A stretch of 51,432 nucleotides of DNA, from positions 1 to 51,432 of the forward strand of contig NZ_JPMX01000040.1 in NCBI RefSeq assembly GCF_000761485.1, read 5' to 3'. The notes beneath the pieces were generated by a model, which did not search any database, had not been told where the DNA came from, and was given only the letters and a program-made list of their open reading frames with translations. This document shows positions 1-51,432 of this stretch, in pieces (the stretch's first letter is position 1; the number at the start of each line of letters is the position of its first letter). Position numbers and translations under genes: made by a program. This DNA comes from Modestobacter caceresii (GTDB lineage: Bacteria; Actinomycetota; Actinomycetes; Mycobacteriales; Geodermatophilaceae).

Positions 1-1
1 C

Positions 2-475
2 CCGGCTCCGGCTCCCGCCCCCGCGCCGGCTCCCGCCCCCGCGCCGGCACCGGCCCCCGCGCCGGCAGTGGCCCCGGCGGTGGCGGTGACCGCTGCCTCC
101 CCGTCCACGGTCGCCCAGATCAGCAACAGCTCCGGTCCCGTGCAGCCGCGCGCGCAGGCCGCCGCGAACGCCGTCGTGACCGACGTGCCGGGCGCCACGG
201 GCATCACCATCGGTGGGACGCGGGCCAGCGCCACCGACCCCAACGGCCACCCCTCCGGGCTCGCCCTGGACTACATGGTCATGTCCGACACCGCGCTCGG
301 GGATGCGATCGTCGAGTACCACATCGCCAACTGGGACGCCCTCGGCGTGGACTACATCATCTGGCAGCAGCGCATCCTCATGTCGCCGACCGGCTCGTGG
401 AGCCCCATGGCCGACCGCGGGAGCGCCACGGCCAACCACATGGACCACCCGCACGTGAACTACCTGGCGGGCTGA
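2..475 (+). CDS. C-terminal part of a secreted protein with an ARB_07466-like C-terminal domain (5' truncated by window edge)
   Basis: The reading frame is open from the window edge to TGA at 473-475, so only the last 157 codons are present. It begins with an Ala-Pro repeat linker of about 22 residues, then a short spacer and a compact domain of about 110 residues containing TGITIGGTRAS, HPSGLALDYMV and a C-terminal HMDHPHVNY motif. These motifs match the actinobacterial ARB_07466-like (VldE-type) domain found at the end of many exported cell-wall-associated proteins, often after coiled coils, LysM, NlpC/P60 or transglycosylase modules. The His/Asp-rich motifs suggest a metal-dependent fold, but the biochemical role is not established. 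The export signal and N-terminal module lie outside the window. A strong hairpin follows the stop codon, so this is probably the last gene of its transcript. Confidence 0.75.
   Translation, partial: PAPAPAPAPAPAPAPAPAPAPAVAPAVAVTAASPSTVAQISNSSGPVQPRAQAAANAVVTDVPGATGITIGGTRASATDPNGHPSGLALDYMVMSDTALGDAIVEYHIANWDALGVDYIIWQQRILMSPTGSWSPMADRGSATANHMDHPHVNYLAG
8..61 (+). repeat. Three tandem 18-bp units encoding a Pro-Ala linker
   Basis: Units at 8-25 and 26-43 are identical, and the unit at 44-61 differs at a few positions. Each encodes three Pro-Ala dipeptides. The array probably continues beyond the left edge. Such in-frame repeats expand and contract by slippage and act as wall-spanning linkers in exported actinobacterial proteins. 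Confidence 0.8.
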
Positions 476-501
476 CCCGCCCGGTCCGCTCCACCCGGAC
501 A

Positions 502-540
502 CAGTGCCCCCCTGCCCGTACCGCGGGCAGGGGGGCACTG
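502..540 (+). terminator. Strong terminator-like hairpin after the truncated exported-protein gene
   Basis: Positions 502-518 and 524-540 form a perfect 17-bp GC-rich stem with a 5-base loop, starting 27 bases after the stop codon. There is no clear U tract, as is usual in high-GC actinobacteria. Because the stem is perfect it could also work from the other strand. Confidence 0.75.
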
Positions 541-714
541 TCCGTCTCCGCCTCGGAGGGTCGCCGGCGGTGTCCGGCCGTCCGCATGGGATGGTCGGGG
601 CAGAGCCCACCGCCACGGACGGCCCGCCACGGCGCGGGCACCGTCGACGGCGACCGTGCGACGCCCGTGATCCGATCGAGGTCCCACGACGTCGTCGCAC
701 GGCGGACGTCGCAC

Positions 715-746
715 GATCAGCACCCGACGCCGGTCGGGTGCTGGTC
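715..746. other. Inverted repeat in the 5' region of the P450 gene
   Basis: The arms 718-728 and 733-743 pair perfectly around a 4-base loop, and the outer three pairs extend the stem with one T-G wobble. It ends 59 bases before the P450 start. It may be a second terminator of the upstream unit or a leader structure or operator. The rest of 541-805 shows no recognisable gene or motif. Confidence 0.4.
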
Positions 747-805
747 CCCCGGTGGGCTCGGCGTGGCTCGCCGTCGCGCCGGTGCCCGGACGACGACGAG
801 GGATC

Positions 806-2200
806 ATGTCCACGACCGACTTCTCAGCACCACGCAGGTCCAGGCGTCGCCGCGTGCGGCGGACCGCCGCCCTGGCCGCCCGACCGGTGACGCGGAGGTC
901 GCGCGGGTGGTCGCGGCGTCAGCGCAGCGCACGGGCCGTGGCCCAGGCATGGCTGGGCCGCATCGTGGAGCGACGGATCCGCAAGAAGGGCATCGACCTC
1001 ACCGAGCTGACCTTCTTCCCGGAGAGCGCTCGGCTGCCCCTGCTGCGGCGCGGGGTGGACCCGGTGCCGGAGCTCGCCGAACTGCGCGCCCGCTGTCCGG
1101 TGGAGCGACTCGACCTGCCCATGGGTCTCGCGGCGCACCTCGTCACCGGGTACGAGCAGGCCCGCGCCGTCCTGGCCGACCGCGACTCCTACAGCAACGA
1201 CATCCGGCACCTGTTCGGCGACGCCGGGCCGGGGTCGACAGCCGACGTCGGCGGCCTGGGGTTCACCGACCCGCCGCTGCACACCCGGCTGCGCAAGCTC
1301 GTGGCCCCGGAGTTCACCCGGCGCCGGCTGGACCGGCTGGAGCCCACGGTCGAGGCGATCGTCACCCGCCGGCTGGACGAGCTCGCCGCGGCCGGATCGC
1401 CTGCCGACCTCGCCGAGCACGTCTCCTGGCGGGTCCCGATGGACGTGATCTGTGGGCTGCTGGGGCTGGACGACGCCGACCACGAGGCCTTCGTCCGGCT
1501 GGGCACCAAGCGCTTCGACGCCACGGGGGGCGCAGCCGCGGCGCTCGGTGCGGTGTCGGAGCAGAAGCGGATCCTCCTCGACGTGGTGGCGCGGCAGCGG
1601 ACGGCGCCCGGGCACGGCCTGATCGGGCGGGTCCTCCAGGCCGAGGGCGACGCCCTCTCCGACGACGACCTCGCGGGCCTCGTCGACGGGATCGTCACCG
1701 GCGGCTACGAGACCACCGCCAGCTCCCTCTCCCTGGGCACCATGGTGCTGCTGCGCGACCCCGCTCATGCCGCCCTCGTCCGAGAGGGCTCACCGGCCGA
1801 GATCGACGGCCTGGTGGAGGAGCTGCTGCGGTATCTGTCGGTGGTCCAGGTGGCCTTCCCGCGGTTCGCCAAGCAGGACCTGGAGCTGTCCGGCTGCCCG
1901 GTCCGGCGGGGCGACCTCGTCGCCGTCTCCCTCAGCGGGGCCGACCGCGACCCGGCCTGGGCCGGCCCGCAGCCCGACCGGTTCCAACCGGACCGGTCCC
2001 CCGCCGGCGGCCACCTGGCGTTCGGCCACGGGATGCACCGCTGCGTCGGCGCCGAGCTCGCGCGCATGGAGCTCCGCATCACGCTCCCGGCGCTGTTCCG
2101 CCGCTTCCCTGACCTCGCTCTCGCCGTTCCCGAGGAGACGCTCCCCTGGCGGGGGCTGTCGTTCGTCCACGGCGTCGAGGAGCTCCCGGTCTCCTTCTGA
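806..2200 (+). CDS. Cytochrome P450
   Basis: Encodes a 464-residue heme monooxygenase, a normal length for a soluble bacterial P450. The heme-ligand loop FGHGMHRCVG (Cys413), the K-helix ExxR (Glu339-Arg342) and an I-helix oxygen-activation motif GGYETT (299-304) are all present. The I-helix motif carries Gly-Gly-Tyr rather than the common Ala-Gly-x. The first 45 residues are unusually Arg-rich. The ATG at 806 is preceded closely by GAGGGA; an upstream ATG at 752 would add 18 residues without a better ribosome site. No ferredoxin or ferredoxin reductase lies nearby, so electrons must come from elsewhere. Substrate is unknown. The next gene is convergent. Confidence 0.95.
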   Translation: MSTTDFSAPRRSRRRRVRRTAALAARPVTRRSRGWSRRQRSARAVAQAWLGRIVERRIRKKGIDLTELTFFPESARLPLLRRGVDPVPELAELRARCPVERLDLPMGLAAHLVTGYEQARAVLADRDSYSNDIRHLFGDAGPGSTADVGGLGFTDPPLHTRLRKLVAPEFTRRRLDRLEPTVEAIVTRRLDELAAAGSPADLAEHVSWRVPMDVICGLLGLDDADHEAFVRLGTKRFDATGGAAAALGAVSEQKRILLDVVARQRTAPGHGLIGRVLQAEGDALSDDDLAGLVDGIVTGGYETTASSLSLGTMVLLRDPAHAALVREGSPAEIDGLVEELLRYLSVVQVAFPRFAKQDLELSGCPVRRGDLVAVSLSGADRDPAWAGPQPDRFQPDRSPAGGHLAFGHGMHRCVGAELARMELRITLPALFRRFPDLALAVPEETLPWRGLSFVHGVEELPVSF

Positions 2201-2242
2201 CCGCAGCCGCTCGGCCGGGCAGGTCGTCCCGGCCCGGCGGTC
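2199..2242. terminator. Possible bidirectional terminator between P450 and a convergent small gene
   Basis: An outer 6-bp pairing (2199-2204 with 2237-2242) encloses a 7-bp GC stem (2213-2219 with 2228-2234). It fills the space between two convergent stop codons. The structure is imperfect, so the call is tentative. Confidence 0.4.
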
Positions 2243-2245
2243 GGG

Positions 2246-2449
2246 TCAGCGCTGTTGCCGTCGCGCGACGACGACCAGACCGGCCAGCACCACCGCGATG
2301 GGCGCCCAGGCCGGCAGCCCGAACGGCCCCAGCAGCAGCGCCGCCACGAACAGCAGCAGCTGGAAGGCCACGAAGAAGCCCGCCAGCACGACGACCCAGA
2401 AGACCACGGGCCGCTCGATCTGCAGTCGGCGCAAGTGCTCCACGTCCAC
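2246..2449 (-). CDS. Small two-helix membrane protein, function unknown
   Basis: Encodes 67 residues. A short charged N-terminus (DVEHLRRLQIERP) precedes two hydrophobic helices, about residues 15-40 and 45-62, joined by a Pro-Gly turn, and the protein ends with Arg-Arg-Gln-Gln-Arg. This predicts an integral membrane hairpin. An in-frame stop just upstream fixes the start at GTG 2449, preceded by a GAGGGG ribosome site. It resembles the many small uncharacterised actinobacterial membrane proteins and has no diagnostic motif. It is convergent with the P450 gene and upstream of no obvious partner. Confidence 0.7.
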   Translation of the reverse strand: MDVEHLRRLQIERPVVFWVVVLAGFFVAFQLLLFVAALLLGPFGLPAWAPIAVVLAGLVVVARRQQR

Positions 2450-2568
2450 ATCCCCTCATCGGTGTGCGTCCCGCAGGGGACACCAGCCACATCGGCACGC
2501 GAGGCCGCAACTCCAGTCGACCACACCCGGCCCCCGGCGCGACGGCCCGGGACGCACGGGTCGCGGGC

Positions 2569-3520
2569 TCAGGCCGGCTCGACGACGACCTTGCCCTCGA
2601 GGCGACCGGCGGCGGCCTCGACGTGCAGCGCGGGCAGCTCGGTCAGCAGGATGCGGCGGGTGACCTCGACCTGCAGGTCCCCGCTGTCGACCAGGGACAC
2701 CAGCTCGGTGAGGCGGTCCCGGTCGGGCAGCACGAACACGGTCGCTGCGCTGACGCCGCGGGTCTCGTCACCGGGGGTGGCCATGAACGCGGTCGTGCTG
2801 ACGACCTTGCCACCGTCGCGGACCAGGGCCACCAACGCGGCGAACCGGTCGGGGTCGACGGGGGCGAGGTTGACCAGCACGTCGACCTGCTCGTCGACCG
2901 CGTCCAGCACGTCCGTGGTGGTGTGGTCGATGACCTGGTCGGCGCCGGCTGCGCGGACGGCGGCGCTGCTGCGCGGACTGGCGGTCGCCACGACGTGCAC
3001 CCCGGCTCGTGCGGCCAGCGCGACGGCGTACTTGCCGACCACTCCCCCGGCACCGTTGACCAGGACCCGCTGCCCGGCGGTCAGCTCCCCGAGGTCGAAC
3101 AACGCCTGCCAGGCCGCCAGCGCCACCGACGGCAGACCTGCCGCGTCGGGCAGGGGGATCTTCGTGGGGGCCGGGACGAGCGCCTCCACCGGGGCGATCA
3201 CGTACTCCGCCGCGCCGCCGTCCCGTTCCATCGGCAGGAAGCCGATCACCGCGTCCCCCACCTGCAGGCCGCCCTCGCCGGTGGTGCCGCCGACGCCGTC
3301 CCCGAGCGCGTCGACCGTGCCGGAGACGTCGTATCCGGGCACGTGCGGCAGCACGACCGGGATCGGCAGGAAGCCGCCGCGCATGCCGGCGTCGGCGGCG
3401 TTGAACGCCGAGGCCGCCACCCGCACCCGTACCTCGCCTGCCCCCAGGGGTGGGCCGGTCGACGTCCTCGTAGCGCAGGACCTCCGGACCGCCGACCTCG
3501 TGGAAACGCACTGCCTTCAT
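2569..3520 (-). pseudogene. Zinc-less MDR-family NADP oxidoreductase (quinone-oxidoreductase-like), interrupted by one frameshift
   Basis: Reading leftward from ATG 3520, the protein starts MKAVRFHEVGGPEVLRYEDV and loses frame after about 28 codons. The remaining 280 residues continue in another frame from VRVAASAFNAADAGMRGG to the stop at 2569. The break coincides with a C5 run at 3441-3445; removing one base restores one continuous product of about 316 residues. The body has the quinone-oxidoreductase features: VPGYDVSGTV, the nucleotide-binding GAGGVVGKYA loop, and no zinc-ligand cysteines. It lies 67 bases downstream of a co-oriented XRE/MmyB-type regulator, a common pairing in which the regulator controls the dehydrogenase. 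It is either a recent pseudogene or an intact gene with a homopolymer sequencing error. Confidence 0.8.
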
Positions 3521-3587
3521 CGCTGGACCCGCTCTCGTGGTGGTGACGTCGTTGAGACGTCACCCAACGTCGCAGGTCCCGGCGCGG

Positions 3588-4442
3588 TCAGCCTGGGCCG
3601 GTTTGGCCCACTTTGACGACCGCCCGTTCGTCGGCTGCGCCGACCACCTCCACCAGCCGCGCCGCATCGCGCGAACCCGGCTCCGCGGTCAGCATGACGG
3701 CCGCCAGGTCGTCACCGGGGATGGCGATCAGGTTCTCGACGAGGGTGAGGGAGTCCCCGTCGGACTGGGTGAAGGTCGCGCTGCTCTCGTAGGCCGCCAC
3801 CGGTCGCGGTGCCCGCCAGAGCGTGTCGAACCGCCGGCTCCGGGTCCGCATCTCGTCGACCATCGCGGCGAGCGACGCATCGCCGGGGTACCGCAACAGC
3901 GCGGCTCTCAGCTGAGCCACCTGGATCGTCTCGTGATCGGCGGCGTCGGCGTCGGACTGCTGGAAGGCAGCGAACGGGTGGCAGAAGATGCGCCAGGCCA
4001 CGTTCCACTCCCAGCGCTCCCCGGTGAGGTCCCAGTGCTCCAGGGCCAGGAACCCGCTGTTGACCGCGACGACGTTCATCGCCGCATCGGTGACGATCAT
4101 CGGGGTGTCGGAGAACCGCTCCAGCAGCCGCGTCGCGCCCGGCCCCAGGTCGGTCGGCACCTGCCCGTCCGCGGCGGCGTACCCGGCGAGCGCAGAGAGC
4201 CGTTCGTAGTCCGCCCGTCCGACGCGCATGGCCCGGGCGATGGCCTTGACCACGCCGGCCGAGGGATGGCTCCGTCCCTGTTCCAGTCGGCGGACGTAGT
4301 CGGCGGACATGCCGGCGAGCTCACCGAGCTCCTCCCGCCGCAGGCCGGGGACCCGCCGCCCGCCGACTGGCAGCCCGACACCCGAGGGGTCCGTGCTCTC
4401 CCGCAGGTGGCGCACTGCTGCGCCGAACTCATGACGCTCCAC
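3588..4442 (-). CDS. XRE-family regulator with MmyB-like ligand-binding domain
   Basis: About 284 residues. The N-terminal 70 residues form an HTH with the family hallmark VGLPVGGRRVPGLRREELGEL followed by AGMSADYVRRLEQGR. Residues about 95-270 match the MmyB-like ligand-binding domain (LERFSDTPMIVTDAAMNVVAVN; WNVAWRIFCHPFA). These actinobacterial regulators usually sit beside, and are thought to control, a short- or medium-chain dehydrogenase; here the MDR gene is directly downstream on the same strand. GTG 4442 is chosen because family members begin just before the (E)FG-hxLRxxR segment. An in-frame GTG at 4502 would add 20 residues of poor-consensus sequence. Confidence 0.88.
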   Translation of the reverse strand: MERHEFGAAVRHLRESTDPSGVGLPVGGRRVPGLRREELGELAGMSADYVRRLEQGRSHPSAGVVKAIARAMRVGRADYERLSALAGYAAADGQVPTDLGPGATRLLERFSDTPMIVTDAAMNVVAVNSGFLALEHWDLTGERWEWNVAWRIFCHPFAAFQQSDADAADHETIQVAQLRAALLRYPGDASLAAMVDEMRTRSRRFDTLWRAPRPVAAYESSATFTQSDGDSLTLVENLIAIPGDDLAAVMLTAEPGSRDAARLVEVVGAADERAVVKVGQTGPG

Positions 4443-4718
4443 AGCGCGAGTGTGCCCTGGAGACCCGCACCGATGGTGTCCGTCGGCCGCCTCCAGCGTC
4501 ACGAGCGATGCGCGCGGCTGCCGAGAGGTGATGTCCGCTCACCGGGTCCGACGTCGCCCGGCGGGCCCCTCGCCGAGCGGGTCCGGGTGCTCTGGACGCG
4601 GCGGACCACATCGACGGGCTGTGCGCGGGGACAGCCGCTGAGGGGACTGCGGTCACCGCACGAGTCGACGGAACTGCGGCGGCGATCGAGCGGCCGAGGC
4701 CACCCGGGACACGGGAGA

Positions 4719-4755
4719 GGTGGGGCGCGGTGCCCGGACGGCACCGCGCCCCACC
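4719..4755 (-). terminator. Terminator hairpin after the DUF305 gene
   Basis: Positions 4719-4734 and 4740-4755 form a perfect 16-bp GC-rich stem with a 5-base loop, beginning 9 bases beyond the stop of the leftward DUF305 gene. It matches a U-tract-less actinobacterial intrinsic terminator. The stretch 4443-4718 otherwise shows no gene. Confidence 0.8.
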
Positions 4756-4764
4756 AGGAACGGA

Positions 4765-5397
4765 TCAGCCACCCAGCTCGGTGAGCAGCTGCCGCATCTC
4801 CTCGATCTCCTGCGCCTGGACCTCGCTGATCGAGCGAGCCAGGTCGACGGCCTCGGCGTTGCGGCCGTCCTCGACCTCGGTCTGCGCCATCTCGACGGCG
4901 CCCTCGTGGTGCTCGATCATGGCGTCGAGCCACATGCGGTCGAAGTCCCGGCCGGCCGCAGGCATCTCCTCCATGCCCATGCCCATGCCGCCGTCCATGC
5001 CCATGCCGCCCATGTCCCCGGACCCGTGGTCCATGCCGCCCATCGGACCGGGCTCCTCGAGCGGCTGGCCCCACTCCTCCAGCCAGGCCGTCATGAGGTC
5101 GATCTCCGGGTCCTGACCTGCTTCGATCCGCTCGGCCAGGTCCACGACCCGGGGATCGGAGGCGCGGTCGATGGCGACCGCGGACATCATGAGCGCGCCC
5201 TCGTGGTGCGGGATCATCCCCTGCGCGAACGCGACGTCCGTGTCGTTGAACTCCGCGCCCTGCTCGGCGGAGCTGTCGTCGGCCGCGTTGCCGCCGGTGG
5301 CGGAGGTCTGCTCGGTGTCCGAGCAGCCGGCGAGGACGATGACGGCGGCCATCAGCCCACCGGTGAGGCGGACGAGGCGAATGCTGGTGCGGGTCAT
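4765..5397 (-). CDS. DUF305-family lipoprotein, His/Met-rich
   Basis: A 210-residue exported lipoprotein. A positively charged N-terminus and hydrophobic stretch lead to the lipobox LAGC (Cys25). Two DUF305 repeats follow, each with the signature HHEGA: MIPHHEGALMM around residues 61-71 and MIEHHEGAVEMA around 160-171. A Met/Gly/His-rich loop (about 119-145) joins them. DUF305 proteins are ferritin-like four-helix proteins often found in copper-handling contexts; the paired His and Met-rich loop make metal binding plausible. The gene lies 81 bases downstream of a co-directional DUF6153-type gene, suggesting a two-gene unit ending at the hairpin 4719-4755. Confidence 0.92.
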   Translation of the reverse strand: MTRTSIRLVRLTGGLMAAVIVLAGCSDTEQTSATGGNAADDSSAEQGAEFNDTDVAFAQGMIPHHEGALMMSAVAIDRASDPRVVDLAERIEAGQDPEIDLMTAWLEEWGQPLEEPGPMGGMDHGSGDMGGMGMDGGMGMGMEEMPAAGRDFDRMWLDAMIEHHEGAVEMAQTEVEDGRNAEAVDLARSISEVQAQEIEEMRQLLTELGG

Positions 5398-5478
5398 GCT
5401 GGGTCTCCTGTCTGACAGATGTGGGCATGCGTGCAGGACCCCGGGACAGCGGGAGCTGTCGGGGTGCAGCTGTTCGGC

Positions 5479-5928
5479 CTAGATCCGCAGGAGACAGAGA
5501 GCAGAGAGGGTGGGTGGTCGAGGCTGCCTCGACCACCCGGTGGGCCAGCGGGAAGGTGTGGGCGAGCCGCGGGCGGGCGGGAGCGCCGAGCCTCGGCGGA
5601 GCACCACGGCCGCGAGGACGGTCAGCCCCGCGAGCAGAACGGCGAGGCACACCGCCAGGAGGTGAGCGTCGTGCCACGGGGCCGGCAGGCCGCTGGACCC
5701 GGTGGCATCTGCGTCTGCTGCCCCGCGTGTGGCTGCGACGCGCCGGTGGTCGGGCATCGCACCTGCGACGGGGCCCAGATGGACGGACGCTGCCGATACA
5801 TCGACCGAGGCAGCCGCACTGAGCGATGTGGACCCGTGTGCCAGCGCTGAGCCCGCGGCCGCGCACTGGATCCCGTGCATGGCGAAGACAGCGGCCAACA
5901 GCAGCAGCGCCGCCCATAGCCGTGCCAC
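5479..5928 (-). CDS. DUF6153-like small membrane protein
   Basis: 149 residues from GTG 5928, which has a GGAGGAGG ribosome site eight bases upstream; GTG 5946 would add six residues but overlaps that site. An N-terminal helix contains the family-type motif FAMHGIQC, a His/Asp-containing low-complexity middle follows, then a second helix near residues 90-110, and the protein ends RPPTLSALCLLRI, which resembles the conserved C-terminus of DUF6153 proteins. Function is unknown. It precedes the DUF305 lipoprotein gene, so the two probably work in the same envelope or metal-related process. Confidence 0.65.
   Translation of the reverse strand: MARLWAALLLLAAVFAMHGIQCAAAGSALAHGSTSLSAAASVDVSAASVHLGPVAGAMPDHRRVAATRGAADADATGSSGLPAPWHDAHLLAVCLAVLLAGLTVLAAVVLRRGSALPPARGSPTPSRWPTGWSRQPRPPTLSALCLLRI
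5512..5538 (-). other. Perfect hairpin inside the 3' end of the DUF6153-like gene
   Basis: Positions 5512-5523 pair perfectly with 5527-5538 around a 3-base loop. The hairpin lies within codons just before the conserved C-terminal motif and about 115 bases before the next gene in the unit. It could damp read-through into the DUF305 gene or stabilise the upstream message. Confidence 0.4.
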
Positions 5929-6240
5929 CAGGACCACCTCCTCCACACGAAGGTACGACGGCCTGGCTGGCGCACCCGAGAAGGCCGTCGGCCGCTTGGA
6001 CCGAGTGTCGGCCTCGGTGCCGGTCCATCTCCTGCTCGGTTGCCGCCTCGCGCCACGGTTCCCGCATGGCTGATCCCCCGAAGCCGACCCTGACAGCCTC
6101 CAGGGGGACGTGACGCCCGGGCCCTTCCTCCCACGCTGAGCATGACCGCAAGACGGCGTGACGGTCCCACGGCAACCACCACTCAGCGGCGCTGACCGCC
6201 CAGTGGTGTCAGCGACTGACAGCGTTCGAGGCCCCCGAGG

Positions 6241-7548
6241 TCAGCCGCAGCTACCGCCCAGCGGCAGGCCGCGGGCGGCCAGCCACGGAACCGGGTTGCT
6301 GCGGTCCTGGTAGAGCCCACCCTGATGCACTTCGAAGTGCAGGTGCGGACCGGTGGACTGACCCGTGTTGCCCACCATCGCGATCTGCTGCCCAGCGGAC
6401 ACCTGCTGTCCCGCTTCGACCGAGTAGCTGTCGATGTGCCCGTAGAGGGTGATCGAGCCGTCCTCATGCTCCAGGTAGACAGCCAATCCGAAGCCGGATG
6501 CGGGGCCGGCCTGGAGCACCACGCCGGCTTCGGGCGCATAGATCGGTGTGCCGATCGGGGCGGCGATGTCCACGCCGTGGTGCATGGTCCCCCACCGGGC
6601 GCCGTAGCAGGAGGTCACCCGGCCCGCGGTCGGGATGCCGGCGTTGGGCACGGGCCGTCCACCTCCCCGGGAAGCCGCACCGTCCAGCCGTTCCGCCAGT
6701 AGTGCATCGACATCGCCACTGCTCGGTTGCTCCGTCGGTACCGCAGTGACATCGCTGCCGGCCTGCTGTTCCACCGGCTCCGCAGCAGCATCGCCCCCGA
6801 GGGTGACCACCCGCTCCCGCGCCTCCTGCAACTGCTGCTCCAACGCGGCCCTGTCCCCCACGGCGGCGTCGTAGGTCTGCTGCGCCGCGGCGAGCTCGTC
6901 GTTGGCGACCCGTTCGGCCTCCGCGGCGGATGCGGCGGCCGCATCGCGGGCAACCACGGCGGCCTTCGCTGCCTCGGTAGCCGCCTGCTGCTGGCGCTGG
7001 ACGACCTCGAGCTCGTCCAGTCGCTCGCCCCGGTCATCACCCAGCAGCTCCAGCGTGGCGGCTCGTTGGAGGACTTCCTCGGGGCTTCCTGCGGCGAAGA
7101 AGGCCGACGCACTGCCGTAGGCGTCAGCGCCCATGTAGCTCTGCCGGGCCAGTGCGACGACGTCGGCTCGCGCCTGCCCGACTGCTGCCTGCGCAGCCGT
7201 CAGCTCGGCCACCCGGGCGTCGGCCTCCTGCCGGGCTGTGAGCAGCGCGGCCTGGGCGACCAGGCTCTGGTCGGCGACCGCCTCAGCCTCCACCGTGAGC
7301 CGCCGCAGGGTCTCCTCCGCCGCCACCACCGACGCCTCGACGCTGGCCAGCGCGGCCTCGGCCTCGGCGAGTCCGGGTTGGCCTGCCGGGGCCGGCGGGG
7401 GCTCAGGTGCGGCGTGGGCTGCCGGACCGGTGAGCACCAGCAGGGCAGCACCGGCGGCCAGCGTCGGCGCAGTGAACGCGGCGCGCCATCGGGCGCGGCG
7501 GCGTCGGTGGACATGGTGCTGCAAGACGGTGTCGTGCGACGTCGCCAA
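6241..7548 (-). CDS. Exported M23-family peptidoglycan endopeptidase with coiled-coil region
   Basis: 435 residues. An Arg-rich N-terminus and hydrophobic segment ending AHAAPEP form a signal peptide. Residues about 55-260 are Ala/Glu/Gln-rich heptads, a long coiled coil of the EnvC/NlpD/RipC-like type. A disordered linker leads to a C-terminal lysostaphin-type domain with zinc ligands H324-x2-D327 (HHGVD) and H404 in HLHF; H371 in YGHI and H402 are also conserved. All catalytic positions are present, so it should cut peptide cross-links in the wall during growth or division. It appears monocistronic. A weak inverted repeat near 6178-6215 may terminate it. The 5929-6240 gap holds no recognisable gene. 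Confidence 0.93.
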   Translation of the reverse strand: MATSHDTVLQHHVHRRRRARWRAAFTAPTLAAGAALLVLTGPAAHAAPEPPPAPAGQPGLAEAEAALASVEASVVAAEETLRRLTVEAEAVADQSLVAQAALLTARQEADARVAELTAAQAAVGQARADVVALARQSYMGADAYGSASAFFAAGSPEEVLQRAATLELLGDDRGERLDELEVVQRQQQAATEAAKAAVVARDAAAASAAEAERVANDELAAAQQTYDAAVGDRAALEQQLQEARERVVTLGGDAAAEPVEQQAGSDVTAVPTEQPSSGDVDALLAERLDGAASRGGGRPVPNAGIPTAGRVTSCYGARWGTMHHGVDIAAPIGTPIYAPEAGVVLQAGPASGFGLAVYLEHEDGSITLYGHIDSYSVEAGQQVSAGQQIAMVGNTGQSTGPHLHFEVHQGGLYQDRSNPVPWLAARGLPLGGSCG

Positions 7549-7936
7549 CGCGGCGAGCTCCGTTCTCCCTCGCCGTCTACCGAGTTAGCTGACGGGTTCG
7601 GGCCGGAGACAGCCCTACTCGCGGCGGCGCATGGGCCAGGCGAGATTCACCCCAGGGAACGATGGGTCCCCGGTCTTCCACCGCGTGAGCGGTAGCAGTT
7701 CGACGGGGTCTGCGCGAGGACCTCTGGGCGAGATCGGGGCTCGGGCGGACCGGCCGAGACGCTACAACGAACCCCGATGGACGTCACAATCCAGTAACAC
7801 CAGGCAACCATCGCGGCCGGCCGCACCATCAGGGGCCAGTGCATGTGTGCAAGCGCCACAGGCGGCCGATCAGGCGGACGCCGGACCAACTCCCATGTGC
7901 CTCAGCAGATCAGCAAGCCGACGCGACACGTCCACG
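7549..7936. other. Gene-poor interval upstream of the M23 gene
   Basis: No frame in this stretch gives a recognisable protein. It should contain the leftward promoter of the M23 gene. Its right end may hold eroded integrase sequence, but nothing N-terminal to the recombinase C-terminus at 7937 can be recognised. Confidence 0.5.
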
Positions 7937-8133
7937 GAGGCCACTCCTCAATCGCCATCACCGACGACGTCTCCCCCGACGTCTTCCGGAACGCCGTGGC
8001 CACCTTGAACGCCGTCCTGGGGTACTCGGGTCGGCTGACGGTGGTCGAAGACGTGGTCGAACACCCGGAACAGCGACAGGGGCCGCCCCCGGTCTCGCGG
8101 GAACGGCCCCTGTGTCGTGCTCTGTCGGGCTGA
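7937..8133 (+). pseudogene. C-terminal remnant of a tyrosine recombinase (phage/ICE integrase)
   Basis: The frame reads GGHSSIAITDDVSPDVFRNAV followed by ATLNAVLG. This matches the end of actinobacterial tyrosine integrases, where LGHSSIAIT is followed by a segment with the catalytic Tyr-Ser-His-Val and then SPDVFR-type sequence. Here the four residues that should include the nucleophilic tyrosine are missing in frame, and the upstream HTLRH box is absent. The remnant therefore cannot be active. It lies directly beside a tRNA-Pro 3' half, the normal position of an integrase next to its attachment site. The frame stays open to 8133, but homology ends near 8030. Confidence 0.6.
8076..8113 (-). 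terminator. Terminator-like hairpin next to the left tRNA-Pro half
   Basis: Positions 8076-8085 and 8104-8113 form a perfect 10-bp stem with an 18-base loop. In the leftward direction it follows the 3' end of the tRNA remnant by 11 bases, as expected for a tRNA terminator carried along with an attachment site. Confidence 0.6.
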
Positions 8134-8166
8134 CAGGACCCGAACCTGCGACCCCTTGACCTCCAT
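8125..8166 (-). pseudogene. Degenerate 3' half of tRNA-Pro(GGG), candidate attachment-site relic (left copy)
   Basis: Read leftward, the sequence covers the anticodon-loop region, variable loop, T arm and acceptor 3' strand of tRNA-Pro, ending AGCCCGA. The 5' half is missing, and the T loop (TTCGGGT) and anticodon loop have diverged. A second, better-preserved copy is at 11568-11609. Similarity between the copies continues about 30 bases beyond the tRNA part (CTGCGCGGG, TCCGCCGCCGT), so the repeat is about 80 bases, roughly 8121-8199 and 11564-11643. Confidence 0.7.
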
Positions 8167-8295
8167 CTCCTGCGCGGGGTCCGCCGCCGTCCACCCTGAT
8201 CAGGATTCCCGTGGTCAGCGCGTCACCACGTCCGAACGCGCAGCGGCAGGGGGTGCCAGGACTTGCCTCCGTGCCACCCCGTCCCGGACCCGGCC

Positions 8296-8326
8296 CGGGC
8301 TGGACGGCGGATCGCCGCCCAGCCCG
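8296..8326 (-). terminator. Terminator hairpin after the duplicated membrane-protein gene
   Basis: Stem 8296-8303 with 8319-8326, one mismatch, then 8305-8309 with 8313-8317 and a 3-base loop. It begins six bases beyond the stop codon of the leftward gene at 8333. Confidence 0.7.
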
Positions 8327-8332
8327 TCGTCC

Positions 8333-10519
8333 TCAGCGGGCCCCGGCGCCCTCGAGCCGGTCGGCATCGGTGCGGTCGGTCCCGTCCCGGTCGGCGTCCT
8401 CGTCCGCCGCCCCGGGAGGCGAGGGGCGGCCGTCCGGCCCGGGGACGCCGGTCCCGTCCTCCCGGCGCCGCAGCCACCGGTCCACGACGAGGTTGAGCAG
8501 CAGTCCGATGACGCCCCATACGGCGATGACCAGGAGGTCCCGGCCGACCCCGGCACCGTCGAAGTAGACCAGCGACCTCGCCGCGTCCACCGCCGCGGGC
8601 AGCGGCAGCACCTCCGACAGGCCGCGGAAGACCTCGGGGACCATGTACAGCGACAGTCCACCCCCCGAGGCCGGGACGCCGGCCAGCATCAGCACGACCA
8701 TCACCGGCACGATCGCGGCCAGCCCCAGCGTCCGGGTGAAGACGCCGGTCACCACCGCCATGGCGAAGATGGTCGCCGCCCCGAAGCCGATCATCTGCCA
8801 GGCGTTCCCGTTGACCGCACCGATGACCACGTCGAAGAGCAGCCACAGCCAGACGGCCATGCCGACCGACCAACCGGCGAGGTGCGGTCCGAACTGGCGG
8901 AAGCGCTTCAGCTCGGGAGCACCACCGCGGAAGACGGCCATGATCAGGAAGCCGGCCATGATCCAGGCCATGCCGACGTACATGCTGTTGCTGCCCATGG
9001 TGTCGGAGTCGCGCAGCGGCGTCAGGTCGGTCTCTGTGAGTGGCACCTGCTGCCCGGCAGCGACCTGACCGAACACCGCGCGCACCACGCTCTGCTGGCT
9101 GACGCCGGCGCCCGCGGAGGTGTAGAGGGTGGCGTCCTCACCTGGGCCGGCGGGGAGCACGTAGGCGGCGACGACCTCCCCGTCGACGACGGCGTCGGTC
9201 GCGGCGTCCACCGACCCGGCCACCTGGACGTCGACCATCGACCCCAGGCTCGACTGGAGACCGTCGGCCACCTGCGACGCCTGCTGCCCCGTCGACCCGA
9301 CCACGGCCACCGGGAGCTCACGCACCGTCGGCTCGTGCATGGCGAAGCTCATCAGGCCGACCACCATGACCAGGATGGACAGCGGGAACGCCGCTGCGGT
9401 CACGTAGCGGAACCGCAGGGACCGCAGCGGGCCGCCGGCCAACGCCGGGAGCGGCGCGTCTGGGTCGGTGACCGCCGGGGCGCCGGGGACCGCCAGGCCG
9501 CTCGCGCGCTCCTTGAGCAGCGACAGCCCCAGCGCGACCACGACCCAGACGGTGAGCGTGAGCAGGTGCCTGCCGAGCCCGTCACCGTCGAAGTAGACGA
9601 GCGAGCGCAGCGCCTCCCCCGCGGCCGGGAGCGGCAGCACGCCGTGCAGGAAGGAGAAGAAGCCCGGCATGACGTCGACCGACAGCGCCAGGCCCGAGGC
9701 CGGCATGCCCAGCACGACGTAGAGCAGCATGCCGATGAGGACGGCGAGGGGGCCCATCAGCTTGGTGAACAGCAGCTGGGCCGCCCCGACCGCGCCAACG
9801 GCCAGCATGCCGACGCCGAAGAAGCCGAGGAAGTGCCCGTCCACGGCACCCACGATCGGCCCGAGGATGAGCCAGATGAGCGCGCTCGTCCCGGCCGCCC
9901 AGCCCAGGAGCACCGGCACGAACCGCCGGACCGACAGCAGGTGCGGCAGGCCCAGCAGGATCACGCTGAGCGGGACGTACCCGGCCAGCATCATCCCCAT
10001 GGCGGCGAAGAGCACCGCCGTGCCGGAGGAGTCACCCGGGTTCAGCGGGGCGACGTCCTCGGACTCGATGGTCCAGCCCTGCTGGACGGCGACCGGCGCG
10101 AGCAGCTGCTGGACGGTCGTGGCCTGCGAGGGCCCGGCCGCGTTGGCGGTGTAGAGGGTCGCCGCGTCGGTGCCCGGCTGCGGGACCTCCAGCGCGCCGA
10201 CGACCTCCCGGCTCTCCAGCAGCTCGACAGCTTCGCCCGCCGAGCGGACCAGACGCGGGGCCACGGCGTCGTCCGGGACGGCGGCGAGCAAGTCCACGAC
10301 CGCTTCCGCCTGCGCGCCGACGCCGACCACCGCAACGGGCATGTCCCGCGGGTGCGGCGCGTGCATGGTCCCGACGTACGTCGCGTACATCATCGTGACC
10401 ATCAGGAAGGGGATGAGGAACAGGAAGACGTAGCGCGCGATGCGGGTCCGGCGGTCCTCGATCGGCGGGCCGACCACGGGAGGACCGGCGGCGGACGATG
10501 CGGCAGTGAGGGGCTCCAT
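8333..10519 (-). CDS. Internally duplicated ABC-2/YhgE-like membrane protein
   Basis: 728 residues made of two homologous halves, about 27-340 and 368-685. Each half has one N-terminal membrane helix, an extracytoplasmic domain of about 115 residues beginning (D/E)LPVAVVG, then a block of five membrane helices. Matching landmarks are ATLYT near residues 120 and 463, G(M/V)PASG near 271 and 614, and LPLPAA followed by ARSLVYFDG-type sequence near 295 and 638. Each half looks like a YhgE/Pip or ABC-2 permease subunit, so the protein is probably a pseudo-dimer. A hydrophilic acidic tail ends it. No ATPase is adjacent. The divergent TetR gene and palindrome suggest ligand-induced export or envelope defence; substrate unknown. 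Confidence 0.85.
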   Translation of the reverse strand: MEPLTAASSAAGPPVVGPPIEDRRTRIARYVFLFLIPFLMVTMMYATYVGTMHAPHPRDMPVAVVGVGAQAEAVVDLLAAVPDDAVAPRLVRSAGEAVELLESREVVGALEVPQPGTDAATLYTANAAGPSQATTVQQLLAPVAVQQGWTIESEDVAPLNPGDSSGTAVLFAAMGMMLAGYVPLSVILLGLPHLLSVRRFVPVLLGWAAGTSALIWLILGPIVGAVDGHFLGFFGVGMLAVGAVGAAQLLFTKLMGPLAVLIGMLLYVVLGMPASGLALSVDVMPGFFSFLHGVLPLPAAGEALRSLVYFDGDGLGRHLLTLTVWVVVALGLSLLKERASGLAVPGAPAVTDPDAPLPALAGGPLRSLRFRYVTAAAFPLSILVMVVGLMSFAMHEPTVRELPVAVVGSTGQQASQVADGLQSSLGSMVDVQVAGSVDAATDAVVDGEVVAAYVLPAGPGEDATLYTSAGAGVSQQSVVRAVFGQVAAGQQVPLTETDLTPLRDSDTMGSNSMYVGMAWIMAGFLIMAVFRGGAPELKRFRQFGPHLAGWSVGMAVWLWLLFDVVIGAVNGNAWQMIGFGAATIFAMAVVTGVFTRTLGLAAIVPVMVVLMLAGVPASGGGLSLYMVPEVFRGLSEVLPLPAAVDAARSLVYFDGAGVGRDLLVIAVWGVIGLLLNLVVDRWLRRREDGTGVPGPDGRPSPPGAADEDADRDGTDRTDADRLEGAGAR

Positions 10520-10619
10520 GCGACTGCTCCTGACGAGGGCGGGCGAGCATCGGTGAGGTGACCGACTCCGGCTGCGGCGGCGGAGCGGGACGCGTGCGCC
10601 CGGGCTGAGACGATCTGAA

Positions 10620-10639
10620 TGTAAGTCATATGACTTACA
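10620..10639. promoter_or_regulatory. Perfect 20-bp palindrome, probable TetR operator
   Basis: TGTAAGTCATATGACTTACA is a perfect dyad of AT-rich sequence in a very GC-rich context. It lies between the divergent membrane-protein and TetR genes, 100 bases before the first start and 64 before the second. Its size and symmetry fit a TetR dimer site, and it overlaps a plausible -35 element of the TetR promoter. Confidence 0.8.
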
Positions 10640-10660
10640 AAGTCAGCAACCGGCTAGCTT
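10631..10660 (+). promoter_or_regulatory. Candidate promoter of the TetR gene
   Basis: A TGACTT hexamer (10631-10636), inside the right half of the palindrome, is followed after 18 bases by TAGCTT (10655-10660). Repressor bound to the palindrome would block it, giving autoregulation. This is pattern inference only. Confidence 0.35.
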
Positions 10661-10703
10661 GACGCGGGTCACAACAGAGGAAGCCAGCCGAGGAGGCACC
10701 CAG

Positions 10704-11363
10704 GTGGCACGGTCCGACGCTGCCCGCACGGCTCTGCTGGACGCGGCCGAGCGCCTGTTCGCCGAGGCCGGCATCGCCCAGGTCTCCGACCGGAAGGTCG
10801 CCGAGAGCGCGGGCAACACCAACCACTCCGCCGTGCGGTACTACTTCGGCGGCCGGGAAGGGCTGCTCCAGGCGCTGATCACCCGCCACCTCGTCGCGCT
10901 GGAGCCCCCCCGGCGGGCGATGTTCGCGGGCTCCGACTCGGTCCTGGAGGACGTCCGCAGCCTGGTGGTCCCGTTCACCGACGCGTTGGGGGCGTTGCCG
11001 CAGCCCAGCAGCCGGGCCCGCTTCCTCGCCCAGGCGCTGCACGACCCGATGGCCGCGGGCCTGCTGGGCGATTCGACGGACCTGGCACCATCCGCTTCCG
11101 CGATCACCCATTCCGTGGTGGCTCGTCTCGACCACCTGGACCGGGACGTCGTCGTGGGGCGAGCGAGACTGATGACCCGGATCGTCTCGACGACGTGCGC
11201 GGACGTCGAGCGGCTGTCCGACCACGACGGCGCGGCCCCCTCCTGGCAGGCGGTGGGCGACTTCCTCGCCGACGCGATCGCCGGGATGCTGTCGGCTCCT
11301 GTCACCCACCGGCCCGGCGTCCCGCTGGACGTGACCGACCACCCGGCCGCCCTGGTGCTGTGA
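10704..11363 (+). CDS. TetR-family transcriptional regulator
   Basis: 219 residues. An N-terminal HTH (about residues 6-55) reads ARTALLDAAERLFAEAGI, then QVSDRKVAESAGNTNHSAVRYYF, the TetR pattern in which a Tyr-Phe ends the recognition region. The C-terminal helical domain is the expected ligand-binding and dimerisation part. GTG 10704 is preferred because AGGAGG (10691-10696) lies seven bases upstream; TTG 10659 would add 15 residues without a ribosome site. It diverges from the duplicated membrane-protein gene and almost certainly represses it and itself through the palindrome between them. Confidence 0.92.
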   Translation: MARSDAARTALLDAAERLFAEAGIAQVSDRKVAESAGNTNHSAVRYYFGGREGLLQALITRHLVALEPPRRAMFAGSDSVLEDVRSLVVPFTDALGALPQPSSRARFLAQALHDPMAAGLLGDSTDLAPSASAITHSVVARLDHLDRDVVVGRARLMTRIVSTTCADVERLSDHDGAAPSWQAVGDFLADAIAGMLSAPVTHRPGVPLDVTDHPAALVL

Positions 11364-11374
11364 CGCACCAGGGC
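11349..11374 (+). terminator. Terminator hairpin overlapping the TetR stop codon
   Basis: Positions 11349-11358 and 11365-11374 form a perfect 10-bp stem whose 6-base loop contains the TGA stop of the TetR gene. Confidence 0.65.
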
Positions 11375-11518
11375 CGCGCCGGGCCGGCGTCAGACATGGC
11401 CGCCGACCGCAGGCCCTGTCGATCTCGACGACCCGGGCGCCGACATGTGGCCAGACCGGCCGACCCGAGGCCAGCCGAGATCCCCGATGTCGTGATGGGC
11501 GCGCCCGAACACGTCGAA

Positions 11519-11546
11519 GGCGGGCCGACCTGATGGTCGACCCGCC
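11519..11546 (-). terminator. Terminator-like hairpin next to the right tRNA-Pro half
   Basis: Positions 11519-11530 pair with 11535-11546 (one mismatch) around a 4-base loop. It lies downstream of the tRNA 3' end in the leftward direction, the same arrangement as at the left copy although the sequence differs. Confidence 0.55.
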
Positions 11547-11567
11547 CCTGACCTGCAACTGCATCTG

Positions 11568-11609
11568 TCGGGCTGACAGGATTTGAACCTGCGACCCCTT
11601 GACCCCCAG
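11568..11609 (-). pseudogene. 3' half of tRNA-Pro(GGG), candidate attachment-site relic (right copy)
   Basis: Read leftward it starts with the anticodon loop CTGGGGG, followed by the 3' stem strand TCAAG, variable loop, an intact T arm (GCAGG-TTCAAAT-CCTGT) and the acceptor 3' strand ending AGCCCGA. The expected D arm and 5' acceptor strand are absent; the bases beyond 11609 do not complete the cloverleaf. This is the pattern left by an element that integrates into a tRNA gene and carries a copy of its 3' end. Confidence 0.75.
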
Positions 11610-11930
11610 GTAGCTGCGCGGGATCCGCCGCCGTTCGCCCTGGTGCCGTTCGTGCAGGTCAGGTCGTCGCCGCGTCCGTCGGCGTCCGCCCCGGTACGCC
11701 GTCGTCCGGGCCGCGTTGCTGTACCGGTTGCTGTAATCGTGTCCGAGCCGAGGGGGCGGCGACCCTTCCGCTTGCGCGAGGGAGTGGCCTACCACAGGAC
11801 TCGGCCGCGCGTGGCTGAGCATCGCCTCGTCATGACCCGGCCGTGTCCAGCAGATCGGTCGCCGGCTCGCCCAGTGGGATTCCTGCGCCCTGCGCCTTCC
11901 ACGGACGACCCAGCGAGCAAGGGCAGGGCT
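11610..11930. other. Gene-less interval with a short direct repeat beside the tRNA half
   Basis: No recognisable protein is encoded. Two 9-bp direct repeats, GTTGCTGTA at 11715-11723 and 11727-11735, are separated by CCG. Short spaced repeats near a tRNA-derived core could be arm-type integrase sites, but this is speculative. Confidence 0.4.
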
Positions 11931-13445
11931 TCAGACCGGTGGCGCGGTGGCCAGCTCCGGGGCGGTGAGGGTCCGCGCTGAGTCGTACGCGCTGGGGACG
12001 ATCCCGCCGTCGGCGTCGAACACCATGACGGCCTGCCCGTCGTCGTGCGCCGGCCAGCCCGGGTCCTGGTCCCGCACAAAGGCGACGTACGCCCCGTGGA
12101 CCCGATCGGCGAGCTGCTGTGGTGCGCCGGGGCCGGCAACCCGGGTCACGTCGGGGTCATCGAGCAGGTCGAAGGCGAAGGGCACGTCCAGGCAGTGCTC
12201 GGCCACCCCGCTGACGGCCGATCGCCAGGCGAAGTCGTACACCCAGGTCGGCGCGGCGCCACGGCGCATCTCCAGCCAGTCCACGACCCTGCGACGGAAC
12301 ATGACGTCGCTGACGTAGCGGCCCATCACGTCGGCCGGGTGGTGGCCGGGCAGCACCCCGGCGAACCGGCGGGCCACCTCCGGCGCCACCCCGAGCGCGT
12401 CGAGCACCCCGGCGACGTCGTGCTCCTCGAACAAGTGCCGGAACGCGTGCGCGATCCCGCCGAACTCCTGCCGGGTGCTGCCCATCAGCAGGGGCACGTC
12501 GGCACCGGCACCCGCTTGCAACCCCTCCTCGACCGTGCCTGTCAGCAGGTCGCCGTCCACGACCGGTCCCAGCGGCAACCGGCCGTCCATCGAGCGCATC
12601 ACCGTGATCAACCCCTCGGCGGAGAGCTCCCCCATCGACGGCAGCCCCCAGCCCTGTGCGGCCAGCAGCGCCTCCTCGGTCACGCCGGCGAAGCCGGCCC
12701 GGTCCGGCGCGACCCCCAGCGCCGCGGCGATCCGTTGCGTCGTCGCCCGGGCGTCCTCCAGCGACACGTCGGCCGGAGCGCCGGACATCGAGACGACCCC
12801 GGTGAACAACCCGCGCGCCCGCGGCATCGTCAGCAGGGTCATCGCCGCGCCGCCACCGGCGGACTGGCCCGCGATGGTGACCCGCTGGGGATCACCGCCG
12901 AAGGAGCCGATGCTGTCCCGCACCCATTCCAGCGCGAGCAGCCAGTCCAGGACACCGCGGTTCGCCGGGGCATCGGGCAGCAAGCCGAAACCCTCGAACC
13001 CCAGCCGGTAGGACACCGACACCGTCACCACGCCGTCCCGGTTGAAGGCGGCGCCGTCGTACCAGGGGCTGGCCGGGGAACCGGCCACGTACCCGCCGCC
13101 GTGCACGTAGACCAGCACCGGCAGCGGCGTCTCCCCCGCCTCCGACGGGCGAGGGCGGGGCGTGAAGGCGTTGACGCACAGCACGTCCTCGCCCGGGACG
13201 CTGGGCTCGGGGATGGTGGTGATCTCCATCAGCGCCTTGCGCTGCGGGGTGGACCCGTACTGCAGTGCGTCCCGGACGCCGGACCACGGCGCTCGCCGAA
13301 CCGGCGCCTGGAACCGCAGGTCCCCGAACGGCGGCTCGGCGAACGGGATGCCCAGGAATGCAGCCGATCCTGCGCGCCACAGGCCGCGGACAGCTCCGGC
13401 GGGGGTCTCGACAACGACGTGCTCACCGGTCGGGGTGGGGCGCAT
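11931..13445 (-). CDS. Type-B carboxylesterase
   Basis: 504 residues, the usual length of an alpha/beta-hydrolase carboxylesterase. The oxyanion-hole motif HGGG is at 115-118, the nucleophile elbow GQSAGG has Ser195, and acid and base candidates follow in a Glu near residue 310 (TRQEFGG) and a His near 415 (EHCLDVPF). No signal peptide is visible, so it acts in the cytoplasm. ATG 13445 has GGAGG upstream. It is the last gene of the leftward operon, 27 bases after the GH1 gene, and probably removes acyl groups (acetyl, feruloyl-like or other esters) from the same imported glycosides. The exact ester is not deducible. Confidence 0.93.
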   Translation of the reverse strand: MRPTPTGEHVVVETPAGAVRGLWRAGSAAFLGIPFAEPPFGDLRFQAPVRRAPWSGVRDALQYGSTPQRKALMEITTIPEPSVPGEDVLCVNAFTPRPRPSEAGETPLPVLVYVHGGGYVAGSPASPWYDGAAFNRDGVVTVSVSYRLGFEGFGLLPDAPANRGVLDWLLALEWVRDSIGSFGGDPQRVTIAGQSAGGGAAMTLLTMPRARGLFTGVVSMSGAPADVSLEDARATTQRIAAALGVAPDRAGFAGVTEEALLAAQGWGLPSMGELSAEGLITVMRSMDGRLPLGPVVDGDLLTGTVEEGLQAGAGADVPLLMGSTRQEFGGIAHAFRHLFEEHDVAGVLDALGVAPEVARRFAGVLPGHHPADVMGRYVSDVMFRRRVVDWLEMRRGAAPTWVYDFAWRSAVSGVAEHCLDVPFAFDLLDDPDVTRVAGPGAPQQLADRVHGAYVAFVRDQDPGWPAHDDGQAVMVFDADGGIVPSAYDSARTLTAPELATAPPV

Positions 13446-13472
13446 GGCGGGTGTCCTCCAGGGGTGGTGGTG

Positions 13473-14666
13473 TCAGGGCAGGGCGTTGCCGCGCGCGACC
13501 GCGCCGAGCCAACGGGCGCTGGGCTTGACCGTCCGCGCGAAGGTGGCCCGGTCGACGGCGACCAGGCCGAAGGTGGGCCGGTAGCCGGCGACCCACTCGA
13601 AGTTGTCCAGCAGGCTCCAGTGGTAGTAGCCGCGCACGTCGACCCCGTCCGCGATCGCAGCGTGCACAGCACGCAGCGCACCCTCGGTGTAGTCGCGGCG
13701 CCGGTCGTCGTCGGCGGTGGCAATGCCGTTCTCGGTGACCAGCAGCGGCACGCCCGGCGCGCGTTCCGCGGCCGTGCGCAGCCCGACGCCGACGGCACCG
13801 GGGAAGTACTCCCACCCCGTCAGCGTCGTCTCCGTGCCCTCGGTGACCGACAACGGCCCTTCGGGGCCGACGAAGGTGCGCGTGTAGGCCTGGATCCCGA
13901 GCCAGTCGTCGTCGGCCGCCTCCTGCAGGAACCGGGTCTCCCGTGCACCGGCGTAGCGGGCGGTCTGCTCCTCGGCGCCGGGCAGCGGGGTGAACGCCTG
14001 CGTGGCGACCGCCCAGCCGACCTGCGGGCCGTCCCACGAGCGGACGATCTCAACCGCGCGGTGGTGGGCGCGGGCCAGCCCGTCGGCGATGTGCGGATCC
14101 GGGGCCGGCAGCCCGGCACCGCCGAAGGTGGTGTCCTGGCCCAGGTTCGCGAAGGCCGCGGTGATGTTGGGCTCGTTGATCGTGCAGACGTAGGGGACGT
14201 CGCGGGCGACGACCGGCTCGACGAACTCGGTGAACCGCGCGAAGCGGTCGGCTGCATCGGCCGCCGCCCACCCGCCCCGATCGGCGAACCACTGCGGCAG
14301 GGTGAAGTGGTTGAGGCTCACGTTGGGCACGACGCCGGCCTGCAAGCAGGTATCGACCATCCGCCGGTAGTGGTCGCGGGCGGCGCGGGAGAACTCCCCC
14401 GGAGCCGGCTCGATGCGGCTCCACTCCAGGCTGAACCGGTAGGAACCCAGCCCGAGGTCGGCCACGATCGCGACGTCCTCGGGGTAGCGGTGGTAGCTGT
14501 CGCAGGCGTCGCCGCTGGGCTCGGTCATGAACGTGCCGGGGGCGTGCTCCCGGGCCCACCAGTCGTTGTTGACGTTGCCGCCCTCGATCTGATGCGAGGA
14601 GGTGGCGGCGCCCCAGAGGAAGCCGTCGGGGAACCGCAGGACCCTGGGCTGGTCCGCGCTGGTCAT
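13473..14666 (-). CDS. GH1 family beta-glucosidase
   Basis: 397 residues, slightly shorter than typical GH1 enzymes (about 440-470). Signatures run in order: FPDGFLWGAATSSHQIEG near the N-terminus, acid/base Glu165 in TINEPN, nucleophile Glu312 in VTENGIAT, and a C-terminal YYHWSLLDNFEW substrate-binding motif. There is no export signal, so hydrolysis is intracellular. The ATG at 14666 overlaps the stop of the nucleoside-hydrolase gene by four bases, implying translational coupling. GH1 retains beta-glucosides, beta-galactosides and related substrates; the neighbouring GH2, GH3, GH43 and GH78 enzymes suggest it trims one sugar from a mixed glycoside. Confidence 0.95.
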   Translation of the reverse strand: MTSADQPRVLRFPDGFLWGAATSSHQIEGGNVNNDWWAREHAPGTFMTEPSGDACDSYHRYPEDVAIVADLGLGSYRFSLEWSRIEPAPGEFSRAARDHYRRMVDTCLQAGVVPNVSLNHFTLPQWFADRGGWAAADAADRFARFTEFVEPVVARDVPYVCTINEPNITAAFANLGQDTTFGGAGLPAPDPHIADGLARAHHRAVEIVRSWDGPQVGWAVATQAFTPLPGAEEQTARYAGARETRFLQEAADDDWLGIQAYTRTFVGPEGPLSVTEGTETTLTGWEYFPGAVGVGLRTAAERAPGVPLLVTENGIATADDDRRRDYTEGALRAVHAAIADGVDVRGYYHWSLLDNFEWVAGYRPTFGLVAVDRATFARTVKPSARWLGAVARGNALP

Positions 14667-15607
14667 GCCCGACCGTGCACCTGGAACTTGGCGTACATGT
14701 CCTCGAACATCAGCCGGTTGTCCAGCTGGGTGTAGACCCGCATCGGCCGCGCACCGGGAACGGGCGTGTACTGCCCCTCCGGGGTGATCCCGGGCGTCTC
14801 CCGGGTGACGTACCGGCTGGACGAGGGATCCGGCTCGAACGCCGACTGCAGCGCCGTCAGCAGCACCAGCGGGCTGTCGCCGAGGATGTAGGTCTCCCCC
14901 AGGTCGAACCCGTGCTGCCCGGCCATGGTCCGGACCCCATCCAGGGCCTCGTACAGCCATGCCCCCAGCGCACCGGCACCGCCCAGCCGCAGCTGCAGTT
15001 CGGCGAAGGAGGCGAGCGTCTGCCGGTAGGCGTCCCGGGGCACCAGCCAGACGGGGATCGTCGAGTCGCCGAACACGATCGAGGCGGCCAGCACGTCGAT
15101 GAGCAGGTTGTACTCGATCGGCATCGCACCGGGCGGCGGCTCCGCCAGACCCGGGTGTTCCGGGCCACCGATCCACACCAGCGTGAGCCGCTCGGCAATC
15201 CGCGGATCGAGCAGCCAGGCGCTGGCCACCTCGGTGAGCCCCGCGCCGGCGCAGACGAAGAGCGGGGTGTCGACGTCGGAGCGCATCGCCTCGGCGACCA
15301 GCGCCTCCGCGGCTGCCGACCGGACGGGCGTGGCCCGGTCGACCAGCCCGACATTGGACCCGGCGAGCACCGGGACGTCGTCGCGGCCGGCCAACGCGAG
15401 CACCTCACGAGCCCGCGCCGCGGCGTTGTCGGCGGTCGTGCCGGAGGGGTCGAAGGGGTCACCGGGCCGCAGATGCGAGCCGATGACCAGCCTCAGGTCG
15501 ACCGACGGGGACAGCGCGTGGTGCGCCAGCTGGACCAGCCCGTCCGGATCGCCGCTGAGGTCGTTGTCGACGATGACGCGCAGCCGTGGGCGGGCCGATG
15601 CGGTCAC
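14663..15607 (-). CDS. Nucleoside-hydrolase-superfamily N-glycosidase
   Basis: 314 residues from GTG 15607. The N-terminal metal-binding motif is DNDLSGDPDG rather than the textbook DTDPGxDD, a variant I associate with a subgroup of inosine/uridine-type hydrolases. The middle has FVCAGAGLTEVASAW and LVWIGG, matching the family core. The enzyme class cleaves N-ribosidic bonds, using calcium held by the Asp cluster. It lies between the TetR and GH1 genes in an operon otherwise devoted to glycosides, so its true substrate may be an unusual glycoside or a plant nucleoside conjugate rather than salvage nucleosides. Confidence 0.85.
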   Translation of the reverse strand: MTASARPRLRVIVDNDLSGDPDGLVQLAHHALSPSVDLRLVIGSHLRPGDPFDPSGTTADNAAARAREVLALAGRDDVPVLAGSNVGLVDRATPVRSAAAEALVAEAMRSDVDTPLFVCAGAGLTEVASAWLLDPRIAERLTLVWIGGPEHPGLAEPPPGAMPIEYNLLIDVLAASIVFGDSTIPVWLVPRDAYRQTLASFAELQLRLGGAGALGAWLYEALDGVRTMAGQHGFDLGETYILGDSPLVLLTALQSAFEPDPSSSRYVTRETPGITPEGQYTPVPGARPMRVYTQLDNRLMFEDMYAKFQVHGRA

Positions 15608-15617
15608 GGAGGCGCCC

Positions 15618-16226
15618 TCAGAGCTCGACGGTGAGCAGCGACTGGACGTAGCGGCGAACCTCGGCCGCCATGTCCACCGAACGCCGGTCGAGCAACCACT
15701 GCACCTGCAGCCCGTCCATCAGCGCGACCAGCTGGCGCGCTGCGCTGGCGGGCTCGGTGCCGGGTCGCAGGTCACCGGCCGCATCGACCGCCACGAAGGC
15801 GTCGGTGATGTACCGGATGACCCAGCTGTACCGGTCGACGAAATAGCCGTGGACCGGGTGGTCCAGCGCGGTCGCCTCCGCCGCCAGCACGGTGAAGAGC
15901 TCGACGAGCTCCGGCGTGCTGGCGTTGTACTCGACCAAGTTCAGCAGCGCGCGGATCTGGTCCAGACCGGCGACCGCCTCGAAGTCGAACCGCTGTCGGG
16001 ACTGCTCGTCGCGCCAGGCAAGCACTGCCTCGAGCAGGTGCGTCTTGCTCGGGAAGTGGTGCAGCACGCCGGCCTGGCTCAGCCCCACCCGCTCGGCGAC
16101 GTCGCGCAGCGAGCCCTTGTGGAAGCCGGCAGAGGAGAAGACCTCGACGGCGGCGTCCAGGATTTCCTGCCGGCGCGCCGCGGTCTTGGCGTACTCACCG
16201 CGTGGCCTGGATGTGATCGCCGTCAT
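15618..16226 (-). CDS. TetR-family regulator of the glycoside locus
   Basis: 202 residues. The HTH (about 17-65) contains RRQEILDAAVEVFSSAGF and LRDVAERVGLSQAGVLHHF, typical of TetR. The C-terminal domain ends with a region resembling the TetR_C of sugar- or lipid-related regulators. It opens the leftward operon and diverges from the transporter-glycosidase operon; the inverted repeat at 16259-16280 in the 115-base divergent gap is the obvious operator. Control of both operons by one effector, perhaps the imported glycoside or its aglycone, is inferred. TetR is an unusual choice here because LacI or ROK proteins commonly run such loci. Confidence 0.93.
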   Translation of the reverse strand: MTAITSRPRGEYAKTAARRQEILDAAVEVFSSAGFHKGSLRDVAERVGLSQAGVLHHFPSKTHLLEAVLAWRDEQSRQRFDFEAVAGLDQIRALLNLVEYNASTPELVELFTVLAAEATALDHPVHGYFVDRYSWVIRYITDAFVAVDAAGDLRPGTEPASAARQLVALMDGLQVQWLLDRRSVDMAAEVRRYVQSLLTVEL

Positions 16227-16258
16227 GGCCGCACCGTAGCGCGAAACATTTTCAAAAC

Positions 16259-16280
16259 AAACCTAGTGGTCGGTAGGTTT
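16259..16280. promoter_or_regulatory. Inverted repeat between the divergent glycoside operons, probable TetR operator
   Basis: AAACCTA (16259-16265) and TAGGTTT (16274-16280) form a 7-bp inverted repeat with an 8-base spacer. It lies 33 bases from the TetR start and 61 bases before the binding-protein start, inside an AT-rich patch (16243-16282) that stands out from the GC-rich surroundings and should hold both promoters. Confidence 0.7.
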
Positions 16281-16341
16281 TCCGGCTACGTTGTGCGCCA
16301 CGTCACCCCGCTGGGGGGTGCGCTCCCCCGGAGGTTCCACC

Positions 16342-17886
16342 GTGCTCGGAAACAAGAGGGTTGGCATCGCCGCCATCGCCCTGGCCGCCTCGTTGGTGAT
16401 GACCGCCTGCGGGTCCAGTGACGGCGGCGGCAGCGACGGCGGCGCAGAGGGCGGGGGCACCCTCACCCTGGGCTCCATCTTCGCGCCGCAGACGCTCGCG
16501 GCCAGCGGTGCCGAGTGGGCCAACGTCTCCCCGTACATCCAGTCGGTCTACGACTCGCTGCTGCGCGAGACGCCGGACGCCGAGGTGGAGCCCTGGCTGG
16601 CCACCGAGTGGTCCTACAACGAGGACAAGACCGTCCTCACCATGCAGCTGCGGGACGACGTCACGTTCACCGACGGCGAGAAGTTCACCGCCGACGTGGC
16701 TGCCCAGAACCTGCTCCGTTTCAAGGCCGGCACCTCGCCCAACGCCTCGTTCCTGGCCAGCGTCGCCGACGCCAAGGCCACCGACGAGTACACCCTCGAG
16801 ATCACGCTGACCGCACCGGACCCGGCGCTGCTCAACTACCTGGCGCAGAACGCCGGCGCCCAGGCCAGCCCGGCGACCTTCGCTGCGCCCGACGCCGCCA
16901 CGGACCCGGTCGGCTCCGGTCCCTACATCTTTAACGCCGACCGGACCGTCGTGGGCTCCAGCTACGTCTTCGACCGGAACCCGGAGTACTGGGCCGGCGC
17001 GGAGGAGCAGCACTACGACCAGGTCGTCATCAACGTCCTGGACAACTCCCAGGCCCAGCTGAGCGCCATCCAGGGTGGTCAGGTCAACGGCCTCAACCTG
17101 TTCGACAACTCGGCCCTCGACCAGATCGAGGGCGCGGGCTTCACCGCCTACCCGCACGAGCTGGACTGGCAGGGCCTGATCCTCTTCGACCGAGCGGGCA
17201 CGATGGCCCCCGCGCTCGGTGACGTGCGGGTCCGCCAGGCGATCAACCACGCGGTCGACCGAGACGCCCTGCTCAAGGCGGTGGTCCAGGGCTACGGCAC
17301 CGCGACCACCCAGGTCTTCGACGAGAGCTCGGCGGCGTACGTCGAGGAGCTCGACGAGCGCTACCCCTACGACCCGGAGCTGGCCAGGGAACTGCTGGCC
17401 GAGGCGGGCTACGCCGAGGGCTTCACGCTCTCCATGCCCAACGTCAACCTCGGCAGCACGACGGCGGCCGACCTGACCGCCCAGTACCTCGGGGACGTCG
17501 GCATCACCGTGCAGTACGACCAGCTCTCGCTGCAGGAAGCCATCGCCGCCCTGTTGGCACCCAAGTACCCGGCGTCGTGGATCCAGTTGCAGTCGGACCC
17601 GACCGCCTGGCAGCTGGCCAACTTCGCGCTCACGCCGACCGCGTCGTGGAACCCGTTCCGCGTCGAGGACCCAAAGGTCGCCGAGCTGGTCTCGACGCTG
17701 CAGAGCGGCACGGAGGAGGAGGCCGAGCAGGCCGGCCAGGAGCTCAACGAGTACATCGTCGAGCAGGCCTGGTTCGCGCCGTATTACCGCGTCGAGGGCA
17801 CCTTCGTCGCCGACGGGGACACCGACGTGGTGCACCAGAGCAACAACGCCTACCCGCTCCTGCAGTACATCACGCCCAACGGCTGA
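16342..17886 (+). CDS. Family 5 extracellular solute-binding lipoprotein of an ABC importer
   Basis: 514 residues. GTG 16342 is chosen because GGAGG (16330-16334) lies seven bases upstream. The signal peptide ends in a lipobox-type MTAC with Cys23, so the protein is lipid-anchored outside the membrane. The body has SBP_bac_5 landmarks: TLTLGSIFAPQTL at the N-terminus, VYDSLLRETPDAEVEPWLATEW, GSGPYIF, and VRVRQAINHAVDRDALL. This family binds peptides, but also nickel and, in several bacteria, oligosaccharides. Sitting at the head of five glycosidase genes, it most likely captures a glycoside or oligosaccharide. A hairpin separates it from the permease genes. Confidence 0.95.
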   Translation: MLGNKRVGIAAIALAASLVMTACGSSDGGGSDGGAEGGGTLTLGSIFAPQTLAASGAEWANVSPYIQSVYDSLLRETPDAEVEPWLATEWSYNEDKTVLTMQLRDDVTFTDGEKFTADVAAQNLLRFKAGTSPNASFLASVADAKATDEYTLEITLTAPDPALLNYLAQNAGAQASPATFAAPDAATDPVGSGPYIFNADRTVVGSSYVFDRNPEYWAGAEEQHYDQVVINVLDNSQAQLSAIQGGQVNGLNLFDNSALDQIEGAGFTAYPHELDWQGLILFDRAGTMAPALGDVRVRQAINHAVDRDALLKAVVQGYGTATTQVFDESSAAYVEELDERYPYDPELARELLAEAGYAEGFTLSMPNVNLGSTTAADLTAQYLGDVGITVQYDQLSLQEAIAALLAPKYPASWIQLQSDPTAWQLANFALTPTASWNPFRVEDPKVAELVSTLQSGTEEEAEQAGQELNEYIVEQAWFAPYYRVEGTFVADGDTDVVHQSNNAYPLLQYITPNG

Positions 17887-17894
17887 CCCGAGCA

Positions 17895-17930
17895 GGGATG
17901 GGCCGCCACCCCTAGGCGGCGGCCCATCCC
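17895..17930 (+). terminator. Intercistronic hairpin after the binding-protein gene
   Basis: Positions 17895-17907 pair perfectly with 17918-17930 (13 bp) around a 10-base loop. Located between the binding protein and the first permease, such structures usually protect the upstream message or attenuate the downstream genes, giving excess binding protein over membrane components. Confidence 0.7.
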
Positions 17931-17966
17931 GTCCACCTCCTCCTTCCTGACCCCCTGGGGAATCCC

Positions 17967-18908
17967 TTGCTTCGTTTCGTGCTCCGGCGTCTGGTCTCCG
18001 GTGTCGTCCTGGTGGGCGTCCTGTCCACGCTCGCCTTCTTCCTGCTGTACGCCGGCAGCGGGGACATCGCCCGCACGATCCTGGGCCAGCAGGCGACGCA
18101 GGAGACCGTGGACCGGCTGACCCAGCAGCTCGGCCTGGACCGCCCGGTCCTGAGCCGGTTCGGCCAATGGGTGTCCGGCGCCGTCCGTGGCGACTTCGGC
18201 ACCTCCTGGTTCACCAGCCAGCCGGTCACCGACGCGATCCTCAGCCGCCTCGCCGTCACCCTGTCCCTCGTCATCGGCGCGACGGTCGTGACCGCGATCG
18301 TGGCAGTCGTGCTCGGGGTCCTGGCCGCCACCCGCGGCGGGGTCGTCGACCGCGTCGTCCAGATCGGGTCCGTGGTCGCCGCTGCGGTCCCCGGCTTCCT
18401 GGTGGCCATCGGACTGGTCATGGTCTTCGCCATCAGCCTCCGCATCTTCCGGCCGACCGGGTACGAGGCGTTGGCCGACTCCCCCACCGGCTGGCTGGCC
18501 ACCGTCACGCTGCCGGTGATCGCGCTCTCGCTGGCCAGCATCGCGGGTGTCGCGCAGCAGATCCGCGGCGCGATGCTGGACGCGCTACGCAAGGACTACG
18601 TGCGCACGCTGCGCAGCCGCGGGCTGCCGGAGAGCCGGATCGTGTACGAGCATGTGCTCCGCAACGCCGCCGGTCCCGCGCTGTCGGTCCTGGGCCTGCA
18701 GTTCATCGGCCTGCTCGGCGGCGCGGTCATCATCGAGCAGATCTTCGCCATCCCGGGCCTCGGTCAGGTCGCCGTCGGCGCGACCGCCCGGGGCGACATC
18801 CCGCTGGTGATGGGCCTGGTCGTCGTGACCGCCGTCATCGTCGTCGTCCTGAACATCATCGTCGACCTGCTGCAGGGTTGGCTGAACCCGAAGGTGCGCC
18901 AGTCATGA
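17967..18908 (+). CDS. DppB-type ABC importer permease
   Basis: 313 residues starting at TTG 17967 with a GGGGAA site upstream. The N-terminus LRFVLRRLVSGVVLVGVLSTLAFF is the usual first helix of DppB/OppB permeases. Six membrane segments are expected. The cytoplasmic coupling (EAA) loop contains ALRKDYVRTLRSRGLPESRI, which contacts the ATPases. The C-terminus overlaps the next start by four bases (ATGA). It pairs with the downstream DppC-like permease half. Confidence 0.93.
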   Translation: MLRFVLRRLVSGVVLVGVLSTLAFFLLYAGSGDIARTILGQQATQETVDRLTQQLGLDRPVLSRFGQWVSGAVRGDFGTSWFTSQPVTDAILSRLAVTLSLVIGATVVTAIVAVVLGVLAATRGGVVDRVVQIGSVVAAAVPGFLVAIGLVMVFAISLRIFRPTGYEALADSPTGWLATVTLPVIALSLASIAGVAQQIRGAMLDALRKDYVRTLRSRGLPESRIVYEHVLRNAAGPALSVLGLQFIGLLGGAVIIEQIFAIPGLGQVAVGATARGDIPLVMGLVVVTAVIVVVLNIIVDLLQGWLNPKVRQS

Positions 18909-20728
18909 CCGAGACACTGACCTCCGCCCAGGTGCCGCCGGTCGCAGGGAGCGCCTCGGCCGCCCGCACCTCGCTGTGGCGCCGCCTGGTCAAGAACCCG
19001 CTCGGTGTGGCATCCCTGGCGTTCCTGGTGCTGGTCGCGCTCCTCGCGGCCCTGGCCCCGGTGCTCGCACCCACCGACCCTGCCGTTCCCTCGGCGGTGG
19101 ACGTCCTTGCCCCGCCGGGGGGCGACTACCTCCTGGGCGCCGACGGCTCGGGCCGGGACATCCTGAGCCGACTGCTGTACGCCTCCCGGCTGAGCCTGCT
19201 CGGTGGGCTGCTCGCGCTCACCGTCGCCGCCGCCCTGGGCATCACCTCCGGCCTGGTCGCCGGCTACTACAGCCGGTGGTTCGAGACGGTGTCCTCGTGG
19301 GTCGCAGGCCTGCTGCAGGCATTGCCCGGGATCGTGGTACTTCTGGCCGCGCGCGCGGTGCTCGGCCCCTCGATCTGGACGTCGATGGTCATCTTCGGGA
19401 TCCTGCTGTCCCCGGCCTTCTACCGGGTGGTCTCCGCCGCGGTCTCCGGCGTGCGGCACGAGCTGTACGTGGACGCAGCCCGGGTGTCGGGGCTGAGCGA
19501 CGAGCGGATCATCGCCCGCCACGTGCTCACCGTGGTGCGCGCGCCGGCGATCATCCTGGCCGCCGGCATCGCCGCGATCGTCATAGCCATCCAGGCGGGG
19601 CTGGACTTCCTCGGCCTGGGCGACCCGACCCGGCCGACCTGGGGCGGCATGCTCAGCGACGCCTTCGCCAACATCTACCGCGCGCCGCTGATGCTGCTGT
19701 GGCCGAGCCTGGCCATCGGGCTGACCTGCATTGCGCTGGCCCTGCTGGGGAACGCGCTGCGCGACGTGCTGGAGCGCACGAGCACCCCGAAAAAGCGCCG
19801 CCGGGGCGCGGCGCCGGCGACCGTGGAGGTGCGCAGCGAGCCGGTGGTCGTGCACGACGAGCTCCCCGGCACCGGTTCCGGCGAGGAGTTGCTGCACGTC
19901 GACGGGCTGTCGATCGGCTACGACCAGCCCGACGGCTCCCTCACGACGGTCGTCGAGGACGTCGACCTCACCGTCCGGCGCGGCGAGGTGCACGGCCTCG
20001 TCGGGGAGTCCGGCTCGGGCAAGACCCAGACGGCGTGGTCGATCCTGCGGCTGCTGCCCCCAGGCGGCCGCATGGTCAGCGGCGCCATCGAGTTCGAGGG
20101 CGAGGACCTGGCCAAGCTCTCCGAGAAGGCGATGACCCGCCTGCGCGGCCGCAGGATCGCCTACATCCCGCAGGAGCCGATGTCGAACCTGGACCCGGCC
20201 TTCTCCATCGGCCACCAGCTCACCGAGCCGATGCGGGTGGCCCTCGGCATCAGCCGCGCCGAGGCCAAGGGGCGGGCACTGGACCTGCTCGCGCGGGTCG
20301 GCATCACCGATCCGCAGCGGACCTTCGCGGCCTATCCGCACGAGATCTCCGGCGGCATGGCGCAGCGCGTCCTCATCGCCGGCGCCGTCTCCTGCAACCC
20401 CGACCTGCTCATCGCTGACGAGCCGACCACCGCCCTCGACGTCACCGTCCAGGCCGAGGTACTCGATCTGCTCCGCGACCTGCAGTCGGAGTTCCACATG
20501 GGCGTCCTGCTGGTCACCCACAACTTCGGCGTGGTTGCCGACCTCTGCGACCGGGTCTCGGTGATGCGCAACGGCCGGATCGTCGAGACCGGCCCGGCCC
20601 GGTCGATCTTCGCCGACCCCCGGCACGCGTACACCCGCTCGCTGTTCGCCGCGGTCCTCGAGGACGCCGAGCCCCGCGGCGAGCTGACCACCGTCCCCGT
20701 CGCCACCCGCGAAGGAGCCCATTCATGA
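18905..20728 (+). CDS. Fused DppC-type permease and DppD-type ATPase
   Basis: A single 607-residue chain. Residues 1-290 are a DppC permease: cytoplasmic N-tail, first helix about 34-55, LLGADGSGRDILSRLLYASR, and coupling loop YVDAARVSGLSDERIIARH. A basic linker (PKKRRRG, about 296-301) leads into an ATPase domain from about 327: Walker A GESGSGKT (367-374), Q-loop IPQEP (421-425), signature ISGGMAQR (481-488), Walker B LLIADEP (501-507) and H-loop His near 536. No stop or frameshift separates the parts. Permease/ATPase fusions of this family are known in actinobacteria. It overlaps both neighbours by four bases. Confidence 0.94.
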   Translation: MTETLTSAQVPPVAGSASAARTSLWRRLVKNPLGVASLAFLVLVALLAALAPVLAPTDPAVPSAVDVLAPPGGDYLLGADGSGRDILSRLLYASRLSLLGGLLALTVAAALGITSGLVAGYYSRWFETVSSWVAGLLQALPGIVVLLAARAVLGPSIWTSMVIFGILLSPAFYRVVSAAVSGVRHELYVDAARVSGLSDERIIARHVLTVVRAPAIILAAGIAAIVIAIQAGLDFLGLGDPTRPTWGGMLSDAFANIYRAPLMLLWPSLAIGLTCIALALLGNALRDVLERTSTPKKRRRGAAPATVEVRSEPVVVHDELPGTGSGEELLHVDGLSIGYDQPDGSLTTVVEDVDLTVRRGEVHGLVGESGSGKTQTAWSILRLLPPGGRMVSGAIEFEGEDLAKLSEKAMTRLRGRRIAYIPQEPMSNLDPAFSIGHQLTEPMRVALGISRAEAKGRALDLLARVGITDPQRTFAAYPHEISGGMAQRVLIAGAVSCNPDLLIADEPTTALDVTVQAEVLDLLRDLQSEFHMGVLLVTHNFGVVADLCDRVSVMRNGRIVETGPARSIFADPRHAYTRSLFAAVLEDAEPRGELTTVPVATREGAHS

Positions 20729-21588
20729 GCGACCGCCTGCTCGAGGTCGAGGACCTGGTCGTCGAGTACCCGGTCAAGGGCCGGCGCGCCGCGCCGCTCC
20801 GCGTGCTGAAGGACGTCTCGGTGGACATCCGCGCCGGCGAGTGCGTGGGCCTGGTCGGCGAGTCGGGCTCGGGCAAGACCACCCTGGGCCGCGCAGTGCT
20901 CGGACTGGCCCCGGTGACCGGGGGCAGCATCCGGTACGGCGGCCGCGACATCAGCCACCTGTCCCGCAGGGAACGGCGCGCGCTGTCGGCCGACATCCAG
21001 GTGGTCTTCCAGGACCCCTACACGTCGCTGAACCCGGCGATGACGATCGAGCAGATCCTCGCCGAACCGCTCACCGTCCGGGATGTCGACCGCGCCGAGG
21101 CCAGGCGCCGGGTGCGCGACCTGCTCGACCAGGTGCAACTGCCGGCCGACGCCGGCAACCGGCTGCCACGCGAGTTCTCCGGTGGGCAGCGGCAGCGGAT
21201 CGCGATCGCCCGGGCGCTGGCGCTGGAGCCTCGGCTGATCGTCTGCGACGAGCCGGTCTCCGCCCTGGACCTCTCCACCCAGGCCCGGGTGCTGGAACTG
21301 TTCAAGGAGATCCAGGAGCGCACGGGGGTCGCCTACCTCTTCGTCTCCCACGACCTGGCCGTCGTACGGCACCTGTCGCACCGGGTCGCGGTCATGTACC
21401 GCGGCGAGATCGTGGAGTGGGGCGACGGCGACCAGGTCACCAGCCGGCCCCAGCACCCTTACACCCAGAAGCTGCTGCTGGCAGCTCCCGTGCCCGACCC
21501 CGTGAAGCAGCAGCAGCGCCGCGCGGAGCGCCGGCGCCTGCTGACCGCCCAGCGTCAGGCCGGCCAACCCGCCGGCGCCCTGAGCTGA
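20725..21588 (+). CDS. DppF-type ABC importer ATPase
   Basis: 287 residues with a complete ATPase set: Walker A GESGSGKTT (45-53), Q-loop VFQDPYTSLNP, signature FSGGQRQR near 150, Walker B LIVCDEP near 170 and H-loop SHDLAVV. The C-terminal HPYTQKLLLAAPVPDP segment is the oligopeptide/dipeptide-type ATPase extension. It is the partner of the ATPase domain fused to the permease, giving the heterodimeric pair usual for peptide-type importers. ATG 20725 overlaps the previous stop. Confidence 0.94.
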   Translation: MSDRLLEVEDLVVEYPVKGRRAAPLRVLKDVSVDIRAGECVGLVGESGSGKTTLGRAVLGLAPVTGGSIRYGGRDISHLSRRERRALSADIQVVFQDPYTSLNPAMTIEQILAEPLTVRDVDRAEARRRVRDLLDQVQLPADAGNRLPREFSGGQRQRIAIARALALEPRLIVCDEPVSALDLSTQARVLELFKEIQERTGVAYLFVSHDLAVVRHLSHRVAVMYRGEIVEWGDGDQVTSRPQHPYTQKLLLAAPVPDPVKQQQRRAERRRLLTAQRQAGQPAGALS

Positions 21589-21632
21589 CCAGTCCTCCCC
21601 CGCCACCCGCCCGCGCTGCAGAGAACGGACCC

Positions 21633-24101
21633 ATGACCGACACCGCCGCACCCACCGACACCTGCCTCACCGAGGCACTGGCGACCCTGACCCTGGAGCA
21701 GAAGGTCCAGCTCCTGACCGGCCGGAACTTCTGGAGCACCTGGCCGATCGAGGAGATCGGCCTGCGCCGCATCCTGGTCTCCGACGGCCCCTCCGGCGTC
21801 CGCGGTGAGGTCTGGGACGAGCGGGACCCTTCGCTGAACCTGCCCTCGGCCACCGCCCTGGCCTCGGCCTGGGACCCCGACATCGCCCGCCGCTACGGCG
21901 CCGCCGCCGCGGTCGAGGCCCGGCGCAAGGGCGTGGACGTCGTGCTCGGCCCGACCATCAACCTGCACCGGTCCCCGCTGGGCGGCCGGCACTTCGAGTG
22001 CTTCAGCGAGGACCCGGTGCTCACCGCCGAGCTTGCCGCCGCCTACGTCACCGGCGTGCAGGACAACGGCGTCGGCGCCACCCCCAAGCACTACGTGGCC
22101 AACGACTTCGAGACCGACCGCTTCACCGCCGACGTCCGGGCCGACGAGCGCACGCTGCGCGAGCTGTACCTGCTGGCGTTCGAGAAGGCGATCACCGAGG
22201 CGCGCGCCTGGCTGGTGATGAGCGCCTACAACTCGGTCAACGGCGCCACCGCCACCGAAAACGAGCTGCTGGAGACCCCGCTGAACAGCGAGTGGGGCTT
22301 CGACGGCGTGGTCATCAGCGACTGGACGGCGGTGCGCAGCCTGGACAGCGCCCGGGTCTCCCAGGACCTCGTCATGCCCGGCCCGGACGGCCCGTGGGGC
22401 CAGGCGCTGGTCGATGCGGTGCGCGCCGGCGAGATCGACGAGGCGATCGTGGATCGCAAGGTGCTGCGGATCCTCACTCTCGCGCAGCGGGTGGGTGCGC
22501 TCAAGGGCTCGGAGTCCCGCGAGCCGGTCCTGGTGGAGGACGGCGTGGCCCTGGCCCGTGAGGCGGCCGTCGAGGGCACCGTGCTGCTGGAGAACCGCAG
22601 TGTCTCCGGGAACCCAGAGCTGCCGTGGGACGCCGGCACGCTGCGGAAGGTGGCGGTCATCGGCAACAATGCCTCCGCCGCCCGCACCCAGGGCGGCGGC
22701 AGCGCCACCGTGCTGCCCGAGTACACCGTCTCCCCGCTGGAGGGGGTGCGCGCGGCGCTGCCGGGCGCCGAGGTCAGCTACTCCGTCGGCGCGGTGGTGC
22801 AGGACGGGCTGGTGGAGCTGCCGCTGGCGGAGATGACCAATCCGGTCACCGGCGAACCGGGGCTGCGGGCCCGCTTCCTGGACGCCAAGGGCACCGAGTT
22901 GTTCGGCGAGGACCGCCGCAAGAGCATGCTGGTCTACTTCGGCGGCGACGCCCCCATCGCCGACTCGGCGACCTACGAGCTGAGCACCCGGCTGACCCCG
23001 GCGCAGTCGCAGACGGTGCGGCTGGGCTTCGCGCTGATCGGCGCAGCCCAGCTCTACGTCGACGGCGAGCTGCTGGTGGAGTCCGACCTCCAGCCCAACG
23101 GCACCGATCTGGGCGCGGCGTTCATGAACCCGCTCACCGCCTCCGCGCAGGTCCAGCTGACCGCCGGCCGGCCGGTCGACGTCCGGCTGGTGCTCGACCT
23201 GACCGCCAAGGAGGGCATGGCCGCGCACGCCCTGTTCCTGCAGCTGGGGACCGAGCCGGCCGAGCTGGACGAGGACGCCCTCATCGCCGAGGCCGCGCAG
23301 GCCGCCGCCGTGGCCGACGTCGCGCTCGTCGTCGTCGGCACCAACTCGATCGTCGAGTCCGAGGGCTACGACCGGGAGTCATTGTCCCTGCCCGGCCGGC
23401 AGGACGACCTGGTCCGCGCCGTCGTGGCCGCCAACCCCCGCACGGTGGTGCTGGTCAACGCCGGTGCTCCGGTCCTCATGCCGTGGCGGGACGATGTCGC
23501 AGCACTGCTGCTGGGCTGGTTCGGCGGTCAGGAGTTCGGCAACGCCGTCGCCGACGTGCTGCTCGGCGTCTCCGAGCCCGGCGGCCGGCTGCCCACCACC
23601 TGGCCCGCGGCCGAGGCCGACGTCCCCGTCCTGTCCTGCGCCCCGCTCGACGGGGTCGTGGAGTACAGCGAGGGCATCCACATCGGTTACCGCGCCTGGC
23701 TCAAGGCCGGCACCACGCCGGCCTACTGGATCGGCAGCGGCCAGGGCTACACCCAGATCGAACTCACCGGCGTCGAGGGACCGGCTTCCGCGCTGCCCGG
23801 CGAAGTCGTGACGCTGGACGTCGAGGTGGCCAACCGCGGCGAGCGCGACGGCAAGCAGGTCGTGCAGGTCTACGCCGAGAAGGCGGACTCGACGGTGGAC
23901 CGCCCGGTGCGCTGGCTGGTCGGCTCCGCTCCGGTCCGCGTGCCGGCCGGGCAGATTGCGCGGGTTGACGTAGCCGTGCCCACCCGGTACCTGGCGTACT
24001 GGGCCGAGGGCTGGCAGTACGAGCTGGGCTCGTACCGGCTGCGGGTGGGCACCACCGCGGTCGACCTGCCGCTGGAGGCGACCCTCGAGGTCACCGCGTG
24101 A
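21633..24101 (+). CDS. GH3 beta-glucosidase with inserted PA14-like domain
   Basis: 822 residues. The TIM-barrel part has SDGPSGVRG, KHYVANDFE (Lys152-His153) and the nucleophile Asp230 in VISDW. After NNASAARTQGGGSATV the second domain is split by an insert (about 410-545) of beta-rich sequence ending LYVDGELLVESD, characteristic of PA14-containing GH3 enzymes. Acid/base candidates are the Glu residues in VESEGYDRESLSLPG near 575-582. A fibronectin-III-like C-terminal domain follows. No signal peptide. PA14-containing GH3 enzymes commonly release glucose from short beta-glucosides and plant glycosides. Confidence 0.95.
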   Translation: MTDTAAPTDTCLTEALATLTLEQKVQLLTGRNFWSTWPIEEIGLRRILVSDGPSGVRGEVWDERDPSLNLPSATALASAWDPDIARRYGAAAAVEARRKGVDVVLGPTINLHRSPLGGRHFECFSEDPVLTAELAAAYVTGVQDNGVGATPKHYVANDFETDRFTADVRADERTLRELYLLAFEKAITEARAWLVMSAYNSVNGATATENELLETPLNSEWGFDGVVISDWTAVRSLDSARVSQDLVMPGPDGPWGQALVDAVRAGEIDEAIVDRKVLRILTLAQRVGALKGSESREPVLVEDGVALAREAAVEGTVLLENRSVSGNPELPWDAGTLRKVAVIGNNASAARTQGGGSATVLPEYTVSPLEGVRAALPGAEVSYSVGAVVQDGLVELPLAEMTNPVTGEPGLRARFLDAKGTELFGEDRRKSMLVYFGGDAPIADSATYELSTRLTPAQSQTVRLGFALIGAAQLYVDGELLVESDLQPNGTDLGAAFMNPLTASAQVQLTAGRPVDVRLVLDLTAKEGMAAHALFLQLGTEPAELDEDALIAEAAQAAAVADVALVVVGTNSIVESEGYDRESLSLPGRQDDLVRAVVAANPRTVVLVNAGAPVLMPWRDDVAALLLGWFGGQEFGNAVADVLLGVSEPGGRLPTTWPAAEADVPVLSCAPLDGVVEYSEGIHIGYRAWLKAGTTPAYWIGSGQGYTQIELTGVEGPASALPGEVVTLDVEVANRGERDGKQVVQVYAEKADSTVDRPVRWLVGSAPVRVPAGQIARVDVAVPTRYLAYWAEGWQYELGSYRLRVGTTAVDLPLEATLEVTA

Positions 24102-25642
24102 CCCGGGGTCCCAACCCGCTGGTCCCCGGCTTCAACCCCGACCCCAGCATCGTCCTCGCCGACGACGCCTGGTACCTGGTCACCTCGACCTTCGAGTACC
24201 TGCCGGGCATCCCGGTGTACCGCAGCACCGACCTGGTCGAGTGGATCCAGGTCGGGAACGTGGCCACCCGCCCCGAGCAGCTGCTGATCGGCGAGGTGCC
24301 CACGGGCCTGGGCGTCTGGGCACCGACCATCCGGTACCGCGAGGGCACCTTCCACGTGATCGTCACCGTCCCCGGCAGCCCCAAGGGCTGCGTGGTCTAC
24401 ACCGCCACCGACCCGGCCGGGCCATGGGACGACGGCACCACGCTCGAGGGCGTCGACGGCATCGACCCGGACCTCGCCTGGTACGACGACGGCACCGCCT
24501 ACGTCACCTACTCCGGGCTGGTGCTGGCCGGCCCCAACCTCGGTAAGCACCGGGGAGTGCAGCAGGTGCGGGTCGATCTGACCGCGGGCAAGGCACTGGA
24601 GGAGCCGCGGGACCTGTGGTCGGGCACCGGGCTGAAGTTTCCGGAGGCACCGCACCTGCACCGCCGTGGGGACTGGTGGTACCTGGTCATCGCCGAGGGC
24701 GGCACCGAGCGCGGGCACGGCGTGAGCGTCGCGCGCGGCCGGTCCCCGGAGGGCCCCTTCGAGGGTCACCCGGCCAACCCGGTGCTCAGCGCCCGGAGCA
24801 CGCCCCGGCCGATCCAGAACACCGGCCACGGCGACCTGATCCAGACCCCGGACGGCGGTACCGCGCTGGTGCTGTTGGGCATGCGGCCGCTCGGCGGCAC
24901 GGTGGCGTTCTCGCCGCTGGGCCGGGAGACCTTCATCACCGACGTCGCCTGGGTCGATGGCTGGCCGCAGCCCGAGCCGGTGGAGCTGGCGCCCCGCGCC
25001 GAGGTCGAGGAGACGGTGTTCGACTTCGCCACCACCGATTTGAGCGATCCGGGCTGGCTCGCCGTCCGCAGGCTGCCGACCGACGTCGCCATGGTCACCG
25101 GCGGCCGGTTGGCCATCACCGGCGACGACAGCACCCTCGCCGACACCCACCCCCGGTTCGTCGGCCGACGGCAGCGACACCTGACCTCGACCGTCGCCAC
25201 CCGGGTCGACGTCTCCGCCGGCACCGGTGGGCTCGCCGCCCGCTACGACGAGCACTCCTGGTACGGCCTGGAGGCCCGCACCCACGGCGGCGGCAGCACC
25301 GTCACCGCCCGGGCTCGGGTCCCGGGCCTCGCCCAGGACTGGACGGCCACCCTGCCCGCCGGGGAGGTCGAGCTGCGGATCGAGACCCGGCCGCCGGCGC
25401 GCGGGTTCACCGTCGAGGCCATGGGCGGCGACCGCATCCGTCTGGTCGCCGCCGCCGGCGGCGAGGAGGTGCAGCTGACCGAGCTGGACGGCCGGTTCTG
25501 GACGGCGGAGACCTGCGCGTCCTTCACCGGCCGGGTGGTGGGCCTCTACGCCACCGAGGGGACGGCGACCTTCGCGGACTACCGCTACCGCGGCTCGGAA
25601 GAGGACACCCAGTACCGCCCCGGCGAGGTGGGCGCCGGCTGA
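24098..25642 (+). CDS. GH43 beta-xylosidase/alpha-arabinofuranosidase-type enzyme
   Basis: 514 residues, starting GTG 24098 with a four-base overlap. The five-bladed propeller has the three catalytic acids: Asp15 in NPDPSI, Asp123 in GIDPDLAW and Glu183 in FPEAPH. A C-terminal beta-sandwich from about residue 310 (VFDFATTDLSDPGWLAVRR onwards) matches the accessory domain of GH43 beta-xylosidases. No export signal, so it acts on imported material. Xylose versus arabinose specificity cannot be read from the sequence. Confidence 0.94.
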   Translation: MTRGPNPLVPGFNPDPSIVLADDAWYLVTSTFEYLPGIPVYRSTDLVEWIQVGNVATRPEQLLIGEVPTGLGVWAPTIRYREGTFHVIVTVPGSPKGCVVYTATDPAGPWDDGTTLEGVDGIDPDLAWYDDGTAYVTYSGLVLAGPNLGKHRGVQQVRVDLTAGKALEEPRDLWSGTGLKFPEAPHLHRRGDWWYLVIAEGGTERGHGVSVARGRSPEGPFEGHPANPVLSARSTPRPIQNTGHGDLIQTPDGGTALVLLGMRPLGGTVAFSPLGRETFITDVAWVDGWPQPEPVELAPRAEVEETVFDFATTDLSDPGWLAVRRLPTDVAMVTGGRLAITGDDSTLADTHPRFVGRRQRHLTSTVATRVDVSAGTGGLAARYDEHSWYGLEARTHGGGSTVTARARVPGLAQDWTATLPAGEVELRIETRPPARGFTVEAMGGDRIRLVAAAGGEEVQLTELDGRFWTAETCASFTGRVVGLYATEGTATFADYRYRGSEEDTQYRPGEVGAG

Positions 25643-25692
25643 GCCGGCGCCTCCCCGTCCTGCCCGCACCACCCCGAGGAGCTCGTACCCGC

Positions 25693-28110
25693 ATGCGCCG
25701 AACCCCGTTCACCGCCGGCTGGCAGACCCGGCCGAAGGCCAACCCGTTCGCCGAGCTCACCGGCGGCGCCCCGCCCTGGGAGACGGTCACCCTCCCGCAC
25801 GACGCCACGCTGGGGCGGCAGCGGGGGCCGGAGCACGGCGCGGCCTCCGGCTACACCCCCGGCGGCACGTACGAGTACCGGACGACGCTGGCGGCACCCG
25901 TGCAGTGGCGGGACCGCACGGTGCTGCTGGACTTCGAGGGCGTCTACCGTTCGGCGAGCGTCTACCTCAACGGCGCGCTGGTCGCGCAGCAGGCTGCGGG
26001 CTACACCGGTTTCGCCGTGCCGCTGGATGGCCACCTGCGGCCCGGTCAGGCCAACGAGATCCGCGTCGAGTGCCGGGCGCACGCCGACTCCCGCTGGTAC
26101 GCGGGTGCCGGTGTCCACCGCCCGGTCCACCTCGTCGTCGGCCCGCTACTGCACATCGCCCTGGACGGCGTCCGGGTCACCACCCCGGACGTCGAAGGTG
26201 ACCTGGCGCTGGTCGAGGTGGCGACGACCATCGAGAACGACGGCCGCGGACTGCGCACGGTCACCGTCGGCACGCAGCTGCGCGACGCCGCCGGCACCGT
26301 GGTGGGCACCGACCGGGTCCCGGTCAGCGTGCTGCCTGGTGAGCCCGCGGTCGTGCGCCAGCGGATCGCGGTGCGGGAACCGGCGCTGTGGGAACCGGAC
26401 TCCCCCGCGCTGTACACCGCCGCCGTCGCGCTCGTCGACGGCGACGAGCGGATCGACGACGACACCGTCTCCTTCGGCATCCGCAGCCTCTCCGTCGACC
26501 CGCACCGTGGGCTGCGGGTCAACGGGGAGCCGGTGCTGCTGCGCGGCGCCTGCATCCACTCCGACAACGGCGTGCTCGGCGCCGCCGCGATCGACCGGGC
26601 CGACGAGCGCCGGGTCGAGCTGCTCAAGCACGCGGGCTTCAACGCGCTGCGCAGCGCGCACAACCCGATGAGCCGGGCGATGCTCGAAGCCTGCGACCGG
26701 CTCGGCGTCCTGGTCATGGACGAGCTCACCGACGTCTGGACCCAGGGCAAGACCGACTTCGACGCCGCACTCACCTTCTCGCACGAGTGGGAGCGTGACC
26801 TGGCGGCGCTGGTCCGCAAGAACGTCAACCACCCCAGCGTGATCATGTACTCGATCGGCAACGAGATCCCCGAGGTGGGCCGGCCGGCCGGCGCGTTGTG
26901 GTCGCGGCGGCTGGCCGAGCGGGTGCGGGAGCTGGACCCCACCCGGCTGGTGACCAACGGCGTCAACGGCACGCTGAGCACCCCGTTCGACCCGGAGACG
27001 ATGGCCCTGCCGTCCGCCGACGAGGTCGGGATCAACACGATGATGGCCACGATGGGCGATCTCATGACGTCCATCGCGGCGTCGGAGGCGGTGGGCAACG
27101 CGACCGCCGAGACCTTCGGGGTGCTGGACGTGGCCGGGATGAACTACATGGACTCCCGCTACGAGGCCGACCGCGAGCGCTATCCGAACCGGGTCATCGT
27201 CGGCAGCGAGACCTTCCCGGCGCAGATCGACCGGCTCTGGCGCCAGGTACAGGACCTGTCGCACGTCATCGGCGACTTCACCTGGACCGGGTGGGACTAC
27301 CTCGGCGAGGCGGGCATCGGGCGGGTGTCCGACGCCGAGGACCCCGCCGCGGCGCAGTTGGCCGCGCCCTGGCCGTGGCTGGCCGCCTGGTGCGGCGACA
27401 TCGACATCACCGGGCAGCGCCGGCCCGCGTCGTACTACCGGGAGATCGTCTTCCGCCTGCGCCGCGAGCCCTACCTCGCCGTCGAGCGTCCCGAGCGGCA
27501 CGGCCGGGAGCAGGTGCTCTCCCCGTGGTCGTGGACCGACACCGTGGGCAGCTGGAGCTGGACCGGCGCGGAGGGCCGTCCGGTCACCGTCGAGGTCTAC
27601 AGCGACGCCGACGAGGTGGAGCTGCTGCAGGACGGCCGGTCGCTGGGCACCGCCCCGGCTGGGCAGGAGTGCCGCTTCCGGGCCACCTTCCAGGTCACGT
27701 ACACCCCCGGCGAACTGACCGCGGTGGCCCGCACGGGCGGCAAGGAGACCGGGCGCACCACCCTGCGGTCGGCGACCGGCCCCATGCACCTCACCGCGAC
27801 CGCCGACCGGGACGTCATCCGCGCCGACGACACGGACCTGGCCTTCGTCGACCTGTCGATCACCGACGCCGCCGGCACCGTCGTCCTCGGCACCGACCGG
27901 GAGCTGACGGTCGCCGTCGCCGGGCCTGCCGTGCTGCAGGGCCTGGGCAGCGCCGCGCCGGCGACCGAGGAGTCCTACCTCGATGACGTGCACGCCACCT
28001 TCGACGGCCGCGCGCTGGCCGTCGTCCGGCCCACCGGGCCCGGAGAGATCACCGTGACCGCGACCGCTCCCGGGTGTGCCTTGGTGACCGTCCGACTGGA
28101 GGCCCGATGA
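25693..28110 (+). CDS. GH2 family beta-galactosidase-like enzyme
   Basis: 805 residues. An N-terminal jelly-roll sugar-binding domain (WETVTLPHDATL, VLLDFEGVYRSASVYLNG) and an immunoglobulin-like domain precede the TIM barrel. Acid/base is Glu391 in SIGNEIPE and the nucleophile Glu506 in VGSETFP. C-terminal beta-domains (about 610-800) include DUF4982-like and bacterial Ig-like segments. GH2 covers beta-galactosidase, beta-glucuronidase, beta-mannosidase and others; the barrel sequence favours the beta-galactosidase-like branch. It is the only glycosidase gene in the operon not overlapping its predecessor (50-base gap). Confidence 0.93.
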   Translation: MRRTPFTAGWQTRPKANPFAELTGGAPPWETVTLPHDATLGRQRGPEHGAASGYTPGGTYEYRTTLAAPVQWRDRTVLLDFEGVYRSASVYLNGALVAQQAAGYTGFAVPLDGHLRPGQANEIRVECRAHADSRWYAGAGVHRPVHLVVGPLLHIALDGVRVTTPDVEGDLALVEVATTIENDGRGLRTVTVGTQLRDAAGTVVGTDRVPVSVLPGEPAVVRQRIAVREPALWEPDSPALYTAAVALVDGDERIDDDTVSFGIRSLSVDPHRGLRVNGEPVLLRGACIHSDNGVLGAAAIDRADERRVELLKHAGFNALRSAHNPMSRAMLEACDRLGVLVMDELTDVWTQGKTDFDAALTFSHEWERDLAALVRKNVNHPSVIMYSIGNEIPEVGRPAGALWSRRLAERVRELDPTRLVTNGVNGTLSTPFDPETMALPSADEVGINTMMATMGDLMTSIAASEAVGNATAETFGVLDVAGMNYMDSRYEADRERYPNRVIVGSETFPAQIDRLWRQVQDLSHVIGDFTWTGWDYLGEAGIGRVSDAEDPAAAQLAAPWPWLAAWCGDIDITGQRRPASYYREIVFRLRREPYLAVERPERHGREQVLSPWSWTDTVGSWSWTGAEGRPVTVEVYSDADEVELLQDGRSLGTAPAGQECRFRATFQVTYTPGELTAVARTGGKETGRTTLRSATGPMHLTATADRDVIRADDTDLAFVDLSITDAAGTVVLGTDRELTVAVAGPAVLQGLGSAAPATEESYLDDVHATFDGRALAVVRPTGPGEITVTATAPGCALVTVRLEAR

Positions 28111-29954
28111 GCACCAACCGACGAACGGCGGTCTCCCCCGAGGGGATCCGCTTCCGCGACCTGGACGGCGACGGGGTGATGGCACCCTACGAGGACGCGC
28201 GGCTGTCGGCCGAGGAGCGGGTGGCCGACCTGGTCCCGCGGCTGTCGCTGGCCGAGAAGGCCGGCCTGCTGTTCCACACGATCATCGGCGTGGGCGATCC
28301 GGGCGCACACGACGTGCCGGCCGGGATTAGCCCCTACTCGCCCCGGGAGCTGGTCGGCGAACGGCTGATCAACCACCTCAACGTGCACGCGCTGCCCTCG
28401 CCGCGGGAGACGTCGCGCTGGGTGAACGCGGTGCAGGAGCTGGCCGAGCAGACCCCACACGGGATCCCGGTCACCTTCTCCACCGACCCGCGGCACTCGT
28501 TCACCGAGAACAGCGGCGTCTCTTTCGAGGCCGGGTCTCTGTCCCAGTGGCCCGAGGGCCTGGGCCTGGCCGCGATCGGCAGCGCCGAGCGGGTCCACGA
28601 GTTCGCCGATGTGGTACGCCGCGAATACCTGGCGCTGGGGCTGCGGGCCGCGCTGCACCCGCAGGTCGACCTGGCGACCGAGCCGCGGTGGGGCCGCCAG
28701 GCGCAGGCCTTCGGGCAGGACGCCGGAACCGCGTCGGCGTTCGTCGCCGCCTACCTGCAGGGCATGCAGGGCGAGCGGCTCGGGCCGGACAGCGTGGCCT
28801 GCACGACCAAGCACTTCCCCGGCGGGGGCCCGCAGCTCGACGGCGAGGACCCGCACTTCCCCTACGGCCGGGAGCAGGTGTACCCGGGCGGCCGGTTCGC
28901 CGAGCACCTGGAGCCGTTCCGCGCGGCGATCGCGGCCGGGACCAGCGGGATGATGCCGTACTACGGGATGCCCGTCGGGCTGCACCTGGACGGGGAGCCG
29001 GTCGAGGAGGTCGCGTTCAGCTTCAACCGGCGGATCATCACCGACCTGCTGCGCGAGGAGCTCGGCTACGACGGCGTCGTGCTCACCGACTGGGGCCTGC
29101 TCACCGACGTCGAGGTCTTCGGCAAGCCCTTCCCGGCCCGCGCCTGGGGCGTGGAGCACCTGTCCCCGCTGGAGCGAGCGGCCCGGATCCTGGACGCCGG
29201 CGCCGACCAGTTCGGTGGCGAGACGCGCACCGATCTGGTGCTGGAGCTGGTGACCAGCGGCCGGGTGGAGGAGGCGCGGATCGACGGTGCGGTGCGCCGC
29301 CTGCTGCTGGTGAAGTTCTCCCTCGGCCTGTTCGACGACCCCTACGTCGACGAGGACGAGGCCGAGCGCGTGGTCGGGGCCGCGGAGTTCCGCGCCGCCG
29401 GGCACCGCGCGCAGGCCGAGTCGGTCACCGTGCTGGGCAACGACGCGGTCCTGCCGTTCCCGCCGGGCGGACGGCTCTACCTGGACGGCATCGACCCGGC
29501 GGTAGCAGCCGGGTACGGGGAGGTCGTCGACGACCCGGGCTCGGCCGATCTGGCCGTCGTCCGGCTGCAGGCACCGTTCGAGCCGCGGGACGAGTACTTC
29601 CTGGAGGCCATGTTCCACCAGGGGTCCCTGGACTTCCCCGCCGAGGTGGTCGAGCGCATCACCGCGCTGGCCGCCCGGGTGCCCATGGTCCTGGACGTCA
29701 CGCTGGACCGGCCTGCCGTCCTCACCCCGTTCGACGGGGTGGTCGCCGCGCTCACCGCCACCTTCGGCACCTCCGACGCCGCACTGCTCGACGCGCTCAC
29801 CGGCCGCATCGCCCCGTGCGGGCGGCTGCCGTTCGAGCTCCCCCGCTCCATGGACGCCGTGCGGGCCAGCCGCTCCGACGTGCCATCGGACACCGCCGAT
29901 CCGCTGTACCCCCACGGGCACGGCTTCGATCTGCAGGGACACCCGGAGCAGTGA
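28107..29954 (+). CDS. Second GH3 glycosidase, compact form
   Basis: 615 residues. It starts with an EF-hand-like RDLDGDGVMAPYED segment, then LSLAEKAGLLFH. The barrel carries STDPRHSF, KHFPGGGPQ followed by DGEDPHFPYG, and the nucleophile Asp328 in VLTDW. It lacks the PA14 insert and the fibronectin-like end of the first GH3, so it is an independent subfamily rather than a tandem duplicate. The C-terminal second domain is short. It has no signal peptide and overlaps its neighbours by four bases on both sides. A beta-glucosidase or beta-xylosidase role is likely. Confidence 0.93.
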   Translation: MSTNRRTAVSPEGIRFRDLDGDGVMAPYEDARLSAEERVADLVPRLSLAEKAGLLFHTIIGVGDPGAHDVPAGISPYSPRELVGERLINHLNVHALPSPRETSRWVNAVQELAEQTPHGIPVTFSTDPRHSFTENSGVSFEAGSLSQWPEGLGLAAIGSAERVHEFADVVRREYLALGLRAALHPQVDLATEPRWGRQAQAFGQDAGTASAFVAAYLQGMQGERLGPDSVACTTKHFPGGGPQLDGEDPHFPYGREQVYPGGRFAEHLEPFRAAIAAGTSGMMPYYGMPVGLHLDGEPVEEVAFSFNRRIITDLLREELGYDGVVLTDWGLLTDVEVFGKPFPARAWGVEHLSPLERAARILDAGADQFGGETRTDLVLELVTSGRVEEARIDGAVRRLLLVKFSLGLFDDPYVDEDEAERVVGAAEFRAAGHRAQAESVTVLGNDAVLPFPPGGRLYLDGIDPAVAAGYGEVVDDPGSADLAVVRLQAPFEPRDEYFLEAMFHQGSLDFPAEVVERITALAARVPMVLDVTLDRPAVLTPFDGVVAALTATFGTSDAALLDALTGRIAPCGRLPFELPRSMDAVRASRSDVPSDTADPLYPHGHGFDLQGHPEQ

Positions 29955-32557
29955 CCGATTCGACCGTCACCGTCGTCCGGCTGCGGACCGCCGACGACGC
30001 CGGCCTCGTCGCCACCGCGAGTGCGCAGCCCCGGCTGTCCTGGTCGCTGGCCGCCGACCGGCCGGGCGTGCTGCAGCGCGGCTACGAGGTGCAGGTGGCC
30101 GCCGACCCGGGGTTCACCGACCCGAAGTCCAGCGGCGAGGTGCACTCCGACGTGGTCGTTGATCATGACTGGCCGGCTCCGCCGCTGGCCAGCCGCCAGG
30201 TGGCCTTTTGGCGAGTCCGCGTCCGGACCGACGCCGGGTGGACGGCGTGGAGCCGGCCCGCCCGCGTGGAGGCCGCGCTCCTGCTCGACGCCGACTGGAC
30301 CGCCCGGCCGGTGACCGTGCCCAGTGACCGCGGGCGGGCCGAGGCAGGGCCGGTGCCGCTGGTCCGGCGGGAGTTCGAGCTGACGGCCGAGCCGGTGTCG
30401 GCGCGGCTGTACGTCACCGCGCTCGGCGTGCACCGGACCTCGCTGAACGACCGCTCGGTCGGCGACGAGCTGCTGGAGCCGGGCTGGACCAGCTACCCCG
30501 GCCGGCTGCTGTACGCGACGCACGACGTCACCGCCCTGCTGCAGGCCGGCCGCAATGTGCTCAGCGCCGCGGTCGGTGACGGCTGGTACCGCGGCAACCT
30601 CGGCTGGGAGGGCGTGCGCAACTTCTACGGCGACGCCTTGGCGCTCCTCGCCCAGCTGGAGGTGACCTGCGCCGACGGCAGCACGGTCATCGTCGGCACG
30701 GACGCGAGCTGGCGCGGCGGGTACGGCGCCGTCCGGGCTGCCGACCTCTACGACGGGTGCGACGTCGACCTGCGCGCGGAGCCGGCCGGCTGGCACTCCG
30801 CAGGCTTCGACGACACCGGCTGGGAGGCGGTGGACACCCTGCCCCTGCCGGAGGGGCTGGGTCAGCGCGCCCATCCGCCGGTGCGCGTGCTGGAGGTGAT
30901 CGAGCCGGCGGTGACGCCCCTGCCCGACGGGATCCTGTCGGTGGATACCGGGCAGAACCTGACCGGCTGGCTGCGGCTGCGGGTGACCGGCCCGGCCGGT
31001 GCCCGGGTGACCGTACGGCATGCCGAGGTGCTGGACGAGCGGGGTCGGCTGATCACCACGCTGCTGCGCTCGGCCCGGGCCACCGACAGCTACGTGCTGG
31101 CCGGCGGCACCGTGGAGCTCGAGCCGGAGTTCACCTTCCACGGTTTCCGGTACGCCGAGATCGAGGCCGCACCGGAGGTGACCGTGGACCGGGTCGAGGT
31201 CGCCGTCGTCGCGAGCGACCTGCGGCGCACCGGCTCCGATCCCCGGGTGGACCAGCTGTTCTCCAACGTAATCTGGTCCCAGCGGGACAACTTCCTGTCC
31301 ATCCCGACCGACTGCCCACAGCGGGACGAGCGGCTGGGGTGGACCGGCGACATCATGGCCTTCGCGCCGACCGCGGCGGCCAACTTCGACAGCCGGGCCT
31401 TCCTGGACAGCTGGCTCACCGATGTCGGCCTCGAACAGCGGCCCAGCGGTGGGGTGCCGATGGTGGTCCCCGACTGTCTGAGTTTCGAGTTCCCCGCGCC
31501 GCTGCCGAAGGCCGATGGAGCCGCGGGCTGGGCCGATGCGGCCACCGTCGTCCCCACCGCCCTGTTCCGCGCCGCCGGCTCTCGCGACCTGCTGCGCCGC
31601 CACTTCCGGCTGATGCAGCGCTGGGTCGACTACGTCGCCGGGCTGCTGGGCGAGGACGGCACCTGGAGCGGGTACATGCAGCTCGGCGACTGGCTGGACC
31701 CCAACGCGCCGCCGGAGCAGCCGTTCCGGTCGATCACCGACTCCGACTACGTCGCGACCGCCTTCGTCGCGCACAGCGCCAGGCTGCTGGCCCAGGCCTG
31801 CCGGGAACTGGGGGCCGACGAGGGCGCACAGCGGTACGCCGCCCTGGGCGACCGGGTCGCGCGGGCGGCCTGGGGGAAGTGGGCCGAGCACGCCCGCACC
31901 ACCCAGACCGGCTGCGCGCTGGCCATCGAGTTCGGTCTCGCCCCGGCCCAGGAGCGGGCCGGTGTCGGGGAGGCGCTGGCCGCGCTGGTGCGGGCCAACG
32001 GCGGCCGGGTCGGCACCGGCTTCCTCGGGACGCCGTTCGTGCTGCCCGCGCTGACGGCGACCGGCCACCTGGGGGCGGCTCACCAGCTGCTGCTGAACGA
32101 GGACTGCCCGGGCTGGCTCTACCAGGTCGGGCACGGTGCGACCACCACCTGGGAGCGCTGGGACGGCATCCTCCCCGACGGCACGGTGCACCCCGGCGAC
32201 ATGGCCGACGGGTCGGCGATGTCATCGTTCAACCACTATGCCTACGGGGCGGTGGCCTCCTGGCTCTACGAGTCCGTCGCCGGGCTCGCACCGGCCGCGC
32301 CCGGCTACCGCGAGATCCGGATCGCCCCCCAGCCCGGCGGTGGGCTCGCCCGGGCGTCGGCGGCCATCGAGACCGAGTACGGCCGGGCATCGGTGGGCTG
32401 GTCGCTCACCGGCCCGGTCCTGACCGTCGACGTCGAGCTGCCGCCGGGCACCACCGGCCGTTTCACCACCCCGGCCGGCTGGTCCTCCGCAGAACCGGTC
32501 GCCGAGCTCGGCTCCGGGCACCACTCGGTCGTCCTCACCCAGGGAGCAAACACGTGA
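29951..32557 (+). CDS. GH78 alpha-L-rhamnosidase
   Basis: 868 residues with a GH78 layout: N-terminal fibronectin-III-like domain (LSWSLAADRPGVLQRGYEVQV), two jelly-roll modules, an alpha/alpha-barrel and a C-terminal beta-domain. Catalytic landmarks are Glu460 in DCPQRDERLGWTGD (general acid region) and Glu735 in TTTWERWDG (general base). No export signal. The enzyme removes terminal alpha-linked rhamnose, typical of plant flavonoid and saponin glycosides and of some polysaccharide side chains. It gives the best clue to the natural substrate of this locus. Confidence 0.95.
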   Translation: MTDSTVTVVRLRTADDAGLVATASAQPRLSWSLAADRPGVLQRGYEVQVAADPGFTDPKSSGEVHSDVVVDHDWPAPPLASRQVAFWRVRVRTDAGWTAWSRPARVEAALLLDADWTARPVTVPSDRGRAEAGPVPLVRREFELTAEPVSARLYVTALGVHRTSLNDRSVGDELLEPGWTSYPGRLLYATHDVTALLQAGRNVLSAAVGDGWYRGNLGWEGVRNFYGDALALLAQLEVTCADGSTVIVGTDASWRGGYGAVRAADLYDGCDVDLRAEPAGWHSAGFDDTGWEAVDTLPLPEGLGQRAHPPVRVLEVIEPAVTPLPDGILSVDTGQNLTGWLRLRVTGPAGARVTVRHAEVLDERGRLITTLLRSARATDSYVLAGGTVELEPEFTFHGFRYAEIEAAPEVTVDRVEVAVVASDLRRTGSDPRVDQLFSNVIWSQRDNFLSIPTDCPQRDERLGWTGDIMAFAPTAAANFDSRAFLDSWLTDVGLEQRPSGGVPMVVPDCLSFEFPAPLPKADGAAGWADAATVVPTALFRAAGSRDLLRRHFRLMQRWVDYVAGLLGEDGTWSGYMQLGDWLDPNAPPEQPFRSITDSDYVATAFVAHSARLLAQACRELGADEGAQRYAALGDRVARAAWGKWAEHARTTQTGCALAIEFGLAPAQERAGVGEALAALVRANGGRVGTGFLGTPFVLPALTATGHLGAAHQLLLNEDCPGWLYQVGHGATTTWERWDGILPDGTVHPGDMADGSAMSSFNHYAYGAVASWLYESVAGLAPAAPGYREIRIAPQPGGGLARASAAIETEYGRASVGWSLTGPVLTVDVELPPGTTGRFTTPAGWSSAEPVAELGSGHHSVVLTQGANT

Positions 32558-33306
32558 CCGGCCGCCTCACCGGCAGGACTGCCCTCGTGACCGGCGCCGC
32601 GGCCGGCATCGGCCGGGCCGTCGCCGACCGGTTCGTCGCCGAGGGAGCCCGGGTGGCCTACGCCGACCGGGACACTGCCGGTGCCCAGGCGGCGGCCACC
32701 GCCGCGACCGCCCGGGCGGTGCCGATGGACGTCACCGACGAGTCGGCTGTCGTGGCCGGCTTCGCCGCGCTCGCCGCCGACGGCTGGGTGCCCGACGTGG
32801 TCGTGGTCAACGCCGGGGTGCAGCTGTTCGGCCAGGACGCCGAGATCGCCGACCTCGACCTCGACGTGTGGCGCCGCACCCACGAGGTGAACCTGACCGG
32901 AGCGTTCCTGTCGATGAAGCATGCCGTTCGCGGGATGCTGACGATCGGCGGCGGGTCGATCGTGCTCACCGGCAGCCCGACCGCCGTGCGTGGCGAGGGG
33001 CGCGACTTCATTGCGTACGCCTCGTCCAAGGCCGGCATGCACGGGCTCGGTCGCACGGTCGCCGCCGCCTACGCCGACCGCAGCATCCGGGTCAACACGG
33101 TGGTGCCGCCCTACACCGAGACCGGCCTGGTCAGCACCATCGCGACCGACCCCGCCGCCCGGGCGGCCATCGTCGGGCGCATCCCGATGGGCCGGCCCGG
33201 CACCGTGGCCGACCTCGAGGGCGTCTACGTGTTCCTCGCCAGCGATGAGTCGACGTTCGCCACAGGGGGCACGTTCGCCGTGGACGGCGGGATGACAACG
33301 CTCTAA
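32554..33306 (+). CDS. Short-chain dehydrogenase/reductase
   Basis: 250 residues. Classical SDR with TGAAAGIG (13-20), NAG (86-88), Asn113, Ser141 and YASSK (Tyr155, Lys159); the C-terminal AVDGG closes the fold. GTG 32554 overlaps the rhamnosidase stop by four bases, making it the last coupled gene. It may oxidise a released sugar such as rhamnose or galactose to the lactone, or act on an aglycone hydroxyl. Sugar dehydrogenase is only a hypothesis from context. Integrase remnants begin about 90 bases downstream. Confidence 0.93.
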   Translation: MTGRLTGRTALVTGAAAGIGRAVADRFVAEGARVAYADRDTAGAQAAATAATARAVPMDVTDESAVVAGFAALAADGWVPDVVVVNAGVQLFGQDAEIADLDLDVWRRTHEVNLTGAFLSMKHAVRGMLTIGGGSIVLTGSPTAVRGEGRDFIAYASSKAGMHGLGRTVAAAYADRSIRVNTVVPPYTETGLVSTIATDPAARAAIVGRIPMGRPGTVADLEGVYVFLASDESTFATGGTFAVDGGMTTL

Positions 33307-33393
33307 GCCACGACGAACTACCGGCCCGCGCGGTCGGCGGTCGCCATGAGTGGTCAACGACTGTCCCGCGCCGGGTCTGATGGAGCCTCCACT

Positions 33394-33762
33394 AAACCCG
33401 GGACAGGACGCCAGCAGCAGGAGCGGCGGGCGACCGGTGGCAGCTGGGTGGTGGAACAGGGGCTCGTCTTCACCACCGAGATAGGCACTCCCCTGGAGCC
33501 GCGAAACGTCCTGCGCCGGTTCGAGCAACTCGCCCGAAGGGCGGCCTTGCCGGGGTCAGCCTCCACACACTCCGGCACACCGCGGCCAGCCTGCTCCTGG
33601 CTGCGGGCACGCACACCAAGGTCATGCAGGAGCACCTGGGGCACTCGTCGTATGCGATCACCGCGGACCATCTACAGCCACGTCACGCCGGCACAGCAGC
33701 GAGAGGTCTTGCAGTCGACCCCCATCGGCCATGAGTACATCGAGATCGTCGAGCAGGCGTAA
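33394..33762 (+). pseudogene. Tyrosine recombinase C-terminal fragment with two frameshifts
   Basis: Three frames together spell an integrase end: GLVFTTEIGTPLEPRNVLRR, then after a shift near 33545 the box HTLRHTAASLLLAAGTHTK and QEHLGHSSYAIT, then a shift near 33667 to IYSHVTPAQQREV with the catalytic tyrosine. The N-terminal two thirds are missing. The fragment directly follows the end of the glycoside operon and marks the start of a run of broken genes. It has no adjacent tRNA copy. Confidence 0.8.
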
Positions 33763-33769
33763 CTGGCAG

Positions 33770-34040
33770 GTGTTGTCGAACCAGGCGAAGGGCGCAGTGA
33801 CGGAGTCGCCGCGCTGGACGTGTCGGATTCCGAGCCGACCTCCGCGACCACGCCGATGAATACGTCGCCCATCGGAGTGCCCTGCTCAGCGGCGGGCATG
33901 GCGTGGCAGCGGTACAGGCCAGAGCCGCGGACACAGGCACGGACGACGCGGACCAGCGCGTCGGTTGACTGCTCGACCTTCGGATCGGGCGAGTTCTCCA
34001 CGCGGACGTCGACGGCGCCGTCCATGACAGTTGCTCGCGT
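33770..34040 (-). pseudogene. N-terminal fragment of a zinc-dependent alcohol dehydrogenase
   Basis: Read leftward: ATVMDGAVDVRVENSPDPKV, then TDALVRVVRACVRGSG, then AAEQGTPMG, a shift near 33825, then QRGDSVTAPFAWFDNTC. This matches the first 110 or so residues of zinc MDR dehydrogenases, but the zinc-ligand CGSD has become RGSG and the PMGHE histidine has become Asp. The rest of the gene is absent. The codon expected to be the start reads ATA. Confidence 0.7.
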
Positions 34041-34148
34041 TATCCTGCGCCTTCCTGTTGGAGTCAGCGACGGACGGAGCTGCGTAACGGGCCGCGACGG
34101 CGCCCGACATGGCTGCGACGGGCTTCTCCAGCGTGAAGCGCACATAGA

Positions 34149-34578
34149 GGTGCAGTTCGGCGAGACCGTGCTGGTGCTGGGCATCGGACCGGTTGGCCGC
34201 ATGGGTGTGGCCGGGGCCGCCCTGCGTGGCGCCGGACGGATCATCGCGATGGCTCGCGCCCTCGAACCGTAGAGCTCGCGCGTCGTTACGGCGCCACCGA
34301 CGTCGTCGACTACGAGGAAGGGGACGTCGCTGCCCGTGCTGCCCCCTGACCGGCGGTGAGCCGGTCGACACCGTGTCGATCGCCAGCGGCGGTAGCGCCA
34401 CCGACGCCTTCACGACCGCACTGACCGCGGCCAATTCGACAGGCCACGTGGCCTGTGTGGCCGACTCCTTCGACGATACCGTCACCGTGCCACTGGATTT
34501 GTCGGACTTCGGGGTGATGAAGAGTTCATCACCGGGGCGCCCGTCAACGACTGCCGCGATCACCTGGAATGCGGGCGT
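34149..34578 (+). pseudogene. Nucleotide-binding-domain fragment of a second alcohol dehydrogenase
   Basis: Rightward frames spell ETVLVLGIGPVGRMGVAGAA, then VELARRYGATDVVDYEEGDV, then LTGGEPVDTVSIASGG with ATDAFTTAL, then EEFITGAPVN. Several single-base shifts join them. This is the coenzyme-binding half of an MDR dehydrogenase. It lies head-to-head with the other fragment, so either two genes decayed here or one was split by an inversion. Confidence 0.7.
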
Positions 34579-34610
34579 TCGTCGAGGACGTTCACGCGGT
34601 GGCGGCCGCG

Positions 34611-35283
34611 TCAGTCAGCGGTGTGCGGGTCCGCCTCGGGCACCAGGTTTTGCCGAACCGCCAGGATCGCCAGGTGCACGCGGTTGGGACTGCCGGTCCG
34701 CTCCATCAGGTTGGCCACGTGCGTCTTCACGGTCGTCACTCCGATGTGCAGGCGCGCGGCGATCTCCAGGTTGGTCAGTCCGAGCCCCAGGCAGCCGAGC
34801 GCGTCGCGTTCGCGCTCGGACAATTCCGGCAGCGCGGCGCTCAGCGGTGTGGCGCTCGTCCGGGAGCGGACGGCGCAGTCTACGAGGCGGCGCAGGACCT
34901 GGGGGCTGTAGGCGTTCTCCCCCCGCTGCCGCCCGTCGAACGGCAGCGAGCAGGTCTTTCGGTGCCGCGTCCTTGGTGAGGAATCCGCAAGCCCCGGCCG
35001 CCAGCGCCGGATAGAGGTGATCGTCGTCATCGAAGGTGGTGACCACGCCGATTCGGCTCGTCGGTCGGGCCTGCAGAATCAGCTGCGTGGCGGTGGTGCC
35101 GCCCATGCCAGGCATCCGCAGGTCCATGAGGACGACGTCCGGGACGAACTCGTCGGCCAGCCGGACCGCCTCGCTGCCCGTCCGTGCCTCACCGACGACC
35201 TCGATGTCCGGCTGCGCCTCGCACAGCATCCGCAGGCCGGCCCGGATGAGGTCCTGGTCGTCGACCAATAGGACGCGGATCAC
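34611..35283 (-). pseudogene. NarL/LuxR-type response regulator, one frameshift
   Basis: The receiver domain (MIRVLLVDDQDLIRAGLRML, phospho-acceptor Asp in VVLMDLRMPGM) reads from GTG 35283. The frame is lost at a C6 run (34919-34924), and the other frame continues ENAYSPQVLRRLVD into a complete LuxR HTH (LSERERDALGCLGLGLTNLEIA, VTTVKTHVANLM) ending at 34611. One base fewer would give an intact protein of about 223 residues. It overlaps the kinase gene by four bases. This is a sequencing error or a fresh mutation. Confidence 0.8.
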
Positions 35284-36559
35284 CGGGGCGCGGACGCAGT
35301 CGCCGGAGACGGACGGTGCGCCTCGGCCGCCGTCGGCTCCTCGAGCGCGCGCACCAGCGAAGCACTCGCCGTGTCGCCGTCCAGTGGCAGCTCGACAGCC
35401 AGCCGCCAGCCGGAACCGACGGGACCGGCGGACACGGTGCCGCCGCGCAGGCCGACGCGCTCACCCAGCCCCGTGAGGCCGTGACCCGGCGGTGAGCCGA
35501 GGTAAGCCAACTCGGGTGCGTTGCCGGTACCTCCGCCACCGTCGTCGGTGACCAGGACGTGGACGGCACGGTCCCGGACGTCGACCTGGGCGACGGTGCG
35601 AGCGCCCGGTCGCGCATGCTTGGTGACGTTGGTCAGGCCTTCCTGAACGATGCGGAGCACCGTGAGCGCGCGGACGGCGTCGACCTGGGCGACGGCCGCA
35701 TCGACAGTTCCCTCGACCGCGAGCCCCGCAGCCGAGGTGCGGTCGAAGACCGACTGCACCAGGACGGGAAGATCCGCAGGGTCGACCAGGTTCTGTGCCA
35801 GGGGCCGCCCGGCTGTGCACCGGCTGTCGGGTCACGCAGCACGGTGACCAGCTCACGCAGGTCACCCAGTGCGAGGGTCGCCGCCTCGTGGACCTCGTCG
35901 AGGACGGTGACCACCCGTGGATCGAGGTCGGAGATGACCTCGCGGGCGACGGCGGTCCGCAGTGCGATCGAGGCGACGTGGTGGCCCACCAGATCGTGCA
36001 CCTCACGCGCAATGTCGGTCCGCTCCGCCAGTCGCACGGCGCGCTCGCTCTCGAGCCGCCGTTCCTCCGCCGCCCTTGCCGCGGCGCGCGACTGACGGAG
36101 GGTCTCGGCCACCGACCGCAGCAGTGCGCCGAGCAGCAGAGGCGCCACGACGACGAACGTGATGCGGTGCGCCAGGAGGTCCAACGACGCATCGTTGATC
36201 CCCAGGAGCCAGACGCACACGGCGGCCAGGGCGGTCGCACAGGCCAGCGCCAGCCGGGGCGGCCTGCGCACCGACACCTCGAACAGGGCCACCGTGGCCA
36301 GTATCTTCACCGGCATCGGCGGCGCGACCGCCCAGACCTCCGCGCCCGCCAGGAGAGCGGCTTGCGCTACCGCGACGGTGGCCGGCGCACGTGCGCCGAG
36401 CACGGTCAGCACGCCGGCGACCATGGCGAGCACCCAGTCCCGCTCCGTCGCAACGCTGCTGCCCGCCGTCAGGAGGCAGCCGACGCCGACCAGGGGACCC
36501 GCGAAGCGGACGGCCGCCCAGCGGCCGGTCACCAGGCGCTCCGAGCGGACGGGATTCAC
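35280..36559 (-). pseudogene. NarL-partner (HisKA_3) sensor histidine kinase, one frameshift
   Basis: From GTG 36559, four to five membrane helices (about residues 10-140) precede the dimerisation box LAERTDIAREVHDLVGHHVA with the phospho-accepting His. Frame is lost after RDPTAGAQPGG at G4 35801-35804; adding one base continues through LAQNLVDPADLPVLVQSVFD into the HATPase_c domain (IVQEGLTNVTKHA, VTDDGGGG, GLTGLGERV) ending at 35280. It pairs with the response regulator. No extracytoplasmic sensor is evident, so the signal is probably sensed in the membrane. Confidence 0.8.
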
Positions 36560-36756
36560 CGCACAAATTCTAGGCGTCCGACGACCGGCGCCCTCCTGCC
36601 AAAGGGGGACGCCGGCAGGTCGAAGACACGAGTGGGCCCGGCGCGCCGGCCGCAAGGTCCGGCTGCTCGGGTGAGGCTGGATCCGGATCTGTCGGAAACG
36701 TAGAAGGCCACTCCCCACCACGCCATTTCTCGACGGAGGCTCCGTGAGCACCCTGG

Positions 36757-37368
36757 GTGTTCCTCCAGGAGTTCGTCCGGGCACCGCTGCGCACCGCGTC
36801 GGTGATGCCGAGTTCCCGGGCCCTCGCCGCCCGCATGATCGAACCCCTCCAGCGGTCAGCCCGGGACGCGCAGGATCCCCCGGTCGTCGTCGAACTCGGC
36901 CCGGGCACGGGCTCCTTCACCGCCGCGCTGCACGACGCGAGGCCGGACATCTGCTACCTCGGCATCGAATTAAACGACACTATGGCCGACCATCTGGCCA
37001 CTCGGTTTCCCGGCATCGACCTGGTCCATGGGCCGGCGTCCTCCCTCTCCCGCGCCTTGGCCGACCGCGGCCTGGTCGGGGCCGATCTCGTGGTCAGCGG
37101 CCTCCCGTGGCAGGCCTTCGCCGGGTCCGCCGGCACCGACCTGGTCGCCGACATCGCCTCGAACCTAGCGCCGTCGGGCGCCTACATCCAGTTCACCTAC
37201 AGCTGGAGCCGCTGGGCCCCGCCCGGCCGGCGGCAGCACCGGGAGCTCCAGCGGTTCTTCGGATACGTCGAGCTGCCGACCACGGTGTGGGGCAACCTGC
37301 CTCCGGCCGTCGTGTATACGGCCACCGAGCCCCGGTGGGTAGACGTCCCCGAGTCAAACACCCGATGA
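36757..37368 (+). CDS. SAM-dependent methyltransferase, PmtA/rRNA-methylase-like
   Basis: 203 residues. FLQEFVRAPLRTASVMPSSRALAARM at the N-terminus and VVVELGPGTGSFTAAL (motif I) identify the class of small methyltransferases that includes phospholipid N-methyltransferases. VVSGLPWQAF is the motif IV region. The GTG at 36757 lacks a ribosome site. A GTG at 36744 has GGAGG upstream but is one base out of frame; deleting a G from GGG 36755-36757 would join them as MSTLVFLQEFV, so the true start may be 36744. ATG of the next gene overlaps the stop, linking this enzyme to a DedA-like membrane protein and suggesting a lipid substrate. Confidence 0.82.
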   Translation: MFLQEFVRAPLRTASVMPSSRALAARMIEPLQRSARDAQDPPVVVELGPGTGSFTAALHDARPDICYLGIELNDTMADHLATRFPGIDLVHGPASSLSRALADRGLVGADLVVSGLPWQAFAGSAGTDLVADIASNLAPSGAYIQFTYSWSRWAPPGRRQHRELQRFFGYVELPTTVWGNLPPAVVYTATEPRWVDVPESNTR

Positions 37369-38129
37369 GCACCTGGCTCGGGGACGTGCCCGCGGCAGCC
37401 GCTCTCGCGCTGATCGCCGTGCTGCTCGTCGCGGAGGCGGGTCTCCTCGTCGGCGTGGTGATGCCCTCGGCGTCGCTGGTGCTCGGGCTGGGCGTGCTGG
37501 CGGGGGCAGGCTCGATCCCCGTTCCCGCCGCCGCGCTCATCGCCGCCGGGGCGACCGTTCTCGGCGCGGCTCTGGGACACCGCACAGCGGCCCGCCAAGG
37601 TGCACGCTCGCTCCTGCCGGGGTCGTGGGTGCTCGGCCGGCTTCTCCCCGCCTGGGCCGCATCGGTGGCCGACCGTCTGTGCGCGACGTGGGTCGAGGCC
37701 GTCGGCCGACGACCGGTCCGGACAGCGGTCACCGCCCAGTTCGTCGCCGGCGGCCGCACGCTGGCCCCCCGCATCATGGCGCAGGCCGGAGTGCCCCTGA
37801 CCACCATGCTCCGCGGGACGCTGCCTGCCGCGCTCGTCTGGTCATCGTCGCTGGTCACGGCAGGAGCGCTCGCTGCGGCCGCCCTGCCGTACCTCCGCAT
37901 CGCCTTCGCGGTGGTCGGCGTCCCGGTCGTCGTCGCCGCCACGCTGATCCTGGCCCGTCGTCGCGCGACACCGCCGTTCCCTCCGCGGGTTGCGCGGGCG
38001 CTGTCCGGCGTCGAGGCACTGCCTGCCGAGCGGACTGGGCGACATCGTCAGGCGGGGCGACCGCGGTCAACGACGACCACGCACGACCTCGTCGCCGCAC
38101 CCCGGGCGGCGCTGCCCGGACGCGCCTGA
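37365..38129 (+). CDS. DedA/VTT-like membrane protein (copy 1)
   Basis: 254 residues, about five membrane helices. VLLVAEAGLLVGVVMPSASL followed by a Gly/Ala-rich helix ending GHRTAARQG, and RRPVRTAVTAQFVAGGRTLAPRI later, correspond to the two re-entrant-type halves of DedA/VTT proteins, which move or flip phospholipids and undecaprenyl phosphate. A basic 40-residue tail follows the last helix. Translationally coupled to the methyltransferase gene. A clear paralogue is at 47054-47674. Confidence 0.75.
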   Translation: MSTWLGDVPAAAALALIAVLLVAEAGLLVGVVMPSASLVLGLGVLAGAGSIPVPAAALIAAGATVLGAALGHRTAARQGARSLLPGSWVLGRLLPAWAASVADRLCATWVEAVGRRPVRTAVTAQFVAGGRTLAPRIMAQAGVPLTTMLRGTLPAALVWSSSLVTAGALAAAALPYLRIAFAVVGVPVVVAATLILARRRATPPFPPRVARALSGVEALPAERTGRHRQAGRPRSTTTTHDLVAAPRAALPGRA

Positions 38130-38496
38130 CAAACGGACTGCCGGCCGTTCATCCGCTGACCGTCTGAAAGAGTTGATGGCGGTCGCCGCGCACGCTCGAA
38201 GCTGCTCAGTTGCGTCTCGTCGAAGGTGCCACGTCCAGGCGCCCGAATCTGCGACACCTGTAAGGCCCCGTCGTCCCCGCGCCATCCAGAAGAGAGCACC
38301 CGACCTGACCACCTGGACGTCTGGCGTACCGCCGCCCCTCGAGGGAACGATGCGGCCGTGTTTGAGACCGTGCGCTCGGCAGTCCTCCACTGCTGACCGC
38401 CCCGTCCCGCCGGCGACTCCACCGGCAGCCCCGGCCTGCCTGCCAGGGCCGGGACGGCGGCATCGACGAGTCGGGGTGTGCTGTGGACGGCCTGCG
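38130..38496. other. Intergenic region with no recognisable gene
   Basis: No frame gives a recognisable product. An 8-bp GC inverted repeat (38402-38409 with 38450-38457) enclosing further short pairings could terminate the leftward gene ending at 38497. Confidence 0.4.
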
Positions 38497-39084
38497 CTAC
38501 GTACTAGGGCCGGTGACCGGCCGGCCAGCCAGGGCGGTGACCACCTCGACGGCGGCGCCCCAGAACCGCTCGTAGTGGTACGGATCAGCGTTGCGCTGAG
38601 TCCGGTGCGCAGCGATCGTCGGCTGCAGCGCCTGCCAGTCGGGCACCCGCTGCAGCGCCTGGAAGAAGTTCGTAGCGCTCGTGGCGGGGTCCATCCGGTC
38701 GGCGTACGAGCCCCAGGCGCCGTTGGCCCGCTGCTGGAACAGCCCGCGGGAGTCGGGCCCGACGGCGTCACCGCGGTCGAGGACCCGCAGCGAGGACTCC
38801 CCCATCGCGGTCATCACACCGATCGTCTGCGCGCAGGTGTCCAGCCCCAGCGCCTGCCCGGCGTTGACGATCGAGGCCGCGTTGACCAGCTGCTCACCGC
38901 GGTACCCGGCGACCGGCCCGCCCGGCACGTCGGCCAGGTCGACCCGCACCCCGGGCTCGGCCACCGAGCACTCCGCCGAGCGCGAGCGCTCGGCGGACCC
39001 GTGGTCAACGACCAGGAAGATCACCCCGAGAAGCGACAGGGCAACCAGGGTGGACGCGAACCACGAGCGCCATGGCAGAACCAC
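38497..39084 (-). CDS. Exported lysozyme/transglycosylase-like protein
   Basis: 195 residues from GTG 39084. One hydrophobic segment (FASTLVALSLLGVIFLVV, residues about 8-25) anchors or exports it. The mature part reads LVNAASIVNAGQALGLD, VMTAMGESSLRVLDRGD, GLFQQRANGAWG and MDPATSATNFFQALQ, a goose-type/SLT-like lysozyme fold seen in actinobacterial exported proteins, with Glu of GESSL as likely catalytic residue. It probably cleaves peptidoglycan. Longer starts up to 39501 exist, but their sequence overlaps an SDR remnant and is not credible. Confidence 0.75.
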   Translation of the reverse strand: MVLPWRSWFASTLVALSLLGVIFLVVDHGSAERSRSAECSVAEPGVRVDLADVPGGPVAGYRGEQLVNAASIVNAGQALGLDTCAQTIGVMTAMGESSLRVLDRGDAVGPDSRGLFQQRANGAWGSYADRMDPATSATNFFQALQRVPDWQALQPTIAAHRTQRNADPYHYERFWGAAVEVVTALAGRPVTGPST

Positions 39085-39296
39085 CCTCGCGCCGGCGTCT
39101 TCGCCACGACCCGCCAACCCGCACCCGCTTCCCTGCTCACCGTGCTCGACACCACTCCAACGCACGGAACGCCGATCCAGTCCCCTGCCCGGTGAAGCAC
39201 GCAGCCCTCGATACACGAGCCAGTAGCTGCAGCCGCAAAGACCGAGAAGAAGCGACGCGCCGACCGCAGGACGGACGCCGGACAGGAGCTTCAGGC

Positions 39297-39570
39297 TCGG
39301 CGGCAAGGACACGATCTTCGCCGTGCAGTCAGCTCTGCCGCTAATGGGCGGAGGCGCCTGGAACATCGTCAACACGTTCATCACGAAAGAGACGGGAGTC
39401 GAAGGGGCGGCCGCATACCTGGAGCGGGGTCGTCGAGGAGATCGCGGTGAGTCGCATCGGTCAGCCGGAGCACATCGGCAACGCCGTCGTCCTGCTCGCA
39501 CTTGATGCCACCCGCTCTGGCACCGGCAGAGAGTTGTCCGTCGACGGTGGCCAGGGCCAGGTCAACGTCG
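39297..39570 (+). pseudogene. Short-chain dehydrogenase fragment with deletion and frameshift
   Basis: The frames read KDTIFAVQSALPLM, then TKETGVEGAAAY where an SDR active-site Tyr lies, then jump after LERG to VVEEIAVSRIGQPEHIGNAV followed by LLALDATRSGTGRELSVDGG, the C-terminus. About 60 residues between the two parts are missing, and the N-terminal Rossmann half is gone. It is one of several oxidoreductase relics in 33-47 kb. Confidence 0.65.
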
Positions 39571-39685
39571 GCCACAACTGGGTCCGCAGGGTAACGGCGG
39601 AGACGTCGAGCTCAGTACACGGGGGGTCCGGTTGAAGACCGCGTGGCCGTGGGCCGATGCTGCGCCAGGGGGTCGTGCCGATCCC

Positions 39686-39700
39686 GGCACTGACAGTGCC
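39686..39700. promoter_or_regulatory. Short inverted repeat upstream of the alcohol dehydrogenase gene
   Basis: GGCACTG and CAGTGCC are separated by one base, about 140 bases before the start. It could be an operator. The remaining bases from 39571 to 39838 show no gene. Confidence 0.3.
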
Positions 39701-39838
39701 CCCCACCTGCCGTGTGACCGGAGCGCCGCCGGGGATGACTGCAACCGTCCGTGGTCGTGCCGGTGCGACGACGCCCGCACTCCCGGCCTCTCGACGTCGT
39801 CCCCGGTCCCTCGCGGACCCTCACCGACAGGAGCCACC

Positions 39839-40912
39839 GTGCCCGCGAACATCGGCTACGCCACCCCCGACGCCAGCAGCCCGCTCGCCCCGCTGGAGTT
39901 CGACCGTTCACCGGTCGGACCCGAGGACGTGCTGATCGACATCCGCTACTGCGGCGTCTGCCACTCCGACGTCCACCAGGCCCGCGACGAGTTCGACGGC
40001 GCCCTGGCCACCACCTTCCCCTGCATGCCCGGCCACGAGATCGTGGGCATCGTCGCCGAGACCGGCTCCGCCGTCACCCAGCACTCCATCGGCGACCGGG
40101 TCGGCGTGGGCTGCCTGGTCTATTGGGGCGCTGAGGACCAGCGCGGCGGCACCGACGAGCAGTACCAGAACCCACCGGCGGTCTTCACCTACAACGCACC
40201 CGACCCCCGAACCGGCGAGATGGCCTTCGGCGGCTACTCCGACCAGATCGTGGTCAACGAGCACTTCGTCCTGCGCATCCCCGACTCCCTGCCGCTGGAG
40301 AAGGCCGCACCGCTGCTGTGCGCCGGGGTGACCACCTGGTCACCGCTGCGGCGCTGGAACGTCGGCGCCGGCCAGGTGGTCGGTGTCGCCGGCATCGGCG
40401 GCCTCGGTCACATGGCCATCCAGCTGGCCAAGGCACGCGGCGCCGAGAAGGTCATCGCCCTCACCACCACCCCGGACAAGAAGGACGAGATCCTGCGCCT
40501 CGGCGCCGACGAGGTCCTCGTGATGAGCGACGAGGAGGACGCCGAAACACACGCCGCGTCCCTCGACTTCCTGCTCTCCACCATCCCGACGCCCTTCGAC
40601 ATGAACCCCTACCTCGCGCTGGTCAAGACCGGCGGAACGCTGGCCACTGTCGGGATGCTCGAGCCCAGCTTGCCCGGGGCCATCGACTTCGGCCCTGTCA
40701 CGATGCGGCGCATCACGATCGGCGCGTCTCTGATCGGAAACATCGCCGAGACCCAGGAGGTACTCGACTTCTGCGCCGAGCACGGCATCACCGCCGACGT
40801 CCAGGTCATCCCGGTCCAGCAGATCAACGAGGCCTACGACCAGATGGTGGCCAAGAACGTCCTCTTCCGGTTCGTCATCGACAACGCCACCCTGCGCACA
40901 GCGGGCGCCTGA
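39839..40912 (+). CDS. Zinc-dependent alcohol dehydrogenase (CAD/YahK type) lacking structural-zinc cysteines
   Basis: 357 residues from GTG 39839, with AGGAG six bases upstream. Catalytic zinc ligands are present: Cys41 in GVCHSD, His66 in PGHE and Cys161 in LLCAG. The coenzyme loop is GIGGLGH (185-191). In CAD-type enzymes residues about 92-113 normally hold four cysteines for the structural zinc; here that segment reads GCLVYWGAEDQRGG and so on, with only Cys92 left, although flanking sequence is fully conserved. The enzyme should reduce aldehydes with NADPH, if it folds stably. A collapsed copy of the same gene lies at 46840. Confidence 0.93.
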   Translation: MPANIGYATPDASSPLAPLEFDRSPVGPEDVLIDIRYCGVCHSDVHQARDEFDGALATTFPCMPGHEIVGIVAETGSAVTQHSIGDRVGVGCLVYWGAEDQRGGTDEQYQNPPAVFTYNAPDPRTGEMAFGGYSDQIVVNEHFVLRIPDSLPLEKAAPLLCAGVTTWSPLRRWNVGAGQVVGVAGIGGLGHMAIQLAKARGAEKVIALTTTPDKKDEILRLGADEVLVMSDEEDAETHAASLDFLLSTIPTPFDMNPYLALVKTGGTLATVGMLEPSLPGAIDFGPVTMRRITIGASLIGNIAETQEVLDFCAEHGITADVQVIPVQQINEAYDQMVAKNVLFRFVIDNATLRTAGA

Positions 40913-41551
40913 CCGCGACGAGGCACACCCAACCGTGACCAGGCGCATCTCGCCCCGGCCCGGCCACGCTGCGAAGGAGCCGGGCGACCGCGCTCCCTCG
41001 ACAACGGTCCGCATCCAGCTGGCCATCGTCCTCGGGGCGGTGCTCGGGTCGGGCGCGAGCGTCACGGCCGGGACGGAGGCCCACGGTCCGTCCCGGTCGG
41101 CCCGAGACGCTGGCGTCGCGGCGGTGCTGGCGTTCGGCGACGTGGGAGCCCTGTCGGTCGCTGTGGCCGGCGGAGCGCCCCGCCGGATCCTGGGGACGAC
41201 GGCCGACGCCATCGGTCGAGCGCAGGCCCTGACACCGCAGGCCACCGCTCCCTCACCCCGAGGAAGCCCGGGAGCGGACGAGCAACAGCACCATCGTGAG
41301 GTCACCGCGCTCGGGCGTGCGGGCGACGGAACCAGGCCGGCACTGAACCCGGCCGTCACCATCCTCGACTCGTGCTGCCCCATGCCGTCTGTGACGCTGA
41401 ACCGATCACGAACTAGCGTCATCCGTGGGTCCTGTCTGCGGATGACATCGCGGGGTTGCGCTGGACCCCTGTGAGCCACGGCGCATCGGCAGGCGCTCGC
41501 CTACAAGCAGCCCTTCACCACCACGCCATCCCCGTTCCAATGGAGGAGTAC
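40913..41551. other. Interval with one doubtful rightward reading frame (40935-41474)
   Basis: The frame 40935-41474 would encode 179 residues with a single hydrophobic stretch (IQLAIVLGAVLGSGASV), but no family is recognisable and the C-terminal half has low-complexity composition. It may be an eroded membrane-protein gene or simply non-coding. The right part should contain the promoter of the gene starting at 41552. Confidence 0.3.
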
Positions 41552-42508
41552 GTGAGCAGCACCATGCGTGCCTACGTGAGCACTGACGCCGCCCCCCTGA
41601 TCCTGACCAACCGGCCAGTCCCGGCACCCGGCCCCGACGAGGTGCTGGTCCGAACTCGTGCGGCATCGCTCAACAACGCCGACCTCACCGCCTCCGGCGA
41701 CGGGAACATCGCAGGCTTCGAGTTCGCCGGAGAGGTGGTGGAGGTCGGCTCGGACGCACCCGCGCACCTCCGCGGCGCCCGCGTGATGGGCATCGCGGCC
41801 GGCGCCTTCGCAGAGGTCGTGGTCGCTCACCACCGGCACGTCGTCGTCATGCCGGAAGCCCTTCCGTTCGACGAGGCGGCCACTCTGCCCACCGCGTTGG
41901 CCACCGAACACGGCGCTCTCACACTCGGCTCCGTGGGACCCGCGACGTCTGTGCTGGTCACAGCCGCGAGCTCTGGCCTCGGCCTGATCGGGGTGCAGGT
42001 CGCCAAGGCCCTCGGAGCCGCGACCGTCGTGGCCACCACCCGCTCGCCGGGCAAGCGCCCCCTCCTCGAGCGGGTCGGCGCCGACGCCATCGTCGTCACC
42101 TCTCGCGAGGATCTGGCTGCCGGCACGAGGGATGCCACGGGCGGCGACGGCGCCGACGTGGTCCTCGACCACGTCGGCGGGGACCACCTGGCCGACGCCC
42201 TCGAAGCGGCGTGCGATGGCGGTGAGGTGATCAGCGTCGGGCGCCTCGGCGGCGCCCGAGCCAGCATCGACCTGTTCGTTCTCGCCCGCCGCCATGTCAG
42301 GCTGCGCTCCGTCTCCTACGGTGTGACCCCACCGTCGGTGCTGGGGGACCTGTTCGACGCCCTGGCGCCGGTGGTCCTCCCCGCCGTCACCGACGGGCGG
42401 ATCCGCGCCATCATCGACCGCTCCTACGACTTCGACGAGGCCCATGCGGCCCTCGAGCGGCTCGCCTCCGGTCAAGCCGAGGGCAAGGTCGTGCTCCACC
42501 TCGGCTGA
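41552..42508 (+). CDS. Zinc-independent MDR oxidoreductase (NADP-dependent quinone-oxidoreductase-like)
   Basis: 318 residues. MRAYVSTDAAPLIL, VRTRAASLNNADLTASG, FEFAGEVVEVGSDAPAHLRG, and the nucleotide-binding AASSGLGLIGVQVAKALGA are typical of the zinc-less quinone-reductase branch; the C-terminus GQAEGKVVLHLG is canonical. GTG 41552 follows GGAGGAG at 41542-41548. ATG 41564 and ATG 41540 are alternatives. The natural substrate is unknown. It is flanked by a gene-poor interval and an IS110 remnant and seems to be a single-gene unit. Confidence 0.9.
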   Translation: MSSTMRAYVSTDAAPLILTNRPVPAPGPDEVLVRTRAASLNNADLTASGDGNIAGFEFAGEVVEVGSDAPAHLRGARVMGIAAGAFAEVVVAHHRHVVVMPEALPFDEAATLPTALATEHGALTLGSVGPATSVLVTAASSGLGLIGVQVAKALGAATVVATTRSPGKRPLLERVGADAIVVTSREDLAAGTRDATGGDGADVVLDHVGGDHLADALEAACDGGEVISVGRLGGARASIDLFVLARRHVRLRSVSYGVTPPSVLGDLFDALAPVVLPAVTDGRIRAIIDRSYDFDEAHAALERLASGQAEGKVVLHLG

Positions 42509-42732
42509 CTGTGAGGTTGGCCGGGTCGGCTCATCGGTGATGGGCTGACGGCTGGCAGCAGCGGGCGTGACCCTTCGTCTGACTGGCTTCGTGCCTTTCG
42601 CCTGACTTGTCCGTCTGCTGCTGCCGGCACCGGCCCGGCCGGAGACGTTGGCCTGATCAGGAGCTTGACCGCCAGTGGCTGCTGGCGTGTCTCATTACAG
42701 TCCTGCCATCTCCGCACCGGACCGGGACCTGC

Positions 42733-43085
42733 TGCGTCCGATCGTCGCGGCCACCGTCCTCACCGCCTGGTCCCACCCCGGGCGCTGCCGCAGCGACGCG
42801 GCGTTCGCGATGCTCGCCGGCACCGCCCCCATCCCGGCCTCGTCAGGCAAGACGGTGCGCTACCGGCTCAACCGCTCCGGCGACCGCCAGCTCAACCGCG
42901 CCTTGCACACCGTGACCCTCACCCGGCTCCAACGCGACGAGCGCACCCGCGCCTACGCCGATCGCCGCCGAGCCAAGGCAAGACCGACCGCGAGATCAAA
43001 CGCTGCCTCAAGCGCTACATCGCCCGAGAGCTCTAGCGACGACTCGAAAACCCACCCGCTGCCCTTGACGCGGCATAGGAGCGTC
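42733..43085 (+). mobile_element. 3' remnant of an IS110-family insertion sequence
   Basis: The frame reads AATVLTAWSHPGRCRSDAAF with AMLAGTAPIPASSGKTVRYR, then LNRSGDRQLNRALHTVTLTR, the Transposase_20 C-terminal domain of IS110 enzymes. A shift near 42975 continues GKTDREIKRCLKRYIAREL to TAG 43034-43036. The N-terminal RuvC-like DEDD domain is absent. The non-coding tail CTTGACGCGGCATAGGAGCG near 43067-43086 resembles the usual IS110 right end. The upstream 42509-42732 shows nothing recognisable. Confidence 0.8.
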
Positions 43086-43540
43086 GGGGCGGACAGCTAC
43101 CGCGTGGCGCCTGGAGACGGTCCTCCGGGCGCTGGAATAGTGGTCGTGGTCAGCCTGGTCTGAGGCGGAAGTTGCGTTGTCAGATCGGATGACGGCGGAA
43201 TCCGATGCTCTCGGAGGCGTAGAGCCCGACGCGCAGGTGGTCCCTCCCCAGCCCGCCGGCGGGGGCGGTGCAGCGGACCAGGCCCAGTCGCGGCCGGACG
43301 ACAGGACCAGGCCGGTGCTGCCCAGCAGGTCAGGACACCGACGCGTTGACAGGGCCGGTAGCCGCACGCGGGCTCCGTCGTCCCTGAGGGAGGCACTGGC
43401 TGTCCCCGGGACGGGAGGTACTGCCACGCGAACGCCACGGCGCGTTCGCTGGTCCTCACCCCGGCTCCTGCCGTCCGCACCGACCCCGGTCGGGTCGACG
43501 CGCAGGAGCCCGAGCCTCCGTCCGACGACGCTAGGAGAGC
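43086..43540. other. Gene-less interval between IS110 remnant and sulfatase-modifying-factor pseudogene
   Basis: Long frames exist on both strands, but their products are Arg/Pro/Ser-rich with no family resemblance, as expected for shadows in GC-rich non-coding DNA. The promoter of the broken gene at 43541 probably lay here. Confidence 0.45.
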
Positions 43541-44526
43541 ATGACGACCGACGACCCGGAACGTCGCCCCGCCGTTCCGACGCGCGCCGGAGCACTGTGG
43601 GGCGCCGGCCTCGCGCTGGTGCTCGTGGCCACCGGCGGTCTCATCCTCGTCGACCGCGACCGCGACTCCCGCGCACAGGCGGGGGCAGCGGCCCCGACGT
43701 CGGCCCGGGCTGAGCCGGCGCAGCCTTCGTCGCCCGTGGAAGGGTCGGCGCCCGGCAACCCCTTCACCAACAGGGTCCGCACGTAGTTCGTGCCCGTGCG
43801 GACGGGACGCTCCCTCATGGGCTCGACGGACGACGCCACTCGGGCCGACGGCACCGAGAAGCCGCAGCACGAGGTGACCATCAGCAGACCGTCCCACCTG
43901 GGCCGCTCCGAGGTGACGCAGCAGCAGTGGAAAGCCGTCATGGGCTCCACCCCCTACTCGCTCGACCGCTCGAACCCGTACTACGACCTGCCCGGCATGG
44001 CTGAACGGATCACCGGCCGGATCACCCCGCGACGGTGTCGTAGGACGACGCGCAGACCTTCTTCGACCGCCTCAACGCGCTGGAGGACGGCAGTCGCTAC
44101 CGCCTGCCCACCGACGCCGAGTAGGAGTACGCCGCATGCGCGGGAACAACCACCGCCGACTCCTTCGGCGACGACCAGGGTGATCTCGACCGTCACGCCT
44201 GGTACGGCGAGGACTTTTCCTCGGGCGGCACCCATCCGGTCGGGAGCAAGCTGCCGAATCCGTGAGGGTTGTACGACGGGCACGGGAACGCGTGGGAGTG
44301 GGTTCAGGACTTCTTCGACCCGGCCTACTACCCCGTCAGCCCGTCCGTCGACCCGACCGGCCCCGACCGGGGAACCGAGCGCGTGGTGCGCGGCGGCAGC
44401 TGGCACGTCACGGCGGACGACTGGCGCAGCGCCTTCCGACGCGGCTGCGCGCCCGACTACCGAGGTATCAGCATCGGCTTCCGCCTGGTGCGGACGGCCG
44501 ACCAGCCCGAGACCGGAACTGACTGA
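43541..44526 (+). pseudogene. Formylglycine-generating-enzyme (SUMF1/FGE-sulfatase) family gene with four nonsense codons and a frameshift
   Basis: Start MTTDDPERRP followed by a membrane anchor (GAGLALVLVATGGLILV) and a linker. The domain then reads across interruptions: TAG 43787-43789 before FVPV; -1 shift at the C4 near 44025-44028; TAG 44041-44043 in VS(W)DDAQTFFDRLN; TAG 44122-44124 in DAE(W)EYA; TGA 44263-44265 in LPNP(W)GLYDGHGNAWEW; then VVRGGSWHVTADDWRSAFR and FRLV to the stop. Three of the stops replace Trp codons conserved in the family. The encoded exported SUMF1-like protein would be of the anchored, probably non-catalytic type. No sulfatase is nearby. Confidence 0.85.
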
Positions 44527-44539
44527 GCGGGCGCCCTCG

Positions 44540-46558
44540 CTACGCCCGTGGATCCGGTGACCGGAAGGCGACCGGAGGAGCGGAGTTCAGGATCGGCGTC
44601 ATGGCGTCGTTCCAGATCGTCGCCGGTCGGCCGCCGCCGAAGCCGCCGACGTTCTCGTTCTCCTTGGGGTTGAGCACCATCACACTGGCGGCGTACTCCG
44701 GTGTGTAGCCCACGAACGTGGCGGAGAAGTTGTCCTGGCTGGTCCCGGTCTTACCGGCGATCTGGTGACCGGGCACGTACGCTCCCGCACCAGTCTGCCC
44801 AGGGTATTCCGGCTCGACGTCCCGGCGGAGGATCTGGTTCAACGTGTCCGCAACGCGCGCCGGGACGGCGGAGTCCACGCAGTCGTCCGACGTGTCGATC
44901 CTGGTCCCGTCGGGGAGCGTCGCCGGCGCACCGTTCGGGTCGGTGATCGCCGTGACCGGGATGGGGTCGCATTGGGTGCCGTTGGCGGCGAGCGTCGAGT
45001 AGGCACTGGCCAGGTCCAGGGGACTGGTGGCTTCGGCACCGAAGGTGTACGAGCCACGGTTCTCGTCGATGATCTGTTGGGCCGGGGTCTGGTTCGCCTG
45101 GTCGAAGTTCATGCCCATCCGCTCGGCCATGCGCACCGGTCCCTCGACGCTGCCCAGCGCGTCTTCCAGCGCCAGGAAATAGGTGTTCGAGGAACGGATC
45201 AGCGCGCCCTCCAAGTCCAGCGTCGTCGGTTGCCCGCCGGAGTTGCTGACGTCGTACGGGTCGCGGCCGTCGCGGTAGACGCGGGAGACGTAGGTATCGC
45301 CGGTGGTCATCGTGTAGGACGGCGAGTACCCCTGCTCCAACGCCGCCGCGGCGGTGAACACCTTGTAGGTGGAGCCCGATCCCTGGCTGGCCGCGGTGTT
45401 GAGCACCACGGACTCGCAGGAGATGTCGGCAGCCGAGTTGCAGCCGTAGTTCCGGTTCACGCTCATCGCCAGGACGTGCCCGGTCCCGGGCTGCACGGCG
45501 GTGAACATCCCAGCCAGCGAGTTGCCCATCGGCACTGCAGCGCGCACTGCCTGGTCCCCCGAGCGTTGGACGTCCGTCCGGAGCGTGGTCTCGATCGTGT
45601 AGCCGCCGTTCTCGAGCTGCTCCTGGCTCATCCCGAGCGTGTCCACCAGGTACGACTGCAGGTACGCGCAGAAGAAGCCACCCACCGCGGCGTCGATGCA
45701 CCCGTTGGGCGGGTTCGGCTGCGCGGTGACGACCACCGGCTGCGAGGTGGTGTCGGCGAGTTCGGCGTCGGTGATGTAGCCGAGCTCGTGCATCCGCGCG
45801 AGCACCAGGTCACGCCGGCTCTGGGCGTTCTCCGGGTTGACCAGGGGGCTGTCGATCGCCGGGCTCTGCATCAACCCGGCCAGCACGGAGGCCTGGGCCA
45901 GGTTGAGATCAGCCGAGTCGACCGAGAAGTACCGCTGGGCTGCAGCCTGCACGCCGTAGGCACCGGAACCGAAGTACGCGATGTTCAGGTAGCGGGTGAG
46001 GATCTCCTCCTTGGAGTACCTCTCCTCCAGGGCGAGAGCCAGCCGCGCCTCGACCAGCTTGCGGTCGATCGATTCCTCCGTGGCCTCCGCACGCTGCTCG
46101 GGGGTCTCCGCGGTCTGGAGCAAGGTCTGCTTCACCAGCTGCTGGGTGAGCGTCGACCCGCCTTCCTCCACGGCACCGGCGGCCAGGTTCCGGCCCAGCG
46201 CGCGAAGCGTCCCCTGCACGTCCACGCCGCCGTGTTCGTAGAAGCGACTGTCCTCGATCGAGATCAGCGCCTCGCGCATGACCGGCGGGATCTGCTCGCC
46301 GGTGACCGGGGTGCGGTTGTTGGCGTAGAACTGCGTGATCACCGACCCGTCGGCGGCGAGCACCGTGGTGTTGCCGTTGAGCGTCTGGTCGGTCAGTTCG
46401 ACCGGCAGCGCGTCGAGCAGAGAAGCCGAGTCCCGGGCGAGCAGCCCGGTGCCGGCGACGAACGGGAGCATCATCCCGGCGAGGAGCGCCCCGGCGGCCA
46501 CCACGGCAGCCCCGAGCTTCGCCATACCGCCGGCCGTGGAAGCGACGTGATCATTCAT
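44540..46558 (-). CDS. Class A (bifunctional) penicillin-binding protein
   Basis: 672 residues from ATG 46558, after GGAAGGG. A single N-terminal membrane helix (about 13-40) precedes a GT51 glycosyltransferase domain with the catalytic IEDSRFYEHGG (Glu102) and GGSTLTQQLVKQ. The transpeptidase domain carries SxxK at Ser396 (GSTYK), SxN in RSSNTYF, and KTG at 603-605 (GKTGTS). It polymerises and cross-links peptidoglycan outside the membrane. No PASTA domains follow. It is convergent with the pseudogene to its left, 13 bases away, and appears monocistronic. Confidence 0.96.
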   Translation of the reverse strand: MNDHVASTAGGMAKLGAAVVAAGALLAGMMLPFVAGTGLLARDSASLLDALPVELTDQTLNGNTTVLAADGSVITQFYANNRTPVTGEQIPPVMREALISIEDSRFYEHGGVDVQGTLRALGRNLAAGAVEEGGSTLTQQLVKQTLLQTAETPEQRAEATEESIDRKLVEARLALALEERYSKEEILTRYLNIAYFGSGAYGVQAAAQRYFSVDSADLNLAQASVLAGLMQSPAIDSPLVNPENAQSRRDLVLARMHELGYITDAELADTTSQPVVVTAQPNPPNGCIDAAVGGFFCAYLQSYLVDTLGMSQEQLENGGYTIETTLRTDVQRSGDQAVRAAVPMGNSLAGMFTAVQPGTGHVLAMSVNRNYGCNSAADISCESVVLNTAASQGSGSTYKVFTAAAALEQGYSPSYTMTTGDTYVSRVYRDGRDPYDVSNSGGQPTTLDLEGALIRSSNTYFLALEDALGSVEGPVRMAERMGMNFDQANQTPAQQIIDENRGSYTFGAEATSPLDLASAYSTLAANGTQCDPIPVTAITDPNGAPATLPDGTRIDTSDDCVDSAVPARVADTLNQILRRDVEPEYPGQTGAGAYVPGHQIAGKTGTSQDNFSATFVGYTPEYAASVMVLNPKENENVGGFGGGRPATIWNDAMTPILNSAPPVAFRSPDPRA

Positions 46559-46839
46559 CCCTTCCGAAGCTAGGTGTCGGATCGCGGCAGGGTGCGGGTC
46601 CTGGGGGGCACTGTCTTTACCTGGAAGAACAGGCCACCGATGGCCGAGGATGCGGTCTCGCCGTCGGCCGGCGGGCGGGAGAGGCGCGCAGCGCCACGCC
46701 ATAGCCGCCGCGACATGGCGCCAAACCTCCGTGGGTGGCCCCGCTGGTACCTGGAACGACAGGGACTGCCACCGGGTCCACGTCGCCGGTTGCCTGGACG
46801 TCACCCCCCTTCGGTCGCTCGAGCCCCGAGGAGAACGCC

Positions 46840-47010
46840 ATGCCGCCCACCATGGGCGAGGCCGCCCACGCTGCCGCCTCGCCGCTGGCGCCGTTCGAGT
46901 TCGACCGGCAGCCGGTCGGCCCGGAGGACGTCCGCATCGACATCGCCACGCGGGATGCCGGCTTCCGGTTCGTCATCGACAACCCCTCGCTGTCTCAGGC
47001 CAGCGCGTGA
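46840..47010 (+). pseudogene. Collapsed copy of the CAD-type alcohol dehydrogenase gene (both ends kept, middle deleted)
   Basis: A 56-codon frame with a good GAGGAG ribosome site. Residues 14-35 (SPLAPFEFDRQPVGPED then VRIDI) match residues 14-35 of the dehydrogenase at 39839 almost exactly. After four residues it ends GFRFVIDNPSL, matching that enzyme's C-terminus (FRFVIDNATL). About 290 codons between are missing, in frame. It lies directly before the second DedA-like gene. A functional micro-protein is unlikely. The stretch 46559-46839 shows no other gene. Confidence 0.8.
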
Positions 47011-47053
47011 GAGCCGTGTTCACGGCCGGGCGGCGGAGACGTCGAGGGCTCAG

Positions 47054-47674
47054 GTGACCGGCTGGTTCGATGCGGTTCCCGCTCATGCGCTGCCCGCGGT
47101 CGTCGCTCTCGTGCTGGTGGCCGAGTCGGGGCTGCTGATCGGCATGCTCCTGCCGGCGGCGTCCTTGGTCCTCGGTATGGGCGTCCTAGCAGGCTTGGGA
47201 TTGGTCCCCGTGCCCGTCGTCGCCCTGGCCGTGGCCGGCGCGACCGTCCTGGGCGCGGCGCTCGGCCACCGCACCGCGGCGCGCGCCGACTCCGGCTCGT
47301 CCCTCCCGACAGACGGACGGCTCGGTCGGCTGCTCCCCGAGCGCGCCCGGGAGACGGTCGACCGCTCAGCTCTGGCCTGGTCCGGCGCCATCGGACGCCG
47401 ACCGGTGCGGGTCGCCGCGATGTCGCAGTTCGTCGCGGGGGCGCGGACCCTGGCGCCGCGAGTCGCCGCGCAGGCCGGGGTCCCGCTGCGCGTGATGCTG
47501 AGAGGGACGATCCCCGCGGCACTTCTGTGGTCCTGGGGACTCGTCGGAGCAGGAGCCGTGGCCGGTGCTGCGCTCCCACTCCTGCGCTGCTCGGTCGCGG
47601 CCGCCGGCATCCCGCTCGTCGTCGCGGCCACCTGGCTGCTGCTCCGCCGGAGGGCGAACGCCGTTCCGGCGTGA
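47054..47674 (+). CDS. DedA/VTT-like membrane protein (copy 2)
   Basis: 206 residues from GTG 47054. It parallels the protein at 37365 along its length: VALVLVAESGLLIGMLLPAA, ATVLGAALGHRTAARADSG, GRRPVRVAAMSQFVAGARTL and LRGTIPAALLWSWGLVGAGA. It lacks the basic C-terminal tail and has no coupled methyltransferase. About five membrane helices. Probable lipid or lipid-carrier transporter of the DedA superfamily. The two copies probably arose by duplication; both sit near oxidoreductase relics. Confidence 0.75.
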   Translation: MTGWFDAVPAHALPAVVALVLVAESGLLIGMLLPAASLVLGMGVLAGLGLVPVPVVALAVAGATVLGAALGHRTAARADSGSSLPTDGRLGRLLPERARETVDRSALAWSGAIGRRPVRVAAMSQFVAGARTLAPRVAAQAGVPLRVMLRGTIPAALLWSWGLVGAGAVAGAALPLLRCSVAAAGIPLVVAATWLLLRRRANAVPA

Positions 47675-47749
47675 CGGACACCCACTGCGCACCCACGCGA
47701 CCCCGACAACGCGGCCCGGAGTGCCGATCCACACGAGAGCAGGCCTCCC

Positions 47750-48676
47750 ATGCACCTGCACCTGCTCCGCCACCGCGGGTGGCTGGCCGCACTCCTGGGG
47801 CTGCTGACCGTCGGCGTCGCGACCGTCGCGATCGTCGGCTGCTGCATCACCGGGGTGGAGGCCGTCGCGGGGAGATCGGTCGCGTCGTCGCCGCCGACCA
47901 TCAGCGCACCGCCGAGCACCGCCGCGCTGGCGACCGCGACGCCCTCCATCGACCCGGCAGCGGTTCTGGCAAACGTCCGGGCAGCCGCCGCAGCCGCCCA
48001 GGGGTCGATCCGGGTCGTCGTCCTGGACCCGGACGGTCGGCCGTTGATCACCGGTCCGGATGCCGGCGCGCCGACGTACACGGCCTCGCTGGTCAAGATC
48101 CTGGTCGTCGCCCGGTTGCTCGCCCTCGATGCAGCGGGGTCACTCGCGCTCAGCGGCGAGGATCTCGACCTGGTCCAGCGTGCCGTCGTCCAGTCCGACG
48201 ACGGCGCCATGAGCAGGTTGTGGGACCGGTACGACGGCGCCCAGCTGGTGAGGCACGTGGCGACGGCTGTCGGGCTCACCGGAACGCGCCTTCCAGCGGT
48301 GCCCGGTCAGTGGGGACAGGCGGTGACGACCGCCGCGGACGTGGCCACCGTGCTGTCTGCGCTCGGCGACATCCTGGACGACGACGATGTCGAGACCCTG
48401 CTCGGCTGGATGCGGTCGACCTCCGCCATCGCGGCGGACGGTTTCGACCAGTGGTTCGGACTGCTCGCCCCGGTGCACGGCGGGATGGCGGCCAAGCAGG
48501 GGTGGATGTGCTGCGTCGACGGCGTCCGGCAGCTGCACTCGGCCGGCGTCCTCACCGACGGACGCGTCGTCGTCCTGCTCGGTGAGTTCCCCGCCTCCAC
48601 CTCCTGGGGTAGCGCCGTCCGCGCACTGGACGACGCCGGTGCCGCCGTCCTCGCCGAGCTCCCAGAAGGCACTTGA
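47750..48676 (+). CDS. Exported class A beta-lactamase-like protein (LppW type)
   Basis: 308 residues. A hydrophobic N-terminal segment ends in Val-Gly-Cys-Cys (30-32), so it may be a lipoprotein or membrane-anchored. A Ser/Pro/Ala linker follows. The fold has SxxK at Ser113-Lys116 (TASLVKILVV), an SDD at 149-151 in place of SDN, and KQG in place of KTG. A class A Glu166 motif is not evident. These departures suggest it is not an efficient beta-lactamase but a cell-envelope serine hydrolase or penicillin-binding relative, as in mycobacterial LppW-like lipoproteins. Confidence 0.82.
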   Translation: MHLHLLRHRGWLAALLGLLTVGVATVAIVGCCITGVEAVAGRSVASSPPTISAPPSTAALATATPSIDPAAVLANVRAAAAAAQGSIRVVVLDPDGRPLITGPDAGAPTYTASLVKILVVARLLALDAAGSLALSGEDLDLVQRAVVQSDDGAMSRLWDRYDGAQLVRHVATAVGLTGTRLPAVPGQWGQAVTTAADVATVLSALGDILDDDDVETLLGWMRSTSAIAADGFDQWFGLLAPVHGGMAAKQGWMCCVDGVRQLHSAGVLTDGRVVVLLGEFPASTSWGSAVRALDDAGAAVLAELPEGT

Positions 48677-49210
48677 AGCCCGTCCTGGATCAGCCGGTGA
48701 GGGGAAGTGCACCGCAGGCCCAGCCCTCCCCGCGCGCGCTGGACTGCCTCTGGGTCGGAGAACGAACGGGGCGTCGCCGGCGGGGGCTGCACGCGGTGAT
48801 GTCCGGGCGCCGGTCGAGCGGCGAACCGGGTCCGCTGGACGAGCTGCGCCGCCGCAACGACGGTGGACGGAGCGTTCTGGGGACGCGGGCCCCGCCATGT
48901 CCCACTACCCGTGCCTCGATCGTGATCCGATGCGCACCAGCACGTGTGGCACACCGGCATGGGCTCGCGTGCGGCGTCCTTGGGGCCGCACCACCAGGCG
49001 TCGCCGGCCCGCGCCCCTGGCCGACGAGTGGGCTCACGTGCGGCCAATCACCAGCTCAGCCGACTGCGCCGCCTTGCCCGGCTCGCTGGCGACACACCTA
49101 CGACCATCGCCGCAGCCACACCGCGCGCGACGGACACCGGCTGATCAGCCGCACAGCCGCCTACAACCCTGCTGTGGATCATACTCAGGGGGCCGGGTTG
49201 TCTCCGGAGA
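48677..49210. other. Gene-less interval
   Basis: No frame on either strand yields a recognisable protein. The candidates are Arg/Pro-rich shadow frames. I see no strong hairpin, tRNA or repeat. It may contain eroded genes. Confidence 0.45.
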
Positions 49211-49981
49211 TCACCGCTTGGTCAGGCGAGTGATGTCCTCGCGGACGGCGTCGGGCTCCTCCTCCAAGGGCGGCAGGCTGTCCGGATCGCCCGCGGCGTT
49301 CAGTTCACCGCCGCCGTCGGGCGTGAGCGGCGCGAACAGCTCCTCCCAGTCAGCCGGTGCGGCCCCGGGCTCGGCGAACAGCTCAAAGGTCTTGTCGACC
49401 GCTGAGTCGGTGAGCAGGCTGCGGACGAGCACCGCGGCCAGCTGGTCCCGGCCGATGCCCCCGTTGCCAGTGTCGGTCTGCTCGAGGACCAGGCGCTCGT
49501 CGCGGGGGCCGACGTTGTCGAACCAGCCGGGACGGACGATCGTGTACGGGGCGCCGCTGGCTCGCACGAGCCGCTCCGACCGACGCTTCCAGTCCAGCAG
49601 CTGGCCGGTGCTCCCGCTGTACGCGCCGCGGCGGCTGACGCCGATGGACGTCATCAGCGCAACCCGGGGCGTACGGCCGTCGAGCGCAGCCAGGACGTTG
49701 GCCACGCCGCCGTAGTCGATCCGCCGAGCCTGGTCGGGACTGCCGTTCCCGCCGTGGGTGAAGACGATCGCGTCGACGCCACGCACGGCGGTGGCCAGGC
49801 CCGTGGTCTCCTCGAGATCACCCCAGACCAGGTCGGCGCCGGGCAGCACCCGCTCCGCCCGGGCCGGATCCCGGACCAGCGCGCGGACGTCGAGTCCGTG
49901 CAGTAGTGCGGCGGCGACGACGCGGCGGCCGATGCTGCCGGTCGCTCCGACGACGAGCACGGAGCTGGGTTGATCGGTCAT
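49211..49981 (-). CDS. Atypical SDR / NAD(P)-binding (NmrA/SDR_a5-like) protein
   Basis: 256 residues. VLVVGATGSIGRRVVAAAL is the glycine-rich coenzyme loop of atypical SDRs, followed by LVWGDLEETTGLATAVRGVDAIV and YTIVRPGWFDN. The classical YxxxK pair is replaced, as in NmrA-like members, so it may be a redox sensor or an epimerase/reductase. AGGAGGAG lies seven bases before ATG 49981. It follows the MFS exporter gene by 107 bases on the same strand and may be co-transcribed. Confidence 0.88.
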   Translation of the reverse strand: MTDQPSSVLVVGATGSIGRRVVAAALLHGLDVRALVRDPARAERVLPGADLVWGDLEETTGLATAVRGVDAIVFTHGGNGSPDQARRIDYGGVANVLAALDGRTPRVALMTSIGVSRRGAYSGSTGQLLDWKRRSERLVRASGAPYTIVRPGWFDNVGPRDERLVLEQTDTGNGGIGRDQLAAVLVRSLLTDSAVDKTFELFAEPGAAPADWEELFAPLTPDGGGELNAAGDPDSLPPLEEEPDAVREDITRLTKR

Positions 49982-50088
49982 CTGTCTGCTCCTCCTGGTC
50001 TTGATGCGGTGTGCTGCCTGGTGCTGCGGACGGGCTCGACAGGTCCGTACTGCGCTGCCGCCCGATCGCGCCGCCTGGCCTGCGATTC

Positions 50089-51372
50089 TCAGTGAGGCGC
50101 GACGGCCCCTGCGCCCTCGGGTGCGGCGAGCCGCCAGGGGCGGACGACGAGTGCGAGGACGACGAGCGCCGAGGTCAGGCCCGCCACGACGACCGTCCCC
50201 ATGGCAACGGCGTCGTTCCCGAGCAGCCCGACCACGGGTGAGACCACCGCTCCGACGCCGAACTGCACAGCACCCAACAGTGCCGCCGCTGCGCCGGCGG
50301 CGTCGCCGTGCCGGGACAGCGCGAGCGCGGGAGCGTTCGGCATGGCGAGCCCGGCGGCGAAGAGCACTGCCCAGAGGGGCAGGGCGACTCCGAGCAGTCC
50401 CCCGGTTCCCGTAGCGGCCAGCGCCAGCAGGACGACGCCGGCCAGCGCGGCAGCCGCGGTCCCGGCGACCAGGATCTCCCCCGGCGCCCAGCGGCGCAGC
50501 AGCACCGGATTGAGCTGGGTGGCCGCGATCAGCCAGACGGCGCCCACGCCGAAGAACAGGCCGAACTCCTGCTCGTCGAGGCCGTACTGCCCCTGGTAGA
50601 CGAACGACGACCCCGCGATGTAGCTGAACAACGCTGCCATGGTCAAGCCGGCGACGAACACCAGCCCGACATAGGTCCGGTCGCGGAACAGGGACCCGTA
50701 GGTCCGCATGGTGGTGGCCACCCCGCTGCGGCGCCGGCGCTCGGGTGGCAGGGTCTCGCGCAGCGCGAACCAGCCGCCGATGACCAACAGGAGCCCGTAC
50801 ACCGCGAGGACGACGAAGAGCCCCCGCCAGGTCGTGAAACGGAGGACCTCGCCACCGATGGTGGGCGCCAGCACGGGCGCTGCGCCGATCACAAGGAAGA
50901 GGCGGGACAACATCGTCGCGGCCGCACGTCCGTCGAAGAGGTCACGGACGACAGCCAGGGCGATGACCGCGCCAGCTGCCGCCCCCACGCCCTGCAGCAC
51001 GCGCAGAGCTCCGAGAACGGCGATGTTCGGCGCAATGAGGATCAGCAGTGAGGCGACCACGTGGAGCGCGGTGCCGGCCAGCAACGGCCGGCGACGTCCG
51101 ATGGCGTCGGACAGCGGACCGAGCACGAGTTGGCCGAGAGCCAGGCCGATGAGCGTCCCGGTCAGCGTCAGCTGGACCGCGGACGCGGTGGTGCCGAGAT
51201 CTGCGGCGATGGTCGGCAGCGCCGGCAGGTACATGTCGATGGTCAGTGGACCGACCGCGACGAAGGCCCCGAGGGTCAGTGCGGTCCGTGCGACGCCGGG
51301 GCGCCGTTCGTCGCTGCCGGGAAGTCCGGCGGGGGGTGTGTGGAGGGCGGTGCCCTCTCGCAGGGTGGTCAC
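50089..51372 (-). CDS. Bcr/CflA-family MFS multidrug exporter
   Basis: 427 residues, twelve membrane helices predicted from the hydrophobic pattern. Helix 1 has VGPLTIDMYLPALPTIAADL, the Bcr/CflA signature, with the MFS loop GPLSDAIGRRRPLL between helices 2 and 3, and VLQGVGAAAGAVIALAVVRDLF for motif C/B. Members export chloramphenicol, bicyclomycin, sulfonamides or cysteine-pathway metabolites by proton antiport. Start GTG 51372 with GAGAGAG upstream. The substrate is not predictable from sequence, and no regulator is visible in the last 60 bases. Confidence 0.93.
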   Translation of the reverse strand: MTTLREGTALHTPPAGLPGSDERRPGVARTALTLGAFVAVGPLTIDMYLPALPTIAADLGTTASAVQLTLTGTLIGLALGQLVLGPLSDAIGRRRPLLAGTALHVVASLLILIAPNIAVLGALRVLQGVGAAAGAVIALAVVRDLFDGRAAATMLSRLFLVIGAAPVLAPTIGGEVLRFTTWRGLFVVLAVYGLLLVIGGWFALRETLPPERRRRSGVATTMRTYGSLFRDRTYVGLVFVAGLTMAALFSYIAGSSFVYQGQYGLDEQEFGLFFGVGAVWLIAATQLNPVLLRRWAPGEILVAGTAAAALAGVVLLALAATGTGGLLGVALPLWAVLFAAGLAMPNAPALALSRHGDAAGAAAALLGAVQFGVGAVVSPVVGLLGNDAVAMGTVVVAGLTSALVVLALVVRPWRLAAPEGAGAVAPH

Positions 51373-51432
51373 GTCGTTCTCTCTCAGATGATGGGCTTCG
51401 GCCTGCCGTTGCCTCAGCCGGCTGCGGCCGGG

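Follow-up and report, generated by a model that had tools for sequence, protein, structure and literature searches.

A divergent TetR-type locus of Modestobacter caceresii that probably serves the uptake and stripping of small plant glycosides

A 51,432-nucleotide stretch of Modestobacter caceresii DNA (contig NZ_JPMX01000040.1, positions 1 to 51,432; hereafter the window) carries what is probably a TetR-controlled locus for the uptake and intracellular stripping of small plant glycosides, a reading to which we give a probability of roughly 0.63. The starting points are its gene content, gene order, protein families, conservation and a palindrome between its two operons, from which we infer a cargo class, a bond for each enzyme, repression and an inducer. 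In the proposed scheme an intact rhamnose-bearing glycoside would enter the cell by way of a solute-binding protein (SBP) and an Opp-type ABC importer in which OppC and OppD are fused. There GH78 would take off rhamnose, GH43 would act on xylose or arabinose and GH2 on galactose-type residues, and glucose would be removed by the two GH3 enzymes (GH3a and GH3b) and GH1. The esterase would remove acyl groups, a nucleoside-hydrolase-family protein (NH) would release a furanosyl residue, and a short-chain dehydrogenase (SDR) would oxidise one of the released sugars. The TetR protein, seated on the palindrome, would repress both operons until the glycoside or a breakdown product binds to it. If this is right, plant glycosides would enter actinobacteria through an importer clade labelled as peptide/nickel transporters, and annotations would overlook which of these bacteria can eat or detoxify plant compounds. 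The parts are known; for their combination into a glycoside locus around a fused Opp importer, with NH and SDR, no description was found among the matches listed from the open-licence literature.

Six-frame open reading frames and codon-position GC delineate two divergent operons with 14 intact open genes around one shared TetR-type promoter, as the original prediction had it, and codon-position GC is of the coding type in all 14. Every family named at that stage (importer, GH1, GH2, two GH3, GH43, GH78, esterase, nucleoside hydrolase, SDR and TetR) was confirmed by Pfam and NCBIfam, with the GH1, GH2, GH3, GH43 and GH78 domains above cut-off. Each enzyme also displays motifs typical of its family. 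The left operon consists of four genes on the minus strand (TetR, NH, GH1 and esterase) and the right operon of ten on the plus strand, from SBP to SDR:

11931-13445, minus strand: type-B carboxylesterase, 504 aa, with GQSAG (Pfam, motif)
13473-14666, minus strand: GH1, short, 397 aa, with TINEP and TENG motifs (Pfam, NCBIfam, motifs)
14663-15607, minus strand: nucleoside-hydrolase-family protein (NH), 314 aa, candidate O-furanosidase (Pfam, alignment, structure model)
15618-16226, minus strand: TetR-family regulator, 202 aa (Pfam, NCBIfam)
16259-16280, no strand: probable TetR operator AAACCTA-N8-TAGGTTT, 22-bp palindrome (spacer sequence, motif scan)
16342-17886, plus strand: SBP_bac_5 solute-binding protein, probably a lipoprotein (Pfam)
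17967-18908, plus strand: OppB/DppB-type permease (Pfam, NCBIfam)
18905-20728, plus strand: OppC permease-OppD ATPase fusion (OppCD), 607 aa (Pfam, NCBIfam)
20725-21588, plus strand: OppF ATPase (Pfam, NCBIfam)
21633-24101, plus strand: GH3a, full-length relative of BcpE2 (PDB 7pjj) (Pfam, alignment)
24098-25642, plus strand: GH43 with GH43_C2, beta-xylosidase/arabinofuranosidase type (Pfam, alignment)
25693-28110, plus strand: GH2, beta-galactosidase-like (Pfam, NCBIfam)
28107-29954, plus strand: GH3b, 615 aa, close relative of the PDB 9ul7 beta-glucosidase (Pfam, alignment)
29951-32557, plus strand: GH78 alpha-L-rhamnosidase family (Pfam, alignment)
32554-33306, plus strand: SDR, 250 aa, corrected start, in a clade shared with SDRs of apionate-type operons (start re-call, tree)

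The SDR probably begins at GTG 32554, overlapping the stop of GH78; we moved its start there because the upstream in-frame residues lengthen the Rossmann motif. With this start, six of the nine junctions in the right operon are 4-base overlaps, and the widest gap is the 80 bp between SBP and OppB. The SBP may start at GTG 16342 or, in a longer form, at TTG 16291; read from GTG 16342 it has a hydrophobic N-terminal stretch ending in VMTAC, which the strict lipobox pattern does not match, and its sequence is probably that of a lipoprotein. The 15-residue Kyte-Doolittle maximum within the first 50 residues reaches 2.3-2.8 in the SBP and permeases and at most 1.1 in the enzymes, whose N-termini are thus not strongly hydrophobic, in agreement with the predicted absence of signal peptides on the glycosidases. 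Consensus scans of the locus found no promoters. Terminator-like sites number zero in 11600-16500 and three in 17800-33800, against a chance expectation of 1.6. The flanking genes that could be identified (a YhgE/Pip-like membrane protein, an M23 peptidase, a two-component pair, a P450, a penicillin-binding protein and zinc dehydrogenases) look unrelated.

By Pfam the importer comprises an SBP_bac_5 protein, two BPD permease domains and two ABC ATPases with oligo_HPY tails (31.9 bits in OppF; 23.4 in OppCD, under the 27.1 cut-off of that domain). Its closest named NCBIfam models are oligopeptide/nickel transporters, as would be expected of a true peptide importer that merely lies beside glycosidase genes; however, the listed NCBIfam scores of SBP, OppB, OppCD and OppF are all under the curated cut-offs, and the importer shares a single operon of overlapping genes with the glycosidases. 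Relatives of the OppCD fusion, fusion being defined as a single tblastn alignment covering >85% of OppCD, occur at 43 places in 33 of 394 genomes of the class, own genome included. We took the 20 best-scoring of the 42 non-own places, with L060 left out, as the test set, and as controls 20 hand-picked, lower-scoring SBP5 loci, from taxa other than those of most of the test set. Window-type glycoside hydrolase (GH) homologues are present in the fetched stretches of 20/20 fused-importer loci versus 8/20 controls (Fisher P 4.5e-5, the two sets being unmatched in taxon and distance). The matches are weak in three test loci: L177 and L191 (GH2 at 25%) and L175, whose GH3a match spans 12% of the length (54% identity by blastp). 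Of the 20 controls, 12 encode the OppCD fusion, eight of them with GHs and four without (L196, L199, L200 and L206), and none of the eight lacking the fusion is GH-positive; the eight GH-positive controls count as one event because all belong to one clade within the window's genus. At L021 and L022 a fused importer occurs with no window-type GH seen in its own stretch, and the neighbouring L020 and L023 have GH matches. On the GH linkage in 20/20 fused-importer loci pure peptide import was rejected, and we hold it to be very improbable. Given this linkage (20/20 versus 8/20) and the recurring core described below, the "peptide" importer is therefore most likely a glycoside importer.

An OppB tree, which 55 loci entered and 51 gave a row (the eight non-fused controls gave six; L202 and L210 are without any OppCD match), places the window in a seven-row clade (support 100/98) with G008, G245 (L175), L162, L219, L176 and L178. 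GH78 is found in six of these seven loci, the exception being L175; the rhamnose-bearing cargo originally predicted finds support at the level of gene linkage. In a group of families f31 and f33 the importer is paired with GH3a and GH1, and in L179, L181, L183 and L187 with GH20 too, and hence cargo appears to differ across the importer clade (the genus names behind such handles, g88 being Microbacterium and f33/g41 Streptomyces, are assigned from DNA similarity). Gene linkage thus favours the predicted import of an intact glycoside and its intracellular deglycosylation, though not as one fixed system. Among the matches listed from the open-licence literature, no report was found of actinobacteria taking up flavonoid glycosides through an ABC importer.

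The spacer between the TetR and SBP genes holds AAACCTAGTGGTCGGTAGGTTT at 16259-16280, with two perfect 7-bp arms, and this palindrome is the probable TetR operator. It is the single occurrence of the site in the own genome at up to 2 mismatches, and the congener G008 carries it with one central change. Exact AAACCTA occurs in 10 of 15 TetR/SBP spacers inspected, and 8 of the 15 conform to AAACCTA-N8-TnnGTTT; L179, L182 and L184 in this set are near relatives. Neither form is present in the spacers of L162, L176, L178, L181 and L143, and that of an Arthrobacter plasmid (NicSoilB11, see below) has a different palindrome, CGGATGATCATCCG. A related TetR gene lies in 14/20 fused-importer loci versus 0/20 of the unmatched controls (Fisher P 3.3e-6); this linkage and the palindrome in the spacer speak for the TetR control that had been proposed, and the sequence features fit a local repressor of the divergent promoter.

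The original prediction had named, beforehand, an absence of conserved gene order in relatives as a possible refutation. G008 keeps the order for 12 of the 14 genes, at identities from 62% to about 90%: TetR 73%, SBP 62%, OppB 74%, OppCD 76%, NH 83%, GH3a 88%, GH43 83%, GH2 88%, GH3b 87%, GH78 80% and SDR 86%, with OppF at 84% and 94% in a match split by the boundary of the fetched stretch. In G008 the position of GH1 is occupied by a Gfo/Idh-type oxidoreductase of 331 aa. Of the esterase two short stretches are left, one at 61% identity covering 14% of its length and one at 75% covering 16%, and an additional NH (53%) precedes the SDR. GH1 and esterase thus stand outside the constant core because neither is conserved in G008. 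A fixed gene set holds, accordingly, for these 12 ordered genes in the congener, and elsewhere only the core recurs. In a search of 39 genomes including the own, SBP matches above 40% identity beyond the window were found only in G008, among the matches listed.

The core that recurs outside the genus is a TetR gene, SBP5-OppB-OppCD(fused)-OppF, GH3b and GH78. Of the 394 class genomes, among them the own, 31 have GH3b relatives, and in the best 80 of at least 577 named GH3b loci Opp genes lie beside GH3b in four: Herbiconiux daphne (L143), Agreia sp. PsM10 (L151), Microbacterium aurantiacum (L162) and Candidatus Agrococcus pullicola (L168), where the contig begins inside OppB. At many of the other loci among these 80, GH3b has one or two TetR homologues in its vicinity. 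In Microbacterium aurantiacum TetR is divergent to SBP-OppB-OppCD-OppF-GH3b-GH78. The same seven genes, likewise divergent and ordered as in the window, lie at 41-63% identity on a conjugative plasmid of Arthrobacter sp. NicSoilB11 (NZ_AP024659.1, 104897-118579), which has no GH3a, GH43 or GH2 between OppF and GH3b and lacks GH1, NH and SDR. Unlike the window, the plasmid locus runs on into genes for a GMC oxidoreductase, for a C-glycoside deglycosidase beta (CGDB) protein annotated DUF6379 and for an isomerase, annotated as a sugar phosphate isomerase, that matches no Pfam family at the threshold applied. A sister importer locus in G008 encodes a 75% identical GH3b, a CGDB carrying a fused AP_endonuc_2 domain, oxidoreductases of the GMC and Gfo/Idh types and an ROK protein, and it has a CGDB-containing counterpart in G007. 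CGDB occurs in 3/39 genomes searched. Clusters of the CGDB type deglycosylate flavonoid C-glycosides (PMC8563793), and glycoside 3-oxidases have been described (PMC10646112); the main texts consulted from the C-glycoside literature, these two among them, make no mention of "transporter". The C-glycoside genes at related importer loci offer the best hint to the cargo class. The window locus was rejected as a C-glycoside system, since CGDB/CGDA and a GMC 3-oxidase were unmatched in the window and the 39-genome search found no CGDB in the own genome. GH3b also keeps other company: it lies with an MFS protein in Kineococcus (L126) and, together with a LacI-type regulator, on the Arthrobacter NtRootC7 plasmid (L220), and with a CUT1-type sugar importer and LacI on the Arthrobacter ERGS1:01 plasmid (L221). 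GH3b with other transporters, GH20 partners elsewhere, fused-importer loci with no window-type GH seen in the fetched stretch, the lack of CGDB in the own genome and the absence of an aglycone-degrading gene within the locus are points against the small-glycoside reading.

Known relatives of the glycosidases bear on the cargo. GH3a aligns with BcpE2 of Streptomyces scabiei (PDB 7pjj) over residues 9-820 at 645 bits. BcpE2 strips glucose from many plant heterosides, and salicin, arbutin, scopolin, monolignol glucosides and linamarin are substrates of it (PMC9426481); the two are alike over nearly full length, BcpE2 being there a lone enzyme and not part of such a locus. GH3b is closest to 9ul7, a beta-glucosidase for which no publication was found in the open-licence literature, GH78 to 6gsz and 3w5m, and GH43 matches 5z5d (beta-xylosidase) and BoGH43A (arabinofuranosidase). 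GH1, GH2, GH3 and GH43 serve oligosaccharides too, which counts against small plant glycosides as the substrate.

The locus might instead import hemicellulose or pectin side-chain oligosaccharides (arabinoxylan, rhamnogalacturonan or arabinogalactan fragments) and dismantle them inside the cell. Such systems commonly contain GH2, GH3, GH78 and a GH43 of the beta-xylosidase/arabinofuranosidase type, and several related importer loci have GH20, GH43 or GH2 without C-glycoside genes. However, the 14 genes include no uronic-acid enzyme, sugar kinase, isomerase or secreted depolymerase, one near importer relative runs into C-glycoside genes, GH78 accompanies six of the seven importers of the clade, and GH3a resembles a heteroside glucosidase, so that we regard oligosaccharides as a rather unlikely cargo. 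Small plant glycosides are the likeliest.

One special case of small-glycoside import arises from the adjacency of GH2, GH3b and GH78 at 25693-32557. Adjacent GH2, GH3 and GH78 genes also form the "trisaccharide utilisation" clusters of Arthrobacter sp. S41 and Glutamicibacter halophytocola S2, where the substrate is a small plant glycoside, and the S2 enzymes strip solanine and chaconine (PMC9597252, PMC6473145). The trio could thus be the counterpart of galA-gluA-rhaA in a saponin or steroidal-glycoalkaloid locus. The likeness is at the family level, and the window trio lies inside a 14-gene locus with importer, TetR, GH43, second GH3, GH1, esterase, NH and SDR. Moreover, no sterol-degradation gene was identified nearby, and the word "transporter" is absent from the S2 paper's main text (PMC9597252), leaving this narrower form of the glycoside reading unlikely. 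Clustered GH3 and GH78 enzymes acting on saponins are likewise known from Sphingobium RC1, where they have predicted signal peptides; the window enzymes have none evident and are accompanied by an ABC importer (PMC10653915).

NH passes the Pfam IU_nuc_hydro profile (52.8 bits against a cut-off of 34.2), and its model (pLDDT 86.6) has the nucleoside hydrolase fold, with a Foldseek probability of 1.00 and a TM of about 0.7, at 15-23% identity to known NH structures among the matches listed. In an alignment of 12 relatives D14, D16, D20, D22, T125, E165, N167 and D244 are invariant, and these we take to be the metal and sugar residues of known NHs. Nucleoside hydrolases can have a leaving-group histidine before the C-terminal metal aspartate, a feature not common to all NH groups. 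Here that position is an invariant glycine (Gly243-Asp244 in 12/12 aligned members). Because the metal and sugar residues are invariant and the leaving-group histidine is replaced by glycine, the furanose site seems to be preserved and the treatment of the nucleobase altered, and by its sequence NH plausibly acts as a furanosidase; apiose as its sugar is a guess. The gene is rare, occurring in 5 of 394 class genomes, own included (E up to 1e-45), and in only two, L112 and L131, of the best 80 of at least 577 named GH3b loci.

NH and SDR had been called unusual company for this locus. Homologues of both lie near each other in G008, on the own contig C1 (SDR 86%; NH 38% and 83%), in Frondihabitans L131 (SDR 61%, NH 55%, with GH3b present) and in G174. 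Because they are found together at several other loci they are probably not stray company, and their being unrelated passengers was judged unlikely. In G174, a member of Microbacteriaceae, an operon encodes a Dak1-Dak2 kinase, RpiB, TIM, AP_endonuc_2, a PGDH_C dehydrogenase, an SDR (68%), an ApnL relative (E 3e-59 against the D-apionate lactonase model, at 201 bits versus a cut-off of 750) and an NH (59%), and adjoins an Opp importer with divergent TetR plus GH2 and GH3b. In the light of the published apiose/apionate work we take this operon to oxidise D-apiose via apionate to erythrulose phosphate. ApnL relatives occur in 6/394 genomes, three of which are among the five with NH (hypergeometric P 2e-5, two of the three being of the same genus); counted by genus, two are shared between sets of four and three among 138 (P 0.0019). 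Physical linkage of NH to ApnL is seen in G174 only. The SDR is present in four of the six ApnL loci, and in a tree these four SDRs form one clade of eight (100/100) with those of the window, G008, own C1 and L131, the best other SDR in the fetched loci matching at 41% over 186 residues.

The apionate-type operons with ApnL (NF049900) thus share an SDR clade with the window and, in G174, a linked NH homologue. They differ in having ApnL and a PGDH-like (possibly ApnO-type) gene, both absent from the window's genome and found in 0/39 genomes, own included, in a search where the ApnL query matched its positive controls in G174, G247 and G424 and the PGDH-like query matched only in fetched stretches. 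A complete apiose pathway in this organism is weakened by that result. The co-occurrence of NH and SDR and their homologues flanking an apionate-lactonase-type gene in G174 nevertheless suggest that the pair act as furanosidase and sugar dehydrogenase, with apiose as a possible substrate. More specifically, and as a speculation that we think doubtful, NH would be an O-furanosidase that acts on plant glycosides and releases a furanosyl sugar, D-apiose being the likeliest, and SDR the D-apiose dehydrogenase that goes with it. If true, the nucleoside hydrolase fold would here be that of a glycosidase working beside a glycoside importer misnamed a peptide transporter, and apiose- or ribose-bearing glycosides would gain a releasing enzyme of unexpected structural type. 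No clear link to glycosides is seen around the NHs of G247 (L225) and G337 (L228). Each gene is also found apart from the other, NH without a window-type SDR at L112, L229, L230 and the C-glycoside loci of G007 and G008, and SDR without NH at L234, L235 and L236.

A second glycoside island is present in the same genome on another contig, C1, where it spans the loci L194 (C1:55000-74999) and L226 (C1:76089-96088). Its first part reads GH1 / SBP-OppB-OppCD-OppF-GH78-GH78 (OppCD being an OppC-OppD fusion), and this is followed by GH43, NH (nucleoside-hydrolase family), SDR, a GH2 broken up into two ORFs that overlap, GH43, a GH3a-like gene, a GDSL esterase, a zinc dehydrogenase, NH and MFS. The SDR matches that of the window at 86%, with values of 70% for the GH43 after the split GH2 and 83% for the NH between the zinc dehydrogenase and MFS genes.

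Importers of the window type with a divergent TetR, GH3a and GH1 also occur in loci L179, L181, L183 and L187, with a GH20 gene close to OppF; their cargo may include an N-acetylhexosamine part.

Matches to ApnL (D-apionate-lactonase type) in 6 of 394 actinobacterial genomes are surrounded by a recurrent operon (L224, L234-L238) of Dak, RpiB, AP_endonuc_2, PGDH_C and ApnL-type genes, joined by a TIM gene in most of the six and by a homologue of the window's SDR in four; fewer of the operon genes were detected in L235.

Five Arthrobacter strains from tobacco roots carry GH3b relatives (47%; L220, AP024638.1; matches H14-H18) on plasmids of ~160.6 kb. On the one inspected, which was typed as conjugative, the gene adjoins those for an MFS transporter and for a regulator of the LacI type. 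Three plasmid records of Clavibacter michiganensis (H2, H11, H12) carry relatives at 51-57% among the matches listed.

The flank of the window's glycoside locus contains:
6241-7548, minus strand, M23-peptidase-type gene, with the riboswitch immediately upstream
7560-7711, minus strand, c-di-AMP riboswitch (Rfam RF00379, 67.2 bits)
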